From IMG/VR virus record IMGVR_UViG_3300035695_000001, positions 1-64,000 of that record: a stretch of DNA of 64,000 nucleotides. One strand, written 5' to 3'. How positions within the stretch are numbered: the first letter of the stretch is position 1; each line of letters begins with the position of its first letter. Of the stretch, positions 1 through 64,000 are shown in pieces. The DNA is from a virus. A program made the translations under genes and the position numbers. The notes below the pieces were generated by a model. That model was not told where the DNA came from. It did not search any database and saw only the letters and a program-made list of their open reading frames with translations.

Positions 1-2
1 AG

Positions 3-1541
3 CACGTCGAGCGGATCGCCGGTGGCATCCCGATGGGCCAGCCGATCATTCGGGGGCACCACAGCCAGCGCAAGGCCGAGAAGGACGCGGAGCGCATCGA
101 GAGCGGCATGAAGGCCGCCGTGCGGCTCCACGACACGTCCGAGTATTGGGAGCGCCGCGCCGAGCGGGTGATGCGTCACGCCGCGTACAAGGCCGACCCC
201 GGCCTTCGGGCGCGCCGGATCAAGACCCTGGAGGCCGACCAGCGCCGCCACCAGCGGAGCCTCGCACACGCCGAGCAGTTCGCCGGGCTGTGGCAGAAGG
301 TCGCCGCCTGCACGGACCCGGCCGAGCAACTCAAGATCGCACTCGCGGTCGCCAACCACGACCACGGTGGGGCCTGGTACAAGATCAAGGACGGGGCCCT
401 CGCGCCCGCTCAGGCGGCCGAGCAGGGCATCGCCTCGCACGCCGCCATCGCTGCTTACGAGCGGCGCTGGATCGAGCACCTGACCAACCGGCTGGCCTAC
501 GAGCGGGTCCTGCTCGGCCGTGCTCCGGACCAGGAGATCAAGGTCGACCGGACGCGCACGGGCGCGGCGGCGCTCCCGCTGCTCAACTACAAGGCCCCGG
601 AGGGCCGGATCTCGATCCGTCGCCGGTTCGGTGGGGAGGTCGAGTCGCGCAGGCAGGTCGAGATGACCTCCGCCGAGTACCAGCGGATCTACCACGAGCA
701 GCGTGGGACGCAGGTCTCCGAGGACGGGACGCACCGCGTACGCAGCGCGATCGTCCACACCAAGGGGTCCGGTTCCTACGGTGGCGAGCACGTCGTCGTC
801 TTCCTCTCCGACAAGGGGGCGCACCCCGTGCCCATCCCGAAGCCGAAGGCTCACGAGCCTACGGCAGAGGAGATCGAGGAGGAGGCCGCCGAGGAGGTGG
901 TGGAGCCCGAAGCCTCCGAGCCGTCCGACCCGGAGCCGGTGACCTTCACCGAGCCCGAGGAGCCGGAACCGCCCGAGCCGGTCAACCCTTTCGAGGCCAT
1001 GCGCCAGTCGCTCAAGGCTGGGGTCAAGGCCGTCTCGGTGCCCGAGTTGTTCGTGACGCCGCCCGACCTCGCCGAGCGCGTGGCGGACGAGGCGTACATC
1101 TACCCCGGCATGACCGTGCTCGAACCGAACGGAGGGCTCGGGGCGCTCGCCGAGGCTGCCCGGAAGCGTGATGGCGACGTGACGTGCGTCGAGATCGCGC
1201 ATGCCGCGGTCCAAGTGCTCCGAGGCAAGGGCTTCACCGTCCACCACGACGACTTCCTGACCGTGGACCTGGGCGGGCAGACGTTCGATCGCGTGGTTGC
1301 AAATCCGCCGTTCAGCGCGGAGATCCCCCACGTTCAGCGGGCGTGGTCGATGCTCAAGCCCGGCGGTCGGCTCGTCGCCATCATGTCGGCGGGGGTCTCC
1401 TTCCGCCAGGACAAGGCCACGAAGGCGTTCCGAGACTTCGTGGAGGAGCACGGCGAGATGGAGGACTTGCCCGAGGACTCCTTCGCGTCGTCGGGGACCA
1501 ACGTCCGGACCGTGCTCGTCACCCTCGACAAGCCGCAGTGA
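3..1541 (+). CDS. DUF3560 domain protein with C-terminal DNA methyltransferase (5' end outside window)
   Basis: The first ~70 residues carry the charged HHSQRKAEKDAERI-type stretch of DUF3560 proteins, which occur on plasmids and phages. Around residues 290-325 there is a Glu/Pro-rich linker. The C-terminal ~170 residues form a Rossmann-type methyltransferase: a motif-I-like VLEPNGGLGALAEAA, an acidic CVEIAHAA, and the catalytic motif NPPF, typical of N6-adenine or N4-cytosine enzymes. The residues before the first ATG (at 33) are open and read HVERIAGGIP, which continues the DUF3560 pattern, so the true start is probably upstream of the window. The role is inferred to be modification of phage or host DNA; target specificity cannot be read. 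Confidence 0.85.
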   Translation, partial: HVERIAGGIPMGQPIIRGHHSQRKAEKDAERIESGMKAAVRLHDTSEYWERRAERVMRHAAYKADPGLRARRIKTLEADQRRHQRSLAHAEQFAGLWQKVAACTDPAEQLKIALAVANHDHGGAWYKIKDGALAPAQAAEQGIASHAAIAAYERRWIEHLTNRLAYERVLLGRAPDQEIKVDRTRTGAAALPLLNYKAPEGRISIRRRFGGEVESRRQVEMTSAEYQRIYHEQRGTQVSEDGTHRVRSAIVHTKGSGSYGGEHVVVFLSDKGAHPVPIPKPKAHEPTAEEIEEEAAEEVVEPEASEPSDPEPVTFTEPEEPEPPEPVNPFEAMRQSLKAGVKAVSVPELFVTPPDLAERVADEAYIYPGMTVLEPNGGLGALAEAARKRDGDVTCVEIAHAAVQVLRGKGFTVHHDDFLTVDLGGQTFDRVVANPPFSAEIPHVQRAWSMLKPGGRLVAIMSAGVSFRQDKATKAFRDFVEEHGEMEDLPEDSFASSGTNVRTVLVTLDKPQ

Positions 1542-1551
1542 CCTCGCGCAG

Positions 1552-1579
1552 ACCCTCCGGCCTACCAGGCGCGGGGGGT
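1552..1579 (+). promoter_or_regulatory. Bulged leader hairpin 1 (first of a 16-member family)
   Basis: Lower stem ACCCTCCG/CGGGGGGT (one T-G pair), bulged G on the 3' side, upper stem GCCT/AGGC, loop ACC. It is preceded by GCGCAG and followed nine bases later by AGGAGG of the 1604 gene. The architecture (lower stem, 3'-side bulge, upper stem, tight loop, then Shine-Dalgarno) recurs upstream of most uncoupled genes to 21.3 kb, so I treat it as an RNA control or processing element rather than a plain terminator; there is no U-tract. Confidence 0.7.
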
Positions 1580-1603
1580 TCTTGCGTAGGAGGTGATCAC
1601 ACC

Positions 1604-2218
1604 ATGTCCAGCAGCAAGAAGGCCCGGCCGATGTCATCCGCGTCCCCCATGTCCCGCGTGCTGCCCCCGCCGCAGCGCAGACGCAAGAATGTGGTCGTGG
1701 AGGATGGCGGCGCGATCGTCCAAGTGAACACGCCGCTCGGGGTCGTGTACGTCAAGGCGGACACCATTTCGTCCGGACCCGGTGACGCCAGGCGCCGTGT
1801 GGAGGTCCGCGTCTCCAAGGACAGCGGCAACTTCCTCGCCAGCGAGAGCGCCACCACGCTGGCGATCCTCGACTACGACCCCACCACGCAAAGCGCTCCC
1901 GTCAAGGCTTGCGTCCTGACCCGAGAGACCTTCCTGGGCTTCGAGTGCGCCGGCTTCTACGCTCGCGTGAAGAGCCGCAACGACAACCGCGTGCGCGTCC
2001 GCACCTACAAGGACCCGCAGAGCGCCGTGACCTTCATGGCGCAGAGCGTCGGCCGGAGCCCGAACCTCACTGCCAGGACGACGGACGGCGACGTGCCCAT
2101 CCTCGACGGCAAGGGGGCGCTGCTGCCTGGCGCAGCGGACGCGCTGCGCTGCCTGCTGAACGATGACGAGGCCGCCCTGCTCGACCTCTTCGGGGTTGGG
2201 AAGCCGCCCAGCAAGTGA
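1604..2218 (+). CDS. Hypothetical protein, 204 aa
   Basis: I do not recognise the family. The start is set by AGGAGGTGATCACACC-ATG. After a Ser/Pro/Arg-rich first ~28 residues the protein looks like a compact mixed alpha/beta domain (GGAIVQVNTPLGVVYVKADTI, then alternating hydrophobic and charged strands) and ends in a short acidic helix. No signal peptide or transmembrane segment is seen. It is a single gene with its own bulged leader hairpin on each side, so it is probably regulated like its neighbours. Confidence 0.7.
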   Translation: MSSSKKARPMSSASPMSRVLPPPQRRRKNVVVEDGGAIVQVNTPLGVVYVKADTISSGPGDARRRVEVRVSKDSGNFLASESATTLAILDYDPTTQSAPVKACVLTRETFLGFECAGFYARVKSRNDNRVRVRTYKDPQSAVTFMAQSVGRSPNLTARTTDGDVPILDGKGALLPGAADALRCLLNDDEAALLDLFGVGKPPSK

Positions 2219-2225
2219 GCGCTCG

Positions 2226-2250
2226 CCCCGAGGCTTCCAAGCCGTCGGGG
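2226..2250 (+). promoter_or_regulatory. Bulged leader hairpin 2
   Basis: Lower stem CCCCGA/TCGGGG, bulged G at 2244, upper stem GGCT/AGCC, loop TCCA. It lies between the stop of the 1604 gene and the AAGGAGG of the 2275 gene. Confidence 0.75.
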
Positions 2251-2274
2251 CTGAGCCCGTGAAGGAGGTCAACC

Positions 2275-2883
2275 ATGTACGTGCTGGTCCAGAAGGTCAA
2301 CGACGGGGTCACGTTCTACCCGTGCAACAAGGCGGGCGTGCCCAAGAAACTCCCCAGGCCCAAGCCGACGTTCCGAGGCAAGAGCAAGCCGGCCGAGATC
2401 GGGCCTACCACCCGCCTGGCCCTCGATGCGGCCGAGGAGTGGTACCGAGCCGAGGTCATGGCGGCGTTCGACTCCGGCCCGATGAAGGGGTGCGGGTACG
2501 CCGATGACTTCCGCCAGCACGCCTACACCAAGGACGGGGAGGGTGGCCGGTTCCTCAAGTTGGAGCCGGTGGGCTTCGCCATCGTCGGCGATGACGGCCA
2601 GGTCACGATGAACGACTCGGGCAGCACCCCGACGACTGGCCGCGCCAAGGTGCTCGCCTGCTACCAGGCCCCGCTCCTCAAGGTGAAGAGCACCGAAGGG
2701 GAGGGCTGGTGGCGCTTCGAGCGGATCGTCACGACGGAGCCGGCCGAGGTACCGATCCGTGGCCTCGACAAGATGCGCAAGATCCACCGCGTCATCCCTC
2801 CGGTACCGGCACGCGCGACCTGCGCCAGTCCGGAGGGGCAGCGTCGAAGCGCCGAGTCGACGGACTTGGACCGGCGACAGTGA
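2275..2883 (+). CDS. Hypothetical protein, 202 aa
   Basis: Family not recognised. It starts at ATG after GAAGGAGGTCAACC. The N-terminus MYVLVQKVNDGVTFY looks like a beta-strand core, and the middle holds one long amphipathic segment (LALDAAEEWYRAEVMAAF). The last ~25 residues are Arg/Ser-rich and of low complexity, probably disordered. No catalytic motif is visible. Flanked on both sides by bulged leader hairpins. Confidence 0.7.
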   Translation: MYVLVQKVNDGVTFYPCNKAGVPKKLPRPKPTFRGKSKPAEIGPTTRLALDAAEEWYRAEVMAAFDSGPMKGCGYADDFRQHAYTKDGEGGRFLKLEPVGFAIVGDDGQVTMNDSGSTPTTGRAKVLACYQAPLLKVKSTEGEGWWRFERIVTTEPAEVPIRGLDKMRKIHRVIPPVPARATCASPEGQRRSAESTDLDRRQ

Positions 2884-2891
2884 CAGCGCAC

Positions 2892-2920
2892 AGTCCGGGG
2901 GCCTCATGGCCCGCCGGGCT
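2892..2920 (+). promoter_or_regulatory. Bulged leader hairpin 3
   Basis: Lower stem AGTCCGG/CCGGGCT (one G-T pair), bulged G at 2913, upper stem GGGCC/GGCCC, loop TCAT. GCGCAC lies just 5'. It precedes the GGAAGGAG of the 2948 gene. Confidence 0.75.
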
Positions 2921-2947
2921 GCTGCCGTTGGAAGGAGCCACGTACCC

Positions 2948-3193
2948 ATGCGTCACGACTACGACCCCACGTCGATCCAGGACCCGGCAGCGCGCCGGGC
3001 AACCATCCTCGCCAGGGCCCGCGCCAAGGTCCGGCCCCCCGTCACGGTCGAGCAAGCGAGGGCCGCTACGGCTCTCCTGGCGGTCGCCCAGAGGTCTGGC
3101 GACCCCTCGGAGATCGAGGAGGCCGAGGCCCGCGAGCAGGCGACGTGGGAGGCGTTCGACGAGAGCGCCGAGCGGCCGAAGGAGGCAGCGTGA
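2948..3193 (+). CDS. Small hypothetical protein, 81 aa
   Basis: Starts at ATG behind GGAAGGAG. It is a short, highly charged, probably all-helical protein (ARRATILARARAKVRPPVTVEQARAATALLAVAQR split over two helices) ending in an acidic helix. Function unknown. Its TGA overlaps the GTG of the next gene by four bases, so the two are translationally coupled. Confidence 0.65.
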   Translation: MRHDYDPTSIQDPAARRATILARARAKVRPPVTVEQARAATALLAVAQRSGDPSEIEEAEAREQATWEAFDESAERPKEAA

Positions 3194-3651
3194 CCCGCGC
3201 AGAGATGGTGGCCATCGTGGTAGCGCGCACGGCCGGAGCGAAACAGCCGATGCGGCACACGCACATCGAGTGCTGGTGTCCGGACCGGGAGCATCGACGC
3301 GACGACTACGACGAGGGCTGCTTCTGCCCACCATGCGCGAGCGAAGCAGCCGTGGCGCTCGGCTACCCGGCCACCGACGCCGAGCCGGAGGCCGAAGGGG
3401 CGGACGACGGCCCGCGCTTCTGCCAAACCTGCGACCGTCTCATCACCCTCCGGAGCACCGACGACATCGAGTGGGGCGTCACCCTCGACGGCGCCTTGGA
3501 TGAGTTGGCCCACTACGAGACCGGGCTCGGATTCGAGCGAGGCGAGCCCAAGACGCCCGAAGACTGGCAGGTCTTCCTGCTCATGGTCGACGCCATCGCC
3601 GAGGAGCACCTGCCCCGGGTCGAGGCCATCATCATGGCGAGGGCGTCATGA
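3190..3651 (+). CDS. Cys-cluster hypothetical protein, 153 aa
   Basis: GTG start overlapping the upstream stop (GTGA). Cysteines are grouped as CWCPD, CFCPPC and CQTC in the first ~95 residues, consistent with one or two structural zinc sites. The C-terminal half is helical and acidic. The family is not recognised; zinc binding is inferred from spacing only. The stop overlaps the next start as ATGA. Confidence 0.65.
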   Translation: MTRAEMVAIVVARTAGAKQPMRHTHIECWCPDREHRRDDYDEGCFCPPCASEAAVALGYPATDAEPEAEGADDGPRFCQTCDRLITLRSTDDIEWGVTLDGALDELAHYETGLGFERGEPKTPEDWQVFLLMVDAIAEEHLPRVEAIIMARAS

Positions 3652-3914
3652 CCACCGCGAAGACCTACACCGTGCTCGCCACCGACTCGTCGGCGTGCCT
3701 CGCCGAGCACGTCACCGCGGAGGAAGCCCTGGAGGCTCACTCCAAGGCAGGCTTCAAGGCGACCATCTTCGACGACTCGGACAACGACCCGGCGTGCATG
3801 GTCGAGATGGGCGGCGCCCTGGCCTGCGAGTGCCACCGATGCGACCCGGGCCACGTCGACCCGGATCAGGACTGGGGTGGCGAGGCCGAACTGCGGGAGG
3901 AGACCAGACGATGA
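3648..3914 (+). CDS. Small hypothetical protein, 88 aa
   Basis: ATGA overlap with the upstream gene. The fold looks like a short beta-alpha-beta unit (TYTVLATDSSACLAEHVTAEEALEAH, ending FKATIFDDSD) followed by a CECHRCDPGH cysteine/histidine cluster near the end, perhaps a small metal site. Function unknown. It is the last gene of a three-gene coupled unit (2948-3914). Confidence 0.6.
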   Translation: MTTAKTYTVLATDSSACLAEHVTAEEALEAHSKAGFKATIFDDSDNDPACMVEMGGALACECHRCDPGHVDPDQDWGGEAELREETRR

Positions 3915-3925
3915 CGGAGCGCACA

Positions 3926-3953
3926 CCCCGGGGCTCATCGTGAGCTGCCGGGG
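3926..3953 (+). promoter_or_regulatory. Bulged leader hairpin 4, with a second small hairpin
   Basis: Lower stem CCCCGG/CCGGGG, bulged G at 3947, upper stem GGCTC/GAGCT, preceded by GCGCAC. A second stem, AGCCT-gt-AGGCT, follows before AGAAGGAG of the 4001 gene, giving a two-hairpin leader. Confidence 0.75.
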
Positions 3954-4000
3954 CTTCGTGCTGAGAGAGCCTGTAGGCTCAACCAGAAGGAGACGACCCC

Positions 4001-5077
4001 ATGTCATTCGACCCCAAGGCAGCGAAAGAGAAACTCGACAAGGCCATCCAGACCGGCGTGGCCCAAGCCAGCACCACGGTCCAGCGGGTGCTCAGCACCG
4101 TCCCGGAGGACGCGATCGTCCGGACCCGCTCGCTGGCGTGGGAGCCGCGGGAGCGGGACGTCGCCATCGTCTTCAACGGGCAGGCCCACCCCATCCACGA
4201 GCACGCCATGCGCCAGATCGGCGAGGTGGCCGGCATCCCCCGCGCTTACGTCGAGTCCCTCATGACCGAGGGCACCCCGCAGCAGCGCCGGGCCCTGCTC
4301 GCCCACAACCTCCGCGAGATGATGGCGGAGCAGCCGGAGACCAAGCGGCACCTCGTCCGCACGGTCGGCAACAGCGTCCGAGGCTTCCTGTCCGACTCCT
4401 ACCGGCGCCTCGACTCCCGCCCGCTGCTCTCCGCCTTCGTCGAGGAGGTGGATCGCTTCGGGGCCGTGCCCTACAGCGGCCGTGCCGGCGACGTCCGCTC
4501 GACGCTCAAGGCGATCATCCCGCGGGTCCTGATCGCTGGCGGCGACGCGGTCGCCTTCGGCCTCCAGTGGGAGAACAGCGACTTCGGCGCCGGGGCGCAC
4601 AGCATCCGGGCCTTCCTGCTCCGGCTCACCTGCCTGAATGGGGCCACGACGGAGGACAACCTCCGCCAGGTCCACCTGGGCAAGCGCTTGGAGGAGAGCA
4701 TCGAGTTCAGCGCGAAGACGCTTGCTCTCGACACGCAGGCCAACGTCTCGGCGCTCCGAGACGTCGTCAAGGCGGCGCTCCTCCCGGCCAAGATCGACAG
4801 CCTCATCGCCCGCATCGACGCCGCGCAGGCCAAGGAGGTGAACTGGGGCGGACTGAAGACCAGGCTCGCCAAGGCGCTGAACAAGGGCGAGATGACGGCG
4901 GCCGAGACCGCCTTCCTCGGGCCCGACGTCGAGAACCTCCCCCCCGCCCCGACGCTGTGGCGGGCCAGCAACGCCCTGTCGTGGATCGCCAAGACGGCGA
5001 CGCCCGACCGGGCCCTGGAGTTGGAGAAGCTCGCGGGCGGGATCCTGGAGAACAAGATCGTCGCCGAGGCCGCGTAG
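4001..5077 (+). CDS. DUF932-like protein, 358 aa
   Basis: The central region NSVRGFLSDSYRRLDSRPLL, followed by a beta-rich part and LRLTCLNGA, matches the pattern of DUF932/phage-plasmid-like proteins (TIGR03299-related). Length is in the family's usual range. No enzymatic motif is known for this family, which is common in phages and mobile elements. The C-terminal ~120 residues are helical. The start is fixed by AGAAGGAG and the two-hairpin leader upstream. Confidence 0.75.
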   Translation: MSFDPKAAKEKLDKAIQTGVAQASTTVQRVLSTVPEDAIVRTRSLAWEPRERDVAIVFNGQAHPIHEHAMRQIGEVAGIPRAYVESLMTEGTPQQRRALLAHNLREMMAEQPETKRHLVRTVGNSVRGFLSDSYRRLDSRPLLSAFVEEVDRFGAVPYSGRAGDVRSTLKAIIPRVLIAGGDAVAFGLQWENSDFGAGAHSIRAFLLRLTCLNGATTEDNLRQVHLGKRLEESIEFSAKTLALDTQANVSALRDVVKAALLPAKIDSLIARIDAAQAKEVNWGGLKTRLAKALNKGEMTAAETAFLGPDVENLPPAPTLWRASNALSWIAKTATPDRALELEKLAGGILENKIVAEAA

Positions 5078-5111
5078 CCTCCCGCCCTCCTGATCGATGA
5101 GTACGGCGCAC

Positions 5112-5140
5112 ACCCCGGGGGCTCCACAGCCCTGCGGGGT
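5112..5140 (+). promoter_or_regulatory. Bulged leader hairpin 5
   Basis: Lower stem ACCCCG/CGGGGT, bulged G at 5134, upper stem GGGGCT/AGCCCT (one G-T pair), loop CCAC, preceded by GCGCAC and followed by TAGGAGG of the 5166 gene. Confidence 0.8.
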
Positions 5141-5165
5141 TGTGGCCGTGTAGGAGGTTCACACC

Positions 5166-6164
5166 ATGACGACCACGACGACCGACAAGACCGACCCGCG
5201 CATCGACAAGGCCCGCAAGATGTTCGCCGAGCGGTGGATCCTGGCCCTGTGCTACGGCACTCAGGCTCCCCTCACGCTGACGGACCACGACTCCGGCTGG
5301 CGGGACATCGAGAGGCACGCCGGCAAGCGCAGAGCGCTGCTCAAGGTGCTCGTCGAGATGGGCTACATCTGGCGCAACGGAGACAAGGACCAGATCACCG
5401 ACAAGGGATTCGCGGAGTCCTTCCTCGACTCCGGCTCGGTCGACTTCTCCCACTTCGTCCCCGAGGGCAAGTCGGTGTGGGAGTACGAGCACGAGGTCAG
5501 GCCCGGGAGCTTCTTCGACTCCGACGGGCTCCCGCTCGGCGTTCGGTGCTTCATCGCCGCCCACCACGACCGCTTCCAGTTCTTCGACTGGGACCCGTAC
5601 ACCAAGCGAGGCACGCCGATCGCCTTCGGTTCCTTCGCCAAGAAGGAGTCGAGCCACAGCATCCTGGTCGCCGACGCGGCCTACACGGCGAAGTTGACCG
5701 CCGAGAAGGACGCCGCGCAGTTCCGGGAGGTCTCCGGCGCCAACCTCGCGCACGGGATGGTGAAGATGGGCTACGCCGAAGAGGCCACCAAGCACGTCTT
5801 CCGGAACGGCAAGCACGACGGCCCCTTCGGCGTCCTGCGATTCGGCACCGACCCGAAGCAGTGGCAGGCGGAGAGCGCCGCCAGGCAGGAGAAGATCCGG
5901 AAGGAGATCGTCGCACTCGCCGAGGAGTTGACCGCCCTGGAGTACGCCGAGAACAAGATGCTCCTCGCCGCTGGGGTCGAGAAGACGCTCTCCCAGGGCG
6001 TCACGGAGGAGGACCGCACGAAGGCGTGGGGCATCTTCCTCGCCGACTACGAGCGGGAGGTCCGGGAGCAGATCGCCAAGCAGAAGGCGTTCGAGGCACA
6101 GCAAGCGGCGGCGGGGTCCATCGACGAGGGCTGCGTGGACGCCAGCCGACGCCGGGAGCAGTAG
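5166..6164 (+). CDS. Hypothetical protein, 332 aa, winged-helix-like N-terminus
   Basis: Starts at ATG behind TAGGAGG. Residues ~15-85 (RWILALCYG through LLKVLVEMGYIWRNGDKDQITDKG) look like a winged-helix unit, but this is pattern reading only. The middle ~100 residues are aromatic-rich (HDRFQFFDWDPYTKRG). Residues ~230-320 form a long charged helix, probably a coiled coil. Function unknown; a DNA- or protein-binding role would fit. Confidence 0.7.
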   Translation: MTTTTTDKTDPRIDKARKMFAERWILALCYGTQAPLTLTDHDSGWRDIERHAGKRRALLKVLVEMGYIWRNGDKDQITDKGFAESFLDSGSVDFSHFVPEGKSVWEYEHEVRPGSFFDSDGLPLGVRCFIAAHHDRFQFFDWDPYTKRGTPIAFGSFAKKESSHSILVADAAYTAKLTAEKDAAQFREVSGANLAHGMVKMGYAEEATKHVFRNGKHDGPFGVLRFGTDPKQWQAESAARQEKIRKEIVALAEELTALEYAENKMLLAAGVEKTLSQGVTEEDRTKAWGIFLADYEREVREQIAKQKAFEAQQAAAGSIDEGCVDASRRREQ

Positions 6165-6172
6165 CAGCGCAC

Positions 6173-6204
6173 AGCCGGGGCCTCCTACAAGTGGGCGCCC
6201 GGCT
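6173..6204 (+). promoter_or_regulatory. Bulged leader hairpin 6, with a second hairpin abutting the SD
   Basis: Lower stem AGCCGGG/CCCGGCT, bulged G at 6197, upper stem GCC/GGC with a longer loop, preceded by GCGCAC. A second stem, TGCGAG-ccgtaa-CTCGCA, ends directly at GGAGGAG of the 6243 gene and could affect ribosome access. Confidence 0.75.
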
Positions 6205-6242
6205 TCGCCGTTGCGAGCCGTAACTCGCAGGAGGAGACCAGC

Positions 6243-6872
6243 ATGGATCAGATGGTGGACGAGGTGACGGAGCAGCCCAAGAGCAACGGGATCACGGTGA
6301 CCGTCGAGGGGGTCGACATCCTGCCCGGGTGGGAGGGCCGCGTCTCCTGGGCCGGCAGCTACCGCTGGCTCAAGATCGTCGGGCACTTCGAGCACGCGGT
6401 CGAGGAGGTCGGCATGACCTTCCGCCTGGACATGCACTCGGAGTACAGCGGGATCCGGTGCGACTTCTCGGAGACCCACGACGGCAGCAAGGAGGACGGG
6501 GACAAACTCTGGCAGGCCACCTGGGGCACCGACGGCTTCGTCGCCCTCTCGTACGCGACCCCGCCGCCCCCGAAGATCGCCGCCATCCTCCACGCGAAGG
6601 CCAAGGCCGCCTTCGACGCCTACGAGCGGCCCCTGCTTGCCCGGTACACCGACACCTGCATGGCCATGCTCGACGCCGACCAGTACGACCGCGCGGCGAC
6701 GCGGGACCGGGACCTGGCCTGCAACATCCTGCGGGAGTTCCGCAAGGCCACCAGACCCAAGCCCGCCGAGCCGGACGAGGACGAGGAGCCCAAGCGGGTG
6801 TCCCCCGCCCAGGCGTTCGTCGACCTGACCGGGCTCCCCGTGGGGCTGCCCGCGGGCGAGGCGGAGGCGTAG
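6243..6872 (+). CDS. Hypothetical protein, 209 aa
   Basis: Unrecognised. The N-terminal ~110 residues are beta-rich (ITVTVEGVDILPGWEGRVSW). The middle is helical, with MAMLDADQYDRAATRDRDL, and the tail is acidic and proline-rich. No membrane segment. It is the last gene before the first TGTCTAGCA repeat pair at 6902, which I take as the end of a transcription block. Confidence 0.65.
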   Translation: MDQMVDEVTEQPKSNGITVTVEGVDILPGWEGRVSWAGSYRWLKIVGHFEHAVEEVGMTFRLDMHSEYSGIRCDFSETHDGSKEDGDKLWQATWGTDGFVALSYATPPPPKIAAILHAKAKAAFDAYERPLLARYTDTCMAMLDADQYDRAATRDRDLACNILREFRKATRPKPAEPDEDEEPKRVSPAQAFVDLTGLPVGLPAGEAEA

Positions 6873-6901
6873 CGGTTCTCCCGCAACCGAACGATCCAGA
6901 T

Positions 6902-6929
6902 TGTCTAGCAGTGCCTCAAGTGCTAGACA
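6902..6929. promoter_or_regulatory. Repeat pair TGTCTAGCA-N10-TGCTAGACA (candidate operator/promoter 1)
   Basis: Perfect inverted 9-mers spaced by 10 bases, followed by GTGACCAGG, then leader hairpin 7. The same 9-mer recurs at block boundaries throughout the window. Symmetry suggests a dimeric DNA-binding protein; a phage-specific promoter is the alternative. Confidence 0.7.
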
Positions 6930-6943
6930 GTGACCAGGCGCAC

Positions 6944-6972
6944 GACCCCGGCTCTACCAAGAGCGCGGGGTC
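6944..6972 (+). promoter_or_regulatory. Bulged leader hairpin 7, with a second hairpin
   Basis: The cleanest copy: lower stem GACCCCG/CGGGGTC, bulged G at 6965, upper stem GCTCT/AGAGC, loop ACCA, GCGCAC just 5'. A second stem, GGGGA-ccaga-TCCCC, precedes AGGAGG of the 7015 gene. Confidence 0.85.
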
Positions 6973-7014
6973 GTGGCGTTGCCGGGGACCAGATCCCCGC
7001 AGGAGGATCCTACG

Positions 7015-7392
7015 ATGGGCATGACGAAGAGAGACATGCTGCTGCTCCGCGCCGAGTTCCCGGCGCGCCCTGGACTGCTGCCGTTCGGCGTCGTCCTCTA
7101 CTTCCAGCCGGCACGACCGAGCGTGTCGATCAACGAGCAGCTCCAGGACGTGCTGGATGGCAAGGGCAAGTTCATCGTCCACGACGAGCGGCACTGCGAC
7201 GGCGAGAACGCTGGCGAGATCGCCTACGACAACGGCTCGTACTTCGAGCGCCCCGCCGACGATCGCGCGTATGCCAACGCCTACAAGGAGTTCCGGCGGC
7301 GGGTGGACAAGCACCTCGCCGACTGCGACAACGACGCCAAGGCCGAGGTCAACCCCATCGAGCGGATCCTCCGCTACCGGGGGTCGCGGTGA
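7015..7392 (+). CDS. Hypothetical protein, 125 aa
   Basis: ATG chosen because it follows CAGGAGGATCCTACG. Beta-rich N-terminus (FGVVLYFQPARPSVSI), a middle region IVHDERHCDGENAG, and a helical C-terminus. Family unknown. First gene of a five-gene coupled chain that runs to 8942. Confidence 0.6.
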   Translation: MGMTKRDMLLLRAEFPARPGLLPFGVVLYFQPARPSVSINEQLQDVLDGKGKFIVHDERHCDGENAGEIAYDNGSYFERPADDRAYANAYKEFRRRVDKHLADCDNDAKAEVNPIERILRYRGSR

Positions 7393-7790
7393 AGCGGCCC
7401 GACGGCACAAAGAGCGCCCCCTTCACCTACAGGATGTCTCGGGGCGAGGCACGCGACTGGGCCAACAACGACCCCGAGGACGTCCGCAGAGCGGTGCGCC
7501 GGACCTATCCCCGAGGCTACGTCCGGATCGTGCATCCGACCCGCGGGAACGCGCTGGTGGAGGTGCTCCAAGATCCTGGCTACGCGCCTCCCGCCAAGCC
7601 CAAACGCCAGCCGCCGAAGCCGCCGAACAAGGACACCTTCGAGGCGAGAACCAACGAGGCCATCAACTGGCTGACCGCGGCGCAGTCCGCCGAGCGCAAA
7701 GGCGACATGGCCGAGGCCAAGCGCTGCGTAAGCGCCGCTCGCGACGAGATCCACCAGGCCGAGATGACCATGGTCGAGAGGGCCGAGTGA
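7389..7790 (+). CDS. Hypothetical basic protein, 133 aa
   Basis: GTG start overlapping the stop of the 7015 gene (GTGA). The first half is basic (FTYRMSRGEARDWANNDPED, RTYPRGYVRIVHPTRG); a Lys/Pro-rich linker follows, and the last ~50 residues are helical (TAAQSAERKGDMAEAK). Unknown function; a nucleic-acid-binding role is possible from charge alone. Confidence 0.6.
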   Translation: MKRPDGTKSAPFTYRMSRGEARDWANNDPEDVRRAVRRTYPRGYVRIVHPTRGNALVEVLQDPGYAPPAKPKRQPPKPPNKDTFEARTNEAINWLTAAQSAERKGDMAEAKRCVSAARDEIHQAEMTMVERAE

Positions 7791-8053
7791 GCCGCCGCGT
7801 CCAAGGCTGGGAGAAGGACAAGGCAATCATCTCCCTGTTCGAGATCCTCCGCGACTTCTCGGACATCGACGCGCTAGCGCGTTTCGCTGAGACCGCGCCA
7901 CGCATCGACCCGAAGGTCAAGGCCCGGATCCTGAGCATCCGCAACGCCTACGGGCGAGCCGCCGTCAAGTTCGTCGGTGGCCTCCCGCCCGAGTTCTTCC
8001 GCAAGGAGCGGCAGGCCACCAAGCAGAACGCTCGAAAGAAGAGGGCAGGATGA
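7787..8053 (+). CDS. Small hypothetical protein, 88 aa
   Basis: GTGA overlap with the preceding gene. All-helical, with a hydrophobic patch ISLFEILRDF and a strongly basic tail (KERQATKQNARKKRAG). No recognised domain. Coupled to the following gene by ATGA. Confidence 0.6.
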   Translation: MSRRVQGWEKDKAIISLFEILRDFSDIDALARFAETAPRIDPKVKARILSIRNAYGRAAVKFVGGLPPEFFRKERQATKQNARKKRAG

Positions 8054-8265
8054 TCAAAGCGAAGGGGACCGAGCACTGTTCATGGTGCCTCGGCGGGACG
8101 ACCAAGGGCGAAGACCTGCTGGAGGGCTCCGAGGGGTGCGAGGATTCTGGCGCCCTCTACCACGGCAACTGCTACTCAGAGTTGAACCTGGCCGAGAGCG
8201 GCGAGTTCGACGACGCCGAACATGAGAAGCGCTTCAAGGCGTGGAAGCAGAGGATGGGGGCGTGA
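8050..8265 (+). CDS. Small zinc-ribbon-like protein, 71 aa
   Basis: ATGA overlap with the upstream gene. CSWCLGG near the N-terminus and later CEDSGALYHGNCY give four possible metal ligands, as in many tiny phage zinc-binding proteins. Function unknown. Its stop overlaps the GTG of the next gene. Confidence 0.6.
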   Translation: MIKAKGTEHCSWCLGGTTKGEDLLEGSEGCEDSGALYHGNCYSELNLAESGEFDDAEHEKRFKAWKQRMGA

Positions 8266-8942
8266 GCAAGCCTGGCGCCATCTTCTCGATCGGCATGGGG
8301 CAGCGCAGGGGATCGAAGAACCGCGAGCCCCTCTCCTTCGACTCGCCGGCCCCCATCATCGAGATCGTCTCGATGCTCGACGCCGTGCTCGTCGATGTCC
8401 GAGCCCTCGGTGGCCCTGCGAAGCAGGAGGACGTCGAGGTCCGCGGCAACCGGAAGTTCTACGCCGCCACGGGGAGCCCCATCTACGATTGCCGGCACGG
8501 ATTCTGGCGGTACGAGTGGGCCCAGGCGCTCGGGGACCGCTACCGCTACCTCGGCGACCTCCTCGGCGGTCCTGGCGGCGGAATGAAGGGCCCCAAGCCC
8601 GCGGGCATGGACATGCTCGAAGCCTGGCACCGCGCCGGGCAGCGCCTCGTGCTCATGTGCGCGTGCTGGGCGGTTGACGATGGCTGGCCCAACGGGCGGC
8701 TATGCCATCGGCACCATCAGATCGCGACCCGTGGGTCGTACTTCGATCCGAGCCTCCCCGCGCCGCTGCTCGACCGCGGGATCGACGTCGCGCACGTCAT
8801 CGATCTTCGACACGATCTCGCCAGACCGAAGAAGCGGCGGGTCCTCGGCTACGTGATGGCCTCCGACCTGCAACGGGCCATCTCCGAGGGGGAGGGGGCC
8901 GAGTACGACATCCCGAACCTGGACGACCTCCTGAAGGAGTAG
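8262..8942 (+). CDS. Hypothetical protein, 226 aa
   Basis: GTG start coupled to the 8050 gene. Residues ~145-165 contain the cluster LCHRHHQIATRG, and near the C-terminus there is an acidic helix (NLDDLLKE). The first half contains FYAATGSPIYDCRHGFW. I do not recognise a family; the His/Cys-rich middle could be a metal site. Ends the 7015-8942 coupled chain. Confidence 0.6.
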   Translation: MSKPGAIFSIGMGQRRGSKNREPLSFDSPAPIIEIVSMLDAVLVDVRALGGPAKQEDVEVRGNRKFYAATGSPIYDCRHGFWRYEWAQALGDRYRYLGDLLGGPGGGMKGPKPAGMDMLEAWHRAGQRLVLMCACWAVDDGWPNGRLCHRHHQIATRGSYFDPSLPAPLLDRGIDVAHVIDLRHDLARPKKRRVLGYVMASDLQRAISEGEGAEYDIPNLDDLLKE

Positions 8943-8946
8943 TGAC

Positions 8947-9153
8947 ATGAAGGACATGACCGACATCATCCTGCCTGGCATGCGGATCTCTCGCGTGGCT
9001 GAGATCCTTTGCGCCAACGCTCCGGCCCGTGCCGAGGTCAACACGGTCACCATGCGGGCGCGCTACGCCACCACCAAGCCCGCCGACGTGGCGGAGCAGT
9101 ACCGCAGGGCTATGCGCGCCAAGTACTCACAGAATCCGGGCCGTGGATTCTGA
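8947..9153 (+). CDS. Small hypothetical protein, 68 aa
   Basis: Starts four bases after the preceding stop, with GAAGGAG inside the end of the previous gene as likely ribosome site. Helical with basic C-terminal half (ADVAEQYRRAMRAKYSQ). Function unknown. Confidence 0.55.
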   Translation: MKDMTDIILPGMRISRVAEILCANAPARAEVNTVTMRARYATTKPADVAEQYRRAMRAKYSQNPGRGF

Positions 9154-9162
9154 GACGCGACC

Positions 9163-9189
9163 ACCCCGGGGGCTTCGGCCTTCCGGGGT
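9163..9189 (+). promoter_or_regulatory. Bulged leader hairpin 8 (UUCG loop)
   Basis: Lower stem ACCCCGG/CCGGGGT, bulged T at 9182, upper stem GGGC/GCCT, loop TTCG, a very stable tetraloop. Precedes GAAGGAG of the 9214 gene. Confidence 0.8.
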
Positions 9190-9213
9190 CTGGCCGTTGA
9201 AGGAGACCACCAC

Positions 9214-10032
9214 ATGACGACCAACCCCGCGCCCGCCCCCATGGCGCTCGACGGCCTCAAGATCACCCTCGACGGCTCCCCCCGGGGGCCCACCCTCGTG
9301 CTCCGGACCGGCCAGTACGACACCGGAAGGCTGGCGGTCTTCGCCATGTGCGAGGACGGAGAGCCGTACGGCACGCTGACCGTCCACCTGCCCGACGACC
9401 CGATCGAGGCTGGCCTCATCCACGTCAAGACGTGGGGCGGCAACCAGCCGATGGCGCATGGGGCGCTCGCTTCCGGAGCCTTCGAGGACACCGGAAAGCG
9501 CGTGAAGACCGGCCACGTCGAGGCCCAGGTGTGGCGCGTGCTCGCCACCCTGCCAGCGGGGGTGACCACGCTCGGGTCGAGCCGGCTCCTCGCCGTGCTC
9601 GCCGAGTACAAGATTCCCACGGAGCAGGTCACCCCTTTCCTGCTCAAGATGGCGGAGGACCACGAGCGCAGGTACGGGGGCATGGTCAACAGCGGGCACG
9701 GGAACGTCAACAAAGCGGAGTGCTGGCGCCTGCTCGACACCTGGCTCGGCGTGAAGACGAAGGCGGACGCCCCGGCCACGATCACGCCCCGTGAGGCGTC
9801 CGAGGTCATCGACGCCCTCACGTCCGGCGACTACGACGCCGTGGTCGTGGCCTTCGGTGGAACCGTGCCGGAGGAGCCGGACTACGACTGCGACGACATC
9901 CCCCGGTTCAACATCCCGGAGGACCCGGAACTGGCGGCGATCCTCGCCGACCTGGACGAGGATGCCGGTCCCGAGGGGAGCGACACGCCGCCGCTCGCGC
10001 TGCCGACCCCGGATGGCACCAAGATGCCGTGA
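9214..10032 (+). CDS. DUF4313-like protein, 272 aa
   Basis: Residues ~30-110 follow the DUF4313 pattern: a beta region with LAVFAMCEDGEPYGTLTVHL, then IEAGLIHVKTWGGNQPM and GKRVKTGHVEAQVW. That family is found on plasmids and phages and has no known biochemical activity. The C-terminal ~150 residues are a separate region, helical and then acidic/proline-rich. Own bulged leader on both sides. Confidence 0.65.
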   Translation: MTTNPAPAPMALDGLKITLDGSPRGPTLVLRTGQYDTGRLAVFAMCEDGEPYGTLTVHLPDDPIEAGLIHVKTWGGNQPMAHGALASGAFEDTGKRVKTGHVEAQVWRVLATLPAGVTTLGSSRLLAVLAEYKIPTEQVTPFLLKMAEDHERRYGGMVNSGHGNVNKAECWRLLDTWLGVKTKADAPATITPREASEVIDALTSGDYDAVVVAFGGTVPEEPDYDCDDIPRFNIPEDPELAAILADLDEDAGPEGSDTPPLALPTPDGTKMP

Positions 10033-10041
10033 ACTGCGAGT

Positions 10042-10068
10042 AGCCGCCGCCCATCTGGGTTGGCGGCT
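10042..10068 (+). promoter_or_regulatory. Bulged leader hairpin 9
   Basis: Lower stem AGCCGCC/GGCGGCT, bulged T at 10061, upper stem GCCC/GGGT, loop ATCT. Different lower-stem sequence from the others but compensated, which supports an RNA structure. Precedes GGAGGA of the 10088 gene. Confidence 0.75.
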
Positions 10069-10087
10069 CTCAGCGTTGGAGGAACCA

Positions 10088-10396
10088 ATGCCCGACAAAA
10101 ACGATCCCTACGTCGAGAACTACCCCAACCTTCTCAACTGGCTGACGAAGCACGGCGCCGTCCGCATGGTGGCGATGCCTGTCGGTGAGCTTGGGAAATC
10201 GACGGGTCACCGTATCGAGTGCTGGCGGTTCAAGAACAACAACATGGCGATCGTCGCGATCTATGGGGATCAGCGCGGCTGGGACATCTTCACCGCCAAC
10301 GATGGGGGCGACAGTACCAGCCGGAAGACCTTCACCGACGCGGAGGCCAGACTCGGGCTCAAGCGTGTCATCCGCAGCAAGAGTAAGGCGTCGTGA
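10088..10396 (+). CDS. Hypothetical protein, 102 aa
   Basis: Starts at ATG behind TTGGAGGAACC. Small alpha/beta protein with HRIECWRFKNNNMAIVAIYG in the middle and a basic end. Not recognised. Coupled by GTGA to the HTH gene that follows. Confidence 0.6.
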   Translation: MPDKNDPYVENYPNLLNWLTKHGAVRMVAMPVGELGKSTGHRIECWRFKNNNMAIVAIYGDQRGWDIFTANDGGDSTSRKTFTDAEARLGLKRVIRSKSKAS

Positions 10397-11088
10397 CGCA
10401 ACTCCCCGATCCCAACCCCCTCAAGGCCGACGTCCCGCTGGAGGTGAAGCAGCCATCCCGCGTGCTGGGCCGGTTCCTCGGCGCCCTCCTGAAGGATGCC
10501 GGCCTCTCCCAGGCTGCCCTCGCCCGAGCGGTGGGGGACAGGAGCACCAGACCCCTCTCCGAACTGCTCGCTGGCAAGTCGGCGGCCATCGAGGACACCG
10601 TCGAGCGCTACCTCGTCGGCCTCGGCCGGTCCGACATGGTGGCTGCCTACGCCAGGGCCGCCCTGCTCGTGACCATCGCGGATCTCGGCGCTCCGAGGGC
10701 GCTGGCCGTCATCCTCGGCATGGTCTCGGAGGTTTTCCTGTCCCCGCGCGTGAGCCTGAACGGGGAGTGCCTCCTGACGAACGCGGGCCTCGCCTCGGAT
10801 GACCTGGCCACGATCGTGGCCGCCATCTCCGACATCACGGAGACCCTGCACAGTGCCGCCATCACCCCGGCTGCTCAGTCGTCGCGGACGCTCACCAAGA
10901 CGAAGATCCACACGTTCACCGGCTTCTGCGTGGTGAGCCCTGACGGCTTCGTCTCCTCCTCCGGCCACACGGACCGGGACGAGGCGCGGGGAGTCGCCAT
11001 CGAGAAGCATGGACGCGCCGGCCTGTGGCGCATCCTCGCCGCCGAGGATCTCCCGGCGGACGTCGTGAAGAACGGAGCGAAACCGTGA
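10393..11088 (+). CDS. Helix-turn-helix (Cro/CI-like) DNA-binding protein, 231 aa
   Basis: GTG start, GTGA overlap. Residues ~30-80 fit a lambda-repressor-type HTH: FLGALLKDAGLSQAALARAV, then DRSTRPLSELLAGK. The rest of the N-terminal half is helical, and the C-terminal ~60 residues (TKTKIHTFTGFCVVSPDGF) look beta-rich. It is the only clear HTH regulator in the left block and so a candidate to bind the TGCTAGACA repeats; that link is inference. Confidence 0.65.
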   Translation: MTQLPDPNPLKADVPLEVKQPSRVLGRFLGALLKDAGLSQAALARAVGDRSTRPLSELLAGKSAAIEDTVERYLVGLGRSDMVAAYARAALLVTIADLGAPRALAVILGMVSEVFLSPRVSLNGECLLTNAGLASDDLATIVAAISDITETLHSAAITPAAQSSRTLTKTKIHTFTGFCVVSPDGFVSSSGHTDRDEARGVAIEKHGRAGLWRILAAEDLPADVVKNGAKP

Positions 11089-11549
11089 GCCTCAAGGACC
11101 CCAGCAAGAACGTGCTGGCTGACGTGAAGCCTGGCGACAGGCTGGCGATGGTCAGTCGCGAAGGCGCACCGCTCGACATCCTCGTGGTCTCCGAGCGCAA
11201 GCCTCGTAGCATCGTCACCAAGCGCGGCGACGGTGGGTACGAGGAGGGGTGGACCTTCGCTGGCGCTTCCACCACCAAGGATGAGCCGTGCCGGGTGCGC
11301 CTGGCAACCCCACGGGACGAGGCTGTCGTAGCAGCCATCAAGGCGCTTCGTGATGCGAAGAACGCCGAGTACAGCGCCAAGGTCGCGGCCAACCGAGCGG
11401 TGGCCGCGGTGAAGGAGCACCGCGCCAAACTGGCGGAGTGGGAGCGTGCCGTGGTCGACAGCAAGGATGCGCACGAGACGGCGGTGCCCCAGTTTGCCGC
11501 GCGACACCCCACTTTGCCCGCAAGCGGCACCGCTCGGCATAGACTGTAG
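11085..11549 (+). CDS. Hypothetical coiled-coil protein, 154 aa
   Basis: GTGA overlap with the HTH gene. N-terminal ~60 residues beta-rich (DRLAMVSREGAPLDILVVSE); residues ~75-130 form an Ala/Lys/Glu-rich helix likely to be a coiled coil. The last ~20 residues look like non-coding sequence read in frame, so the end may be recent or altered. Function unknown. Confidence 0.6.
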   Translation: MSLKDPSKNVLADVKPGDRLAMVSREGAPLDILVVSERKPRSIVTKRGDGGYEEGWTFAGASTTKDEPCRVRLATPRDEAVVAAIKALRDAKNAEYSAKVAANRAVAAVKEHRAKLAEWERAVVDSKDAHETAVPQFAARHPTLPASGTARHRL

Positions 11550-11770
11550 GCGCCGCTTCTCCGGCCCCAGGGCGACTTGACGCAACCCCTGATCCCAGAG
11601 GTCACGCCCACGTCCGCAAGCTCGGTCCCTGTCCGTCGCCTACCACTCCGGATCCGCAGCGGAACCAGGACGGCACGATCGCGGTCGCCAGCATCGGGAC
11701 AACGACCGGGTACCAACCGATCGTCCCCCCGGCGCTCGACACCCAGGAAAACGACCCGAGGAGAAAGACC

Positions 11771-12034
11771 ATGCTCGAAGAACTTGCGCTGATGATCAAA
11801 GTTGCATGTATGTGCATGCAACCCGCTGTTACGGCAGCATGGATGAGCCCGGATGGCACCGATTTCGTGCTTACTGGCCCGGAATGGACTCCTGCACTTG
11901 CCCGTGCAGGCGCACGGCTCTCGGTCGACGCGCAGAGGCAACTCATGCCGGGTTTTGAGCAACTCATCGAAGGCGGATACGAGGAGAACATCGCCCAAGA
12001 CGATGTCCCTGATTGGATTCAGGTGTACCCGTGA
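11771..12034 (+). CDS. Hypothetical protein, 87 aa, atypical composition
   Basis: Starts at ATG behind CGAGGAGAAAGACC. Visibly richer in A+T than its neighbours (MIKVACMCMQP region), suggesting transfer. The frame is also open and coding-like upstream to about 11,540 but has no start codon there. After the TGA at 12032 the same frame reads EALGDVEEAERALEAAKAAP before a second TGA, so the gene may be a truncated or recoded form of a longer one. The 221 bp before it hold no other supported gene; a poor promoter-like TTGCCC...TAGACT lies near 11515-11545. Confidence 0.5.
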   Translation: MLEELALMIKVACMCMQPAVTAAWMSPDGTDFVLTGPEWTPALARAGARLSVDAQRQLMPGFEQLIEGGYEENIAQDDVPDWIQVYP

Positions 12035-12093
12035 GAAGCGCTCGGAGACGTCGAGGAAGCGGAGCGGGCGCTGGAAGCGGCGAAGGCGGCCCC

Positions 12094-12306
12094 TTGAGCG
12101 GCCCCCACGACCCCGACGACGACGCCCTGTGCTGGAACGGCTGGGGCAGGGCCACGGGCTCCTCCTTCTCGGTGCTCCACCCGGATCTGCTCTCTGGGAG
12201 GAGAGCCTTCGGGCACTGCGTCGCGGTACCGGCCCTGTGCAACGGGCTATGCGCTGGGCTCTGCACCGAGGAGGACGAGGCCCGAGCCAAGGCGGAGAGT
12301 GTCTAG
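12094..12306 (+). CDS. Small Cys-rich hypothetical protein, 70 aa
   Basis: TTG start overlapping a TGA (TTGA) is chosen because the earlier GTG at 12031 would add an Arg/Gly-rich stretch that looks like a wrong-frame read. Contains DALCWNGWGRATGSSF and CVAVPALCNGLCAGLC, enough cysteines for a disulphide or metal cluster. No signal peptide. The stop codon lies inside the repeat pair at 12300. Confidence 0.45.
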   Translation: MSGPHDPDDDALCWNGWGRATGSSFSVLHPDLLSGRRAFGHCVAVPALCNGLCAGLCTEEDEARAKAESV

Positions 12307-12331
12307 CACCACGTCCAATGTGTGCTAGACA
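12300..12331. promoter_or_regulatory. Repeat pair TGTCTAGCA-N14-TGCTAGACA (candidate operator/promoter 2)
   Basis: Two perfect inverted 9-mers, 14-base spacer, followed as in copy 1 by GTGACCAGG and then a bulged leader hairpin. Confidence 0.7.
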
Positions 12332-12351
12332 GTGACCAGGACGACGCGCAC

Positions 12352-12377
12352 ACCCCGAGCCGCAAGGCTGTCGGGGT
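12352..12377 (+). promoter_or_regulatory. Bulged leader hairpin 10 (GNRA loop), with a second hairpin
   Basis: Lower stem ACCCCGA/TCGGGGT, two-base TG bulge, upper stem GCC/GGC, loop GCAA (a GNRA tetraloop), preceded by GCGCAC. A second stem, GGCGGC-ttgt-GCCGCC, lies just before GGAGAGGA of the 12419 gene. Confidence 0.8.
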
Positions 12378-12418
12378 CGTGGCGTTGAGGCGGCTTGTGC
12401 CGCCGGAGAGGATCCGCC

Positions 12419-12721
12419 ATGGGAGACAAATTCAGCATCAACGTCGGCCCCGGTTGCGTCATCGGAGCCACAGCGATCGGGCCTGGGGCCACCGCCCACG
12501 GCTCCGTCACCGTCGGGGGCCCGCCAACCGATCGGGGGGAGCGCCTGCGGGCAACGCTCGACGTCAGGGGCGCCACATCGCACCGGGACCTGGCCGACCT
12601 CCTGGAGCAGGCCGCCATCGCCATCCGGAAGGCTGGACCGGGCGGCAAGGTCGGCGCCATCGGCTCCGTCACCGGCGACGCCACCCACGGCATCGCCTGG
12701 ACCATCGACAAGGACAACTGA
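12419..12721 (+). CDS. Hypothetical glycine-rich protein, 100 aa
   Basis: Starts at ATG after GGAGAGGATCCGCC. N-terminal ~40 residues are Gly/Ala/Thr-rich (GPGCVIGATAIGPGATAHG), suggesting short beta turns. The middle DLADLLEQAAIAIRKAG is a clear amphipathic helix. Function unknown. Confidence 0.55.
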   Translation: MGDKFSINVGPGCVIGATAIGPGATAHGSVTVGGPPTDRGERLRATLDVRGATSHRDLADLLEQAAIAIRKAGPGGKVGAIGSVTGDATHGIAWTIDKDN

Positions 12722-12739
12722 CCACACGGTCCGGCGCAC

Positions 12740-12768
12740 GCCTCGGGGACCTTCGGGTCTGCCGAGGC
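12740..12768 (+). promoter_or_regulatory. Bulged leader hairpin 11 (UUCG loop)
   Basis: Lower stem GCCTCGG/CCGAGGC, bulged G at 12761, upper stem GGACC/GGTCT, loop TTCG, preceded by GCGCAC, followed by TGGCGTCGTAGGAGG. Nearly identical flanks to hairpin 12. Confidence 0.85.
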
Positions 12769-12790
12769 TGGCGTCGTAGGAGGCATCACC

Positions 12791-13264
12791 ATGCAGAGCA
12801 GATACATGGCGGCACGGCCGCAACAATTCTTCGACCCGTCGGTCGACTACAACGCCGAGAAGGTCACCGAGCGCCTGCGCTTGGCACTGGCGGTCCTCGC
12901 CGACGTCCCGGCTGGCAACGTGGTGGGCGAGGAGCACACGTCAGCGCTCGTCGTCGCTCACGATGCGCTCATCAGCGTCGCGGAGTTCTTCCCGAGCGTC
13001 GAGTGCTGGTGCGTGGTGAAGCACTACGCCAGCCACGACGAAGACCCGACCGACCCGTGGAACCCGACCGTCTGGTGCGCCTTCACGACGGAGGCCCAGG
13101 CCCGCGCGTTCGGCCCTGCGATCGAAGACCACTACGGCAATGAAGCCAAGCGGCGCGGAGGGCGACGCGACCGCTTCGTCGTGGAGCGAGCGGCGTGCAA
13201 GGTGACCCAGATCCTGCGGCCCGACCTGGCCGCCGAGGACTACGTGAAGAGGCTCGGGTCGTGA
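12791..13264 (+). CDS. Hypothetical protein, 157 aa
   Basis: Starts at ATG behind GTAGGAGGCATCACC. Helical N-terminal half, then FFPSVECWCVVKHYASHDED and a C-terminal region with VVERAACKVTQIL. No recognised domain. Coupled by GTGA to the next gene. Confidence 0.6.
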   Translation: MQSRYMAARPQQFFDPSVDYNAEKVTERLRLALAVLADVPAGNVVGEEHTSALVVAHDALISVAEFFPSVECWCVVKHYASHDEDPTDPWNPTVWCAFTTEAQARAFGPAIEDHYGNEAKRRGGRRDRFVVERAACKVTQILRPDLAAEDYVKRLGS

Positions 13265-13530
13265 GCGCCGACGTGACCCGCGAGAGGGAGGCCCTCTTCA
13301 CGCTGGCGACTGGCAAGAGCCCGAACGAGGCGCCAGAAGCATGGAGGAAGTTCTTCGATGGCTTCACCGAGTTCGCCAAGAACTACCGCAACCGGGCGCT
13401 GAGCGACGCGCAAGAGGCGGTCTGCAAGTACCAGCCGATCCCGACGGAGGACATGAAGCCGGCCTACCGCCGTGGCTTCGAGGACACCCGCGCCGCGTGC
13501 GGGCTCGCCGTGCTGGAACTCAAGTCGTAG
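13261..13530 (+). CDS. Small hypothetical protein, 89 aa
   Basis: GTG start overlapping the upstream stop. All-helical and charged; contains AWRKFFDGFTEFAKNYRNRA and KPAYRRGFEDTRAACG. Family unknown. Confidence 0.6.
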   Translation: MSADVTREREALFTLATGKSPNEAPEAWRKFFDGFTEFAKNYRNRALSDAQEAVCKYQPIPTEDMKPAYRRGFEDTRAACGLAVLELKS

Positions 13531-13537
13531 GGCGCAC

Positions 13538-13566
13538 GCCTCGGGAGCCTTCTGGCTTGCCGAGGC
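13538..13566 (+). promoter_or_regulatory. Bulged leader hairpin 12
   Basis: Lower stem GCCTCGG/CCGAGGC identical to hairpin 11, bulged G at 13559, but upper stem GAGCC/GGCTT and loop TTCT differ and co-vary with it. Followed by TGGCGTCGTAGGAGG. Confidence 0.85.
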
Positions 13567-13586
13567 TGGCGTCGTAGGAGGTGACC

Positions 13587-14054
13587 ATGGAGACGTTCAA
13601 GGAAGTCCTGGCGCGGTGCAGGCTGGGCAACGGACCGTCGCAAGAGGACGACCCGGAGGACTGGGACGAGAGCGGGCGGGACACGCGCTGCGCCATCTGC
13701 CGCGACGAGATGTGCATCTGCGGCAACTGCTACGACTGCGAGCACGACACCGACGAACGACACGGCTGGTCCCCGTTGACGACGGAGTACCTGGAGGACG
13801 GCAGGACGCGCCCCTGGCGCAACGGCAAGGGTCGGTACGTGATCAAGGACCGCGACGACGGGCGCTACATCGGTCGGGAGCTGGATGGCGGCACGCCCGC
13901 GATCCAGTGCTGGCCTAGCAGGCTCACGCGCCACGTCATGCACTTCCGAACGAGGAGCGCCGCGCAGAAGTACATCGACGACGGCAAGACTGGGTTCCCG
14001 AAGCACGAGCACAGCGTCCGCCGTGTGCGAGCGCTGAAGAAGGTCACGAAGTGA
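13587..14054 (+). CDS. Cys-rich zinc-binding-like protein, 155 aa
   Basis: ATG 13587 is preferred over the GTG two codons earlier because AGGAGGTGACC-ATG gives better spacing. Residues ~35-55 hold CAICRDEMCICGNCYDCE, a dense cysteine cluster suited to one or two zinc ions. The second half is basic (TRHVMHFRTRSAAQKYIDDG). Function unknown. Coupled to the next gene by GTGA. Confidence 0.65.
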   Translation: METFKEVLARCRLGNGPSQEDDPEDWDESGRDTRCAICRDEMCICGNCYDCEHDTDERHGWSPLTTEYLEDGRTRPWRNGKGRYVIKDRDDGRYIGRELDGGTPAIQCWPSRLTRHVMHFRTRSAAQKYIDDGKTGFPKHEHSVRRVRALKKVTK

Positions 14055-14272
14055 CCCCGCTCGGAGACGAACTGGACCGGCTCCGGCGCGAGGCGCTGCT
14101 GAACGCCGAGACCACCACGGGCGACACCCGAGAGCAGTGGCGCGGGGAGGCCAGGGCCTACGAGAACGCGCGCAGGATGCTCTCCGACCGCGTCGAGCAC
14201 CAGCGCCCTGCGGACCGCCGCACGCTGGCCCTTTGGGGCTTTGGCGAGACGGCAAGGGGGACGGGAACGTGA
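14051..14272 (+). CDS. Small hypothetical protein, 73 aa
   Basis: GTG start, GTGA overlap. Charged helical protein (DELDRLRREALLNAETTTG). Its last residues ARGTGT are shared with the end of the next gene, because both 3' ends carry the same purine-rich GGCAAGGGG segment that serves as ribosome site for the following GTG. Confidence 0.6.
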   Translation: MTPLGDELDRLRREALLNAETTTGDTREQWRGEARAYENARRMLSDRVEHQRPADRRTLALWGFGETARGTGT

Positions 14273-14718
14273 GGAACCGCAAGCAAGACACCGGCAAGGT
14301 CTTCCGTCGGTTCGACGCTGGCGCCTCCGCTCGATCGAAGGGCGGCGACAAGAACGACTGCCAAGTGAGGGCGCTGGCTACGGCTCGCGGCATCGCCTAC
14401 AACGAAGCCTACAACCTGCTCTACCGGATCCAGGGGGAGCGAGGCTGGTGCTCGTTCTGCCTCGTCGAGGCGCTAGGTGAACTAGACCCTCGGCTCGACG
14501 TCGTGCGCCGTCTCGACTTCCCTGCCGTGAAGGGCAAGCCTCGGATGACGGGGCGCGCGTTCTGCGCTCAGTACCCCTGCGGGCGCTTCATCCTGCGCAT
14601 GTCCCACCACGTCGCCGCGGTGGTGGACGGCGTGCTGACCGACACGTTCGACTCTTCGGAGAAGTGCGTCTACCTCGCCTGGGAGATCGCAGAGGCGGCA
14701 AGGGGAACTGGAACGTGA
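14269..14718 (+). CDS. Papain/C39-fold cysteine-peptidase-like phage protein, 149 aa
   Basis: Residues ~28-50 read DCQVRALATARGIAYNEAYN, the pattern of a widespread phage family in which the Cys of (D/N)C-x-V/Q-RA is the nucleophile candidate. A later HHVAAVVDGVLTDTFDSS supplies the matching His and Asp. Activity has not been shown for most members, so peptidase is an inference from fold. GTG start coupled to the upstream gene; the ribosome site is AAGGGG. Confidence 0.6.
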   Translation: MRNRKQDTGKVFRRFDAGASARSKGGDKNDCQVRALATARGIAYNEAYNLLYRIQGERGWCSFCLVEALGELDPRLDVVRRLDFPAVKGKPRMTGRAFCAQYPCGRFILRMSHHVAAVVDGVLTDTFDSSEKCVYLAWEIAEAARGTGT

Positions 14719-15134
14719 CCGGCTTCGACGCACGCGCGGCCCTCAAGGCTCGCGACGACATGAAGCACGAGGACTACCTGCTTTCCGAACTGGTGCTGGC
14801 GACCCTGTCCACCAAGCGCTGGTGGACGATCGCCGGCTTGAGAGACAACGTCGGGGCGTTCTACCGTGGGGTGACCGCCGAGGAGGTCGAGCGGGTCGTC
14901 CGAGTCTACCAGGACATCGGAACCGTCGTCTCCAGGCGCGTCAAGGGCCGCAAGGAGCGCTTCTCGACGCTGTGGGCGTTCCGCAAGGCTCATCCCCGCG
15001 GGAGCCTCCGTGGCACGCTGGCGGAGGCCAACGAGCGGCGGCGCCTCTTCCTCGCTGAGGCGCGGGTCAGGGCCGCCGAGATCCGGGAAGAGCAACGCAA
15101 GAGGTGGAGCGCCGCAGGGTCGGCCAATCCGTGA
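14715..15134 (+). CDS. Hypothetical helical protein, 139 aa
   Basis: GTG start overlapping the preceding stop. Residues ~20-85 have the feel of a winged helix (LSTKRWWTIAGLRDNVGAFY, then GTVVSRRVKGRKERFSTLW), followed by a long basic helix. A DNA-binding role would be inference. Last gene before the repeat pair at 15157. Confidence 0.55.
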   Translation: MTGFDARAALKARDDMKHEDYLLSELVLATLSTKRWWTIAGLRDNVGAFYRGVTAEEVERVVRVYQDIGTVVSRRVKGRKERFSTLWAFRKAHPRGSLRGTLAEANERRRLFLAEARVRAAEIREEQRKRWSAAGSANP

Positions 15135-15156
15135 CCGATCCGGCTGGCGTTCGTGG

Positions 15157-15185
15157 TGTCTAGCAGCGCCGTTCTGTGCTAGACA
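15157..15185. promoter_or_regulatory. Repeat pair TGTCTAGCA-N11-TGCTAGACA (candidate operator/promoter 3)
   Basis: Perfect inverted 9-mers with an 11-base spacer, 43 bases upstream of the SSB start. Controls, by position, the SSB-tRNA-recombinase block. Confidence 0.7.
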
Positions 15186-15192
15186 GTGGAGA

Positions 15193-15215
15193 GCGCTGGG
15201 CATGGTCCCAGGCGC
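15193..15215 (+). promoter_or_regulatory. Short variant of the bulged leader hairpin (16th copy)
   Basis: Lower stem only GCG/CGC, bulged G at 15212, upper stem CTGGG/CCCAG, loop CATGGT. Same 3'-side bulge and same position just before AAGGAG of the SSB gene, but a much shorter lower stem. Confidence 0.5.
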
Positions 15216-15227
15216 AAGGAGATCAGC

Positions 15228-15803
15228 ATGATCGCTGTGGTTGTGGTGGGGAACGTGGGCAACTTCGAGGTCCGGTACACGGGCGACGGGACGCCGATCC
15301 TGTCCCTCTCGGTCGCGAGCAACGGCCGGGAGAAGATCCACGGCGAGTGGAAGGACGTCGCCACCTGGGTCAAGTGCTCCTGGTTCGGGAAGAGGGCGGA
15401 GAACTTCGGCAGCCTGGTCCAGAAGGGCTCCACCGTCGTGGTGCGGGGGAACCTCACCCTCGGGTCCTTCCAGGGTCGTGACGGGCAGACCAGAACCAGC
15501 CTGGAGTGCCGGGTCGACGACATCGACTTCGCCGGCCCGAAGCGCCAGGACGGCGGAGGAGAGCACGCGCCGGCCCCGCAAGGACAGGGCGGCCAGCGCC
15601 CGCAGGGGCAGCGGCAGGCGCCTGCCACTGGTGGCGGCGGGTACCAGCGGCGGCCCGAGCCGGCGGCAGCACCTCCACCGGCGGCTGGTGGTGGCGACGA
15701 CTACACCGGAGACGTGGACCCCGACGAGGACATTCCTTTCGCCTCATGCTCGATGAGCCACGACCCCATCCTGCGCTCCATGCGTTGGGTTCGCTTCCCC
15801 TGA
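15228..15803 (+). CDS. ssb: Single-stranded DNA-binding protein
   Basis: Residues ~1-105 are an OB-fold SSB domain: VVVVGNVGNFEVRYTGDGT, ILSLSVASNG, ATWVKCSWFGKRAE, VVVRGNLTLGSFQGRDGQ. A Gly/Gln/Pro-rich linker leads to the acidic tip DPDEDIPF that normally ends SSBs and recruits partner proteins. Here about 20 further residues follow (ASCSMSHDPILRSMRWVRFP), so the tip is internal. Binds ssDNA during replication and recombination. Sits directly upstream of the tRNA and the Sak4-like ATPase, a typical partner. Confidence 0.93.
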   Translation: MIAVVVVGNVGNFEVRYTGDGTPILSLSVASNGREKIHGEWKDVATWVKCSWFGKRAENFGSLVQKGSTVVVRGNLTLGSFQGRDGQTRTSLECRVDDIDFAGPKRQDGGGEHAPAPQGQGGQRPQGQRQAPATGGGGYQRRPEPAAAPPPAAGGGDDYTGDVDPDEDIPFASCSMSHDPILRSMRWVRFP

Positions 15804-15836
15804 CATGGGACCGAGCCGGCGGTCATCCCGGCACAC

Positions 15837-15909
15837 CGAGGGATAGCCTAGGTGGATAGGCACCAGTTTTGGGTACTGGTCCACGCGAGTTCGACCCTCG
15901 CTCCCTCGA
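15837..15909 (+). tRNA. tRNA-Pro (anticodon UGG)
   Basis: Folds fully: acceptor CGAGGGA/TCCCTCG, D stem GCCT/AGGC, anticodon stem CCAGT/ACTGG with loop TTTGGGT (anticodon TGG at 15870-15872), five-base variable loop, T stem GCGAG/CTCGC with loop TTCGACC, discriminator A. The 3' CCA is not encoded, so it must be added after transcription. It reads proline codon CCA (and CCG by wobble). It lies between SSB and the recombination ATPase and overlaps no supported gene. Confidence 0.95.
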
Positions 15910-15949
15910 CGAAGAAACGGCGGCGCAGACGCGCTGCCAGGAGGACATC

Positions 15950-17683
15950 ATGGCGCAGCAGAGCAGGTTCACCGCAGCGAGTGTCAGCACTGGCCCGGAT
16001 CGGTCGCCGATGAAGACGATCGTCACCGGCAACTCAGGGGACGGCAAGACGTTCTTCGTCTCCACGATCGTGGACTCCAACGGAGGTCCGATCTTCTTCA
16101 TGCCGGTCGAGGAGGGGGCCAAGGGCATGTGCCCGGACGCGAGCCCGGCCGGCTTCCGGCGCGGCGACACCTGGCTCGCTCCGCGCGACCTCCCGGACTT
16201 CTACGACATGCTCGACGCCTTCCTGCACGAGGTCAACGTTCCCGTGGACGTGGAGGGTCCGGATGGCAAGCCGGTGAAGCGCCGCCCCTACCGGCACCTC
16301 GGCGTCGACAGCCTCACTGGGCTGGAGAGGCTGGTCCACCAGTCAGTCTGCCAGATCGAGCAGGTGGGCAACATGGAGGCGAAGGAGTACGGCAAGGTGT
16401 GGAGGGCCGCTGTGCCTGTGTGGCAGGGGGTCCAGAACAAGCTCGACGAGATCCGCCGGAGCGGCGTCAACCTCTGGATCATCGCGCACGCGACCGAGTC
16501 CATCGACGCGAGCGACACCGGGCAGGTGTTCCGGAAGCAGGACATCATGCTCTCCGGGTCTGGCAAGACCCTCGTCGAGGCGCAGCACCTCTGGCGTGGC
16601 TGGACGGACAACGTGTTCTTCCTTCTGAAGAAGGTGAAGGTCACGGCCGGGTCCAAGACGACGCGGGCGATGGCCAAACTCGGCGGGCGCGTGATCGTCA
16701 CCACGGACAACGGCCGGATCTACGCCAAGACCAGGCACGCGCTGCCCCCCGAGATCCCGGCGACGTGGCCGGACCTCCAGCGGGCGCTCAAGGCGGGGAT
16801 GTCGGTCAAGCCGGCCGAGGTCCAGAAGCAGGTGGCCGCGATCCTGCCCAAGTTGGAGCCGGACGACGCGGCACTGATCTCCGCGGACTTGGCCTTGGCC
16901 AAGAGCCCGAGCCAGTTGGCCGCCGTGCTCTCCCGCGCGCAGGGGATGCTCCTCGTGGACCTGGACGATGAGGCTCCGGAGGAGGAACCCAAGCCGGCGC
17001 CGACGAAGCAACCGCAGTATTCGGAGGCACGCCCGCACCCGCTCAGCGCGCCCTCGGACGATGGCGAGGAGGTCCCGCAGTCGGCGCGCCCGCAGGCTCA
17101 GCCTGTCCGTCCAAAGCCGGCCGCCGAGCCTCCTATCCCTCCGCCGCCCGAGAGCCAGCCCTGGGCCGATCCGCCCAAGGCACCTCGCACCCTCGGCGAG
17201 GCGGTCAGCACGGCGGTCGCCGCCGGCATCCTGGCAGCAGAGGCGAAGGACGCCGAGGCGTACAAGGCCGCCAAACTGGGCCTGGTCGCCTACTTCGACG
17301 CGAACAACATCCCGCAGGCCCGGCGTGACCTCGCCGTCGCGCAGTTCAAGGAGCGGGTGGCGCTCGTCGTCGGGCCGAAGGCTGCCCATGGCCCCGTCCA
17401 GCCCGCGGGGCGCCCGACCATGCCCGAGGCAGCGGCGCCGCCCCGCACCGACGGCGATGGGAACCGCTCGGCGGTCTCTCCCCCGCCTCCTACCCCGCGT
17501 CCGGCGAACGGCTCCCAGCAACGGCACGAGCAGCACGGGCCACCGACCCCGCGCTCCGCCCCGTCCACGGCGCTGGCCCCCGAGGACGAGGCCACCCTCT
17601 TCGGCAAGGACCGGCAGCGGCCCGGCAAGGTGGCGCCACAGGAACCGCCGGCCAGGAACCCCGACGATCCCGAAGACTACTGA
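15950..17683 (+). CDS. Sak4-like RecA-type recombination ATPase, 577 aa
   Basis: ATG 15950 behind CAGGAGGACATC is chosen; an earlier in-frame ATG lies inside the tRNA. Walker A is GNSGDGKT (~residue 28), Walker B-like HLGVDSLTG (~residue 118), and LWIIAHATES fits the sensor strand. This is the P-loop (AAA_24) layout of phage Sak4 single-strand annealing proteins, which act with SSB. Unusually long: about 300 residues beyond the ATPase, Pro/Ala-rich with a helical segment near residues 420-490, probably partner-binding. Neighbouring ssb supports the role. Confidence 0.8.
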   Translation: MAQQSRFTAASVSTGPDRSPMKTIVTGNSGDGKTFFVSTIVDSNGGPIFFMPVEEGAKGMCPDASPAGFRRGDTWLAPRDLPDFYDMLDAFLHEVNVPVDVEGPDGKPVKRRPYRHLGVDSLTGLERLVHQSVCQIEQVGNMEAKEYGKVWRAAVPVWQGVQNKLDEIRRSGVNLWIIAHATESIDASDTGQVFRKQDIMLSGSGKTLVEAQHLWRGWTDNVFFLLKKVKVTAGSKTTRAMAKLGGRVIVTTDNGRIYAKTRHALPPEIPATWPDLQRALKAGMSVKPAEVQKQVAAILPKLEPDDAALISADLALAKSPSQLAAVLSRAQGMLLVDLDDEAPEEEPKPAPTKQPQYSEARPHPLSAPSDDGEEVPQSARPQAQPVRPKPAAEPPIPPPPESQPWADPPKAPRTLGEAVSTAVAAGILAAEAKDAEAYKAAKLGLVAYFDANNIPQARRDLAVAQFKERVALVVGPKAAHGPVQPAGRPTMPEAAAPPRTDGDGNRSAVSPPPPTPRPANGSQQRHEQHGPPTPRSAPSTALAPEDEATLFGKDRQRPGKVAPQEPPARNPDDPEDY

Positions 17684-17702
17684 CCAGAGCAGGACCAGCG
17701 GC

Positions 17703-17731
17703 AGCCCACCCTCCAACCGGAGCGGTGGGCT
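17703..17731 (+). promoter_or_regulatory. Bulged leader hairpin 13
   Basis: Lower stem AGCCCACC/GGTGGGCT, bulged C at 17723, upper stem CTCC/GGAG, loop AACC. It ends in TTTCGCG and so could also pause polymerase. Precedes GGAGG of the 17749 gene. Confidence 0.75.
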
Positions 17732-17748
17732 TTCGCGTCGGAGGCAAC

Positions 17749-18072
17749 ATGAGCGGACCGTACAAGGTGTGGGCTGTCCACCGGAACAACGATGAGCGCA
17801 ACCACGGTCCCGTCACGGACCTGTGCTCGCACGAGGCTCTGGCCACGCAGGTCTCGAAGGGCAGCGGGTGGTACGGCGGGGACGCGCCAGTCGTGGAGCG
17901 CTGGGCCGTCAACGTACACGGGCAGACGTTCCTGCTCGACCCGGCCACCAAGGGGGAGCCTGTCACCATCGCCAGGAACCTCGACGAGGTCCACCTCTCG
18001 CAGGAGGAGACCGTACGGAAAGCAGCGCTGGCGAAGTTGACGCCCGCGGAACGGAAGGCACTGGGTCTGTAG
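17749..18072 (+). CDS. Hypothetical protein, 107 aa
   Basis: ATG chosen after TCGGAGGCAAC; an ATG eight codons earlier lies inside the hairpin. Small alpha/beta protein (YKVWAVHRNNDERNHG at the start, helical end with EETVRKAALAKLTPAERKAL). Not recognised. Confidence 0.6.
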   Translation: MSGPYKVWAVHRNNDERNHGPVTDLCSHEALATQVSKGSGWYGGDAPVVERWAVNVHGQTFLLDPATKGEPVTIARNLDEVHLSQEETVRKAALAKLTPAERKALGL

Positions 18073-18083
18073 GACACTGCGCA

Positions 18084-18112
18084 GACCCCATGGGCTTCGG
18101 CTTGCTGGGGTC
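18084..18112 (+). promoter_or_regulatory. Bulged leader hairpin 14 (UUCG loop)
   Basis: Lower stem GACCCCA/TGGGGTC, bulged C at 18105, upper stem TGGGC/GCTTG (several G-T pairs), loop TTCG, GCGCAG just 5'. Precedes TTGGGAGG of the 18132 gene. Confidence 0.75.
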
Positions 18113-18131
18113 GCGTCCTTGGGAGGTACCG

Positions 18132-18650
18132 ATGAACGGCACGTACGACAGCAAGGCGAAGAAGACCGAGGTCATCCGCGCGATCCTGGTGGCGCTCCAC
18201 CAGATCAAGGGCTGGGAGCACGCCCGCGAGGGGTCGCGAGACGGGAGCCGCTGGATCGACTTCGGCGAGAGGATCTGCGTCGGCATCCACCTGGAGTCCC
18301 CGACGCACGGCACGCCCCGGTGGCGGCTCCAGATCGAGCGATTCGGCGGGCAGTGGTTCCACGAGAAGAAGGGCACCGGCTTCGACTACCCAGGCATCGC
18401 CCAAGCATGCATCGACCTGGTGGCGAGGCGGAGGGCCGAGAGAACTGAGGAGGACCGTCGCGCCGCTCTCCAGGACCAGGCCAATGAGATGGCCCTCAAG
18501 CACGGCGTCGCCATCCCGCTCTCGGTCCGGGAGGAGGGTGGCCGGATCGTGCTCTCCATGCGGGCCAGGCCCGTGACCGAGGAGCAAGTGGAGGCGATGA
18601 CCAAGGCGGCTCGGGCCTGCGGGCTGATCCTGCCGGACGCGGAGGAGTAG
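18132..18650 (+). CDS. Hypothetical protein, 172 aa
   Basis: Starts at ATG after GGGAGGTACCG. N-terminal half alpha/beta (EVIRAILVALHQIKGWEHAR, WRLQIERFGGQWF); C-terminal half a charged helix then a small beta-alpha unit (VEAMTKAARACGLIL). Family not recognised. Confidence 0.6.
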   Translation: MNGTYDSKAKKTEVIRAILVALHQIKGWEHAREGSRDGSRWIDFGERICVGIHLESPTHGTPRWRLQIERFGGQWFHEKKGTGFDYPGIAQACIDLVARRRAERTEEDRRAALQDQANEMALKHGVAIPLSVREEGGRIVLSMRARPVTEEQVEAMTKAARACGLILPDAEE

Positions 18651-18653
18651 GCG

Positions 18654-19442
18654 ATGGAGACCAGCGAGACGGTGGTGCGCGGAGCAGCAGCGGTGCGCGA
18701 GGCGATGGCCGAGGAGCACCTCAAGATGCAGCGTCGCGCGTACCGACGGGTCCGCCCCTATCTGGTCGGGGCGCTGACCCGCCTACGTCGTGCCTACCCT
18801 GGCTTTCAGACGGTCGTCTTCGGCGCAGAGAAGGCGGCCTTCGTGCTCGTCTTCGGTGATGGGACGTTCCACCACGAGGCGCCCAAGGCGTTCGCTGGGC
18901 TCAAGTCGGCCTGTGAAGACCTGGCCAGGCTCTCCGAGATCGAGTGGCTCACCGCCAGCGATCCGATCTGGCAAGTGCGCCAAGACGGCCAGGTGCTGAA
19001 GCCGTCCGAGATCGTCGTCCAGCAGTACCACTACATCGAGAAGGATGGCTGGACGTTCTGGATGCGCCGCCCCCTGCGCGAGGCGCGGTACTACATTCGG
19101 CAGGCCATCTTCTCCCGCGTGTTCTACGGCGCCCAGCGAGCCGGGTTCGGGAAGCGGATCGTGACCGAAGGCGGCGCCGTCATCGACGAGTGGGTTGACC
19201 CGCTCGAAACGACTGTCCTCCGCGTGTTCCGTGAGAGGGGAGTCCCCATCAGCCTGTACCCGCTGTGCAGCGTGCTCCACAAGACCGCGAAGCACAACCG
19301 TGGCACAGACGACAGCGACTTCTACATCTGGGACGTCCAGAAGGCGTGCAAGCGCCTCGTCGTGGCGGGGTCGCTGCGGCAGATCAACCCCAAGGCGAGC
19401 GAAGGTAGCGAGCGGTTCGTGCTGGCGGAGAAGCGCTCGTGA
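18654..19442 (+). CDS. Hypothetical protein, 262 aa
   Basis: Starts three bases after the preceding stop, with GGAGGAG in the previous gene's end as ribosome site. The N-terminal ~100 residues look alpha/beta (RAYPGFQTVVFGAEKAAFVL). The middle is basic and aromatic (YYIRQAIFSRVFYGAQRAGF) and the C-terminus helical. No catalytic motif stands out. Coupled to the next gene. Confidence 0.6.
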   Translation: METSETVVRGAAAVREAMAEEHLKMQRRAYRRVRPYLVGALTRLRRAYPGFQTVVFGAEKAAFVLVFGDGTFHHEAPKAFAGLKSACEDLARLSEIEWLTASDPIWQVRQDGQVLKPSEIVVQQYHYIEKDGWTFWMRRPLREARYYIRQAIFSRVFYGAQRAGFGKRIVTEGGAVIDEWVDPLETTVLRVFRERGVPISLYPLCSVLHKTAKHNRGTDDSDFYIWDVQKACKRLVVAGSLRQINPKASEGSERFVLAEKRS

Positions 19443-19693
19443 ACCTCGACGACGCTACCCTCGCCAAACTGCACCGCGACCAGACCGAGGCGGTGGTCGC
19501 CTGGCTGGAGACCAACCGCTCCGAGTGGGACACGGAGCCTGGGAACGACCGCGAGTCGCCGGCTCACTCTCGGAACTGGCTCCTCTCGTCCTTGTCCGCG
19601 TTCAAGTCGATGCTCGCACGCGGCAAGTTCAAGCTGACCGACCCACAGATCAAGTGGGTCCGCGACGTCGCCGAGCGATGCAACATCACCTGA
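19439..19693 (+). CDS. Small hypothetical protein, 84 aa
   Basis: GTG start, GTGA overlap with the 18654 gene. Helical; contains FKSMLARGKFKLTDPQIKWV. Its stop codon directly abuts the insertion element, so the element may have separated it from a former downstream partner. Confidence 0.6.
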   Translation: MNLDDATLAKLHRDQTEAVVAWLETNRSEWDTEPGNDRESPAHSRNWLLSSLSAFKSMLARGKFKLTDPQIKWVRDVAERCNIT

Positions 19694-20957
19694 TCTCCAG
19701 CGCGGAAGCCCCCGCCTCGGCTCTTGCCAGGCGGTGGAGGAAGCGCTGCTCCGTCCTTCGGGTTGATGTTCGTGTCTTAGACGTGGTACGCCTAGGATCG
19801 TGAAGTTGGTCGCCACCGTCAAGTTGCTCGTGGACGCGGAGCAGAAGGCTCGGCTCCTGGCGACGATGGCCAGGGTGAACGAGGCGTGCGACTGGCTCGC
19901 CGAGCGGGCATTCAGCCTCCAGACCGCCGACAAGTTGCGCCTCCAGAAACTCTACTACCGCGAACTGCGCGACCGCTTCGGCCTCTCCGCCCAGCATGTG
20001 GTCCGCCTGATCTCCAAGGTCTGCGAGGTCTACAAGCGCGACAAGAGCAAGCGCTGCCGCTTCAAGCCGCACGGTGCGATTCCGCTGGACCAGCGGCTCT
20101 ACAGCTTCAAAAACGGGCTCGACCGCGTCAGCATCCTCGCGATCGACGGACGCATCATCGTTCCATGCGCGATCGGGGCCTACCATGCTGGGCGACTCGA
20201 CGGCGCCCGCGGGCAGGCCGACTTGGTCTACCGCAAAGGGGCGTTGTACCTCTTCGTCAGCGTCGAGGTCCCCGATGGCAGCCCCATCGACCTGGAGGGC
20301 TGGCTTGGGGTCGACCTCGGCATCCGTAACTTGGCCGTCGACTCGGATGGCGAGGCACACTCGGGCGAGGAGACGCTCCGCGTTCGATCGCGCATCGCGA
20401 AGCTCCGTGCTGGCCTGCAACGAGCCGGGACGAAGAGCGCGAAGCGGCACATCCGTAAGCTCCGAAGGAGGGAGCAGGGCTTCCACGCCCACAAGAACCA
20501 CGTCATCAGCAAGCACATCGTCCGCAAGGCCAAAGACACCGGGCGCGGGATCGCAGTGGAAGACCTCCACGGCATCCGCGACCGGGTAACGGTTAGGAAG
20601 GCCCAGCGGAGCGCGCTGCACGGCTGGTCGTTCGCGCAGTTGCGCGGGTTCCTCACGTACAAGGCCAGGCTCTCGGGCGTGGCGCTTGTGGCTGTGGACC
20701 CTCGGAACACATCGCGGACGTGCCCGTCTTGCGGCTGCGTCGACAAGCGGAACCGGCCAAGCCAGGCGGGCTTCCGCTGCATCGGTTGCGGTTTTGAGGG
20801 GAACGCCGACCACGTCGGCGCCAGAAACATCGCGACCAGGGCCGTCGTAGTCCGGCCCATCGTAGGGGCTGTCAGGTTGGGTATCGTGCATCTAGCGAGT
20901 CCTCGACCATGCCACCTGCAAAGCCCCAACCTCGCCGCTGCGGCAGGTGGGGGTTGA
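19694..20957 (+). mobile_element. TnpB-only IS200/IS605-type element
   Basis: The tnpB-like gene is bracketed by imperfect palindromes. On the left, AGCGC...CCCCGCCT/AGGCGGTGG...GCGCT spans 19699-19747; on the right, CCACCTGC/GCAGGTGG spans 20912-20950 and overlaps the gene's 3' end. TTGAT occurs downstream of the left palindrome (about 19762) and at the right end (20954). No TnpA transposase is present, so movement would need one in trans. Exact ends are uncertain. In this family the 3' end of tnpB plus the right end usually encodes the guide (omega) RNA. Confidence 0.65.
19800..20957 (+). CDS. tnpB: TnpB-family RNA-guided nuclease (IS605 OrfB-like), 385 aa
   Basis: All catalytic parts are visible: RuvC-I Asp in GVDLGIRNLAV (~residue 178), RuvC-II Glu in GIAVEDLHGIRDR (~residue 258), a four-Cys zinc ribbon CPSCG...CIGCG (~residues 305-327), and RuvC-III Asp in NADHVGARNIA (~residue 331). 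Length 385 aa is normal for TnpB. Members cut DNA next to a short TAM using an RNA made from the element's right end, helping the element persist. GTG start. Nothing looks inactivated. Confidence 0.9.
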   Translation: MKLVATVKLLVDAEQKARLLATMARVNEACDWLAERAFSLQTADKLRLQKLYYRELRDRFGLSAQHVVRLISKVCEVYKRDKSKRCRFKPHGAIPLDQRLYSFKNGLDRVSILAIDGRIIVPCAIGAYHAGRLDGARGQADLVYRKGALYLFVSVEVPDGSPIDLEGWLGVDLGIRNLAVDSDGEAHSGEETLRVRSRIAKLRAGLQRAGTKSAKRHIRKLRRREQGFHAHKNHVISKHIVRKAKDTGRGIAVEDLHGIRDRVTVRKAQRSALHGWSFAQLRGFLTYKARLSGVALVAVDPRNTSRTCPSCGCVDKRNRPSQAGFRCIGCGFEGNADHVGARNIATRAVVVRPIVGAVRLGIVHLASPRPCHLQSPNLAAAAGGG

Positions 20958-21052
20958 TTACCATCCCGCAGCCACCTGTCCCGAGGGGCCGCGACGTCAG
21001 GCTGGCCTTCGAGGGGAAGCCGCTACCGATGAAGCCACCAGGGAGGAGATGA
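20954..21052 (+). pseudogene. Possible RusA N-terminal remnant, ~32 codons
   Basis: From a TTG that overlaps the tnpB stop (TTGA), the frame reads ITIPQPPVPRGR followed by AFEGKPLPMKPP and stops at TGA 21050-21052, overlapping the next ATG. The opening resembles the first residues of RusA-type Holliday junction resolvases (typically TIPG-P-PVPKGRPR). It is far too short for an active enzyme and sits at the insertion's right edge, so it is probably a remnant; a genuine small peptide is the alternative. Confidence 0.35.
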
Positions 21053-21288
21053 TGGTCCAACTCTACATCGTGGCGAGCCAGGACAGGGCCGCGCAGGTCC
21101 CCAAGGCCGGCAAGGCGCGGGGGCTCGTCCTGGCCGAGAACGCACTGAGCAGGCGGGAGGATCGGACCCGGCCACCGCTCCCGCTCGACAGAGCGCAGAG
21201 GGTCGCCGACGCTCTCAACCGTGCCCACCAAGAGGATGGGCGCCAGCACTGGGTCGAGCCGTGGACGGCCCCGCAGGATCGGAACTGA
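21052..21288 (+). CDS. Small hypothetical protein, 78 aa
   Basis: Starts at the second of two adjacent ATGs after GGGAGGAG. Contains VQLYIVASQDRAAQV at the N-terminus and LPLDRAQRVADALNRAHQ as a helix. Unknown. This is the first intact phage gene after the insertion element. Confidence 0.5.
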   Translation: MVQLYIVASQDRAAQVPKAGKARGLVLAENALSRREDRTRPPLPLDRAQRVADALNRAHQEDGRQHWVEPWTAPQDRN

Positions 21289-21294
21289 GCGCAC

Positions 21295-21322
21295 ACCCGA
21301 GGGCCATGGTGGTCGCTCGGGT
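21295..21322 (+). promoter_or_regulatory. Bulged leader hairpin 15 (last of the family)
   Basis: Lower stem ACCCGAG/CTCGGGT, bulged G at 21315, upper stem GGCCA/TGGTC, loop TGG, preceded by GCGCAC and followed by GTGCCGTGAGAGAGGAG of the 21347 gene. No further copy was seen to the right. Confidence 0.8.
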
Positions 21323-21346
21323 CGTGCCGTGAGAGAGGAGAACGCC

Positions 21347-21538
21347 ATGCCCACGAAACGCACCCGCTTGGTCACCGCTCACGAGATCCTGACCGAGATC
21401 CACAAGGCCACGACCATCGAGATGCTGGCCGAAGCAGAAGCGGTGCTCTCGGAAGCAAAGGTCGCTGGCGTCGTAGAGATCAGCCTCCGGCGCGTGTTCA
21501 ACACGCAGTTGGACCGGATCATCGAGGGCTTCCCGTGA
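21347..21538 (+). CDS. Small hypothetical protein, 63 aa
   Basis: ATG behind GAGAGGAGAACGCC. Helical, with TAHEILTEIHKATTIEMLAE; no motif recognised. Coupled by GTGA to the nucleotidyltransferase, the first gene of a unit reaching 24779. Confidence 0.6.
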   Translation: MPTKRTRLVTAHEILTEIHKATTIEMLAEAEAVLSEAKVAGVVEISLRRVFNTQLDRIIEGFP

Positions 21539-22233
21539 CCGACCAGCCCTGGTGCGGCAAGCGCCGCTACATCGCCGCCGAGAGCAACTTCTGCCTGGTC
21601 CCGCTGGCCAACGCGCCAGCGTCGATCCTGGAGGCCGTGCCACGCTTCCACCGGATCATCCAGGCGACCGGCCAGGATGCGTGGATCGCTGGTGGGGCGG
21701 TGCGGGATGCCTTCCTCGGTTTGGAGCCGAAGGATCTGGACGTCTACCTCGACGCGGCGGGCTCCTGGGAGGAGGCGCGCGCATCGCTGAAGCGTGACCG
21801 CTGCGTCGTGCAGAAGGACCGTCCCTTCCTGGTCGAGTTGACCTCCCCAGGCGGGCGCAAGATCGACCTGATCAAGCGGCTCGCGGACGGGATGCTCGGC
21901 TGCATCCGGTCCTTCGACTTCGTGGCGTGCTGCGCCGCCGTGTCGCGCGACTCGTTCGCCTTCCACCGTGGCTTCTTCCAGGCGGCCGAGACGCGGTCGC
22001 TGGCCCTCAGCGCGTGCCCCAACGCGACGACCACGGTTCGACGGGCCCTCCGGTTCATCGAGCGGGGGTGGACGATGCCGCGGGCCGACGCGGTGGCCCT
22101 CGTCGGGTTGGCCAGCCAGCACGGCCCGGCGACCGACTTCTCCGCGCCGGACCGGGACGATGATGGCTCGCGCGCGGCGGCGCAGGCCGTCTACAACCGA
22201 CGGCTGCTCAAGGCGTGCGAGGTGGCATCGTGA
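21535..22233 (+). CDS. Nucleotidyltransferase-fold protein (polyA polymerase/CCA-adding head-like), 232 aa
   Basis: Residues ~50-75 carry GGAVRDAFLGLEPKDLDVYLD, which is the G-G-x-V-R-D plus D-x-D metal-binding signature of the class II nucleotidyltransferase head. KIDLIKRLADGMLGCIRSFDF follows as in CCA-adding enzymes. At 232 aa it lacks most of the usual C-terminal tRNA-binding domain, so substrate is uncertain. The phage tRNA-Pro lacks an encoded CCA, making tRNA 3'-end work an attractive but unproven idea. GTG start, coupled on both sides. Confidence 0.75.
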   Translation: MTDQPWCGKRRYIAAESNFCLVPLANAPASILEAVPRFHRIIQATGQDAWIAGGAVRDAFLGLEPKDLDVYLDAAGSWEEARASLKRDRCVVQKDRPFLVELTSPGGRKIDLIKRLADGMLGCIRSFDFVACCAAVSRDSFAFHRGFFQAAETRSLALSACPNATTTVRRALRFIERGWTMPRADAVALVGLASQHGPATDFSAPDRDDDGSRAAAQAVYNRRLLKACEVAS

Positions 22234-24779
22234 AACCGTTGGAGACCGGCTCCGGGAGGAAGTTGCTCCGCGTCTGCCCTGGCGCGGGGGCCCTGCCATG
22301 GGTCGGGCATACCGGCTCCTCGGAAGTCGGATCCGCGATCCACGACGTCATCAACGTGCGCGTGGAGCAGGGCTGGGACGCCTCGGTTGAGGCCCTCCCC
22401 GCCATCGCGGCCAAGCACGGGCTCGACCACGTCGAGGAGGGGGTCTTCCGCGCAAGGGCGCTGGGCTTCACCTGGATGCCGCCCGAGGGCAGCCTGTCGG
22501 AGGTCCCGTTGTCGCTCGCCAAGGGGCCCAACGGGCTCGTGGGCGTCCGCGTGAAGGGTGGGCAGGGAAAGTACGACCTCCCGGAGGGCTGCGCCCCGTT
22601 CGCCGCCACCATCGATGTCATGTGGGCGGAGCCGGAGCCGTTCCGGTTCGTCTGCCCCGTGTGCGCCACCGAGTACGACCGGCCCGGCTTCCACATGGGC
22701 TGCGACGATGCCCCGCTCGTCCCCACCGTCCCGTGGGGGTCGCGCCTGGTGGTCGGCGACCTGAAGGCAGGCAAGGAGGTCCACGTCGAGCCGGTCGAGC
22801 AGAACGCGCAGATCGGCATGGGCGCGGTCCTGGCCGCCCACTACGTCCAGTGGGAGGGAGAGATCGAGGTCGTGCCGGCCCTGCTCTACGTTCGCAGAGG
22901 CCCCGGCGTGCTCGACCGAGGCCAGCCGTGGGACGCCGCGAGGGTTGCCCGTGAACTGAAGGCGCTCGCCTCCGAGGTCCGGGCCATCCAACGCCAGCAA
23001 GACCTCATCGCCGACGGGCAGCCCCTCGACGGGCTCGTGGTGGGGGAGCACTGCGGGTACTGCCCCGCGTTCGAGGCGTGCCCTGCCAAGACGGCGAGCG
23101 TGGCCGCCATGGTCGGCGAGGAGCGGGCGCTCATGGCCCCGGGCGAGATCCCGGAGGCGAAGATCGTCCACGCGGTCTCCATGCTCCAGGTGCTCGACCG
23201 GCTGGGCCGGAACATCCGGGACGCTGCCAAGGCCCACGTCGGCCGGACCGGCAAGCCTCTCCCCCTCGCGCCGTCGAAAGGGTGGGGCCCGCACCCGACG
23301 AAGGAGAAAGTCTTCCACGCCGCCACCGTGTTCCCGGTCCTCGCCGACGTCCTCGGGGAGGATGGGGCGTGGCAAGCGCTGGGTGTGACCGCCGCGTCGA
23401 TCAAGCGGGTCCTGGAGTCGCAGGGCTTGGACCCCGTCCAGGTGACCCAGCAGATGCGGGCGATCTTCTTCAAGGCCGCCAAGGTGCCAGGCGCGCTTGT
23501 CGAGCAGCCTGGGGTGACGTGGGGGGCCTACCGCTGCGAGTTGGACGTGGAGCCCCCCGTGCTCTCCCCCTCGCCGCCGGTCAAGCCTGGGGCCGCAGTG
23601 GAGATCGTCGTGCCCGAGAAGCAGGCGAAGGCCAAGGCGCCAAAGACCCCGAAGGCGAAGAAGGCCGAGAAGCCCAACCCGTGGACGGCGCCGGTACCAC
23701 CCAAGGTCCCCTACCAGGGCAGGGAGAGGACGGTGGCGATGACGGCGGCCCGAGTGAAGGGCGTCGTCACGCAAGCGCTGGTGGACCTGCTCCACGTCGC
23801 GGTCGTGAATGAGCCCGGCCGGCTCACCTCGGCCGAGATGTCCGAGCGCTACGCCGGGGACGACGTGGAGCGCAGGCTGCTCTCCCTGGCCCTGATGATG
23901 CTCGACGGTTCAGGACGCGCCCACCCCGTCAACGGGGTCTGGTGGCCCGATCACACGAAGGAGGAGAAGCATGGCGAAGACGCACCCGAAGCAGGAAGTC
24001 ACGCAAGCGAAGAGGATCCCGACCACGATCACGGGAGGGAGGGACACCTGGGACGTGGTCCTATCGTGCGGCCACAAGGCGACGGTGCCGACCATCCCGG
24101 GGGAGGCCAAGCCCCCCAAGAAGGCGGTGTGCCCGACGTGCCCGCCGAGGTGCGCGTTCACGACGGTCCGCCCGAGCCTGTCGGGTGGGAGGTGCTAGCG
24201 ATCCTGGAAGAGCACGAGGACGCGCTGCGGAGGCGGCTATCCATGGGCCTCGTAGGCTGCACCGTCGGGCCCTGTCCCTTCTGTGGGTCCGCCTTCACCG
24301 GGCTCGAAGCAACCATCTTCGATGGGCTCGACCACAACGCTGGCTGCGCCGGTTGCCGTGGCGTCTTCATGGTCGACATGCCGCCGTTCCTTCCCACGCC
24401 GGACAGCCACGCCATCTGGGAGAGCGTCCTCGCCAAGGCCGTGGCAGACGCTGCGGCTCCTCCGCGGCCCCCGCCGAATGCCCCGCTCATCTGGCGCTAC
24501 TGCTTCGTCCGCGACCCGACCGTCGATCTTCCGACCCTCCCGAACGAGCACATGGTGCTCTGGTCGCCTCAGCCGAAGGCCAAGCGGCTCCCGGCCAAGC
24601 GCCCACCGAAGAAGCCTGACGACTGGGCGCTCGATGGGCACACCGTCCAACTCCTCCGAGGACGAGGGCGAGACCCCGTCAAGGTGCTGGCGGCGTTCCG
24701 GGCGACGTACCCGTGGTGGGAGCCGATGGGGAGGTGGCAGAGCCGCGTCCTCGAATGGGACGCGGCCCTGAAGCAGTGA
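22230..24779 (+). CDS. RecB/Cas4-like PD-(D/E)XK nuclease, in frame with a C-terminal Cys-rich domain
   Basis: GTG start coupled to the upstream gene. Residues ~20-300 are RecB/Cas4-like: an early GSAIHDVIN helix, FAATIDVMW, LVVGDLKAGKEVHV supplying the catalytic Asp and Lys, and CGYCPAFEACP, part of a metal-binding cysteine set. A Lys/Pro/Ala linker follows near residue 470. The frame stays open to 24779; around residues 570-650 it looks non-coding because a different frame there encodes the 23971 gene. After that it is coding-like again (CPFCGSAF, CAGCRGVF, ending in an aromatic-rich helix). It may be one fused protein or two genes, the second starting near GTG 24192 or ATG 24243. Confidence 0.7.
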   Translation: MKPLETGSGRKLLRVCPGAGALPWVGHTGSSEVGSAIHDVINVRVEQGWDASVEALPAIAAKHGLDHVEEGVFRARALGFTWMPPEGSLSEVPLSLAKGPNGLVGVRVKGGQGKYDLPEGCAPFAATIDVMWAEPEPFRFVCPVCATEYDRPGFHMGCDDAPLVPTVPWGSRLVVGDLKAGKEVHVEPVEQNAQIGMGAVLAAHYVQWEGEIEVVPALLYVRRGPGVLDRGQPWDAARVARELKALASEVRAIQRQQDLIADGQPLDGLVVGEHCGYCPAFEACPAKTASVAAMVGEERALMAPGEIPEAKIVHAVSMLQVLDRLGRNIRDAAKAHVGRTGKPLPLAPSKGWGPHPTKEKVFHAATVFPVLADVLGEDGAWQALGVTAASIKRVLESQGLDPVQVTQQMRAIFFKAAKVPGALVEQPGVTWGAYRCELDVEPPVLSPSPPVKPGAAVEIVVPEKQAKAKAPKTPKAKKAEKPNPWTAPVPPKVPYQGRERTVAMTAARVKGVVTQALVDLLHVAVVNEPGRLTSAEMSERYAGDDVERRLLSLALMMLDGSGRAHPVNGVWWPDHTKEEKHGEDAPEAGSHASEEDPDHDHGREGHLGRGPIVRPQGDGADHPGGGQAPQEGGVPDVPAEVRVHDGPPEPVGWEVLAILEEHEDALRRRLSMGLVGCTVGPCPFCGSAFTGLEATIFDGLDHNAGCAGCRGVFMVDMPPFLPTPDSHAIWESVLAKAVADAAAPPRPPPNAPLIWRYCFVRDPTVDLPTLPNEHMVLWSPQPKAKRLPAKRPPKKPDDWALDGHTVQLLRGRGRDPVKVLAAFRATYPWWEPMGRWQSRVLEWDAALKQ
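23971..24198 (+). CDS. Nested small zinc-ribbon protein, 75 aa
   Basis: Lies wholly inside the open frame of the nuclease gene but in another frame. Strong ribosome site GAAGGAGGAGAAGC-ATG. The sequence is convincing: TWDVVLSCGHKATVP and AVCPTCPP are the SCGH...CPTC pattern of small phage zinc ribbons, followed by a basic end. Coding signal here is much better than in the enclosing frame. Function unknown. Confidence 0.75.
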   Translation: MAKTHPKQEVTQAKRIPTTITGGRDTWDVVLSCGHKATVPTIPGEAKPPKKAVCPTCPPRCAFTTVRPSLSGGRC

Positions 24780-24780
24780 C

Positions 24781-27057
24781 CTACGCGGCGGCCCTCGCCA
24801 CGTCGTTGGCGGGGGCCCGCCTGAACCTGCGGCGCAGCGCACGCGCGAGCGCCAGGAAGGCCCACGGGTCGAGGAGCGCCTGGAGGTGCCAGGTATACGT
24901 CGACCTGTCCAACGTGTTGGTCGAGTTGACGGTGACGCTGCTCCCGCTGATCGCTGTCGCTTGGAATGGTGCTCCGACGGTCCCCGATGCCGCAGTGAGG
25001 ATGAAGCTGAAGGTCGCCGCTGCGCTCGGGCTGGAGACGTGCGAGAGCGTGACGGCCGAGCCGGTCGCCGTCCACGTTCCCCAGTTGACCGAGGGCTGGG
25101 TGTTGAACCCACCGCTGGCCGGGTAGTTCGTGACCGTGAAGTCGACGTCCCCGAGGTCGTAGAACGTGCAGGCGGCGTTCGACAGCAGCCCAAAGGAAAT
25201 GTCCAACCCGTTGCCGCTCGCACCGTTGGTGATGCCGCGCTGTCCGTGCATCCGGAACACGTCGCTTGCACTACCGCTCGCGATGAACGCGAGCTGGTGC
25301 GACGGGCTGGTCGGCAGGGCGTACCTGTTGTTTTCGAGCACCCACTGGGCACCGCTCCCCAAGATGGCGTTGGAGTTGCTGCCCGGGACCCCGCTCCATC
25401 CGAGGCGCGAGTCCCTGATCGTGATGAGCGCGCCCGCGCTGGCGGTGATGTTGCTGGCCCCGATCCCCGCGTCGGTGAAGTCGAGGCCGTCGATGGTGAG
25501 GTCCGAGCACGATGCGGACACGCCTGCACCAGTCGTGCTCCGCACGCTCCCGCCGGAGACGAGCACGCGGGAGACGTTCGACCCGGTGAACGCCATCCCG
25601 TTCGAGGTGCAGGAGTCGGCCGTGACTCCGACCACGGAAACGCCCGTCGTGGCAGCAGTTCCCGCGAGGTAGATCCCGGTCCCGCTGCCGGAGACGTTTA
25701 CGTCTTGGATGTGGAGCCTGGTGCCACCAGCGATCTTGATCCCGCTCGTCGAACCCTGGTACGTCCCGCCGACGATGCGGATGTTGTCGGGGTAGCTGCT
25801 CGTGTTCTGGGTGTTGATCAACATCGCGTCGGGCGACCCGAGCGATGTGCAGTCGGTGAGCGAGTACCCGCTGCCTCCGTCTTGGATGTTGATCCCGGTG
25901 ACGCTGTTCTTCAGCGCGACGAAGCTCCTGACCTGGCCCCACCGATCGCCGAGGCTATCGTTTACGCCAGGGGGTCCGGCCTCGTCGTTCAGCATGAGGC
26001 CCGTGCTGCCGTTCGTGGCGCTGCATGCGTCGATCACGAATGCGCGCGCGCCAGCGACCGCGAAGCTGCCGGCCGCGCCGAATGCCCCATCGACGTGGGA
26101 CCGGAAGATGCTCGTGCCGTGCGTGTAGGCCAAGATCACGGCCATCGGCGGCGCGCTCGGTCCTACGAGTTGTTGGACGGTGAGGTCGGAGAAAAGGCAG
26201 TCCCTCGACCCGATGTCCCAACCGGCGACCCAGTTAGAGACTCCGCTCGCCACGAGCTTGACCCCGGTGACCGAGGACTCCCAGGTCGCAGTGGCCTCGA
26301 AGAGGCCACCGCCAGACCCAGTCACGGTCATCCCGTGCCCCTCGATCTGGATCCCTCGCGGGAACCCCTGCGACGACAGGTAGACGTTGGTGCTGCCACT
26401 GCCGGTGAAGGCGTAGTCGAGGGCGATCGGTGCCCCCTCCTTGGTGCCGAGCTGGACGACGTTGCCTCCCGGCAGACCGAGCACGTAGGCAGACTGGACG
26501 GCGCGCATGGTAGGCGTAGGGCCTCCGTCAACCTGCGTCGCTGGCCCGAGGATGATCGCTGATCCGACGCTGAGCCCAGCCGTCGATGCGACGGTGATCT
26601 GCGTCGCCCCTACCGCAGCGTCGGCCGAAAGCGTGGTGCGCACCCCGGCGTTGGCCGCCGGGTCCCAGCCGTCAGCGTACAGGCAGAACTGCGAGGATCC
26701 GAGCGCGCCAGCGGTTACGGCGCAACTGATGGTGACCGAAGCGTTCCCGATCAGCCGGACTGGCGTCTCCAACGGGAACACCAGCGGCGTGTTGATGTGG
26801 ATCGTCGAGTTGTCAGCGAACTGGATGACCCGGATGCCCGAGTTGATGAGCGCGACGAGGTTTGGCGCGTCGTCGCCGCCGGCCGGGCTGTAGACGTAGG
26901 CCGGTTGCAGGGCGAACGTCGGCGTGGCTGCGCCGAGCACGCGACCGTGCGACGGGGCGGAGAGCCGAGCGCCGGTCCAGCCACCCCCGAGAGAGAGCGC
27001 GACGAGCGCGAGGATGGCTCCGACGACGCGGAGCACGCGAGCGAGTTTGCTCCCCAT
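24781..27057 (-). CDS. Exported right-handed beta-helix protein, 758 aa
   Basis: N-terminal residues ~8-27 (VLRVVGAILALVALSLGGGW) form a signal peptide or anchor. Residues ~70-620 are a parallel beta-helix of the pectate-lyase type: IRVIQFADNSTIHINTPLVF, then many short repeats with regular Gly/Asn/Thr turns. Such folds bind or cut polysaccharide; no catalytic residues can be assigned. The C-terminus ends in WAFLALARALRRRFRR, a hydrophobic stretch with an Arg cluster. Phage tailspikes normally lack signal peptides, so this is more likely sent to the envelope of the infected cell. It ends one base from the convergent 24779 stop. Confidence 0.75.
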   Translation of the reverse strand: MGSKLARVLRVVGAILALVALSLGGGWTGARLSAPSHGRVLGAATPTFALQPAYVYSPAGGDDAPNLVALINSGIRVIQFADNSTIHINTPLVFPLETPVRLIGNASVTISCAVTAGALGSSQFCLYADGWDPAANAGVRTTLSADAAVGATQITVASTAGLSVGSAIILGPATQVDGGPTPTMRAVQSAYVLGLPGGNVVQLGTKEGAPIALDYAFTGSGSTNVYLSSQGFPRGIQIEGHGMTVTGSGGGLFEATATWESSVTGVKLVASGVSNWVAGWDIGSRDCLFSDLTVQQLVGPSAPPMAVILAYTHGTSIFRSHVDGAFGAAGSFAVAGARAFVIDACSATNGSTGLMLNDEAGPPGVNDSLGDRWGQVRSFVALKNSVTGINIQDGGSGYSLTDCTSLGSPDAMLINTQNTSSYPDNIRIVGGTYQGSTSGIKIAGGTRLHIQDVNVSGSGTGIYLAGTAATTGVSVVGVTADSCTSNGMAFTGSNVSRVLVSGGSVRSTTGAGVSASCSDLTIDGLDFTDAGIGASNITASAGALITIRDSRLGWSGVPGSNSNAILGSGAQWVLENNRYALPTSPSHQLAFIASGSASDVFRMHGQRGITNGASGNGLDISFGLLSNAACTFYDLGDVDFTVTNYPASGGFNTQPSVNWGTWTATGSAVTLSHVSSPSAAATFSFILTAASGTVGAPFQATAISGSSVTVNSTNTLDRSTYTWHLQALLDPWAFLALARALRRRFRRAPANDVARAAA

Positions 27058-27060
27058 GGC

Positions 27061-28059
27061 TCAGTAACTCCCTGCCAGGGTTGCAGAGGCGACGCCTGCG
27101 TCGTGTGGATCGACGACGGCCTCTTGGAGGTCGAGCGCCGCGTAGGCGATGCCGCCGCTCACGTCGAGCGGCACCGGGACGACCACCGTGGTGGTTCCCG
27201 TCTCGGTGAGGGTGACCGTGTTCTTGTACTCGGCCTGGTTCGCCGTGCTCCCAGAGATGGTCGGCGCGGAGTTGCGGATCCTGGTCACGCCCATCGTGCC
27301 CGAGGAGTGTCCGATCCTGAGCCGGTAGGAGAGCTGGGACGTGCTCCCGCCGCCCGAGTAGGAGACCACCCAGGTCAGCGCCTTGACCCCCGCAGGGATC
27401 TGGTAGGCGGTCCCGAGGAGCCAGGTGTTCCCGGAGTCGCCCGTCAGCACCGTGCCGGCGTCGAAGTACTGGCTTGGCGAGATGGGCGGCTGGGCCACGA
27501 CGGCGAGCCCCCCGTCGGGCGTGACGGCGGTGATGGCCCCCCCTGCGACGAAGACCGTGCCACCAGCCACCGAAGTGGAGAGCGCCACCGTCGCGGGAGC
27601 CCCAGCGTCGCCGAGCGCGGAGCAGCGGACCCGGAACTGCTGGGCCCCGCTGACGGTCCAGACCCACTGCCCGTCGGACGTGACGGAGGAGACCTCCGCC
27701 CCACCACCGAGTGGGACGGCCGGCGCGGAGTACCAGACCGAGTTGTCGGCGGTGGACTCGAAGACCAGGGTCCCAGACCATGATCCCGTCACGGCGACGG
27801 TGACGTTGGCCATGGCCTGGGTCCCGACCATGACCATCGGGACCCCAGCGTCGGGGTAGGCCGCCACGCCGTCCCACGTCGCGGTCAGGGTGGCCTTGGA
27901 GGCGTCGGTGTTGCCCCCAGCGAAGGCTGCCTTGACGGGGTGCGGGCCGGGGCCTGGAGGAGGAGCGGGCGGGGCTTGGCACCCCAGGACCGCGAGGAGG
28001 GTGGCCAGGAGGACGGCGGACCAGCCCGTCCATCTGGCTTGACGTGCGTTGGGTCTCAT
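27061..28059 (-). CDS. Lipoprotein with beta-sandwich repeats, 332 aa
   Basis: Signal peptide ending in lipobox LAVLGC (residues ~22-27), then a Pro/Gly-rich stretch. Residues ~45-165 hold a domain with WSGTLVFESTADNSVWYSAP and FRVRCSALGDAGAPATVALS, a pattern I associate with phage surface proteins. The second half is another beta-rich domain. The lipid-modified Cys would tether it to a membrane. Three bases from the beta-helix gene downstream, so one operon. Confidence 0.7.
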   Translation of the reverse strand: MRPNARQARWTGWSAVLLATLLAVLGCQAPPAPPPGPGPHPVKAAFAGGNTDASKATLTATWDGVAAYPDAGVPMVMVGTQAMANVTVAVTGSWSGTLVFESTADNSVWYSAPAVPLGGGAEVSSVTSDGQWVWTVSGAQQFRVRCSALGDAGAPATVALSTSVAGGTVFVAGGAITAVTPDGGLAVVAQPPISPSQYFDAGTVLTGDSGNTWLLGTAYQIPAGVKALTWVVSYSGGGSTSQLSYRLRIGHSSGTMGVTRIRNSAPTISGSTANQAEYKNTVTLTETGTTTVVVPVPLDVSGGIAYAALDLQEAVVDPHDAGVASATLAGSY

Positions 28060-28116
28060 GCCCGGCAGGCTACCACCGCCCCGGGCGGCCCGGTCACAGC
28101 ATGGAACGATCCGTGC

Positions 28117-28125
28117 TGTCTAGCA
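28117..28125. promoter_or_regulatory. Single TGTCTAGCA site
   Basis: One perfect copy of the 9-mer, 58 bp upstream of the leftward 28059 start, with no good partner nearby. The surrounding GCTG...CAGC gives it local near-symmetry. Confidence 0.45.
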
Positions 28126-28133
28126 GCGCGCCG

Positions 28134-29321
28134 TCACTGGAACACGATCCTGGCGTTCCCGATGTGCGCGACGGTGACCTTGGGGCCGCCGTCTGGCCCG
28201 GTGTCGGCAGGGTCGGCAGCCAGGTCGACGGCGATCAGGTTGGGCGAGGTGAGCCCCATCAGGGCCGAAGTCAGGTCGATGGACGTCTCCAGCAGCGAGG
28301 CCCCACCGTCGGCGAGCGCGCTACCCGCCGTGATGCTCACCGTGCTCGTCCCGATGATGGTGCTGGTCGAGAAGTTCACCACAAACACCCGCGCCTCCTG
28401 GCTCCGCCAGAGGCAGGCGTCGGATCCCTGGTCCAGCAGCCCCGTCCCGAACCCCGTCGGCCCGTGGGTCCCCGCCGAGGTGCATCCCGCGTCCATCGTG
28501 GCCACGTAGACCACGGGGATCCCAGTCCCGGCCCCGTTGTCGTTCCCGACGATGTCGTTGGGCGAGTAGCCAGCGTCCGCCACCCACGCGGACTCTCCCC
28601 CCGTGTGGTCGCAGTACAGCGTCGCCTTGAGCGTCGCCGTCGTCGTCCCTGGGAAGTCCACGCTGGGCTGGACGGCGCCAACCCAGAAGGCGCTGGCGGT
28701 CGACCCAGTGACCGCCGAGGAGCCGGTCAGCGAGAGCGAGACAGAACCGCCACCGCTGGACCGGAGCACCTTGTTGAGGGCCGGGAGCCAGCCGTACTGG
28801 CCGCTCTGGTTCGTCTCGTCGAGGGCCAGAACGAGTGGCGGCGTGTACCACTTCGCGCTGCCCTGCGTCTGGCCCAGGTTGACCCCGCCGTTGTACTGGC
28901 CGGCGTTGACCGTCGCCCGGAGGATCGCGGCCGTGCCCACCCCGCCAACCGCAGCGACGTAGCCATGTGCTTGGCGGACGTTGTCGGTGATGATGATCGA
29001 GTAGTTCGACGGCGAGGTCGTCTCGTCGGTCGAGGTGACCTCCCACGTCGTCTGGCTCACGCCCTGCGTCGCCGAGAGCCGGAAGTACAGCCGGGCCGAC
29101 GCGGGCACCGAGATCGGCGCACTGGCTGCCCCCCACGTCACGTTGTCGAGGCTGAACTCGATCGCGGGCGGGTTGCTCGACACCGCCTTGAGGGGGGCTG
29201 GTGTCCCCGTCGACTGGCTCGGGGCAGGGGAGGGCGCCTGGCAGCCCATGGTCAGCAGAGCGAGCGCCAGGATGGCGAAGAGGATGCCCAACCAGCGGGC
29301 ATGCTTGAGGTGGATCGTCAT
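28134..29321 (-). CDS. Lipoprotein, 395 aa
   Basis: The start at 29321 gives a textbook lipoprotein signal: basic MTIHLKHARW, hydrophobic LGILFAILALALLTMG, then lipobox Cys (LLTMGC). A Pro/Ser/Thr spacer follows. The body is beta-rich with several Gly/Ser/Thr regions (AAVGGVGTAAILRATVNAGQ). No enzyme motif. First gene of a three-gene leftward operon of exported proteins. Longer in-frame starts exist upstream but would bury the signal peptide. Confidence 0.7.
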   Translation of the reverse strand: MTIHLKHARWLGILFAILALALLTMGCQAPSPAPSQSTGTPAPLKAVSSNPPAIEFSLDNVTWGAASAPISVPASARLYFRLSATQGVSQTTWEVTSTDETTSPSNYSIIITDNVRQAHGYVAAVGGVGTAAILRATVNAGQYNGGVNLGQTQGSAKWYTPPLVLALDETNQSGQYGWLPALNKVLRSSGGGSVSLSLTGSSAVTGSTASAFWVGAVQPSVDFPGTTTATLKATLYCDHTGGESAWVADAGYSPNDIVGNDNGAGTGIPVVYVATMDAGCTSAGTHGPTGFGTGLLDQGSDACLWRSQEARVFVVNFSTSTIIGTSTVSITAGSALADGGASLLETSIDLTSALMGLTSPNLIAVDLAADPADTGPDGGPKVTVAHIGNARIVFQ

Positions 29322-29865
29322 GGGCTCATGGTGCCCTCGCACGCGCGTGATCTCAACCTGCCAAGTGGATCTGCCGGATCTCGGAGGACGGCTGCCCTCT
29401 CCGGCTGAGCGAACAAGCCGCACGATCGATCCAACCGGAGGCACTGGCAGGGCCTGCATCCAGAGCAGAATCATCGAAGGGGGGAGGCCATCGACGCTCC
29501 TTTGGCTCGACGTGGACAGCAGGGCCATCTCAACCTGCCCCATCCCAAAAACCAGATGGCGAACCGCGGAGCCTCCTGGCGTAGCGCGTTCGCTCGACCG
29601 TCCAGGGGGTCGTATCCCCTGGTCGGGGTTCGGGGGCGAGCCCCCGAGCTAGACGCTCACCACGTCCACGTCGGCAACCCGACCCAGAACCAGATCCGGA
29701 CCGGACGCGCCGAGCGCGCAGAACCAGAAGGGCGCCTCCACGCCGACCGTCCCGATCGTAGGGGGTGATCGGATCCGTGGCGTCAAGCAAATCGAACCGC
29801 GGGCCTTTTCTGCCGCTTCTGGTGCGTATGTGCCGATGGCACACTGTGGCATGAGCGCAGGTGGC
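29322..29865. other. Non-coding region between divergent blocks, with two strong hairpins
   Basis: No supported gene in 544 bp. It holds two GC-rich stems close together, CCAGGGG/CCCCTGG (29602-29622) and TCGGGGG/CCCCCGA (29630-29647), neither followed by a T-tract. The 13-mer ATCTCAACCTGCC occurs twice, near 29350 and 29527. Position between a leftward and a rightward operon suits promoters, a replication origin or both; none can be assigned. Confidence 0.5.
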
Positions 29866-30066
29866 TCAGACGATGGCGGTCCGTCCTTGAGCGACCGCCT
29901 CGGCGATCTTGGCCACCAAGGCGGTGTCCAAAGCCCCGGCCAGGGGGATCCCCACCGAACGCAGGGCGACGGATGGCGGGATGAGGTTTCGGATGAGGGC
30001 CAGGGCCCGCTCCTCGCGGGTCGGCGAGCCTCGGCGCTTCGTGGTGGGCTGGCGTCCGTCGTCCAT
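29866..30066 (-). CDS. Small hypothetical protein, 66 aa
   Basis: Reads as a plausible short helical protein: basic start (QPTTKRRGSPTREERALALI), then IPPSVALRSVGIPLAGAL and VAKIAEAVAQG. The ribosome site is poor. The TGCTAGACA pair at 30093 lies just upstream, so it could be an autoregulated small regulator, but no HTH can be named. Confidence 0.4.
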   Translation of the reverse strand: MDDGRQPTTKRRGSPTREERALALIRNLIPPSVALRSVGIPLAGALDTALVAKIAEAVAQGRTAIV

Positions 30067-30092
30067 CCGCCGAAGGTACCACGGGCGACCAC

Positions 30093-30124
30093 TGCTAGAC
30101 AGTGCCGGCCGTACGTGCTAGACA
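30093..30124. promoter_or_regulatory. TGCTAGACA direct repeat (candidate operator/promoter 4)
   Basis: Two perfect TGCTAGACA copies in the same orientation, starts 23 bp apart, unlike the inverted pairs elsewhere. Lies between the leftward small gene (start 30066) and the rightward 30278 operon. Confidence 0.6.
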
Positions 30125-30277
30125 CTTGGCAGGGATTCGGCTCTCGCCTGTCCCGCGCCGCGTAGATGGACCAACCCGCCTCGGCTCGCAGCCCAGGGGA
30201 CCCGGTACGTGGTGTGGATCTTCAACGACCAGAGAGGATGCGCTACCCGGAGAGGCTGGCGCGGAGAGGACAGGAGC

Positions 30278-31009
30278 ATGCCGAAGGACGAGCGGACCGC
30301 AGTGGTGCAAGGCTACGGCTTCGTGGTGAACACGGAGTCGTTTGCCGGTGCCTTCGAGCGCGACGTCGTGGCGCACATGACCGGCTGCTACGGGGAGTGC
30401 GGGGTCGGGAAGGAGATCGCCAGCAAGGCCCGTCGCGAGTTCAAGGCCAGCCCGGAGGGGAGACGCTTCCGCCGCTGGTGCCGGAAGCACGTCGAGAACA
30501 AGCCCGACGATCACGGCTGCAACCCCCGCCCGCCTCTGAGCGAGGAGGAGCAGTCGAGGTTCAAGGCGTGGCGTGAGAGCCTTCCCGTGGGGCCGCCGCT
30601 CAGCGCGGAGGAGCGCGCCATCCTCGACGAGCGCAGCAAGGGCCCGACGTTCTCCTCGGGCGTCATGACCGCGCTCCTGGCCCGCCGGAAGGAGATGGCC
30701 AAGCAGATCGCGGCGGACACGATGCCGCTCCGTGAAGCGGCAGTGGCGGCGCACGAGAGCAACCTCGAACTCTCGGACCTGCTTACTGGGGCGGCCGACG
30801 CGATCCACGACCTCCGAAGGCGGGCCAAGAAGGCGGAGGCCATCGCGTCGGCCGAGAGGGCGCTGCGGGTGGCGGCGGCGGGGATCGATGCCTGCCGTCC
30901 AGGCGACGGACTGTGCCAAGAACACGAGGACAGCGAACGCGAACAGTCCGCGCTCGGGGCGTACATGGCCGCCGAGACCGCCCTCCGCGCCCTTGGGGTC
31001 GAGCCGTGA
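30278..31009 (+). CDS. Hypothetical protein, 243 aa, coiled-coil middle
   Basis: ATG 30278 chosen after GGAGAGGACAGGAGC; an in-frame GTG at 30209 has no ribosome site. Residues ~25-45 hold VVAHMTGCYGECGVGKEIAS. From about residue 115 the protein is mostly helical, with a likely coiled coil (ADAIHDLRRRAKKAEAIASA). Unknown family. First gene of the rightward block that runs to 36584. Confidence 0.6.
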   Translation: MPKDERTAVVQGYGFVVNTESFAGAFERDVVAHMTGCYGECGVGKEIASKARREFKASPEGRRFRRWCRKHVENKPDDHGCNPRPPLSEEEQSRFKAWRESLPVGPPLSAEERAILDERSKGPTFSSGVMTALLARRKEMAKQIAADTMPLREAAVAAHESNLELSDLLTGAADAIHDLRRRAKKAEAIASAERALRVAAAGIDACRPGDGLCQEHEDSEREQSALGAYMAAETALRALGVEP

Positions 31010-31072
31010 GCACAGCGCTCGCCGAGTGGAACAACCTCGTCGCCTTCGTGAAATAGGAAGAAAGGACCGTTC

Positions 31073-31855
31073 ATGCTCGACAAGTTGAAGGCCCCGTATA
31101 TCGGGGTGACCGGGATCATGTCCGCCGCCCAAGCCGAGGAAGTGCTGGTGCTTTACACCGACGCCTGGAAGGCGGTGCGGTGCGTCCCCACCCACCTGCT
31201 CATGCTCGGCGTGCTGGCCAGCCACAAGACCATGCGCGGGGAGGTCAACCGCTGGCCGCTCCGCTACCCGAAGCGGGAGGACATCGCCGGCTGCTTCGTC
31301 GAGCACCCGCTGGCGCTGAACCTGCTCCACTTCGCGCCTGGGTTCGCATTGACGGATCGACCCGTAGAGCAGGTAGAGGCCATCGGCAGGGCTCTCGGAG
31401 TCGCTGGCCCGCACTGCCACGGGCTCCAGATCAACGGTACCTGGCCTCTGCCAGGCGCGCTCCGCCGCTCGACGCCGTTCTTGTGGCGCTTGGTCCTCCA
31501 GACCAAGACCCTCGCCGTCACCACGACGGCCCGGCCGGAGGCGACGGACCTCCTGCTCGACATGAGCGGTGGCAAGGGGCAGCCCGCAGACGTCGGCGAC
31601 GCCGTCCAGAAGATCCAGCACAGCCCGTGGTCGCGCGGCATCGGGGTCGCCGGTGGCTTCTGCGCCGACTTTCTTCCGCCACCGTGGGTCTTCGGCGAGC
31701 GCGGTCCGAGGGCGGCCCCCAACCACGGTCCTGGGCTCAGCATCGACGCCGAGGGCCGGCTCCGCGACGACGCCGACGGGGGCGGGAACCTCGACATGGC
31801 CAAGGTGGGCGCCTACCTCCGGGCTGCGGTCGTCCTGGCAGCGGGTGCAGCGTGA
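31073..31855 (+). CDS. Possible TIM-barrel (phosphoribosylanthranilate-isomerase-like) protein, 260 aa
   Basis: The order of strands and helices (YIGVTGIMSAAQAEEVL, HLLMLGVLAS, LNLLHFA, GLQINGTWPL, RGIGVAGGF, GLSIDAEGRL) resembles a TIM barrel of the TrpF kind seen in some phages, but catalytic residues cannot be assigned and tryptophan synthesis would be an odd role. Starts at ATG behind GAAAGGACC. Coupled by GTGA to a tiny membrane-protein gene. Confidence 0.5.
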   Translation: MLDKLKAPYIGVTGIMSAAQAEEVLVLYTDAWKAVRCVPTHLLMLGVLASHKTMRGEVNRWPLRYPKREDIAGCFVEHPLALNLLHFAPGFALTDRPVEQVEAIGRALGVAGPHCHGLQINGTWPLPGALRRSTPFLWRLVLQTKTLAVTTTARPEATDLLLDMSGGKGQPADVGDAVQKIQHSPWSRGIGVAGGFCADFLPPPWVFGERGPRAAPNHGPGLSIDAEGRLRDDADGGGNLDMAKVGAYLRAAVVLAAGAA

Positions 31856-31974
31856 GCGTCTTCTTTGGCCTCATGTTCGTAGCGCTGAGCGTCTCCGGCC
31901 TGGGGCTCACCATCGCCGCCGCGTCCAAGGACATCGTCCGCGCCATCGATCGACACAACAGGAGAGAGCCTTGA
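31852..31974 (+). CDS. Tiny membrane protein, 40 aa
   Basis: GTG start overlapping the preceding stop; its own stop overlaps a TTG start. One transmembrane segment (FFGLMFVALSVSGLGLTIAA) followed by a basic tail (RAIDRHNRREP), predicting an N-out/C-in single-pass protein. Coupling on both sides argues that it is real. Function unknown. Confidence 0.6.
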   Translation: MSVFFGLMFVALSVSGLGLTIAAASKDIVRAIDRHNRREP

Positions 31975-32489
31975 ACAGACCGAAGACGAACCACGCGCGG
32001 ACAGGCGCCAACGCCGTCGTCACGACCCCGAACGCTGGCGTGATGATCGACCTCCTCGGGCCTGGCATCCACACCGAGGCGGTGCTTCTGAGCCGCGACG
32101 AGTGGAAGCACGTCAAGCGCCTTTACGGGTACACCCCAGAGAAGCCCACCCCCAAGCCTCCGGAGCCCGTCGACCCGGGCCCGGATGCGTCCTGGGAGGC
32201 CCAGCACAAGTACAACGACGCCAAGCGGGCCTGGGATCGCTGGGAGGACCCGCGCCCCATGATGCAGGCCGGCGCCGACCGCAACGCCCTCCGGCACGCA
32301 GCCTGCGACGGGATGCGCCTCCTCGCCTGGATCGCCAAGCACGTCGAGCCGGGAGAGGACCCGCTCAAGACCCTGGTCCAGATGGCCATCGGGGCTGGCT
32401 TCGACGTCGACCCGGAGGACTACGGCTGGGCGACCAGCGTGCAGGACGAGGAGACCGCCGACGAGGCGGAGGAAGCGGAAGTGGCGTGA
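31971..32489 (+). CDS. Hypothetical protein, 172 aa
   Basis: TTG start in a TTGA overlap, with GGAGAGAG as ribosome site. Early residues VVTTPNAGVMIDLLGPGIHT, then a Pro-rich stretch (PEKPTPKPPEPVDPG), a helical domain and an acidic tail. Unknown. Its stop and the next ATG share one base (TGATG). Confidence 0.6.
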   Translation: MNRPKTNHARTGANAVVTTPNAGVMIDLLGPGIHTEAVLLSRDEWKHVKRLYGYTPEKPTPKPPEPVDPGPDASWEAQHKYNDAKRAWDRWEDPRPMMQAGADRNALRHAACDGMRLLAWIAKHVEPGEDPLKTLVQMAIGAGFDVDPEDYGWATSVQDEETADEAEEAEVA

Positions 32490-32746
32490 TGGCGATCAAG
32501 TTCGAGAAGATCGAGGCCGGCATGCGCCTCAGCGACGTCCATTCCCAGCGCATGGGCAACGCCAGCATGAGCCGTCTCGACTGCTGGCCCGTGGACGTGA
32601 TCTCCGTCGACCAGACGAAGCGGACGGCCCTCGTGCGCTGGAACGGGAACACGGCCCAGACGTGGGACGCGCGCCGTCTGGAGAAACTCTACCGCGAGGA
32701 CAAGTTGCCGAAAGCGTACAGAGACCAGGAGGCGCGGGGCCGATGA
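32489..32746 (+). CDS. Small hypothetical protein, 85 aa
   Basis: ATG overlapping the upstream TGA. Small beta-barrel-like pattern (KIEAGMRLSDV, WPVDVISVDQTKRTALVRW, TWDARRLEKLY) as in small SH3/KOW-type proteins. No closer assignment. ATGA overlap with the next gene. Confidence 0.6.
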   Translation: MAIKFEKIEAGMRLSDVHSQRMGNASMSRLDCWPVDVISVDQTKRTALVRWNGNTAQTWDARRLEKLYREDKLPKAYRDQEARGR

Positions 32747-33279
32747 CCGAGCCCATCGACGAGAGGACCGCCAAGGATCGCGTGCTCGCCTTCGTGGCGT
32801 TCCGGTTCGGAGCCGTGCAGACGCCAGGCACCATCGGCGCCGACATCGGCAAGGCGGCTCGGGCCAAGGGGCTGTCCACGCCGCTGGCGGACTACCTGGA
32901 GACCATCGCCCGCCGGCACGAGATGATCGCCAGAGCCTTCCGCTTGGCGGTCCGGGCAGCGAACGGGGAGAGCATCGAGACCCTCTGCAAGGTCTCGCTG
33001 GACGAGGACTGGGCCACCCCTACGGCCGCCCACCGGAGCGCTGGCGAGGTGCTCATCGACATCCGCAACCTCCTCGGGCTGAAGGATGGCGAGTCGACCG
33101 TCGATGCCGTGCGGGCGGCGCTATCCAAGTCCGAGGACTCCGCCGACTGGCGCAGAGTGGCCGTGGAGTGCCTCTGGCGCCTGGACCTGATCGGCTGGAA
33201 GGTCGAGCCGTCCCTGCCAAGGGTGAAGCCGGAGAGCGACGCAGAGCCTCCGCATGCGCTGGTCAGGAGAGCCCCGTGA
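32743..33279 (+). CDS. Hypothetical helical protein, 178 aa
   Basis: ATGA overlap. Nearly all helical, with several amphipathic helices (KDRVLAFVAFRFGAVQTPG, LADYLETIARRHEMIARAF). Unrecognised. Coupled by GTGA to the following gene. Confidence 0.55.
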   Translation: MTEPIDERTAKDRVLAFVAFRFGAVQTPGTIGADIGKAARAKGLSTPLADYLETIARRHEMIARAFRLAVRAANGESIETLCKVSLDEDWATPTAAHRSAGEVLIDIRNLLGLKDGESTVDAVRAALSKSEDSADWRRVAVECLWRLDLIGWKVEPSLPRVKPESDAEPPHALVRRAP

Positions 33280-33626
33280 CGCGCTGGAAGACCAGCCGCC
33301 CCGAGCGACCGTGGAACGGTGGGATCCGGGAGGCTGCCACCATCGTCGACGGGAAGAGGAACATCCTCGGCGGAGTCATCCGGGCCAGCAACGCCAAGGT
33401 CTGGACGGCCTGGGTCAGGACCACTGACGCGGGGAGGCAGACCCCCGAGATCGGGACCTACAAGCGCCGCTGCGACGCCAAGGTGGCCGTCGAGGTGTCA
33501 CTCGATGGTGCCCGCCGCAAGGAAACCGCCCGCAAGGAAGCCGTGCTCGCGCTCCTCGACGATCAAGAGAAGGCCCGCGCTCGCTTCTATGCGACCGGCA
33601 AGCACCCATGGGAGAAGAACGCATGA
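33276..33626 (+). CDS. Hypothetical protein, 116 aa (integrase-arm-like fold possible)
   Basis: GTG start, GTGA overlap. GGVIRASNAKVWTAWVRTTD followed by IGTYKRRCDAKVAVEVSL resembles the small three-stranded DNA-binding domain of AP2/integrase-arm type, but there is no catalytic domain attached. Function unknown. Confidence 0.5.
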   Translation: MTRWKTSRPERPWNGGIREAATIVDGKRNILGGVIRASNAKVWTAWVRTTDAGRQTPEIGTYKRRCDAKVAVEVSLDGARRKETARKEAVLALLDDQEKARARFYATGKHPWEKNA

Positions 33627-34099
33627 CCGACGAGACCCTGTACCCGTGCGACTTCGTCGAGTGCCCGTCCTGTCGTGATGGGAAGCGCGGCGCGGCGACG
33701 TGCTGCTTCTGCAACGGCACTGCGAAGTTGCTGGCCCCGCTCTGCGCGGTCTGCGCAGAGACCCCGAGCCAGTGCCGTTGCCCCATCCCGTGCGGCAAGG
33801 GCTGCGCGATCGTCCACGGACGCCAGAGCGGGCCATGTGGGGCGCCAGCCGTCGGACTGATCCAGCCAGAGGACTGGAGTAGCCTCCTTCTCCTGTTCGA
33901 TCCCATCCACACCCTCGACGACGCATTCCGGTGCGCGAAGCACCTTCCTGGTTTCGGTGACGCGCCGTTCGAGCGTTTCGACGCCAGCGAGGAATCCACG
34001 CTCGGTCACCTGCGCCGCTACATCATCGACGAGACGAACTGGAAGCCGTGGGGGGTCGGACGACTATGGCAGGTCGCGCCGGAAGAGAGGCGACGATGA
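33623..34099 (+). CDS. Cys-rich zinc-binding protein, 158 aa
   Basis: ATGA overlap. The first ~65 residues carry CDFVECPSCRDG, CCFCNGTAK, CAVCAETPSQCRCP, a DnaJ-like run of Cys pairs able to hold two or three zinc ions; the rest is an ordinary helical domain. Zinc binding is inferred from spacing. Role unknown. Confidence 0.6.
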   Translation: MTDETLYPCDFVECPSCRDGKRGAATCCFCNGTAKLLAPLCAVCAETPSQCRCPIPCGKGCAIVHGRQSGPCGAPAVGLIQPEDWSSLLLLFDPIHTLDDAFRCAKHLPGFGDAPFERFDASEESTLGHLRRYIIDETNWKPWGVGRLWQVAPEERRR

Positions 34100-34785
34100 G
34101 CCGCTTCCTCGACATCCTGCGCAAGCAGTACCCGCTCCCTGCCTACGCCGTCTTCGCCGAGGTCCGGTCCGCCACTGGGGCCGTCGATGGCCCGCGGTAC
34201 GGGGACTACGTCGTCGTGGCCCTGCTCCCCTCCGGCAGGGGGCAGATCATCCTCCTCGAAGAGAAGGCGTCCAAGGGCGACTATGGGCGCGAGATCAGGG
34301 CACCCGAGAAGTCCGAGGAGATCGGCCGGTTCTGCACGGAGCGCTACTTCATCGTCCAGGCCCCGAGGAAGAACGTGATCCCGGACCTGGACCGGGTCCC
34401 CCACCCGTGGGGGCTGCTGGAGGTAGGGGCCGGTGGGATCGTCGAGGTCCGCGAAGCCGTGAAGGTGGAGCCGGCCTGCGAACCGTCTGCTGGCTTCATG
34501 CGCTCGCTGCTCCGGGCCGCCGTCGTCCAGGGTGAGGCTGGCTCCGGCGAGCACGAGAGCACCATCGGCCGGCACCTCGGCGGCAACAGGTACGCGCTCG
34601 GCTGCGGGCACTCCGCCACCATCGGCGTCAAGGCGTCCAAGATGCCGAAGAAGTGGCCATGCCTCCACTGCGCGGCGGGGGACAAGACGGACGAGGAGAT
34701 CGTCGAGGCAGCGATCGACGACGCGGAGCCGGAGCAACTGCGGCGCTGGGCGGAGAAGATCGAACGGATGCGAGGTGGGGCGTGA
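34096..34785 (+). CDS. PD-(D/E)XK-type nuclease-like protein with C-terminal zinc motif, 229 aa
   Basis: Residues ~35-115 fit a small restriction-endonuclease fold: DYVVVALLP (Asp), IILLEEKASKGDYGREIR (E-x-K), then FIVQAPRKNVIPDLDRVP and HPWGLLEV. This is the layout of MmcB/VRR-like phage nucleases. Residues ~165-200 add CGHSATIG and CLHCAAG, a small zinc site. Metal-dependent DNA cleavage is inferred, not shown. Coupled on both sides. Confidence 0.55.
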   Translation: MSRFLDILRKQYPLPAYAVFAEVRSATGAVDGPRYGDYVVVALLPSGRGQIILLEEKASKGDYGREIRAPEKSEEIGRFCTERYFIVQAPRKNVIPDLDRVPHPWGLLEVGAGGIVEVREAVKVEPACEPSAGFMRSLLRAAVVQGEAGSGEHESTIGRHLGGNRYALGCGHSATIGVKASKMPKKWPCLHCAAGDKTDEEIVEAAIDDAEPEQLRRWAEKIERMRGGA

Positions 34786-35636
34786 AAAAGGATCGGGCAA
34801 AAGCCATCCTGGACGCTGCTGACGAGTCAGGCGTGCCAGTGGCGTCGCTCGTCCCTGTAGCCCCATCAGGCCGGCTCGCTGTCGCCACGCCACCACAGGC
34901 GAAGCCGAAGAAGAATGGCCCGGCGCGCCGCACGGTGGTCAAGCGGGTGACCGACGAGCGGAGCGGCATCACCGTGGACGTCGTGCTCGACGCACAGACG
35001 GGCCTCTTCGAGGCCAAGGTCCCCGGCTACCCGACGACGATCTTGGGGCCTGACTTCGCCACGGTCGTGGCCGAGACGGAGCGCATCCTACGCGCTGCGC
35101 AGGAGTACCAGTGGAAGCCGTCGATCGTGGTCGATGTGGGCCGCGACGGTGGTTTCTGGGCCGAGGACCGTCCGGGCCGACCTAATGACGACGTGCGCCA
35201 CACGCACCTCCAACGAGGCGGGTGCGTGGTCGACGTCACGGAGGCGGCGCTTGCCATGCGGTACTACCGCGTGGAGATCGCTCCGAAGCCTGGCGACCCG
35301 GCAAGGTTCGTCTGCCGACCGCACATGGAAGACGTGGAAGCCGAAGACGCAGGCAAGGAGTCGTGGGTGCCGAAGCATGCAACGCTGCATCGCGAGAAGG
35401 GCCACGACGTCGGCGACTTCCTGGAGCGCTCCAGCGCCGTCGTGATGCCCTACACGCCAGAACTATGGGCTGCCGTGGAGCAAGCCGCGGAAGACGTGCT
35501 CGCGGTGGGCAAGCGACTCCGCGAACTGGTCAAGCGCCCGGACCTACTGGCCAAGGTTGGCTCGCGCCTGCTCCTCGCCAGCGCACCGGACACCATCCCG
35601 GCCCTGCCCGCACCAGACCAGGAGGGTGAAGCATGA
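34782..35636 (+). CDS. Hypothetical protein, 284 aa
   Basis: GTG start, GTGA overlap. A Lys/Pro-rich first ~45 residues, a beta-rich domain (VDVVLDAQTGLFEAKVPG), an alpha/beta middle and a helical end (VEQAAEDVLAVGKRLRELV). Family unknown. Overlaps the following gene by ATGA. Confidence 0.55.
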   Translation: MKKDRAKAILDAADESGVPVASLVPVAPSGRLAVATPPQAKPKKNGPARRTVVKRVTDERSGITVDVVLDAQTGLFEAKVPGYPTTILGPDFATVVAETERILRAAQEYQWKPSIVVDVGRDGGFWAEDRPGRPNDDVRHTHLQRGGCVVDVTEAALAMRYYRVEIAPKPGDPARFVCRPHMEDVEAEDAGKESWVPKHATLHREKGHDVGDFLERSSAVVMPYTPELWAAVEQAAEDVLAVGKRLRELVKRPDLLAKVGSRLLLASAPDTIPALPAPDQEGEA

Positions 35637-36091
35637 AGGTCTGGCTCATCGGCGAGAGCAACCCGTACCAGACCCCGGAGAGCGACCCGGAGCACCACTT
35701 CGCCCTCTACCCGGATCCGCCCAACTCCGCCGGTGGTCGACTCTGTCGGGCGCTCAAACTGCCAGACGCCGAGTACCTGAAGCGGTACCAGCGGAGGAAC
35801 CTGCTCCACACCGTCAAGTGGTCGGTGCCGGCCGCGCGTCGAGCCGCTGCCACCATCCTCGGTGCCGTGGCCGAGAGGGACGCCGTCGTGCTCCTCGGGG
35901 CGAAGGTCGCGGCAGCGTTCGGGGTCCCGTTCGACGTGCTCAAGACCCACCAGCGGCTGGTCCACGGCGAGGTGCTCTACACGCTGCTCGTCGTCCCTCA
36001 CCCGAGCGGACTGTCCCGCCTATGGAACCAGCGATCGATGCGAGAACGGGTGGTAGAGGCCATCCTGCGCCTCGACTCGGTGGCTACATGA
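35633..36091 (+). CDS. Uracil-DNA-glycosylase-superfamily-like protein, 152 aa
   Basis: Opens with VWLIGESNPYQ, corresponding to the G-E-N/x-P motif of family 4/5 and MUG enzymes. Near the C-terminus VVPHPSGLSRLWN matches the H-P-S motif. Middle VVLLGAKVAAAFG fits the central strand. The usual Fe-S cysteines are missing. It may remove uracil or another modified base, or be a fold relative without that activity. ATGA overlap on both sides. Confidence 0.65.
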   Translation: MKVWLIGESNPYQTPESDPEHHFALYPDPPNSAGGRLCRALKLPDAEYLKRYQRRNLLHTVKWSVPAARRAAATILGAVAERDAVVLLGAKVAAAFGVPFDVLKTHQRLVHGEVLYTLLVVPHPSGLSRLWNQRSMRERVVEAILRLDSVAT

Positions 36092-36342
36092 GCCGCGCGC
36101 TCTCCGAGCGCCTGGCCTGGCTCCTGGAACTGGCCCCGCCGCTGCCCTCTGAGCCAGAGGAGCCTCCGCCTCCTCCCGCTCCATCCCCGCCGCCGTCTGC
36201 TCCCCGCGTCTCGCTGCCAGTGGCCTGCCCTGCGCTCGGCGAGATCACCTCTACGACCTGCATCGACACCCAGGACGCTGGGAGGGTGAAGGCGTGCCGT
36301 GGCTGCGTGGTCGGGCGATCCGTCGTAGGGCTCGACCCATGA
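36088..36342 (+). CDS. Small proline-rich protein, 84 aa
   Basis: ATGA overlap. Short helix SERLAWLLELAP, then a run of prolines and a Cys-containing end (CIDTQDAGRVKACRGCVVG). Probably disordered in the middle with a small metal or disulphide site. Function unknown. Confidence 0.55.
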   Translation: MSRALSERLAWLLELAPPLPSEPEEPPPPPAPSPPPSAPRVSLPVACPALGEITSTTCIDTQDAGRVKACRGCVVGRSVVGLDP

Positions 36343-36584
36343 GCAAGCGCCTCCACGACCATCGGTCGGTGGCGATGGCCGGCGGGATGATCCTCCTCGA
36401 CCAGGACGAGTTGCGCCGAGCCCCCATCGAGGGCCTGGTCAGGCTCGCCCAGTTCATGGGCCTCCGAGTCCACGGGTCGAAGGCCATGCCTGGCGCGTAC
36501 CGGCACGCTCTCGTCCAAGCGATCATGCGCGAGGAAAAACGGCTGGCCCGAGCACCGAAGGCCAAGCGGCACGACACTGTCTAA
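36339..36584 (+). CDS. Small basic helical protein, 81 aa
   Basis: ATGA overlap. Basic, with VRLAQFMGLRVHGSKAMPG in the middle and REEKRLARAPKAKRHD at the end. Not recognised. Its stop codon lies inside the TGTCTAACA arm of the repeat pair at 36578, closing the 30.3-36.6 kb block. Confidence 0.55.
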   Translation: MSKRLHDHRSVAMAGGMILLDQDELRRAPIEGLVRLAQFMGLRVHGSKAMPGAYRHALVQAIMREEKRLARAPKAKRHDTV

Positions 36585-36606
36585 CAGTGCTGGGCCGTGC
36601 TAGACA
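36578..36606. promoter_or_regulatory. Repeat pair TGTCTAACA-N11-TGCTAGACA (candidate operator/promoter 5)
   Basis: One mismatch in the left arm, perfect right arm, followed by GTCACCAGG, nearly the same tail as copies 1 and 2. Lies just before the 36629 gene. Confidence 0.65.
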
Positions 36607-36628
36607 GTCACCAGGAACGGAGGAGACC

Positions 36629-36952
36629 ATGCAGGAACACACCGGAGCGATCGTGCCGCTGGCCAGCATCCACACCGCGATGGAGGCAGCGCAGGAAGCC
36701 TACCGAGCGCGGGCGGAGCACCTCGCCCGACAGGTGGCAGACGGGAAGATGACGCGCGAGGAGGCGGAGCGGCTTACGGTCGCCGCCGCCACCACAGCGG
36801 CCGAAGCGCTGGCGGCGTCGGAGCGCTACGTCGAGATCCCCGGAGCCGACATGCCCAAGGTGCAGGGCATGAACCGGCACGAGCGTCGCGCGTGGGCCGC
36901 TCAGCAACGGGGCAAGACTCGGAGAGCAGCGAAGGGCAAGGTGCCCGCGTGA
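36629..36952 (+). CDS. Hypothetical helical protein, 107 aa
   Basis: ATG behind CGGAGGAGACC. Long Ala/Glu helices (MEAAQEAYRARAEHLARQV), then a basic tail with NRHERRAWAAQQRGKTRR, of the kind seen in nucleic-acid-binding or scaffold-like proteins. Function unknown. Coupled by GTGA. Confidence 0.6.
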   Translation: MQEHTGAIVPLASIHTAMEAAQEAYRARAEHLARQVADGKMTREEAERLTVAAATTAAEALAASERYVEIPGADMPKVQGMNRHERRAWAAQQRGKTRRAAKGKVPA

Positions 36953-37674
36953 GACCCAAGACGTCCGACAAGACGTGCCTCTCCTACTGGTTCCCGAAGC
37001 TCGCGGCGTCCGGCGTGCTCGTCCCGCCGACCAGGATCGTGACGACCGAGGACGAACTGGTCGTGCTCGACGACGGGGAGACGCCGCCGCACTGGACGAC
37101 CTTCCTGGCTGGGCTTCGGAACGCGGCCGACGAGGTCGGAGGCTACCCTGTCTTCCTCCGCACCGGCCACGGGAGCGGCAAGCACGACTGGCTGGAGACG
37201 TGCTTCGTGCCGTTTCCAGAAGTCTTCGGACAGCATGTCTACGCCATCGTGGTGTGGAGCAACATCGTCGACATGATGGGGCTGCCCACCAACGTCTGGG
37301 CGGTCCGCAAGATGCTGCCCATGCTGTCGACGTTCACGGCCTTCGGTGGCTTCCCAGTGAACAAGGAGCGCCGGTACTTCATCGAGTCCGGCAAGGTCCG
37401 CTGTCACCACCCGTACTGGCCGCCGTACTCGATCGATGGGCACACCGCCGAGCCGGACTGGCAGGCGAAACTCGCAGCGCTGAACGAGGAGACGCCCGAC
37501 GAGGTCGCCCTGCTCACGAGGCTCTCGGAACAGGTGGCGCGCGCATTCGACGGTGACGGCGCATGGTCGCTCGACTGGGCTCAGACCCGGGACGGCGACT
37601 GGTACGCGATCGACATGGCCGAGATGCACCGCTCTTACCACTGGCCAAACTGCCCGGCGCAGCGGCCCGCCTGA
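36949..37674 (+). CDS. ATP-grasp-fold-like protein, 241 aa
   Basis: YPVFLRTGHGSGKHDWLETC resembles the ATP-grasp beta-strand with a basic glycine-rich loop. GFPVNKERRYFIESGKVRCH and AWSLDWAQTRDGDWYAID, ending with an Asn-containing stretch, fit the metal/ATP-binding end of the fold (D-x-x and E/N). These phage proteins are thought to join a carboxylate to an amine, but no substrate is suggested here. GTG start coupled to the upstream gene. Confidence 0.55.
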   Translation: MRPKTSDKTCLSYWFPKLAASGVLVPPTRIVTTEDELVVLDDGETPPHWTTFLAGLRNAADEVGGYPVFLRTGHGSGKHDWLETCFVPFPEVFGQHVYAIVVWSNIVDMMGLPTNVWAVRKMLPMLSTFTAFGGFPVNKERRYFIESGKVRCHHPYWPPYSIDGHTAEPDWQAKLAALNEETPDEVALLTRLSEQVARAFDGDGAWSLDWAQTRDGDWYAIDMAEMHRSYHWPNCPAQRPA

Positions 37675-37698
37675 CCCCACACCTACCACGGAGACCAC

Positions 37699-38664
37699 AT
37701 GACTATCCCCATGGTCGCGCTGCTGAACGTCAAGACCATCGTCTGCCACAAGGACTGCCCGGATGGCGTAGCCAGCGCACTCATCCTGCGCGACGTCTTC
37801 CCGGACGCTCGTGTCTGCTTCGTCCAGCATGGGACGGCGGAGTTGTGTGACTTCCCCGCCGAGCCAGGCCAACTCTGGTGCGACATCGTCCCGCCACGCG
37901 ATCGCGCCCAGAGTTTCGTCACGGCCGGCGCCATCGTGCTCGACCACCACAAGGGCGCAGCCTACATCGTGGCCCTGTTCGGGGACCGCGGGGTCTTCGC
38001 CGACGAGAATGCCGAGCCTGGGGTGAGCGGGGCCATGCTCGCCTTCCGTGAGGTGTGGCGGCGCGTGTGCCAGCCCTCCGCGACCGAGAGCGAGTGGATG
38101 GTGGTCCAGGACTTCGCAACCCTCGCCGGCATCCGGGACACCTGGCAGCGCCAGAGCCCGCGCTGGGAGGATGCGTGCGCCCAGGCTGCCGCGCTCCGCT
38201 TCTGGCCCGTCGGCGACATCCTCCGCCCGCTGCCCGACGGCAGGACCGACTGGCCCAACGTCGCCCGCAAGATGGAGATCGGCCCGGTGCTCATCGCCAA
38301 GGACAGAGAGCGCGACGACAGGACCATCTCGGAGGCGCTGCGCTTCGAGGAAGGTGGCGTCCGCGTCCTCTGCTTCGAGGGGCACCACACCTCAGACATC
38401 TCCGATCGCCTCTGGGCTGAGATCGACCTCGTCATGGGCTGGCGGTACTACGTCGATGCCGGCGCGCCCAAAGTCGCTTTCTCGCTCCGGTCGCGCGGTG
38501 GGTTCTCCGCGGCCGACTTCGCCAAGCGCTTCGGTGGCGGTGGGCACACACAGGCGGCTGGGTTCACGCTCGACCTCCCTAGCGTCAGGGTCCCGCCCCT
38601 CTCAGCCGACCCGTACTCGGCCGCCGTCGACCTTCTGCGTCTCCATCTCGCTGGGGGCCGCTGA
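37699..38664 (+). CDS. DHH-family phosphoesterase, 321 aa
   Basis: Motifs in order: IVCHKDCPDGVASALIL (motif I, D-C-P-D-G), LWCDIVP (motif II), GAIVLDHHKGA (D-H-H motif III), and near the C-terminus FGGGGHTQAAGF, the DHHA1 G-G-G-H signature. Length and layout match RecJ/NrnA-like enzymes that hydrolyse short oligonucleotides or cyclic-dinucleotide products. Could recycle nRNA/ssDNA or degrade a host signal; neither is shown. Its end overlaps the convergent 38602 gene by 63 bp. Confidence 0.85.
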   Translation: MTIPMVALLNVKTIVCHKDCPDGVASALILRDVFPDARVCFVQHGTAELCDFPAEPGQLWCDIVPPRDRAQSFVTAGAIVLDHHKGAAYIVALFGDRGVFADENAEPGVSGAMLAFREVWRRVCQPSATESEWMVVQDFATLAGIRDTWQRQSPRWEDACAQAAALRFWPVGDILRPLPDGRTDWPNVARKMEIGPVLIAKDRERDDRTISEALRFEEGGVRVLCFEGHHTSDISDRLWAEIDLVMGWRYYVDAGAPKVAFSLRSRGGFSAADFAKRFGGGGHTQAAGFTLDLPSVRVPPLSADPYSAAVDLLRLHLAGGR

Positions 38665-38850
38665 AGCGGCCTTACGCCTCCGTGCCTCGACCCCTAGCCG
38701 GCTGATCCGCTGGTAGTGCGCTCGTCCCTTCCGCTTCGTCGCAGCCCCACCAGCCTGGCGTCCACGCTCCGCCTCGTCCGGGTAGAAGGCAGGCTCGTCC
38801 GACGCGAGGATCTGGGCCGCCCGCACCCGTCCCCCTTTCTCCTTCTTCAA
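38602..38850 (-). CDS. Small basic protein with KGG-like motif, 82 aa
   Basis: TTG start in a TTGA overlap with the endolysin stop. Basic; AHYQRISRLGVEARRRK resembles the KGG motif of small bacterial stress proteins (H-x-x-I-G-x-x-G-G-x-A). It ends 63 bp inside the 3' end of the DHH gene on the other strand, so both termini are in antiparallel overlap. Confidence 0.55.
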   Translation of the reverse strand: MKKEKGGRVRAAQILASDEPAFYPDEAERGRQAGGAATKRKGRAHYQRISRLGVEARRRKAASAAPSEMETQKVDGGRVRVG

Positions 38851-39521
38851 GACGCTGCCCCGCCATGGCAAGCGATCGGGATCTCCCGGAACCGGCTCAA
38901 GTCCACGCTGGCCCCGACCCCGGCGACGCGGCCGTGCCCGGTGAACTGCCACCCCACTACCTGCGGGTCCTCGCCCCACGCTCCCCATGGCTTGCAGACG
39001 GCTGGGGCGAGCGACGAGTAGGACGCCACCCAGAGCCGGTACCTCGTCAACTCTTGGTGGGCCGCCATGCCCATGCCCGCCGAGACCCAGGCCGCCGAGT
39101 AGAGGATGGGCGGCTCGCCGACGTCCTGCTCGACCAGGGCCAGGAACTTGAGCAGCGCACCGACGGTGGGGAACTTCCCCTGCGACCCGACGGAGCGCTC
39201 CACGTCCACCATCGGCACCAGCATCGGCCCGTCCCACCCGTCGTCGGCGATGTGGAGCTGCCGGAGGAAGTTGTCCGCCTGCGCCTCGGGTTCGGAGAAG
39301 GGCGAGTAGAAGTGGTAGCCCCGCACCGGGATCCCGACCACCCGAGCCGCCTTGACGTTGGCGATCCCGTTGGTGGTGACCGACCCAGGCCCAGCAGCCC
39401 CCTCGCTCAACTTGACCCACGCCGCGTCCACCTTGGGGACGTTGGCGGCGACGAGGGACCAGTCGGGGAGGCCCTGGCTCGGGCCGGTGTCCAGGATCAG
39501 GTGCGGTGCTTCGACGGGCAT
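38847..39521 (-). CDS. GH25 lysozyme-type endolysin, 224 aa
   Basis: GH25 (Chalaropsis-type) pattern: opening LILDTGPSQGLPDWSLVA with the first catalytic-site Asp, AAWVKLSEG, IPVRGYHFYSPFSEPEAQAD, the catalytic MVDVE (D-x-E), PPILYSAAWV and the end GWQFTGHGRV...VDLSRF. Cleaves the glycan strand of peptidoglycan. No signal peptide is seen, so release would need a holin; single-domain, as in phages of Gram-negative hosts. ATG start. Confidence 0.88.
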   Translation of the reverse strand: MPVEAPHLILDTGPSQGLPDWSLVAANVPKVDAAWVKLSEGAAGPGSVTTNGIANVKAARVVGIPVRGYHFYSPFSEPEAQADNFLRQLHIADDGWDGPMLVPMVDVERSVGSQGKFPTVGALLKFLALVEQDVGEPPILYSAAWVSAGMGMAAHQELTRYRLWVASYSSLAPAVCKPWGAWGEDPQVVGWQFTGHGRVAGVGASVDLSRFREIPIACHGGAAS

Positions 39522-39539
39522 GCCGTCGAGCCTACCTCA

Positions 39540-40133
39540 TCATGGGAGGCTGTCGCGTACCAGGACGCAAGTGCTGCCGTAGTCTCTATGGCCGCGGTTG
39601 TGGGGAAACCCGGTGCCCTGCTGGATGAAGCCTGGCCCGTGCCTTGACGGGTCGTAGATCCCGACGTTCGGCACCCACCAGCCAGTCAAGCCAGCCAGCC
39701 CCGGAGGTGGTGGCCCTCGCCAGTGCTTGCCGGCGTTGGCGATCGGCCTGTCCCCGAGGTCCCCCAGCGCCGTGATGGCGGCGATGACGTGGGCGTCGTG
39801 CCGGTCGCACCAGTCCCTGCTCGACATCCTGGCGTCCCCTGGTACGCACCTCTGTGCCCGGAGGAAGGCGTCTGGGAGTGGGTACGCCTCCAACTCGGTG
39901 CCGGCCGCAGATGCGACCTCGTGGAGCAGTAGGATCTCCGCCGTCGTCGGGAGCCTCGCCCCGAGCCTCTCGGCGATGGCCAGTGCCTCGTCTGTGCTCA
40001 GGTGGGCGAGCCCTGGCCCGTTCGGCACGGGGTCCAGGAGCGGCGTTTGCGTGACCCACACCGACCCGAGCGGCACCCACGACGGGACGACGACGGCCTC
40101 GATGGGGGTAGCGTAAACGTCGGCCATGCTCAC
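39540..40133 (-). CDS. Lysis-block hypothetical protein, 197 aa
   Basis: GTG start overlapping the stop of the YkgJ-like gene; an ATG two codons in is possible. GLAHLSTDEALAIAERLGAR, LPTTAEILLLHEVA and later NAGKHWRGPP and GSTCVLVRDS form a pattern I have seen in proteins next to phage endolysins, but I cannot name a family. It may be a cell-wall or virion protein. Same operon as the endolysin. Confidence 0.6.
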   Translation of the reverse strand: MSMADVYATPIEAVVVPSWVPLGSVWVTQTPLLDPVPNGPGLAHLSTDEALAIAERLGARLPTTAEILLLHEVASAAGTELEAYPLPDAFLRAQRCVPGDARMSSRDWCDRHDAHVIAAITALGDLGDRPIANAGKHWRGPPPPGLAGLTGWWVPNVGIYDPSRHGPGFIQQGTGFPHNRGHRDYGSTCVLVRDSLP

Positions 40134-40747
40134 TCCGTCGCGGCGAACGCGCCCCGGCGGATCTGGACGAGGGGCTCCGACGCTTGCTCATGGAACTGGC
40201 AGGACGAGGCCACGTAGGTGCGGCACGTCGTCGGGCGCTTGTCGTACACCGTACAGGCGCTCGTCGATGGGTCGAGGAAGAGACAGCGGGGCCCGGTCTC
40301 CGTCGCCCCCTCTGGCCTGGCGGTGCCCTCGCCCGTCCACGGGACGAGGCGGATGTTGCCCACGAACCCGTCGATCCGTGGTCCCTCCGGGTAGAAGTCC
40401 ACGCCCCGCTCGGCGTCCTCCCGCCCGAGCCTCACCACGTCGTCGGCGTCGATCTGGACCTTGGTGTAGACCCCGCCACAGCAGGCGCTGGTGCAGCCCA
40501 CGCACTTGGGCTCACCCTTGAGGCTCTCGCGCTCCCGCACGTACCGGAGCCCCGCCTTGGCCAGGATGTTGAGGGCCTCCCGCATGTACTCGGGGAGCCT
40601 CTCGTCGATGGGGACGACCTCCTCGTAGAGGGTTGGGTTGGCCCCCTCCCCCACGGGGACGTGCAGGGTGACGGTGGCGGTGAGCGCCGTCGCGTCGAGG
40701 AGGATCGAGGAGAGCCAGCGGGGCTGAGCGTCGCGTAGGTCGGCCAT
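40130..40747 (-). CDS. YkgJ-like Cys-cluster (putative metal/Fe-S) protein, 205 aa
   Basis: Residues ~80-165 carry CVGCTSACCGGVYTKV (C-x2-C-x3-CC), then IDADDVVRL and CLFLDPSTSACTVYDKRPTTC, the diagnostic order of the YkgJ/FliB-like family, thought to bind a metal or Fe-S cluster. Relatives include protein N-methylases, but for this one the role is unknown. Unusual inside a lysis operon. The ATG at 40747 follows AGGTAGGCTGGGCC. Confidence 0.75.
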   Translation of the reverse strand: MADLRDAQPRWLSSILLDATALTATVTLHVPVGEGANPTLYEEVVPIDERLPEYMREALNILAKAGLRYVRERESLKGEPKCVGCTSACCGGVYTKVQIDADDVVRLGREDAERGVDFYPEGPRIDGFVGNIRLVPWTGEGTARPEGATETGPRCLFLDPSTSACTVYDKRPTTCRTYVASSCQFHEQASEPLVQIRRGAFAATE

Positions 40748-40760
40748 GGCCCAGCCTACC

Positions 40761-41069
40761 TCAGCGCGGAGCCTCGCAGGCATCGACGGCCTGGCACGAC
40801 GTCGCCGAGGCCCGGCAGTCCATGTTGAGGCGGAGCATCCCCGAAGCGATGGCGTTGGTGAGCACGACCTCGCACGGCACCCCGGCGGGGGTCGGCTTGC
40901 CACCCTCGCAGCCGAGGATCCGGTAGTGCTCACAGACCGCGGCGACGCTGGCCTGGGGAGCGTCGCGCAACGGGGCGGGAGCCGTCGTCGACTGGTTGGA
41001 CGATGAGGACCGGCCTGACGAGCACGCCTCGATGACCAGCGCAGAGGCGAGGAGGATGGCGGGCTTCAC
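40761..41069 (-). CDS. Small Cys-rich lipoprotein of the lysis block, 102 aa
   Basis: GTG start (GTGA overlap) gives MKPAILLASALVIEAC, a short lipoprotein signal with the Cys at residue ~16. After a Ser/Thr/Pro spacer comes CEHYRILGCEGGKPTPAG and two more Cys pairs. Size, lipid anchor and location fit an outer-membrane spanin (Rz1-like) or another envelope factor. The Cys pattern resembles small proteins of Myxococcota and their phages. Confidence 0.6.
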   Translation of the reverse strand: MKPAILLASALVIEACSSGRSSSSNQSTTAPAPLRDAPQASVAAVCEHYRILGCEGGKPTPAGVPCEVVLTNAIASGMLRLNMDCRASATSCQAVDACEAPR

Positions 41070-41932
41070 GACGCGGTCTCCTGGGCGGGCGCCCGGTTCA
41101 CGAGCCATAGGTCACCCGAGCGCATCCAGCCCTCGCTCATCCAGAACCTGCCCCCGTCGGCGAAGCCCTGGCCCCAGGAGTTCCTGACCCGGTACCAGCG
41201 CTGTGCGGTCCCGTTCACGGTGACGACCCGCCGGCCGACCACCACCATGGCGTGCCCGCCAGAAGCCTTCGCGGGGAGGTCCACCGGCTGGCTCGGGTCG
41301 AACTGGCCGGCGCAGAAGGCGTCGTCCACGTCGACGCCGATGCAGACGGGGTGCCCGGCCGCCAGCGCCGCGTCCACGTTGTCGCCGAGGTCCCCGGCCA
41401 CGTCGTCGATCACCTGGGCTTCCAGCTCGCCGTCCGTCGAGCGCCGGTCGTACGCCTCGCGCACCACCTCGGCGGGAGGCTCGCTCCGGAACTGGTCGGT
41501 GGGCAGCCCGTCCCCGTCCGGTGCGCCGCTCTTGGACTGGTAGGGCCACGCCGCCTCGGGCGGGATCCCGACCTTGGCCGCCATCGTGAAGATGGACCGG
41601 AACGTGGTCCCCGCGTCTCGGTCGAGCGTGCCGTCCACCGCCCTGCCACAGCGGTACAGCCACTGGCGGCTCCCCATCACGGCGTTGGGGTTGCCCCGCA
41701 GCGCCTCGATGATGTCGGCCTCGGCGGCAGAATGGCCCCCGCAGGATCCCTCCGCCTCCTGGTTCAGGATCGGCACGCTGGCGTCGGTGGCGATGAGGAT
41801 GTCGCCGGGGAGGTTGACGCCTGGACTGGCGGTGAAGGAGCGGAAGCCGCGCCCCGCTGCCCGCAGCGGGTCCCTGAAGAACCCGAGCAGGATCGGCTTG
41901 CCGAGGTGGCCATGGACGAGCGGGGGGCTCAC
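41066..41932 (-). CDS. Papain-like (C1) cysteine protease, 288 aa
   Basis: Catalytic elements are all in place: NQEAEGSCGGHSAAE (Gln and nucleophile Cys, ~residue 64), ASGGHAMVVVG (His, ~residue 230) and RVRNSWGQGF (Asn, ~residue 257). The usual C-W after Q-G-S is replaced by CGGH. No pro-peptide or signal is evident. In a lysis block it might cleave envelope proteins or be a virion peptidase; uncertain. GTG start, GTGA overlap. Confidence 0.75.
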   Translation of the reverse strand: MSPPLVHGHLGKPILLGFFRDPLRAAGRGFRSFTASPGVNLPGDILIATDASVPILNQEAEGSCGGHSAAEADIIEALRGNPNAVMGSRQWLYRCGRAVDGTLDRDAGTTFRSIFTMAAKVGIPPEAAWPYQSKSGAPDGDGLPTDQFRSEPPAEVVREAYDRRSTDGELEAQVIDDVAGDLGDNVDAALAAGHPVCIGVDVDDAFCAGQFDPSQPVDLPAKASGGHAMVVVGRRVVTVNGTAQRWYRVRNSWGQGFADGGRFWMSEGWMRSGDLWLVNRAPAQETAS

Positions 41933-42474
41933 TTGCGGGCCGCCCGGACCGCCAGTGGGGTCGGGACGACCAGCCGCGGGGCCTGGGTCGCCATCAGCGC
42001 GCCGCTCCCCCCGTCGGCCGGCGTCGAGGCGGTCGGCTGGGCGGACACGATCCCGAGCGGGCCGAGCAGCGCCATCATCTCGGAGTACGCCTGCGCGAAG
42101 GAGGCGAACGCCGCCGCCATCTGGCCCTGCGTCGCGTGCTCCACCCCGGCCAGGCCCTGCTCCCCGAGCACGAGCGCCCCCTGGGCCTTGGCGATGGCCG
42201 CCTCGATCTCCGCCTGCTTGGTCGGGTTCGGCGAGGCTCGGAAGTAGGAGGCTACCCCCTGCGAGATCATGCCCAGGATGGCGACCGCGTCGCTCACCAC
42301 CTCGGAGACCGTGGGCAGGGCGGCGACGAGGGCCGCGCACCCAGTCGAAGAGACGAACGCGATGGGCGCGACGAAGAACGGGGCCGCGACGATCGTTCCC
42401 ACGCCGCAGCAACGTAGGACGCGGCGGGCAAGCATCTGCTCCAGGTGCTTCCAGACGGACAGGGGGCGACGCAT
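41929..42474 (-). CDS. Membrane-anchored protein, 181 aa (possible holin/spanin-type factor)
   Basis: Residues ~22-50 (CCGVGTIVAAPFFVAPIAFV and on) form one or two hydrophobic segments preceded by basic residues. A long Ala-rich helix follows (QAEIEAAIAKAQGALVLGEQ) and the tail is low complexity. The first gene of the leftward lysis block; membrane segment plus helix would suit an inner-membrane spanin or holin helper, but no family is recognised. Confidence 0.5.
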   Translation of the reverse strand: MRRPLSVWKHLEQMLARRVLRCCGVGTIVAAPFFVAPIAFVSSTGCAALVAALPTVSEVVSDAVAILGMISQGVASYFRASPNPTKQAEIEAAIAKAQGALVLGEQGLAGVEHATQGQMAAAFASFAQAYSEMMALLGPLGIVSAQPTASTPADGGSGALMATQAPRLVVPTPLAVRAARK

Positions 42475-42578
42475 CAGAGAACCTCTCTGGCCTGCGAGCG
42501 ACCCGACGCCTTACCCGTGGAGAAGCCTACCCCGTGCTTGGGGCGGTGTGCAAGGTGTGGCTTGGGGGGAGGAGGAGA

Positions 42579-42601
42579 GGCCGGGCCAGTAGAGCCCGGC
42601 C
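42579..42601 (-). terminator. Terminator-like hairpin after the 42611 gene
   Basis: GGCCGGGC-cagtaga-GCCCGGCC, an 8-bp GC stem starting 10 bases past the leftward stop at 42611. On the minus strand it is followed by TCTCCTCCTCC rather than pure T, so it may be only partly efficient, letting some transcripts enter the lysis genes. Confidence 0.6.
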
Positions 42602-42610
42602 GGGGGCTGG

Positions 42611-45145
42611 TCAGGCGGGCTTGTAGAGGTCGTTGAGGAGGGCCATGTAGGCTTGGTAGCGCTTGTCCGCCATCTGCCTCGATGCCACGGTTGGCCACTC
42701 GCCTCCGTAGTCGACGCTGGCCTTCTCCAGCGGCTTGAGGAGCGCCCACGCTTCGGCCAGTGCCTTGCCTCGGGCCTCCCCCATCTCTTGCGGAGCGTCC
42801 GGATTGGCGGCCAGGAACGCCGGCATGCGCCTGGCGATGTCCCGGCCAGGCATTCCGCTGGCCTTGTACTCGGCCTGCCATGTCGGGTCGTTCTGGATCC
42901 CACCGACAGGTTTGAACTCCCACACGACTTCGTGCCCCTTGGGCGCTGGCAGCGATGCCGTCTCCCGGTCGTCCGTCGCCTCGATGACTCGATCGCCTTC
43001 GGTCCACGCGACGACGGCGCTCACCATGGGCTTCTCGGTCTCCCACGTCACTGATGCCACGATGCCGCCGGTCGGATCCCCGTGCTTGGCGTGCCACCGG
43101 GAGACCCTCGCAGACGTCTTGCCCAGGATGGGGTGGACGAAGTCGCCCAACTTGCCGTCCATGATCTCGGCCTTGAACGACTCCCAGTAATCGGGGAACC
43201 AGCGGGCGAACCCCTTGGGCGGGATCGCGACGTGCGAGTTGAGGAAGGCGCACTCCACAGTCCAGGAAGCGCACTTCCCTGGCTGCACGGTCGTGTCGAC
43301 GATGGTGCCGAGGAGCGGCTTCCCGCGCCAGGACATCGCAGGCACCGCCTCACGGACCTGGCGCTCCTGCTCCAGGCGGGCGCCGGTGACGGCGGCATCC
43401 TCCTCGTCCGAGAACCGGGCCGGGTCCCCCTCAAACATGGCAGAGAGGCCGGTGATCTTGCCGTCCTCCGAGACGACCAGAGGTCCCGTCACGAGGTGGC
43501 ATTTCCCCTCGCACGAGGCACCGTTGCTGAGTTTCACGATGCGGTAGTCGAGCATCTCGGCGTTGAGGAACGCCTGGTCCAACGAAAAGCCGTGGCCGTC
43601 GATGGGGGCGATGTCGACGTGTTCCTTGACCTCGATCCTGCGCACGGTCGCGCCTCCTGGCGTGGTCCTGGCGAGGCAGGTGGACAGGTGAACGTTGTTC
43701 ACGCGGAGACCACCACCACCTTGGGCGGGCGAGAACAGTTCCAGGAAGAAGCGCTCGCTGAGGTTGGCGCTCGGAAACTTGGGTTCATCGGCCTGCGCCT
43801 TGGCAGCGGTTGCGAGGATGGTGTCCTCGGCCGGCGCAGAGACCGGGACGGCGATGGGCTCTGGTCGCTGGGCATGGCCCTCGACGAGTTGTGGCACGTA
43901 GGCCCGCACCTGCGCGCTGAACTCCCAAGGCATGGTGATGTTCCCGCCAGGCTTGACCTCGACGTCGATCCACGGTCGGCGGTCCGGCGCCCTGAAGAGC
44001 CTGAAGGTCACCGTGGTGTCGGTCGGATTGTGCCAGGTGCTCAGCCCACTCCGATAGAGGAGCGGGCTGGAAGGCGGCTCGGACCGGCATGGTACGACGG
44101 GCGCCGGGACGGTCTCGAAGGTCCTCGGGCACAGATGCGTGAGCGCGAGCGGGCCGCCGACGATGTCTCGGAGGATGACGTGCTGGCTCGGGTCGCGGAC
44201 CCGCATGGCGAACGTGACGTGGATGGTCACGCGGAACTGGCCGGAGACGACCCACGATTCCGGGTCCCTGTCGCCGATGCGCTGCGGCACGCCGTCGAAG
44301 ACTGCCACGCTGCACACGATCGAGCCGGACGGCGCGCTGACGCTGTACGGCTGGACGATCTCGACGCCAGCCGGGTTGATGATGGCGACGACGTCGTCGG
44401 GGCAGGACGTAGACGTAGCGCACTGGTAGCCACCGGAACGGTCTTCGACGTCGGTTCCATCGGCGAATGCCGACGCGGGCAACCCCTTGCCGATCTGGTA
44501 GCGCTCCGCGGTCCCCTTGCTGGCGACGATGAGGTAAGGGCGGCCCACGGTCCTGGCGACCGACGTCTGGTCCTTTGCAGCCTCGACGAGACCCGCCGTG
44601 AGCGCACGCCGCTGGCCGCCGTTCCCCATCGCGGTCCCGGCCCATTCACGGTAGGTGCTCCGACTGATCCCGGCGTAGGCACCGCCAGGCTCGATGGCAC
44701 CGCCGAACAGGCCGACCGCCGTCACGTTGCCTTTGTCGTCGACCCCGTACCCAGTGAGCACCTGGGCTTCGATCTTCTCGGCCATCGCCCTGAGCGCCGC
44801 CGTGACAGTTTCGCGGAAGATGGCCTCCATGACGGCGGGCGCATAGCCAGAAGCCTTTGCCTTCAGCGCGTCGGGAACAGAGACCGTAATGGGCTCGCTG
44901 CGAACCTGCGCGAAGCAGAGGGCCGCAGGGACGGTGGGGTTGAAGGCGTACGCCGAGGACCAGGACATGGTCGGGAAGACGACGTCCCAGTGGCAGTTCT
45001 TCCCAGACTCTTGGACGATGGGAAGCGCGGCGAGCAGGCTGTCGCTTCCGAGCAGGTGGCCGCTCAGGCTCCACTTGAAGGAGTCTGACAGGGCCGAGGC
45101 GAGCGCGATGGCGTCGTCGGTCGTAATCTCGTTCGTGGTATCCAT
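42611..45145 (-). CDS. Large chimeric structural-like protein: capsid-like N-terminus and DNA-circularisation-type domain
   Basis: 844 aa. Residues ~50-330 resemble an HK97-fold major capsid protein: a helix-rich segment (AVMEAIFRETVTAALRAMAE), GAYAGISRSTYREWAG, then PYLIVASKGTAERY and a beta-rich end. Residues ~605-705 are clearly homologous to the baseplate gene at 60121: both share SWRG, VEC-x-FLN, ARWFP-x-YW, GD-x-VHP-x-LG. That domain belongs to Mu gpN-like DNA-circularisation proteins. The gene is far from the tail block, with its own leader and terminator. Capsid assignment is inference; the paralogy is read directly. Confidence 0.6.
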   Translation of the reverse strand: MDTTNEITTDDAIALASALSDSFKWSLSGHLLGSDSLLAALPIVQESGKNCHWDVVFPTMSWSSAYAFNPTVPAALCFAQVRSEPITVSVPDALKAKASGYAPAVMEAIFRETVTAALRAMAEKIEAQVLTGYGVDDKGNVTAVGLFGGAIEPGGAYAGISRSTYREWAGTAMGNGGQRRALTAGLVEAAKDQTSVARTVGRPYLIVASKGTAERYQIGKGLPASAFADGTDVEDRSGGYQCATSTSCPDDVVAIINPAGVEIVQPYSVSAPSGSIVCSVAVFDGVPQRIGDRDPESWVVSGQFRVTIHVTFAMRVRDPSQHVILRDIVGGPLALTHLCPRTFETVPAPVVPCRSEPPSSPLLYRSGLSTWHNPTDTTVTFRLFRAPDRRPWIDVEVKPGGNITMPWEFSAQVRAYVPQLVEGHAQRPEPIAVPVSAPAEDTILATAAKAQADEPKFPSANLSERFFLELFSPAQGGGGLRVNNVHLSTCLARTTPGGATVRRIEVKEHVDIAPIDGHGFSLDQAFLNAEMLDYRIVKLSNGASCEGKCHLVTGPLVVSEDGKITGLSAMFEGDPARFSDEEDAAVTGARLEQERQVREAVPAMSWRGKPLLGTIVDTTVQPGKCASWTVECAFLNSHVAIPPKGFARWFPDYWESFKAEIMDGKLGDFVHPILGKTSARVSRWHAKHGDPTGGIVASVTWETEKPMVSAVVAWTEGDRVIEATDDRETASLPAPKGHEVVWEFKPVGGIQNDPTWQAEYKASGMPGRDIARRMPAFLAANPDAPQEMGEARGKALAEAWALLKPLEKASVDYGGEWPTVASRQMADKRYQAYMALLNDLYKPA

Positions 45146-45163
45146 CTCGTAGGGCCCTCACAC

Positions 45164-45213
45164 GGCCCGCGGGCTCGGTTGTGGCGGGGGTTCGTCCCCG
45201 CCGGCACCGGGCC
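45164..45213 (-). promoter_or_regulatory. Structured leader of the 42611 gene
   Basis: Inner stem GGCGGGG/CCCCGCC (45183-45202) closed by an outer stem GGCCCG/CGGGCC, in the 5' leader of the leftward gene starting at 45145. It lacks the 3' bulge of the left-block hairpins. Confidence 0.45.
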
Positions 45214-45244
45214 TGCTCTTCTTCTACGCCTAGGTCGGAGGAAC

Positions 45245-45277
45245 TGTCTAGCAGTGCCGCCCGGGTCGTGCTAGACA
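45245..45277. promoter_or_regulatory. Repeat pair TGTCTAGCA-N15-TGCTAGACA (candidate operator/promoter 6)
   Basis: Perfect inverted 9-mers, 15-base spacer, in the divergent gap between the leftward 42611-45145 gene and the rightward 45325 gene; could serve both directions. Confidence 0.7.
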
Positions 45278-45324
45278 CTGGTTCGGAGGACGGATGGCGC
45301 TGCTACAGCGCTCGGAGGTAAGCC

Positions 45325-45708
45325 ATGGCAGAAGACGACCCCATCGTGGACCCGTACGACGCGCCGCCGGACAGCGAGCCGGTGACGGAAGAAGACCTCG
45401 CGCGCATTGCTGGAACTAGGTTGGCGATCGAGCGCGGCGAGACCATCTCGACCGAGGAATTGCAACGTCGACTGGATGCTGAGTTCCACGTCCGCTTGAC
45501 GGTCAAGTTCGACCGAGAGGAAGACGGGCGCTGGATCGGCGACGTGCCTGAGTTCCATGGTTGCCACGTCTACGGTGCCAACAGAAACGAGGCGCGCGTC
45601 AAGGTCAAGGCGCTGGCCCTCCGCGTCCTCGCCGACCGCATGGAGCACGGGGAGGCCGCGGCCCCAGAAACGATCACGTTCACGACCGAAGGGAACGACG
45701 AGGAATGA
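45325..45708 (+). CDS. HicB-like domain protein, 127 aa
   Basis: Residues ~55-115: LTVKFDREEDGRWIGDVPEF then GCHVYGANRNEARVKVKALA, the HicB fold (partial RNase H-like sheet with the E-x-D-G-x-W-I-x-x-V-P-E motif). HicB proteins are usually antitoxins of HicA. No HicA is next door, so this is an orphan; it may act as a DNA-binding regulator. Starts after CTCGGAGGTAAGCC and a GCGCTG/CAGCGC stem. Confidence 0.75.
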   Translation: MAEDDPIVDPYDAPPDSEPVTEEDLARIAGTRLAIERGETISTEELQRRLDAEFHVRLTVKFDREEDGRWIGDVPEFHGCHVYGANRNEARVKVKALALRVLADRMEHGEAAAPETITFTTEGNDEE

Positions 45709-46763
45709 GCAAGCAGGACAAGGTGGTCGGCCACGGGCTGACGATCACGATCGAGACGATCCCGTGGAAGGAGTGCGGGAGGCTCCTGGAGGAGCACAAC
45801 GGCCGCAACCGGCCCCTGAGCATGACGATGGTCCAGCGCTACTCGCGGGACATGACCGCCAAGCGCTGGCCCCTCTTCCACCAGGGTGTCGCCTTCGACC
45901 ACGCCGGCAACCTGATCGACGGGCAGCACCGACTCGCAGCGGCCTACGCGGCGAAGGTCGACCTGCTCGTGGTGGTCTGTCGGTACACCGACGCCAAGGC
46001 CGGCGAAACGGCGATGATGCTGTGCGACACGGGCAAGTCCCGTTCGGTCGCGGACACCCTCGCCATCGGCGGCGTGATGAAGAAGGAACTGGCGCGGCAG
46101 GCAGCGCCGGTCGCCGGGCACGTCGCCTATCTGCTCAACATGGAGGCCGCCGCGAAGATGACCCGGCAGGAGATCGGCGACGTCTACCTCGCCAACCGTG
46201 AGGCGATCGACTGGGCCGTCACCACGCTCACCGAGAAGCGCTTCTCCGCTCCGCTCCGGGCATGCTTCGCCATCGCCTGGCTCACGGATGCAGCGAAGAC
46301 AGCCGAGTTCACCGCCCAGGTTCGGGAAGGCATCGGTGGCCCAGGCGCGGCGTCGTCCCTCTGGAACCGAGCGATGGCCGACGGGCAGTTGACCGGGATC
46401 CACAGCCTCGGGGAGACGCATCACGCGATGAACCGGGCCCTCCGGGTGCTCAAGGTCCACCTGAACGGCGAGGTGGCACCTCCCAAGTTGCACACCTCGG
46501 AGGAGGGGCTCAACTGGTTCCGAGCCCGCCTCAAGGTCGGTGCTCCTGTCCCCGACTCGGCGTCGGTCGCCATCGGGAAACTGCTCAACCAGGGCGGCAC
46601 GTTCAAGGTAGCCGACATCGCCAGGACGCTCGACATGACCCCGGCCTACGTCAGCACGGTGGCCAGCGAGATGGCTTCGTCCGGGCAGATCCGCAAGGTC
46701 GGCAAGGGCGTCTTCGCGACCATCGTCCAGCCGGACCCCTCGCCGGAACACGACTCGCCGTGA
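45705..46763 (+). CDS. ParB-like DNA-binding protein, 352 aa
   Basis: Residues ~25-85: NGRNRPLSMTMVQRYSRDM followed by GNLIDGQHRLAAAYAAKV, the ParB/sulfiredoxin-fold signature found in many phage proteins. Near the C-terminus TFKVADIARTLDMTPAYVST is a helix-turn-helix. Such proteins may bind DNA for partition or transcription control, and the ParB fold can bind CTP. Coupled to the HicB-like gene by ATGA. Confidence 0.7.
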   Translation: MSKQDKVVGHGLTITIETIPWKECGRLLEEHNGRNRPLSMTMVQRYSRDMTAKRWPLFHQGVAFDHAGNLIDGQHRLAAAYAAKVDLLVVVCRYTDAKAGETAMMLCDTGKSRSVADTLAIGGVMKKELARQAAPVAGHVAYLLNMEAAAKMTRQEIGDVYLANREAIDWAVTTLTEKRFSAPLRACFAIAWLTDAAKTAEFTAQVREGIGGPGAASSLWNRAMADGQLTGIHSLGETHHAMNRALRVLKVHLNGEVAPPKLHTSEEGLNWFRARLKVGAPVPDSASVAIGKLLNQGGTFKVADIARTLDMTPAYVSTVASEMASSGQIRKVGKGVFATIVQPDPSPEHDSP

Positions 46764-46827
46764 CGGCCTACTTGACGGCGCTGGCCTTCCGGATCGCGGC
46801 GTGCAGTTCCCGAGCCCTCACCCTGCC

Positions 46828-46855
46828 CATCTAGCAGGCGCGGCCGTGCTACACG
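46828..46855. promoter_or_regulatory. Degenerate repeat pair CATCTAGCA-N10-TGCTACACG
   Basis: Each arm differs from the 9-mer consensus at two or three positions, but spacing and location (between the ParB-like gene and the 46862 gene) match the family. May be a weak or decayed site. Confidence 0.4.
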
Positions 46856-46861
46856 GGCCCC

Positions 46862-47455
46862 ATGGACCTGACCACCTTGGCGGCTGCCGCCCTGACCACC
46901 ATCCATGCCCTCTCGCCCGTCTCCGCCCCGCACGAGCGGCTCCCCGGCTGGGACGAGACCCAGGACCAACGTAGCACCCGGTACGCATCGATCGCTCAAG
47001 ACGTCGCCGGGGCAGCGGTCGACGCCTGCCTGACCAGCCCGAACCAGGACACCTGCCAGCGCTGGTCCGTCTCCGCCCTCTTGGGTGTGGCGAACCACGA
47101 GAGCGGATTCCAGCCCGACGTGGACATCGGGCCATGCTACCGGGGCAAGGACGGCAAGAGCCCCAGGTGCGACGGGGGCCGATCCGTCTCCATGTGGCAG
47201 ATCCTGACGGGCGGCGAGGAGCGAGAGGTCTTCGCTCACGATCGGAAGGCTGCGGCCCGCCGTGCCCTCCGGTCCATCTCGCGGAGCATGGGCGCGTGCC
47301 GCAAGGCTCCCAACGAGGAGCGTCTCAGCGCCTACGCTGGTGGGCGGTGCGACAACCACATGGGGCAGCGGCGCGCCCGTGAACTCTGGCACGACATCCT
47401 GCGGGCCCAGCGCTCACTCGACCAGGCCATCGCTCGGGCTGGTGAAGTCGGGTAG
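46862..47455 (+). CDS. Lytic transglycosylase-like (SLT) protein, 197 aa
   Basis: Residues ~70-115 read SALLGVANHESGFQPDV, where the Glu of H-E-S-G-F is the catalytic residue in SLT-type enzymes, then SVSMWQILTG (usual S-x-G-x-x-Q-I). RLSAYAGGRC fits the later A/G-Y-N/A-x-G motif. The first ~20 residues are weakly signal-like. Would cleave peptidoglycan glycan chains, during entry or release. Confidence 0.65.
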   Translation: MDLTTLAAAALTTIHALSPVSAPHERLPGWDETQDQRSTRYASIAQDVAGAAVDACLTSPNQDTCQRWSVSALLGVANHESGFQPDVDIGPCYRGKDGKSPRCDGGRSVSMWQILTGGEEREVFAHDRKAAARRALRSISRSMGACRKAPNEERLSAYAGGRCDNHMGQRRARELWHDILRAQRSLDQAIARAGEVG

Positions 47456-47481
47456 CCTCCGCACAGAAAGCGAGGCCCATC

Positions 47482-47769
47482 ATGGGTACGTGGAAGATCG
47501 AGATCACGGGCACGGGCATCCACCACAACGGCAAGCCGGAGGACGCGGACGTGCTCGCCCGCAAGTTGGTCGCCGACCTGCAAGCCGCGGGGAGCACCGT
47601 GCGCGAGGCGAGCTTCTCGCTGACCTACACCAGCACGGTGGGCGACAAGACCGTGGAGATGCCGGCCGCCCCCGGATGCGAAGGCTGGACCGACCTGCTC
47701 ATCGACCCGCCGGCCAAGGACATCACCGTTTCCGCTGAGCCTGGATCTGGCCCCCCCCCGCCGAAGTGA
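47482..47769 (+). CDS. Small hypothetical protein, 95 aa
   Basis: Compact alpha/beta protein: WKIEITGTGIHHNGKPEDAD, helix VLARKLVADLQAAG, strand SFSLTYTST, then a Pro-rich tail. Family unknown. Coupled by GTGA to a membrane-protein gene. Confidence 0.6.
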   Translation: MGTWKIEITGTGIHHNGKPEDADVLARKLVADLQAAGSTVREASFSLTYTSTVGDKTVEMPAAPGCEGWTDLLIDPPAKDITVSAEPGSGPPPPK

Positions 47770-48338
47770 CTCTCGCGGACCAGATCCTGGTCGGGCTCGC
47801 GCTGGGGACAGCCCCCTTCGCTGTCCTCCGCCGGGGTCTCGTCCCAGTCGCCCTGACCCTAGCCGCCATGGCCGGCACCGCTGTCGTGCTGGCCCTCTCC
47901 CCCCCGCCCTTCCTCGCTCGGGTCCTCTTCACCGCCTGGCCTGCCCCCATGGCTGCCCTGGCGGTCCACGCCTTCGGGGCCAAGTCCAAGGCCCTGCCGG
48001 TCCTCGCAGGCTTCCTGTACGCCGGTCTCCTGGCAGCCCTGCTCCGGGAGGTGCCCGACGTCGCTGCCATGCCAGAGGCGAACCGAGCGGCCCTCTACCT
48101 GCTCATCTACCGCGCCAGCCGGCTAACAGGGCTCGCGGTAGTTAGCCAGGTCTTGCGTCGCCCCAGGACCCTCCCCCAGGCTGCCGCCGTGGTCCTGGCC
48201 CTCTCCGCGGCTTGGGACGTCGTGATCTGGTTCACCAGTGCCCCGTGGCGTTCTTGGTCCGCCCCCAACGTGCTTGCGGGCGTGACGTGGGCCGTCCTTT
48301 CGGCGATGATCCTCGGATGGAGGAAGCGGCAGAAATGA
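47766..48338 (+). CDS. Multi-pass membrane protein, 190 aa
   Basis: Four to five hydrophobic segments are visible (residues ~5-20, 27-47, 55-75, 80-95, 140-180), with short basic loops and a basic end (GWRKRQK). Could be a holin, given the transglycosylase two genes earlier, but it is larger than most. No family recognised. Start GTG. Confidence 0.55.
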   Translation: MTLADQILVGLALGTAPFAVLRRGLVPVALTLAAMAGTAVVLALSPPPFLARVLFTAWPAPMAALAVHAFGAKSKALPVLAGFLYAGLLAALLREVPDVAAMPEANRAALYLLIYRASRLTGLAVVSQVLRRPRTLPQAAAVVLALSAAWDVVIWFTSAPWRSWSAPNVLAGVTWAVLSAMILGWRKRQK

Positions 48339-48568
48339 TAGGGCCAGCGATGGGGTTCTTGGTGACGGTCGCGGTGCTCCTGCTCCTGCTCCAGGGCGCA
48401 ACGCTCGCGTACATGCGCGGGATCTTCATCCGCCTCGCCCCGCCAGAGCCCACGCCGAAGCCCGTTGGGCTCGCGCCGCAGTTTACCGCGCCGAGGGAGA
48501 GCAGCGATCCGCCTGCCCCGGCCCCTTCGCGTCCTGGGCGTCTCCCTCCGCCGCCTCGCGCTCGGTGA
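48335..48568 (+). CDS. Small membrane protein with proline-rich tail, 77 aa
   Basis: ATGA overlap with the previous gene. One transmembrane segment (GFLVTVAVLLLLLQGATLAY) near the N-terminus, then about 45 residues of Pro/Ser/Arg-rich tail. Single-pass with a periplasmic or cytoplasmic Pro arm, as in some spanins. The last 86 bp overlap the convergent 48483 gene. Confidence 0.55.
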   Translation: MIGPAMGFLVTVAVLLLLLQGATLAYMRGIFIRLAPPEPTPKPVGLAPQFTAPRESSDPPAPAPSRPGRLPPPPRAR

Positions 48569-48710
48569 CCACCGGGGGGATCTCCGGCTCGTCCACGTCG
48601 TCCTCTGGTCGACCTCGTAGCGCAGCGTTCAGCTTGCGGAGCAGGCGCAGCGTGGTGCTCGGGGTCCCGTCGAGGCGCAGGGTCGCATCGGCGACGGCTT
48701 GCATGGTCAC
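48483..48710 (-). CDS. Small acidic hypothetical protein, 75 aa
   Basis: GTG start overlapping the stop of the 48707 gene; an ATG lies two codons in. Helical start (LRLLRKLNAALRGRPEDD) with acidic and then low-complexity tail. Its 3' end runs antiparallel to the 48335 gene. Function unknown. Confidence 0.5.
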   Translation of the reverse strand: MTMQAVADATLRLDGTPSTTLRLLRKLNAALRGRPEDDVDEPEIPPVVTEREAAEGDAQDAKGPGQADRCSPSAR

Positions 48711-49174
48711 TTCGATCTCTCCTGGAGGGCCTTGAGTCCCTCCTGCAAGAAGCGCAGCGTCGTCAACGCTTCGACGACCTGTAGTTGGATCCCCAGCCAA
48801 GCCTTGCGGTCCGCGTCCTTCGCCTCGCGGTCCCTCCCCTGCTCCCGCTCCAGGGCCGCGGCGCGTTCTGTGACCACGTTGAGGTCGTGCTCGACCTTCC
48901 GCATGGCGGTTTCGAGTTGCTCCACCGCGCCGATCGACGGGAAACTCCCGGTGATCTGGCGGCTCTCCGACCGCAAGGCTGCGAACTGCTCCCGCGCCGC
49001 CTTGATCTCGCCCTGGACGAAGGCTTCGAGGGCGGCCTGGCGGTCGTTCGCCGCCTTCTCGATCGCCGCCTTCTCCTTCGGGCGCTGGACGACCGCGGTG
49101 ACGATCTGGACGACCCCACCGATGGCAGCAACCCCCAACGCGATCCAGCCGGGAGCCGTCGATGGGTCTGCCAT
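48707..49174 (-). CDS. Membrane-anchored coiled-coil protein, 155 aa
   Basis: Residues ~8-30 (GWIALGVAAIGGVVQIVTAV) are one transmembrane segment. The remaining ~120 residues are a long coiled coil (KEKAAIEKAANDRQAALEAF, then EQLETAMRKVEHDLNVVTER). This is the layout of an inner-membrane spanin or of DUF-type phage membrane proteins, but no family is certain. Confidence 0.6.
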   Translation of the reverse strand: MADPSTAPGWIALGVAAIGGVVQIVTAVVQRPKEKAAIEKAANDRQAALEAFVQGEIKAAREQFAALRSESRQITGSFPSIGAVEQLETAMRKVEHDLNVVTERAAALEREQGRDREAKDADRKAWLGIQLQVVEALTTLRFLQEGLKALQERSK

Positions 49175-49215
49175 AGGCAGAAGGTAGCCCGAAATACGGC
49201 ATCCTGGCCAGCAAG

Positions 49216-49262
49216 GACAAAAAGACGAAGGGCCCGGACACCCTTTCGGCTGGCCGAGCCCT
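49216..49262 (-). terminator. Leftward rho-independent terminator
   Basis: On the minus strand a stem GGGCTCGG/CCGGGCCC (one T-G pair) is followed by TTCGTCTTTTTGTCC. It lies 42 bp upstream of the 49174 start, so it insulates that gene from read-through. Confidence 0.6.
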
Positions 49263-49472
49263 ACTCCGGCAGCTCCCTCTCCCGCGGCTTCGCCGAGCCC
49301 CTCCCCGCGGTACTTCTCCGCGCTTCATCGGGTCCGGCACGTTCCGGTGGGGAACGGTGAGGTTTCTTGCTGCCAGCCCCTGGAACGCTTTCATGGGCTG
49401 GGTACGGGCGACGTCCGTCAGCAACGTTCCCAGCGTCACCGTGAAGCCAGCCGAGTAGGCGTCCTGACCCAC

Positions 49473-49481
49473 TGCTAGACA
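49473..49481. promoter_or_regulatory. Single TGCTAGACA site
   Basis: Perfect 9-mer in context ACTGCTAGACAGTCCAGG, about 150 bp before the 49635 start. The CCAGG tail matches the flanks of pairs 1, 2 and 5. Confidence 0.5.
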
Positions 49482-49560
49482 GTCCAGGCGGGATACGCCT
49501 GGCACGGTCCAGGGACACGCCTGATTGACCCGGCCGCTCGCTACCCCCATCCTCGCCACG

Positions 49561-49603
49561 CAACGAAAAAGCCGGGCCGAGCGACTCCTTCGCCCAGCCC
49601 GGC
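49561..49603 (-). terminator. Leftward rho-independent terminator
   Basis: Minus-strand stem GCCGGGC/GCCCGGC, ~19-nt loop region with a possible inner AGCG/CGC pairing, followed by TTTTTCGTTG. The plus side has only CGTTTAG, so it should work mainly leftwards. Confidence 0.65.
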
Positions 49604-49634
49604 CGTTTAGGACCCCCAACCGACTGGAGATCCC

Positions 49635-50366
49635 ATGCTCAACCCTTACGCGCTTCATGTCCTGGCCGCCATCGCGGCAAGCCTGCTTCTTCCTCGGTAC
49701 GTTCACGACAAGCCCACCGATGGGCCCTACCCCCTCACCAGGGGCGCCCGTCTCGCCTCCATGGCCATCGTCCTCGGCTACGCGGTCGCCCCGACCTTCA
49801 CGGGGAAGGCGTGCATCGTCCTCGACGCCGTCCTGGCGGTCCCCTTCGGGATCCGTCTCTGGAACGACTGCGCCGACCTCCTGCGCCGTCGAGCCCCCCG
49901 CGGGCTCCCCCTCGCCGTGGTCGCCTTCGGGCTGCTCGGACTCGCCACCCAGGCCGCATGCAACAGCGAAGCCCCTGTGGACCCCTGCAAGTACAGGTTC
50001 TGCGGGGACGGTGGGCCCGTGGGCGACGCTGGGACGGGCGGCTCCACGACCAGCACCAGCGAGATCACTGGTACGACGAGCACAAGCACGACCACCACGA
50101 CGCTGATCGGCGATGCCTCAACCGACAGCGATGCGGGCGGTGACGGTGGGACCGGCCTCCTCTACCCGTGTCCTGGCCCAGGGTCGGTGTGCGAGGCCGT
50201 TGGCGGTCAGCATGGCGTCTGCGACGTCAACAACGCCTGCTGCTTCGGCTGCATCGCCGACGGTCTCGTCTGCGAGCCTGGGGACACCCCGAGCGCCTGC
50301 GGCTCGGATGCGACCTGCATGACGTGCTCGGCGGGTCAGCAGTGCGTCCAGGGGGTGTGCAAGTGA
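49635..50366 (+). CDS. Membrane domain fused to Cys-rich lipoprotein-like domain, 243 aa
   Basis: Residues ~1-95 have three hydrophobic segments (HVLAAIAASLLLP; ARLASMAIVLGYAV; CIVLDAVLAVPFG). Then RRRAPRGLPLAVVAFGLLGL ending TQAAC looks exactly like a lipoprotein signal peptide in mid-protein. A Gly/Thr/Ser/Asp linker follows, and a domain with about 14 Cys ending CMTCSAGQQCVQGVC. This could be a holin-like protein naturally fused to a lipoprotein, or the second half may start internally. Cys pattern is Myxococcota-like. Confidence 0.6.
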   Translation: MLNPYALHVLAAIAASLLLPRYVHDKPTDGPYPLTRGARLASMAIVLGYAVAPTFTGKACIVLDAVLAVPFGIRLWNDCADLLRRRAPRGLPLAVVAFGLLGLATQAACNSEAPVDPCKYRFCGDGGPVGDAGTGGSTTSTSEITGTTSTSTTTTTLIGDASTDSDAGGDGGTGLLYPCPGPGSVCEAVGGQHGVCDVNNACCFGCIADGLVCEPGDTPSACGSDATCMTCSAGQQCVQGVCK

Positions 50367-50752
50367 ACCGCCCCATCCTCGTGCTCTGCGCCGTCACCAT
50401 GCTGCTCGTCGGAGCCTGCTCCGCTGGCGGGCTCCTCGACGTCACCACATCGTCTGGTGGCGGAGCAGGTACCGGCGGGGCTGCCGCCGACGCTGGGGCC
50501 GATGCACTCCCGTCTCCGTGCGCAGCGCAAGAGCCGACGTGCCCGACGGCTCCGCACGGGTCGGTGTGCAGGCTCATCCCTGGAGGACCCTGCGACGTCC
50601 TCGTCTGCGACCACGGCTGGAACGACTGCGATGGCAACATCTTCCCCAACGGCTGCGAGACCAACGTCGACAGCGACCAACTCAACTGCGGCGCCTGCGA
50701 CCACGCCTGTTCGCCGACGGTGGGCTCCTGCGTCCAAGGGGGCTGCAAGTGA
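50363..50752 (+). CDS. Cys-rich lipoprotein, 129 aa
   Basis: GTG start, GTGA overlap. Signal VNRPILVLCAVTMLLVGAC with lipobox Cys at ~19, Gly/Ala/Asp linker, then a Cys-rich domain ending NCGACDHACSPTVGSC. Predicted to be exported and lipid-anchored, with disulphides. The C-Q-x-G-x-C tail repeats that of the previous gene, so the two are related. Confidence 0.65.
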   Translation: MNRPILVLCAVTMLLVGACSAGGLLDVTTSSGGGAGTGGAAADAGADALPSPCAAQEPTCPTAPHGSVCRLIPGGPCDVLVCDHGWNDCDGNIFPNGCETNVDSDQLNCGACDHACSPTVGSCVQGGCK

Positions 50753-51228
50753 GCCGCGCCATCTTCGCTACGCTCACTCTTGGGCTCGTCGCCGTCGGGT
50801 GCGGCGAGTTCCCCTGCGCCGACTCGAACACCGGCGGAGACACCGGCGGAGCGCGAACGTGCCAGGACGGTGGCTGCCAGATTCCGCCTGCCGTCGCCGA
50901 CATGCCCCCGTGCTCGTCGCTCGCCGACTGCGCCAAGTACCTGAGCCCCGGGCCGTGCGGCACGCTGGCCTGCGACGAGAGCGGAACCCTGGGGCTGCCA
51001 CCAAACCCATACGTCCCGCCTGGCTGCTACATCCGGATCACTCCGGCGTGCGAGACCACCAGCAACATCGGCGGCCCGTGCTCGGTGGACTCCGACTGCC
51101 TCCCGATCAAGTGCTACACGCCTACCTGCATGGATGGCGTGTGCGACTCGCCGCCGGAACCTGCTGGCACCCCGTGCGACGCAGCATCGGTCTGCGACGG
51201 CGTAGGGCACTGCAAGCCGCAGGGCTGA
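50749..51228 (+). CDS. Cys-rich lipoprotein, 159 aa
   Basis: GTG start, GTGA overlap. Signal VSRAIFATLTLGLVAVGC with lipobox Cys at ~18. The body has Cys pairs in the order seen in myxobacterial extracellular proteins (CSSLADCAKY, GGPCSVDSDC, CMDGVCDSPP, CDGVGHC). Third of a tandem family. Ends 7 bp from the convergent tail-fibre stop. Confidence 0.65.
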   Translation: MSRAIFATLTLGLVAVGCGEFPCADSNTGGDTGGARTCQDGGCQIPPAVADMPPCSSLADCAKYLSPGPCGTLACDESGTLGLPPNPYVPPGCYIRITPACETTSNIGGPCSVDSDCLPIKCYTPTCMDGVCDSPPEPAGTPCDAASVCDGVGHCKPQG

Positions 51229-51235
51229 CCGACCG

Positions 51236-52357
51236 CTACGCCTCGAAGACTGCCCATCCGACTACATCCCAGAGGATGATCAGCCCGACCAACACGGTCT
51301 CGATGGTGATGGCCTTGATCGTCCCGGCCGCTGGCGGGGCAAAGGCCGCGATGAGACCGCTCGCAGAATCCTTCAAGTTCACGCTCCCCGTGTTCTTCGT
51401 CTGGTAGGTTCCGGCGGCCCCGGCCGACACCTCCGTCCCAGGAACTACGAAGGTGCAGCGGACGCCCTCGTCGATTGGCCCGCCGCCAGGGGCGCCGACG
51501 TTCGGGTCCGAGAGCGTCACGTCATACGCAGCCCCAGAGTTGTGCAGCCACACCGTGTCGTATGCGTCCGCATGGAGATTGCCGCCGGGAGCGCTGGAGA
51601 TGCTCACCGTGCGGTGAACGATGCCGGGCACGCCAGACAGATGGATCGGCCCGTTCGCCCGGAGCGCAGCACCGATCCCAGCGGGTGTCGCCTGGATCGC
51701 GTCGCCGTTGGGCGCCCCACCGAAGAACTGGCCACCAGCCCCGGACGTGGCACCGCCCGTAAAGTAGCCGCCCGCGCCGCTCCCAAACCCAGTCCCCTCG
51801 CAGCCGTTGCTGTTGCCAGCCTGGCCGAAGAAAGACCCCCCAGGGCCTGACGTCGCGCCACCGACCCCAGTGACGCCTGAACCCGTCGCGCCGCCCACAC
51901 CAGCCAGTCCAGCGCCGCTACCGTGGCCTGCGCCGAGCCAGCCGTAGTTGTTCCCGCCACCAGCCGCCGCAGCACCGCCAGGGGCGTTGCTAGCGCCCGT
52001 AGCCTGGAGACCCTCTCCAGTCGTGCCACCGCCGATGAAGTGGCCCCCCCACCCGTTCGCCGCCCCACCCGTGGAGACGGTGCCGTACGCGCCGCCATCA
52101 CCCGTAGCGGTGACGCCTGGACGCCCAGACCCGGTCGCAGCGGGCGCGTCGAAGTAGGTGGCGGTGAACTGAGCGTCGACCTGCCAGCGCCCGCCGCCGC
52201 TCGGGAAGGCGAGCACGGAGGCCGGCGCGAGCGCGTACGTCCCGCCCTGCAAGCCATCCACAGCGCTGGCCATCACGACCCGCCAGGTATTGATGACCGA
52301 CGCGGGGATGGTACTCACCCCGTCGATGGCGGGAACCTGGGGGGTCAAGCCGAACAT
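51236..52357 (-). CDS. Glycine-rich tail fibre/adhesin-like protein, 373 aa
   Basis: Residues ~80-230 are a Gly/Ala/Thr-rich set of loose ~14-18 residue repeats (GVGGATSGPGGSFFGQAG, GGYFTGGATSGAGGQFFG), as in trimeric fibre shafts. The N-terminus (FGLTPQVPAIDGVSTIPAS) may attach to the baseplate and the C-terminal ~110 residues form a beta-rich tip. Last gene of the leftward tail operon, the usual place for receptor-binding proteins. Confidence 0.65.
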   Translation of the reverse strand: MFGLTPQVPAIDGVSTIPASVINTWRVVMASAVDGLQGGTYALAPASVLAFPSGGGRWQVDAQFTATYFDAPAATGSGRPGVTATGDGGAYGTVSTGGAANGWGGHFIGGGTTGEGLQATGASNAPGGAAAAGGGNNYGWLGAGHGSGAGLAGVGGATGSGVTGVGGATSGPGGSFFGQAGNSNGCEGTGFGSGAGGYFTGGATSGAGGQFFGGAPNGDAIQATPAGIGAALRANGPIHLSGVPGIVHRTVSISSAPGGNLHADAYDTVWLHNSGAAYDVTLSDPNVGAPGGGPIDEGVRCTFVVPGTEVSAGAAGTYQTKNTGSVNLKDSASGLIAAFAPPAAGTIKAITIETVLVGLIILWDVVGWAVFEA

Positions 52358-52377
52358 GCTGTAGTCCTATCTGCGCG

Positions 52378-53253
52378 TCAGAAGACGTTGGGGAAAGGCG
52401 TTGGCGGCGCGAGCATCCTTGCAAACTGGTACGCGCGGTCGCTGCGCCTCGACACGTAGCAATCGACCTGCTGGAGGATCCGGTAGAGCGAGTCGGGCGT
52501 GGCCAGCCCGAGCCCCGACAGCCCGGGAAGGAGCGCACTGATCGCTGGCGTGTTCAGGGCCAACTGGATCGTGCCCGACTTGAGCGGGTCAGGCTGCGTC
52601 ACGAGGAGCGGCTGGTTGCTCCAGTAGTACGGCGTCACGTTGTCGGGCCGCATGTACCAGCCGACCTCTCGACGAAGGCTCACCCAGAAGTCGAAGTCCG
52701 ACGTGAATGGGGTCCCGTCTGCCGCGCCTCCGTTGCAGGTGATCGAGATCGGCCAGACGTTGTCGCCTGGGCTCAGTTCAGACGGGATGAGAAGCGGGCC
52801 GTTGATCCCCACCAGCCCGCCAGAGAAGACGTGGCCCCCCTGGGTCGTGAGGACCAGCGTGCTCGTCGGGTAGCCCCACCCGCTCTTCCGCAGGTTGCTG
52901 GCCCTGTCGGAGAAGGTGCCATCCGCCTGCTGGGGGCCCGGCCAGGTGGGCAGGCCGTCGAGAGCCACCAAGAGCCTGCGGACGACCCCGCCGGAGATGT
53001 AGGCGTTGGCGTAGGGGACGGGGATCGTGAAGGTGTTCGCCCCCGTCACCGTGACCTGGAAGAAGCCGTTGGCCTCCCCGGTGCCGACGATCTCCGAGAT
53101 GTCGACCCAGTCGCCCGTGGTCCGCCCGTGAGCGATCGAGGTCTGGACCTGGACCAGCCCGCCAACGCTCGACGTGCCGACGACGCCCCCGCCGACAGCC
53201 GTACCTGGCTGCCGAAAGAAGGCGCGAGCCTGAGCATATGTCGAGCAGATCAT
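52378..53253 (-). CDS. Tail-associated hypothetical protein, 291 aa
   Basis: ATG start overlapping the upstream stop (ATGA). Residues ~25-90 contain GDWVDISEIVGTGEANGFFQ and FTIPVPYANAYISGG, a small beta domain that recurs in the 55393 gene (VTGYYVVVVDVTGTVEANN, TFANAYGGG). The rest is beta-rich. Probably a tail-fibre or baseplate-attached protein; no precise family. Confidence 0.6.
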   Translation of the reverse strand: MICSTYAQARAFFRQPGTAVGGGVVGTSSVGGLVQVQTSIAHGRTTGDWVDISEIVGTGEANGFFQVTVTGANTFTIPVPYANAYISGGVVRRLLVALDGLPTWPGPQQADGTFSDRASNLRKSGWGYPTSTLVLTTQGGHVFSGGLVGINGPLLIPSELSPGDNVWPISITCNGGAADGTPFTSDFDFWVSLRREVGWYMRPDNVTPYYWSNQPLLVTQPDPLKSGTIQLALNTPAISALLPGLSGLGLATPDSLYRILQQVDCYVSRRSDRAYQFARMLAPPTPFPNVF

Positions 53254-54044
53254 GCGGCTGCGTCGGTCGGCTTCGCGTCGGGATCCGGGTTGATGACGGT
53301 GGACGGCGGCACGGTCTGCTGAGCGCCCCACACCTCGGCGATGCAGGCGGCGCATGGCCGGCACACCGGGACGGGCTTCGTGACGTTGTGGGCCAGCGAG
53401 ACGGGCACGGTCGTCGACCCCTTGCCGGGCGGGTCGACCTTCGTGGCCACGCACCGCGAGCAGAGCGCCCCCTCGACGACGGGGGACTTGGCCTCCCGAT
53501 CGTCTGGCGAGAGCGACATCCACTCGGCCAGCGTCAGCGGCGGGGCCTCCGGAGCGGCGATGAGAGCGATGGGCGCGTCCACGACGCGGAGCACACGCAC
53601 GTCTGGCACGTCGCGGTGGTCGGTCGAGTTGACGGCGAACGCCCAGAGGCTCTCTCCGTTCGTCACCCCGGCAGCCTTGATCCCGGCGTCGAGTTGCTGG
53701 CGTGTGAGGCCGAACATCTGGCCGTACTGCTCCAACCGGAGCGCGATCACGGCGGGCGCGGTCATGCACCTCGACGCGCCTGGCCAGCGGTCCTCGATGA
53801 TCCTGCTCCCGACCGGATCGTCCGGCGTGGCGATGAGCAGGATCGGGTCGGCGCCGGTGCGATCGATGTGCTCCGCGCGTCGGGCCATGGCGACGGCGAA
53901 CGCCTCGCGGGCCGCACCGATGAGCCGCCCCTCGGGCCCCCTCGGCGTCTGCGGGACCGTCGATGGGTCCAGTACGAAAGCTCCGCCTGGGTTCGAGAAG
54001 GTGAGGAGCGTGGTGTGGGTCTTGGGGTCGTCCATGCCGGTCAT
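53250..54044 (-). CDS. Tail-operon hypothetical protein with zinc-like C-terminus, 264 aa
   Basis: Begins with a short beta region (THTTLLTFSNPGGAFVLDPS). The middle is helical, and residues ~195-240 carry CSRCVAT and VPVCRPCAACIAEVW, enough for one zinc site. Not recognised. Between the endonuclease VII gene and two fibre-like genes. Confidence 0.55.
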   Translation of the reverse strand: MTGMDDPKTHTTLLTFSNPGGAFVLDPSTVPQTPRGPEGRLIGAAREAFAVAMARRAEHIDRTGADPILLIATPDDPVGSRIIEDRWPGASRCMTAPAVIALRLEQYGQMFGLTRQQLDAGIKAAGVTNGESLWAFAVNSTDHRDVPDVRVLRVVDAPIALIAAPEAPPLTLAEWMSLSPDDREAKSPVVEGALCSRCVATKVDPPGKGSTTVPVSLAHNVTKPVPVCRPCAACIAEVWGAQQTVPPSTVINPDPDAKPTDAAA

Positions 54045-54050
54045 GCTACC

Positions 54051-54725
54051 TCAGTGGACTCCGGGGAGCGTAGGCTGCTCGACGACCTTATTGGCCTTGG
54101 GCTTCTTCGGCTTGCGCTTTAGCGTCGACGGAGGCTCCGCGCCGTGGAGCACGGACCATTTCTCGACGTAGTCCGCCGCAGCGCGAAGGACCATAGAGTC
54201 GTCGCGCATGGCCCCGACGCCGAAGTTGCACAGGTGACACAGGAGCGCTCGCACCTTGCCAGTTACGTGGTCATGGTCGACAGACAGTCGTCCCTTGCTT
54301 CTTTTGTTTTGGCACGGCTTATGGCAAATCGCGCACACGCCGTTCTGTGCGACGACCATCGCGTCATACTGCTCTGCGGTGAGGCCAAATTTACGACGGA
54401 GATGGCCGGCGCGAGCTGTCGCAGTATACGCTTCTTTCCTATCGTTCCTGTTCTTTGCCGACTTCTCGGCCTGCTTCTTCCTGAATTCGGCCAGTTCTTG
54501 TTCAGACATTCGCGCGATACGCGCTTCGCGACACTTCCTTTGTCTCTCTGGGCTCTGTGAACGACGCTTCGCGTCGGCGGTCCTCCCGTGGGACAGAACC
54601 TTGTCCTTGTTACGGCCGCGCCACTCTTTTGTGGAATCCTGGATGGCCTGGTACCTTGCCGGGTCCGCTTGTGCTGTTCGCCGTCGCTGTTTCCCTGACT
54701 TAGACAGTTCGTTGAATGGTTTCAT
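54051..54725 (-). CDS. Endonuclease VII-like HNH nuclease, 224 aa
   Basis: C-terminal half: RRKFGLTAEQYDAMVVAQNG then CAICHKP, LSVDHDHVTGKVRALLCHLC and NFGVG, the treble-clef (ICE/Endo VII) fold with the D-H-D-H catalytic core and two Cys pairs. The N-terminal ~100 residues are a charged helix. Region is clearly richer in A+T than its neighbours. Such genes act as homing endonucleases; it has probably been inserted into the tail operon. Confidence 0.85.
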   Translation of the reverse strand: MKPFNELSKSGKQRRRTAQADPARYQAIQDSTKEWRGRNKDKVLSHGRTADAKRRSQSPERQRKCREARIARMSEQELAEFRKKQAEKSAKNRNDRKEAYTATARAGHLRRKFGLTAEQYDAMVVAQNGVCAICHKPCQNKRSKGRLSVDHDHVTGKVRALLCHLCNFGVGAMRDDSMVLRAAADYVEKWSVLHGAEPPSTLKRKPKKPKANKVVEQPTLPGVH

Positions 54726-54750
54726 TGTCCGATGGTACCACGGCGTACGG

Positions 54751-55389
54751 TCAAATTCCAGTCAGCCCGACAGTGCCAATCCCGGCTACGAAACCACTAC
54801 TAGACACGGTAATGATGGCTACGTCCCATGCCGGCAAGACGAGTTTGAGTCTGAGACATAGCCTCCTCTTGAGGTCATCCAGAGCCGATGAGACAAGTCC
54901 AGTAGCGTTAATTTTTACGCCCAAGAGGTTCGACGTTCCGCTCCATCCGTACCCCGCGGGCCCTGGGTTCAAGCCGGGGGCGTACACGATCGGCGATGCT
55001 GCCGCCGTGAGCCCAACGAAGGCCGAGCCCGCAATGGCCTGGCACGCATCCTCGATCGCCGCCAGCGCGTTGGACGAGAGCCCAGCGAAGCACGCTGCCA
55101 CGGCCCCGCGCCGGTCGTTGTCGCTCGTCCCTGGCAGGACCGAGAGCGAGCACGCCTCCTCGAAGACGGGGAGGCTCTCCATCATCTTTGGGGGGCACAG
55201 GAGCCCCTTGAGCCGCTCGTCGCATGCCCAGACGTTGGACAGCATGATGGCCTCGGCGTGGCACATCGCGACATGAAGCGGGTCTGTCGGGTCGAGCAGC
55301 GAAGCATCGAGCAGCGCCTGCTTCTCCTGCTGGACGACGCTGGGGCCGCCGCCCAAGCGCATCGCGAGGGGTGTCCCTAGACCAGCCAT
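54751..55389 (-). CDS. Mu gp48-like tail protein, 212 aa
   Basis: It follows baseplate J in gene order, as gp48/YmfQ-like proteins do. SVLPGTSDNDRRGAVAACF resembles the 'Pxxx-eeRRxxV' region of that family, and the C-terminus has hydrophobic strands. Match is weak at sequence level. The last ~60 codons are unusually A+T-rich, next to the endonuclease insertion. Confidence 0.5.
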   Translation of the reverse strand: MAGLGTPLAMRLGGGPSVVQQEKQALLDASLLDPTDPLHVAMCHAEAIMLSNVWACDERLKGLLCPPKMMESLPVFEEACSLSVLPGTSDNDRRGAVAACFAGLSSNALAAIEDACQAIAGSAFVGLTAAASPIVYAPGLNPGPAGYGWSGTSNLLGVKINATGLVSSALDDLKRRLCLRLKLVLPAWDVAIITVSSSGFVAGIGTVGLTGI

Positions 55390-55392
55390 CGC

Positions 55393-56136
55393 TCAGCCCC
55401 CCACGACGAAGACGTTGGTGCCCACCGGGAGGTCGACCGGCACAGGGCGGTAGTATTCGACGCCACCCCCACCACCGTAAGCGTTGGCGAAGGTCGAGCC
55501 CTGGAGGTCGATGTGCGTGCCGTCAATCACGGTCACCTTCCACACGTTGTTGGCCTCGACGGTCCCGGTCACGTCGACCACTACCACGTAGTAGCCGGTG
55601 ACCAGGTTCGCCGTCGAGGACACGGTCAGCCGGATCAGTCCGGACCCGTTGTTGGCGGCGCCGGAGATCGACAGCCCGCTCGCAGCGGCCACCATGACCG
55701 TGATCGAGACCGAGATGACGTTCCCGGCCCGCGTCGTGGTCATCGTCACTGGGAACGGCATCCCGTCGACGTAAGCGAACGACCAGCGGAAGTTGACGAC
55801 CTCCAGTTGGCTGTTCGGCACGCTATTGGCCCAGATCCCAGGCCCCAGGATCGACGTCGGCAGGGCCTCCACCGTGTAGGTCCCCACCCCTGTCCTGGTG
55901 GCCACCATCCAGTTCGACGGGCCCGTTCCCCACTCGGCCGAGCCGTCTGCGGGCGTCGAAACGCCGCTGGCGACCGTCGGGAATCTGAGCCACGCGCGCC
56001 TGGTCGTGAGCGACATCTGGGCGACCGAGTCGAACGCCCGATTGACCTGCGCGGCGGATAGGTCGGTCTGGACGTTAGCGACGATCACGGCATCGCGCAT
56101 TGGGATGCCGTAGGTCCCGGGGCTCTGGGCTTCCAT
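55393..56136 (-). CDS. Tail protein with fibre-like beta domain, 247 aa
   Basis: N-terminal ~80 residues helical (AVIVANVQTDLSAAQVNRAF), then a beta-rich body; residues ~170-235 share the pattern NVWKVTVIDGTHIDLQGSTF/ANAYGGGG with the 52378 gene. Lies between baseplate J and the gp48-like gene. Probably a baseplate-proximal or fibre-linking protein. Confidence 0.6.
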   Translation of the reverse strand: MEAQSPGTYGIPMRDAVIVANVQTDLSAAQVNRAFDSVAQMSLTTRRAWLRFPTVASGVSTPADGSAEWGTGPSNWMVATRTGVGTYTVEALPTSILGPGIWANSVPNSQLEVVNFRWSFAYVDGMPFPVTMTTTRAGNVISVSITVMVAAASGLSISGAANNGSGLIRLTVSSTANLVTGYYVVVVDVTGTVEANNVWKVTVIDGTHIDLQGSTFANAYGGGGGVEYYRPVPVDLPVGTNVFVVGG

Positions 56137-56151
56137 TGGTCGACGCTGCTC

Positions 56152-57711
56152 CTAAAGTTGCCTGAAGGCGAGGGAGCCAGAGAGCCCAGTCGCAGGGACG
56201 GCTCCGGCCAGGGTGATGACGAGTGGCGGGTCCCCAGTCGTGTCTGGGATCTGCGGCGTCGACTGCGCCGTGCTGGTCCCGGCGAGGTTGACCTGCGAGA
56301 GCGAGAAGTCCTCAATCTCAGCGTATGAGTTTGCAAGGATCCCCAGCATTTTAGTGGTGACTCCGCTAGGCACGCCGTTGGTGATGTCGGCCGCTGGCTG
56401 CCGGCTCGCCAGCGGGAGCAATTCGGGGAGCGCCGTGATCTCACCGGGGCCGAGTTTCTGGACCTGCGCGGCGACGTTCCGCGCGTAGGAGACGAGGTTG
56501 ATCGCGCCGGCCGAGATGTAGACCCGGCACCCCGCGTTGACGATCGTCGTGAGCCATGCGGGGTAGGCCCCCTGGACCGTGATGCTGAAGTTGGGCCACG
56601 ACCCAAGCACGGTCGCGATGTTGAACTCGCGCATGGTCCCCATGACGTGAGGGGTCACCGACGTGTCGAGCGTGGTCGGGTCCCAGATCCCGATGCTGGT
56701 CCCGACCACGGGGGCAGAGACCTGGCTCCCGGCCAGTGAGTGCGTCTGGATCGTGACCCCGAAGGCGATCCCGGTGACGTAGACGTCCTCCGCCGGCCAC
56801 GGAGCCTGGTCTCTCCACCCGCCTCCGTTCCCTGCGCCGAGCGGGAGCGGGAGCGTCAGAGCCGCCACCACGTCTGTCGGTTGGATGGTGCAGGAGTTGA
56901 CCGTGATCCGCTCCTGCCCGGGGAAGGCGGCGGCGAGGGCCCCGCGCACGACGTTCAGGGTGGGGGTGTTGAGAGTGCGGACCGGGCCGGCTTGGGTGCA
57001 GGCCACGGCGAAGGAGCCGGCCCCTCCGTTCGCGGCGTAGCAGTAGGCCGCCTCGACGGCCGCCGTGGCGTTCTCCGCGACCTCGACGACCATGGGCCAG
57101 TTGCCGCCCACGGGGGCCGCCGCGAGCCTCTGGAGGAGGCTGGCGCGGAGTTGGTCGTTCCCGTCTGCCGCGTACCCATCGGTGATCCCGCTCCCATCGA
57201 CGACCCCGGTACGGGCGAGCGCCCCGATGGCCGCGCTGTCCCAGGTGAAGATCGCGCCAGCCTGGGCGTCGCCTCCTGGCCCGCCGGAGATGCAGGTGAC
57301 GGGGACCGATGCGCCGGTGGCGAATGTCCCGCCCCCAGTCGCCCCAGTCGTGTACCGCTGGGCGCCGATCGTCCCTGTGAAGTTCGGAGGGATCGTGACG
57401 GTGCCGGAGCAGGTGATCGTGATCCCGCCGCTGGCGTTGCTCGCCGGACGTGGGGCGACCCCGAAGACGGCGGCCAGGGCGATGAGATCGTCCCCCGTCG
57501 CGGTGAGCGGGTTGGACTGGGCCAGGCTGATCTGGTTGTTGGCGATGGCCTGCGCCACCCGCTGCGTGATGGCGACGCCGCGGTTGTAGCAGTCGCTCCC
57601 GACCCCAGTCTCGACCGTGAGCCCGCCCGAGTAGACGTAGTAGGCGTACCGGAGCGCATCGAGGTACGTGGCGAGCAACTGGCTCGGGGTCGGGTACGCG
57701 GTCTGCACCAT
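56152..57711 (-). CDS. Baseplate J-like protein (Mu gp47-like), 519 aa
   Basis: Residues ~70-150 fit the Baseplate_J opening: ATGDDLIALAAVFGVAPRPA, then SGTVTIPPNFTGTIGAQRY, with the IP-G and 'tG-xLdxlA' motifs. Longer than many relatives (350-400 aa) because of extra beta segments in the middle. Forms the wedge of the contractile-tail baseplate. Three bases from the 57714 gene, same operon. Confidence 0.85.
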   Translation of the reverse strand: MVQTAYPTPSQLLATYLDALRYAYYVYSGGLTVETGVGSDCYNRGVAITQRVAQAIANNQISLAQSNPLTATGDDLIALAAVFGVAPRPASNASGGITITCSGTVTIPPNFTGTIGAQRYTTGATGGGTFATGASVPVTCISGGPGGDAQAGAIFTWDSAAIGALARTGVVDGSGITDGYAADGNDQLRASLLQRLAAAPVGGNWPMVVEVAENATAAVEAAYCYAANGGAGSFAVACTQAGPVRTLNTPTLNVVRGALAAAFPGQERITVNSCTIQPTDVVAALTLPLPLGAGNGGGWRDQAPWPAEDVYVTGIAFGVTIQTHSLAGSQVSAPVVGTSIGIWDPTTLDTSVTPHVMGTMREFNIATVLGSWPNFSITVQGAYPAWLTTIVNAGCRVYISAGAINLVSYARNVAAQVQKLGPGEITALPELLPLASRQPAADITNGVPSGVTTKMLGILANSYAEIEDFSLSQVNLAGTSTAQSTPQIPDTTGDPPLVITLAGAVPATGLSGSLAFRQL

Positions 57712-57713
57712 GG

Positions 57714-58157
57714 CTACAACGTCACCGTATCCGCCGCGCTGGTGCGCAGGTTGAAGAACTTGATCGAGCGGATCACGGTCTGGTGCCCGTCGTCGGTCAC
57801 GGTGACGACCACGTCCTTGATCGCCCCCTCCTTGACCATGCCTTGCAGGGCCGTGATGTACGCCTGGCGCTGTTGCTCCAGTGCCGCCGCGTAGATGATC
57901 GGGATGGGGATCTCCGCCGCCTGGCAGGTGAGGATGACCCGCTGCGCGGTCCCGTCCATGCCCACGAGGTTCCCCGACGGGTCGACCACGTACCGGAGCG
58001 TTCGCTGGTCAGGGACAGAGCCTGGGGCCATCAGCGCGCCGGGCCCGCGGTCCTGGACGAGCAGGGCCCTCGACGCCTTCACCGATGGGGCGACGAGCGT
58101 GATCGTGCCGCCACCGGCCGGGCCTGACCCTGCGGGGAAGGAGCCTACGCCGCCCAT
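57714..58157 (-). CDS. Mu gp46-like baseplate protein, 147 aa
   Basis: Gene order (between gp45-like and gp47-like) and the pattern NLVGMDGTAQRVILTCQAAE, GMVKEGAIKDVVVTVTDDG agree with the gp46/gpW-type wedge component. Gly/Pro-rich N-terminus. Size is right for the family. Confidence 0.65.
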   Translation of the reverse strand: MGGVGSFPAGSGPAGGGTITLVAPSVKASRALLVQDRGPGALMAPGSVPDQRTLRYVVDPSGNLVGMDGTAQRVILTCQAAEIPIPIIYAAALEQQRQAYITALQGMVKEGAIKDVVVTVTDDGHQTVIRSIKFFNLRTSAADTVTL

Positions 58158-58174
58158 CAGCTACACCGCTCCCT

Positions 58175-58900
58175 TCATGGGACGACCAGCGGCACGAGGT
58201 TGACCAGGATGCCAGCGGGGGCCCCTAGACTCGGCGTCGTGGTGATCGCGATGGTGCCGCCAGGCAGGAAGGCGATGACGCAGTTCCCAGGCGGGGTCGT
58301 CGAGGTGAAGGAGAGCGTCAGACCGGCGGCGGACACGTTGACGGCCCCCGAGTTACCAGCGCCATCGGTGTAGGTGGCCGCGAGCGACGTCGGCGAGGCT
58401 TCCACCGTCACGTCGCCCGTCTGGGCCGTGATGGTGCCGGCCGCCTTGTCGAGCACCAAGGACGCACCCCCTGCCTTGGCGCTGACCTGCTTCGCAGTCG
58501 CGTCCAGTTCGACGTGGAGGTCCGCGTCCGTCTTGCTGTAGAGCCCGACCTTGTCGGCGCCCGTCGCGTCGAGCCACGCGAAGGCGTTGGCGTTCAGGCT
58601 GGTGATGACACGGTCCGACGAGCCGATCGTGAAGTTCGCATTGGCCAGCGCTTGCAGTTCCCTGTCATCGCGGGCCGCGATTCCGATCCGGTCGTCCCCG
58701 AGCGTCATCTGGACGACGCCAGCGCTCCCCCCTTGGGTGTCCGCTGGCGCAGGACCACCGTAGAACCCGAGCGACGCGAACATCGGCGCCTCTGCCGCAA
58801 CGCCGGTTCCGTCGCTGGTGTCGCCGAGGTTCGGGGTCGCCCCGTCGTCCTCCGACGTGGCCGTGACGCCAAGGATCTCGAAGTCATAGTCGTTGACCAT
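58175..58900 (-). CDS. Mu gp45/gpV-like baseplate spike protein, 241 aa
   Basis: Residues ~42-80 (SLGFYGGPAPADTQGGSAGV, VQMTLGDDRIGIAARDDRE) match the OB-like start of Mu gp45. The rest is regular beta with many Asp/Thr/Gly, as in the triple-stranded spike. Makes the central membrane-piercing spike. Its ATG shares a base with the upstream stop. Confidence 0.75.
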   Translation of the reverse strand: MVNDYDFEILGVTATSEDDGATPNLGDTSDGTGVAAEAPMFASLGFYGGPAPADTQGGSAGVVQMTLGDDRIGIAARDDRELQALANANFTIGSSDRVITSLNANAFAWLDATGADKVGLYSKTDADLHVELDATAKQVSAKAGGASLVLDKAAGTITAQTGDVTVEASPTSLAATYTDGAGNSGAVNVSAAGLTLSFTSTTPPGNCVIAFLPGGTIAITTTPSLGAPAGILVNLVPLVVP

Positions 58901-60117
58901 CAGGTGCTACCAGGGGAAGGACCGAGGATGAGGGCCCCGCTCGGGATGAGGATGCCGGACGTTCTCTGCCCACCGCTCACGTCGAGGTGCAGGGTACGTT
59001 CAAGCATCCAGAAGGTGGCGTCGAGCCCCTCTGGGACGATGGCCAGCCGGCCCTGTGTGTCCACCGACCAGACCGCGCCAGATTTCGTGAGCCAGCCGTC
59101 GACCGTCCACCCCTTGACCTGGTAGGCGTGGACCGCGTGCTTGCCCAACACAAGTTGCGCCGCCGCGGTACACTTGGTCGGGTCTGAACTGTGCTTGTCT
59201 TTGTAGATCAGCGGCTTGGTCGGATGGGTCGCGCTCTTGTAAACGCATAGCGTAGGGAGCACGTCCGAAGCCAGCGTGACCGGGCTCTTGGGCCTGCTGG
59301 CGTTGAACGCGGCACCGCTCGTACCAGGCGGCGGCCCCTGTTGGCCAGCCTGCCCAATGACTGACGCCTGGGAGAACGCCTGCTTGTTGGTGGTCTCGAC
59401 CTCGATGTCGCCGTAGAACAGGTTGAACTCTGAGCCGAGTCCTGGTTGCGTCGACATCCCCAGCGACCACGACCTTCCCTGTGTGTAGTTCGCCGTACCA
59501 AGGATGATCCCGCCGTTGCCGTCGTCGCGCATGACGACGCCGAGCCTGGTCACGATCTTGTTGATGAAGGCGACGCAGTTCTCACCCTCCTTAGCTACCG
59601 CTGCCTTGGTTTTCAGATCGCTCACCACGAACGGCGGAGCGGTCCCTCCGGGCAACGGCTTGCCTGAAAGAGCCTCGGCCCGTGCTCTACCGTCGGTGGT
59701 GATCGGGAAGCCGGGAGGGTAGTACGGCGCCAGCACCTGCCGGACAACGGCTTCGATCGACGTCGCCGACTTACTGCGGATCGTGTAGTCAGGGTTGACG
59801 TTGGCCTCGTGCGCCGTGGTGAGCAGGCTCTCGCACTGGATCTGGAGCGTGCATCCCGTCTTGGCGCTGTACCTCCGCTTCGCGCTGACGACGAGGTAGC
59901 GCCCCTGGCAGGCGCTGTTGACGTAGACACGAACCTCTGCCCCGCGGTCGAGCCTGGTCCTGTAGTCGTTCCACCGCGCGAGAGGCGGAGCGATGTGCAG
60001 GTCCAGATGGCCGAGCGGGTCGGTGAAAGAGTCCTTGAGCGTGGCCTGCGTGAACGTGTCGACGACGAAACCATCAGGGGTCGCGATGCGAAGTTGGGCG
60101 CGTGGCTGGTTCGCCAT
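58900..60117 (-). CDS. Mu gp44/gpP-like baseplate hub protein, 405 aa
   Basis: Order and pattern fit: a beta N-terminal domain (RAQLRIATPDGFVVDTFTQA), RLDRGAEVRVYVNSACQGRY, then CTLQIQCESLLTTAHEANV and SATSIEAVVRQVLAPY. This is the layout of gpD/gpP-type hubs that link the tail tube to the spike. C-terminal beta domain intact. Confidence 0.75.
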   Translation of the reverse strand: MANQPRAQLRIATPDGFVVDTFTQATLKDSFTDPLGHLDLHIAPPLARWNDYRTRLDRGAEVRVYVNSACQGRYLVVSAKRRYSAKTGCTLQIQCESLLTTAHEANVNPDYTIRSKSATSIEAVVRQVLAPYYPPGFPITTDGRARAEALSGKPLPGGTAPPFVVSDLKTKAAVAKEGENCVAFINKIVTRLGVVMRDDGNGGIILGTANYTQGRSWSLGMSTQPGLGSEFNLFYGDIEVETTNKQAFSQASVIGQAGQQGPPPGTSGAAFNASRPKSPVTLASDVLPTLCVYKSATHPTKPLIYKDKHSSDPTKCTAAAQLVLGKHAVHAYQVKGWTVDGWLTKSGAVWSVDTQGRLAIVPEGLDATFWMLERTLHLDVSGGQRTSGILIPSGALILGPSPGST

Positions 60118-60120
60118 ACG

Positions 60121-61077
60121 TCAGGCCGCCGTGTAGTAGGTGATGGCCTTGTACTTCGGCACCTGGACGAATGGGATCAACTGCGGGTTGAGCCCGAGGA
60201 TGTCGTCGAAGGTGTTGCCCACCGAGTTTGCAAACGCGGCCAGGGTGGTAGGTGTGTCGATGGTCCTGCTCGCGGTTGGCCGGTTGGCCAGGCCGATCTG
60301 CGTCTGGGCGCCCTGGATGTAGGAGAAGAACGCCCAGACGGCCGACAGCGCCTGGGACGCCTGACAGGCGTCGAGCGACGTCAGGATCTCAGCCATCGCG
60401 ATGACGTCACCGATGAGCGCCAGGATCTGCGCCAGCGTCGTGAATGACAGCGAGAAGACGCCGCCCGAGATGGCCGCCCAGATCGACGAGAGAGAGATGC
60501 TCGCGCCCGTCGGCATCCCGTACATGCCCCACGTTTGCTGGGGCAGCCTCCCAGGCCCAGGGAAGACACCGAACTCGGCGCACGCTGCATCGGCAGCGCT
60601 CGCCAATGTGGCTGGGTTGCCGGCGAGCACGTCGCCGAAGAAGGCGATGGTGCTCGGATCCTCGTTGGTCAACTCCCAGGTGATGGTCACCGTGATGCCG
60701 CTCAGGCTCTCGGTGGTGATGGTCGTCGACCCGTCCGCCACGACGGCGCGAACCGACCCAAGGAGCGGGTGGACGAGATCCCCGGGGTTGCCGTCGAGCA
60801 CCTGGGTCTTGAAGACCTCCCAGTATTCTGGGAACCAGCGCGCGTACCCCAGCGGTGGCGCTTGCGTCTGCGTGTTCAGGAAGCGGCACTCGACCTTGAA
60901 CGGCTTGACGTCCATCCCGGTCCAGTCGTGGCCGGCGATGTCGACATAGGGGTACTCACGCTTCGCCTGACGGTGCGTCCATTCGAGCGGGAAGGCGTGG
61001 TACGGCGGGAGCAAGAGCCCGCGCCAAGACGGCGCGGAGAGCCCTTGGATGATGGTGCTGTCGCCGGTCGCCATCAC
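60121..61077 (-). CDS. DNA circularisation/Mu gpN-like baseplate protein, 318 aa
   Basis: Residues ~15-130 are the DNA_circ_N domain: PSWRGLLLPPYHAFPLEW, DVKPFKVECRFLN, LGYARWFPEYWEVFKTQVLD, NPGDLVHPLLG, ITWELTNED. The C-terminal half is helical and hydrophobic. Despite the name the family is a tail/baseplate component. ATGA-coupled to the tape-measure gene. The same domain occurs at the end of the 42611 gene. Confidence 0.85.
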   Translation of the reverse strand: MMATGDSTIIQGLSAPSWRGLLLPPYHAFPLEWTHRQAKREYPYVDIAGHDWTGMDVKPFKVECRFLNTQTQAPPLGYARWFPEYWEVFKTQVLDGNPGDLVHPLLGSVRAVVADGSTTITTESLSGITVTITWELTNEDPSTIAFFGDVLAGNPATLASAADAACAEFGVFPGPGRLPQQTWGMYGMPTGASISLSSIWAAISGGVFSLSFTTLAQILALIGDVIAMAEILTSLDACQASQALSAVWAFFSYIQGAQTQIGLANRPTASRTIDTPTTLAAFANSVGNTFDDILGLNPQLIPFVQVPKYKAITYYTAA

Positions 61078-63245
61078 TTCCCCGGAGTCGCGCCAGAGAA
61101 GACGCTGCCGCCACTGCCGTGGTTGGCTCGATCGACGATCGTGCCCAGCGTAGCGATGTGACGGCCGATTGCATCGGCTGCGGCGTGTTGCTTGTCGGCT
61201 GCGGCGTGTTGCTTGTCGGCTGCGGCGTGTTGCTTGTCGGCTGTTGGACTCCCAGTAGCCGGCGTAGTACCAGGCGCTGCTGTGGTCGTATGGTCACCTG
61301 ACCCACCGAGCCCGCCACCCTCGTCGTAAGCCGCTAGGGCTTGCTTGTGCTCCTTGAGCTTGGCGTACATCGCCATCAACTCGACTTGGGTCCGGCCCTT
61401 GGATTGCTCGCCTGAGTCAAGGGCAGCCTCCTCCTCGCCGACGTAGAATCTGGAAGCGTCAACGATTCGCTTCTTGAGCAGCCTCCGCTTGACCGAAGTC
61501 TCCTTGGACTCGCCAGGCTTCTCCTCGCCGAGCGCTGCGTACTGCGAGAGCGCCTCCTGACGCTCTTGCGCGTACGTCGCCATGGCGTTTGTATGCTCGC
61601 CGCCGCTGACCAGGTGTAGCGCTTGCAGGAATGCGACGACGCCACGGACGGCCGTACCGAGGAGACCCACGGAGCCAGCGAGCGCCTCCCACAGCCCCTT
61701 GTTTGCTCCGATCTCTTTCATGAACCCGGTCAGCGTTGGGACCATCTCCTTGCCCACCGCCTGGACCAGGCTCTGCCAGGCGGCTTCCATCTGGGCTCCG
61801 CCCGTCGCTTGGACCGTGTTCACGTCCTGGAGCAGGTCCTTGTAGTCGCCCGACGCGGCGGCCAGTTCATCGAACTTGGCCTTGACCGCGGATGCCCCGG
61901 CGGCGGCCTTCTCCTTCTCGGTCCCCTGTGTTGAGGCATACGCCTTATTGAAGGCGTCGAGCATTGGCGTCATCACGGCGCCTGGCTGACCCCTGCCGCC
62001 ACCGCCGAAGATTTTGTCGAGCGCGAGCTTCATCGGGACCGCGTTGGTCTCGTCCCCCTTGACGGTGTTCTGGGCGCGGGCCTTCACGAACATCTCCGCC
62101 ATGATGTCTTGGATCGGACGGATCTTTGCCTGCCCGTGCTCGTCCTTCTCGGTCGAGTAGACGTCGAGTCCTAGACCACCCTTCCCGGTCCCCTTTAGTT
62201 TCGTGGCCTGGCTCGTGAGTTTGGACATGAACATGCCCACAGCCTGGCCTGAACGCTCCGGGTCTCCACCCTCGCCCGCCGCACCGAGGAGCGCGTTCAT
62301 GCCGCGAACGCCGAGCCGCTCGATGTCGTAACCTGCACCCTTTGCACGCCCTGATGCCAACTGGAGTTGTGACGCCGCCTGCTCGAACGAGACGCCGCCA
62401 ACCTTCGCACGAGCAGCAACTGCGGCCAGAGCGTCGCCCATCTCGTTGACGTCCTTGATCTTGAACTCGCGGTGGAGTTTGCCCGCGAGCGCCCCGATCT
62501 CCTCCGTCCCCTTCCCGGTCGCCTGCGACACCTTGGCGATGACGTCGGCGTACTTCCGCGCGTCGGGGAGACTCCCGCTCTTCTCACGGAAAGCCCCTAC
62601 GCCGGCTGCCACGTCCTCGGCCTTCATGCCAGGGTTGGCGATGGCGGTCTCCTCGAACTCCCGACGGAGCGCGGAGACGTTGGTCAACTTTTCTCCTGGA
62701 CGGCGCGCGTCGATGGCAATGCGACGGGCGATCCCCTGGAGTTTCATCGACTCGCGGACGGCTCCGCTGATGCCGTCGATGACCTTGCCGCTGAGTCCAG
62801 AGAGGCTGGTCATCCAGCCGGCGCCGAGGTCGCTGATGAGCCGCTTCCCGATCCCTCCTAGGAGGTTCGGCACGACCATGGCAATGCGACGGGCCGAAGC
62901 CACCGCGGCGTCTTCGACCTTCTTGATCGATGCTTCCTGAGCCGCGGCGGCCTTCTTCGCCTCGTCCTCCCGGATCTTCGCGACCGCCTTGGCATCTGCC
63001 ATGGCTTTCTTCGCAGCATCAGAAGACGCCTTGGCCGTAGCGCGCTCCTGTGCCGCCATCTCGGCCGTGACGTTGCGCGAGACGCCTAGCCTGGCGTTCA
63101 TCGCCTTGCGCCACTCGGCGTCGGCACGTTCCTGTGCAGCCTGCTGAGCGGCTTGCGCTCGCACGCCGTCCTCGCCCAGCGTGGCGATGGCCTTCTTCAG
63201 TTCGGCGTCGCCGATCTTGCTGAACTGCCAGACGACTTCGGGCAT
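61074..63245 (-). CDS. Tape-measure protein, 723 aa
   Basis: N-terminal ~110 residues: an Ala/Lys/Glu-rich coiled coil. Middle: a TMP domain region (AGVGAFREKSGSLPDARKYA, KVSQATGKGTEEIGALAGKL, LGVRGMNALLGAAGEG). Hydrophobic segment near residues 530-560 (AGSVGLLGTAVRGVVAFLQA). C-terminus low complexity with three ADKQHAA repeats. At 723 aa it predicts a tail of roughly 100 nm using the usual rule; that is an estimate. Sets tail length and is ejected with DNA. Confidence 0.85.
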   Translation of the reverse strand: MPEVVWQFSKIGDAELKKAIATLGEDGVRAQAAQQAAQERADAEWRKAMNARLGVSRNVTAEMAAQERATAKASSDAAKKAMADAKAVAKIREDEAKKAAAAQEASIKKVEDAAVASARRIAMVVPNLLGGIGKRLISDLGAGWMTSLSGLSGKVIDGISGAVRESMKLQGIARRIAIDARRPGEKLTNVSALRREFEETAIANPGMKAEDVAAGVGAFREKSGSLPDARKYADVIAKVSQATGKGTEEIGALAGKLHREFKIKDVNEMGDALAAVAARAKVGGVSFEQAASQLQLASGRAKGAGYDIERLGVRGMNALLGAAGEGGDPERSGQAVGMFMSKLTSQATKLKGTGKGGLGLDVYSTEKDEHGQAKIRPIQDIMAEMFVKARAQNTVKGDETNAVPMKLALDKIFGGGGRGQPGAVMTPMLDAFNKAYASTQGTEKEKAAAGASAVKAKFDELAAASGDYKDLLQDVNTVQATGGAQMEAAWQSLVQAVGKEMVPTLTGFMKEIGANKGLWEALAGSVGLLGTAVRGVVAFLQALHLVSGGEHTNAMATYAQERQEALSQYAALGEEKPGESKETSVKRRLLKKRIVDASRFYVGEEEAALDSGEQSKGRTQVELMAMYAKLKEHKQALAAYDEGGGLGGSGDHTTTAAPGTTPATGSPTADKQHAAADKQHAAADKQHAAADAIGRHIATLGTIVDRANHGSGGSVFSGATPGK
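61175..61237 (-). repeat. 21-bp tandem repeat, three copies, in the tape-measure gene
   Basis: Three exact copies of a 21-bp unit (plus-strand CGGCTGCGGCGTGTTGCTTG + T) followed by a partial fourth. They encode A-A-D-K-Q-H-A units in frame, so copy number can change without breaking the gene. Confidence 0.9.
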
Positions 63246-63249
63246 GGCG

Positions 63250-63639
63250 CTACGACCCCACCTGGTTCAAGGCGTCGTCCAGACGCTGCTCGGCGAGCGC
63301 GGCGACCTCCGCCGTACGGGAGAAGCCCTTCTTCTCCACGAAACTGGCGTGCTCGGCGTGCGCTCCCCAGGTCACCGTCACCGAGTCCGCGTCGATGACG
63401 GGAACTTCGGCGTAGGTGCTGGCGTCCAGCGCGCCGGTCTTGCTCTTGTACGCGGCGCTCGCCAGCGCCTCGGCCGTGGCTTCGTCCAGCGTGGTCTTCA
63501 TGACCTCGGCGACGCCTTCCAGAGCCTTGATCTGTTCTGCGGAAGCGCCAGGCATCTCAGCGGCTTCGTCCACCTCGCGCAACGCTGCCGCGACAGCGTC
63601 TGCACCAGTGGCAGTGAAGTCCCAGAGGAGGGCTGGCAT
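63250..63639 (-). CDS. Tail-module hypothetical protein, 129 aa
   Basis: Mostly helical with a beta centre (AEVPVIDADSVTVTWGAHAE). Lies directly before the tape-measure gene in transcription order, where tail assembly chaperones or tail connectors normally are. No family match. Confidence 0.55.
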   Translation of the reverse strand: MPALLWDFTATGADAVAAALREVDEAAEMPGASAEQIKALEGVAEVMKTTLDEATAEALASAAYKSKTGALDASTYAEVPVIDADSVTVTWGAHAEHASFVEKKGFSRTAEVAALAEQRLDDALNQVGS

Positions 63640-63642
63640 TGC

Positions 63643-63999
63643 TTACTCCGCGGCGGGCTCCGGCCTGGCAGCCAGCGCCGCTTCCAGTTCTGCGATCCGC
63701 ACTCGCGCAGCAGCCAGCGCAGACTCCGCTGCCTCTCGGTCGGCAACGAACGCCGGGAGCGCTGCCTGTGCGTCCACGACCTCCTGCCTGGCGCTTGTGA
63801 GTTTTGCGGCCATGAGCGACGCGATGAGGATCGTCTCGCTCATGCTCCTTGGAGCGAACAGGATCTTGGGGATGTCGGTCCCGATGTTGCTGGCCAGGGC
63901 CGGCGCCATCTTCTCGACGATCTCGTCGGCGCTCTCCACCGTGAGGGCCGGAGCGAGCGCCATCTCCTCCTTCGTCAGCCGGTACATGTTGTGGAGCGC
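63643..63999 (-). CDS. Tail-module protein with coiled-coil end (5' end probably outside window)
   Basis: From the ATG at 63987 it reads MYRLTKEEMALAPALTVES and ends in an Ala/Glu coiled coil (ADREAAESALAAARVRIAEL). No ribosome site is visible in the 13 bases before this ATG, and the frame stays open (A-L-H-N) to the window edge, so the true start is probably beyond it. Possibly a tail assembly chaperone, by position only. Confidence 0.5.
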   Translation of the reverse strand, partial: ALHNMYRLTKEEMALAPALTVESADEIVEKMAPALASNIGTDIPKILFAPRSMSETILIASLMAAKLTSARQEVVDAQAALPAFVADREAAESALAAARVRIAELEAALAARPEPAAE

Positions 64000-64000
64000 C

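Follow-up and report, generated by a model that had tools for sequence, protein, structure and literature searches.

A candidate family of bulged RNA hairpins at most uncoupled gene starts of one genome block in two distantly related phages

Nearly every independently translated gene in one block of the phage genome analysed here is marked by a bulged hairpin of common design, suggesting that one factor controls all of these genes through their mRNA. Covariation, base-pair usage and conservation in a distant relative strongly support a function as RNA, and by the evidence at hand, which is that of sequence comparison, the hairpins appear to form a new structured RNA family. Neither the literature searched nor Rfam describes, for DNA phages, cis-acting hairpins repeated at the majority of starts in a genome block. 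The likeliest single reading, to which we would give a little less than an even chance, is that the element would act as a common translational operator, of which each translational unit has its own copy.

The window, i.e. the whole stretch of DNA that was analysed, comprises bases 1-64000 of the 162,811-base (162.8-kb) virus record IMGVR_UViG_3300035695_000001, the last 127 bases of which are the same as the first 127. This terminal repeat indicates that the ends of the record join, so that the region 148.9-162.3 kb and the left edge of the window are contiguous. The tail sheath, baseplate wedge, portal, terminase and helicase families recognised in the genome identify a tailed phage, for which a search of a cultured phage collection returned no near DNA and no close relative. 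All hairpin copies lie on the same strand of one co-directional block of about 35 kb, which spans the record junction and includes a TnpB-like ORF at 19800-20957. The block is probably read as a long co-directional transcript, and probably early, its timing being deduced from the genome layout alone.

The 15 hairpins listed for the window in the preliminary description were all present, with the design attributed to them, when the sequence was read and folded. Their extents are given below in window coordinates, all on the plus strand, the calls being based on reading and folding together with matches to a covariance model (R1). The bulged base is a G in 10 of the 15 hairpins, at 1542..1592 (5' of the gene 1604-2218), 2215..2265 (gene 2275-2883, with an outer CTC/GAG pairing), 2882..2934 (gene 2948-3193, the head of coupled genes extending to 3914), 3915..3968 (gene 4001-5077), 5102..5154 (gene 5166-6164, with the top model score of 53.6 bits), 6163..6217 (gene 6243-6872), 6934..6985 (gene 7015-7392, the head of coupled genes to 9153, with a TGTCTAGCA/TGCTAGACA pair immediately upstream), 12730..12782 (gene 12791-13264, UUCG loop), 13528..13580 (gene 13587-14054, the head of coupled genes to 15134) and 21285..21336 (gene 21347-21538), the latter being the last in the block. 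A T (U in the RNA) is bulged in the hairpins starting at 9163 and 10042, i.e. the elements 9153..9203 (gene 9214-10032, UUCG loop) and 10032..10082 (gene 10088-10396, outer GAG/CTC pairing), a C in those starting at 17703 and 18084, i.e. 17694..17744 (gene 17749-18072) and 18075..18125 (gene 18132-18650, UUCG loop), and TG (UG) in the one starting at 12352, i.e. 12340..12391 (gene 12419-12721, GCAA loop). A second hairpin precedes the Shine-Dalgarno sequence (SD) in the elements 3915..3968, 6163..6217, 6934..6985 and 12340..12391. The GCGCA(C/G) motif claimed immediately 5' of 11 window hairpins was likewise found, as were the UUCG loops in three of them and the GCAA loop in one. The short variant at 15193..15219, 5' of the ssb gene 15228-15803, can be read and folded from the sequence, but the covariance model does not match it at E<=1 and its membership is doubtful.

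The family had been thought to be confined to 1.5-21.3 kb; this does not hold, as the record contains 24 further copies, alike in design and in flanks, between 148.9 and 162.3 kb, which brings the total in the window's phage to about 39-40 hairpins in one block. R1, built from 36 copies of the window's phage, gave 39 matches at E<0.01 in the whole record, all on the plus strand and all inside the block, two of which (at about 161948 and 153271) were previously unseen. It also recovered the copy at 153012, whose long stem is perfect and unbulged and which had been seen before modelling but left out of training.

The same model was applied to a second, uncultured phage, IMGVR_UViG_3300010396_000002 (155,559 bases, 155.6 kb), which was the one contig with two matches in the second scan of viral sequences, made with a pattern drawn from the element. 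It found 22 copies at E<0.01, all on the plus strand and in a related block at 91.9-117.0 kb. Chance is excluded by the 39 matches on one strand of a single block in the first phage, together with these 22 in a genome untouched by training. The two phages share 65% protein identity in the terminase and 53% in the portal protein; about 77 proteins of the window's phage can be recognisably matched to one of the second phage, most of them 30-65% identical, and the DNA similarity is weak and limited to about 18 kb. The first genes of both blocks are orthologous (52% identity) and both kept the hairpin, with an identical lower stem and an upper stem that has changed and been compensated. The hairpin thus appears, from these comparisons, to have been retained across a deep divergence of two distantly related phages.

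Other searches gave no further carrier. The first DNA pattern led to 48 contigs with chance matches only; one candidate (L022) reached 33.7 bits but was rejected as a single match selected by the pattern itself. A scan of bacterial and archaeal genomes led to 45 contigs, of which the best (L159) had a single match of 27.6 bits. Searches of IMG/VR proteins with the product of the gene at 4001, the portal protein, the Sak4-like protein and the PHAX-domain proteins returned no relatives or remote ones, and the helicase search led to two megaphages, both without elements. The element is also absent from Tunturi_5, MW202476 and LR745208.

The order of parts in the element is 5'-GCG-N-[9 nt]-upper hairpin-bulged G-[12-13 nt]-CGU, usually followed after 0-6 nt by the Shine-Dalgarno sequence. 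The upper hairpin has 3-7 bp and a short loop, often UUCG or GNRA-like, and the stem from the bulge to the GCG/CGU end spans approximately one helical turn, its sequence being free provided that pairing is kept. Over 58 copies (36 of the window's phage and 22 of the second phage), the single 3'-side bulged G is found in 53 (31/36 and 22/22), GCG lies exactly 9 nt (after GCGN) beneath the top of the lower stem in 49 (27/36 and 22/22), and CGU lies 12 or 13 nt past the bulge in 48 (31/36 and 17/22). The uninterrupted lower stem measures between 6 and 13 bp, so that these fixed distances are no by-product of a constant stem length. The outer GCG/CGU part at a set distance from the bulge had been overlooked in the preliminary description. 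GCG and CGU are able to pair (G-U, C-G, G-C), and in the window's phage the pairing of the flanks is supported by permutation (p about 0.001). In the second phage, the pairing of flanks strictly outside the fitted stem gave p 0.36, and p 0.005 when part of the lower stem was counted; there, the outer part is supported by its fixed position and not by covariation.

The position of the element relative to genes is equally regular. With genes called by a purpose-made codon model, so that counts may shift by a few, the element is present at 37 of the 42 uncoupled starts and at none of the 21 coupled starts of the block of the window's phage, at none of the 68 uncoupled starts outside the block, and at 22 of 27 uncoupled versus none of 18 coupled starts in the block of the second phage. 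Most copies start 5-18 nt past the stop codon of the preceding gene, some 50 nt ahead of the next start codon, and take up the intercistronic gap, with little room left for a promoter. The uncoupled starts of the block without an element are two near 11.8-12.1 kb, where little is coding, those of the TnpB-like insertion and of the gene behind it, and the start at 15950, for which a tRNA-Pro(UGG) at 15837..15910 on the plus strand occupies the expected hairpin place before the gene 15950-17683. The exceptions named earlier (11771, 15950 behind the tRNA, and the insertion) were recovered with independent gene calls.

All 10 modelled pairs show compensatory changes across the alignment of the 36 copies, whose covariation score of 0.557, against 0.219 after shuffling, was reached by none of 500 shuffles and falls below half when the partner is shifted by one column. 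In an alignment of 61 copies from both phages, which was fitted to the model and hence leans towards it, 92% of the cells pair and the covariation is 0.680 versus 0.227 for shuffled data, again with 0/500 reaching it. Since the 36 copies are mostly paralogues, a second test was added, in which the stems were fitted with a score treating G-T and A-C equally. The ratio of G-T to A-C in the stem cores was 24:0 in the window's phage and 14:0 in the second phage, i.e. 38:0 together. G-T without A-C is unexpected for a double-stranded DNA dyad and points to selection at the RNA level, and the bulge on one strand and the strict gene orientation agree with a reading as RNA. The selection on RNA structure proposed from the window is strongly supported by these data: covariation is found in every modelled pair, G-U occurs without A-C, and the structure is kept in a distant relative.

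No family of Rfam 15 covers the element: searches of the window and of the block of the second phage at the gathering cut-off, and of the element regions down to E 1, yielded only the tRNA and chance matches below threshold. The attenuator role suggested among the possible ones was not borne out, and neither was a terminator role. An intrinsic terminator combines a GC-rich stem with a U run; the elements have no U-run, and no terminator-like match was obtained at any of them.

The combination of fixed, recognition-like parts with stems that vary freely suggests a factor acting in trans. We propose that the hairpins would be one cis-acting RNA family in the intercistronic leaders of a long transcript, in which a trans-acting factor, most likely an RNA-binding protein of the phage or host, would recognise the bulged G and the GCG/CGU end. 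The element ends beside the Shine-Dalgarno sequence, so that a factor bound there would set the access of ribosomes to that start, repressing or activating it. Translationally coupled downstream genes would follow their leader gene, from which one element per unit and none at coupled starts would result, and the block would be one post-transcriptional regulon. The operator reading best explains the element-less coupled genes and the fixed recognition parts.

Its main rival, less probable but still to be taken seriously, is that the element would punctuate processing: an endoribonuclease of phage or host would cut at or near the hairpin base and split the transcript into units, each new 5' end consisting of the hairpin and then the Shine-Dalgarno sequence, as in T7 early RNase III or tRNA-punctuated transcripts. 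The elements between same-direction genes, 5-18 nt past the upstream stop codon, are what such a role would leave, and fixed distances from bulge to base would suit a nuclease measuring from the bulge; an endonuclease would indeed leave an identical pattern. The processing reading accounts for the uncoupled gene 15950-17683, which lacks an element and stands behind a tRNA, a signal for processing in its own right, but this is a single instance. Moreover, no RNase family is among the phage-protein matches listed (for non-block proteins, 25 of 27 families), and by the standard of classic RNase III processing the helix is short, with about 10 bp below the bulge and 3-7 bp above it.

We consider it rather unlikely that the hairpin is a mechanical insulator or mRNA stabiliser without a specific partner, which would shield the start, block 5'-to-3' decay or keep the SD single-stranded. 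The hairpins are very stable, carry UUCG or GNRA loops and adjoin the Shine-Dalgarno sequence, and in folding, replacing the element by a shuffled one makes the stretch from SD to AUG a little less open (p 0.002), whereas the openness of the SD itself is not significantly greater than with shuffled elements (p 0.10). The effect of folding on the start region is thus small, and the model in which the element keeps the SD open has little support. A mechanical role would require neither a bulged G nor a GCG and CGU at constant spacing, features which favour specific recognition instead, and uncoupled genes elsewhere in the genome do without the element. A purely mechanical role explains neither the element-less coupled genes and fixed parts nor the tRNA exception.

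An element of transcription pausing or antitermination, acting in cis on RNA polymerase, is very unlikely: a nascent-RNA hairpin followed at a fixed distance by a conserved CGU, often CGUG, would suit it, but the base following CGU is variable, and known antitermination sites stand at the operon start rather than before each unit. Hardly tenable is an element acting as DNA (an operator, a promoter dyad, a repeat similar to the ESAS of cluster K mycobacteriophages, or a single-stranded REP or IS200-IS605 hairpin), since in spite of the likeness to ESAS of repeated inverted repeats upstream of genes and of the TnpB-like ORF in the block, the 38 G-T without A-C, the one-strand bulge, the gene orientation and fixed distance to the start of all copies, the unconserved stem sequence and the lack of any excess of promoters or of SAS speak against it. 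A single sigma-70-like site was found in 20 kb, versus 0.7 expected, and it does not lie at an element. A REP/RAYT or IS200/IS605 hairpin was rejected because the stems differ in sequence, and the absence of any Y1 transposase match (PF01797) in either phage also speaks against such hairpins.

As to the factor that the operator reading calls for, both phages encode a protein with a PHAX-type RNA-binding domain (25.8 and 41.7 bits, cut-off 25), the match being partial (profile positions about 20-70 of 84) and the gene lying outside the hairpin block. No such domain was found in 14 control genomes or in five phages without the element, the five being unrelated and the comparison with them hence weak evidence. 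The AlphaFold model of the protein is too poor for use (mean pLDDT 44.5). PHAX is known from eukaryotic RNA export, and to our knowledge no PHAX-type domain recognises bulged hairpins. The protein may be taken as a candidate trans factor, as a weak lead only. That the operators before all units of the block are read by a dedicated RNA-binding protein, possibly this one, making the block one post-transcriptional regulon, seems improbable as a complete statement; if true, a counterpart of PHAX in phages would act on hairpins. The finding of a trans factor would reveal a new post-transcriptional switch for a phage gene block. It could also give synthetic biology an orthogonal RNA-protein pair, and a PHAX-type domain outside eukaryotes perhaps its first function. 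With their compensated stems and near-invariant recognition parts, the natural variants, about 60 in number, amount to a ready-made mutational data set which states which bases matter.

Several known systems can be compared with the element. Hairpins also stand between the genes of polycistronic phage transcripts at the early intercistronic RNase III sites of T7 and as intercistronic UUCG hairpins in T4, and UUCG loops occur in several of our copies, but the T7 and T4 hairpins do not accompany each uncoupled start as elements with constant sequence parts at a defined spacing from a bulge. The coat protein operators of MS2/R17 and PP7 are, similarly, protein-bound hairpins with one bulged base by a ribosome site. 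The MS2-type operator evoked in the preliminary description stands as an analogy at most, the bulge being on the other strand and the loops variable: the operator of the RNA phages is a single copy with a bulged A on the 5' side and loop bases read by the protein, whereas here about 60 copies have a 3'-side bulged G, a free loop and a fixed GCG/CGU end. By position, the nearest published analogue is the ESAS of cluster K mycobacteriophages, a promoter-containing DNA repeat which is not the same thing. SAS and ESAS occur in multiple copies upstream of separately standing non-structural genes, nearly all oriented with the gene, and ESAS is an inverted repeat upstream of the ribosome site whose role is unproven (PMC3203893, PMC11373665, PMC12699233). 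SAS is the 13-bp GGGATAGGAGCCC adjoining the start codon and ESAS a sequence-conserved 17-bp inverted repeat (PMC3203893), the latter being later read as a SigA-like promoter with a DNA inverted repeat (PMC11373665). Numerous gene-oriented copies with an inverted repeat ahead of the ribosome site are thus common to both; unlike in ESAS, the stems here differ from copy to copy with compensatory changes, include G-U pairs and have a G bulged on the 3' side, and the copies lie directly behind the previous stop codon, without SAS. The 13-bp SAS has, with <=2 mismatches, 5 matches in the window versus 2.5 expected, none at an element, and identity with ESAS was rejected on the differing and covarying stems, the lack of SAS enrichment and the absence of an embedded promoter at the elements. 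Finally, RegA and RegB of T4 regulate early genes after transcription by acting where translation of many of them starts, RegA at unstructured, A+U-rich sites and RegB by cutting GGAG (PMC3014915). One phage factor at numerous early-gene starts would be a feature shared by T4 and the present block, in which the factor is putative, whereas it is the structured hairpin family, used by neither T4 factor, that would set the present system apart.

Six copies of the hairpin element (window 3926, 6173, 6941 and 12352; record 150510 and 151511) carry an additional hairpin between the CGU and the Shine-Dalgarno sequence, and in the two latter copies this second hairpin is followed by CGUAGAAAGGA again. 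At record 153831-154013 (L006:9831-10013), an element is followed by ATG-CAT-TAA, with the next element 140 nt further, an arrangement that resembles the vestige of a gene that has been lost. The hairpin block is broken by a TnpB-like ORF (window 19800-20957, assigned by inspection), and the gene after it is likewise devoid of an element. Close to the end of the block lies a gene for a nucleotidyltransferase whose head domain is of the poly(A) polymerase/CCA-adding type (window 21535-22233; PF01743, 9.9e-06).

About 45 TGTCTAGCA/TGCTAGACA half-sites are distributed over the whole record of the first phage, frequently paired as inverted or direct repeats with a spacing of 20-25 bp (for example, window 6902/6921, 12300/12323, 15157/15177 and 45245/45269), and three pairs stand directly 5' of hairpins. 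These half-sites, absent from the second phage (IMGVR_UViG_3300010396_000002), may serve as a promoter or operator of the phage. Record positions 97212-97403 of the first phage code for a LexA-type DNA-binding domain.

Both phages share a 59-nt stretch with 86% identity (record 148593-148651, L006:4593-4651; L179:9536-9594 in the second phage), within a non-coding leader of 1.4-1.8 kb and about 260-330 nt upstream of the first hairpin. This stretch is possibly a structured RNA; its folding signal is inconsistent and no match was found in Rfam. A protein with a PHAX-type RNA-binding domain is also present in both hairpin-carrying phages, encoded on the minus strand at record 134575-135348 (L005:10578-11348) in the first and at 88379-89134 (L179:6382-7134) in the second.
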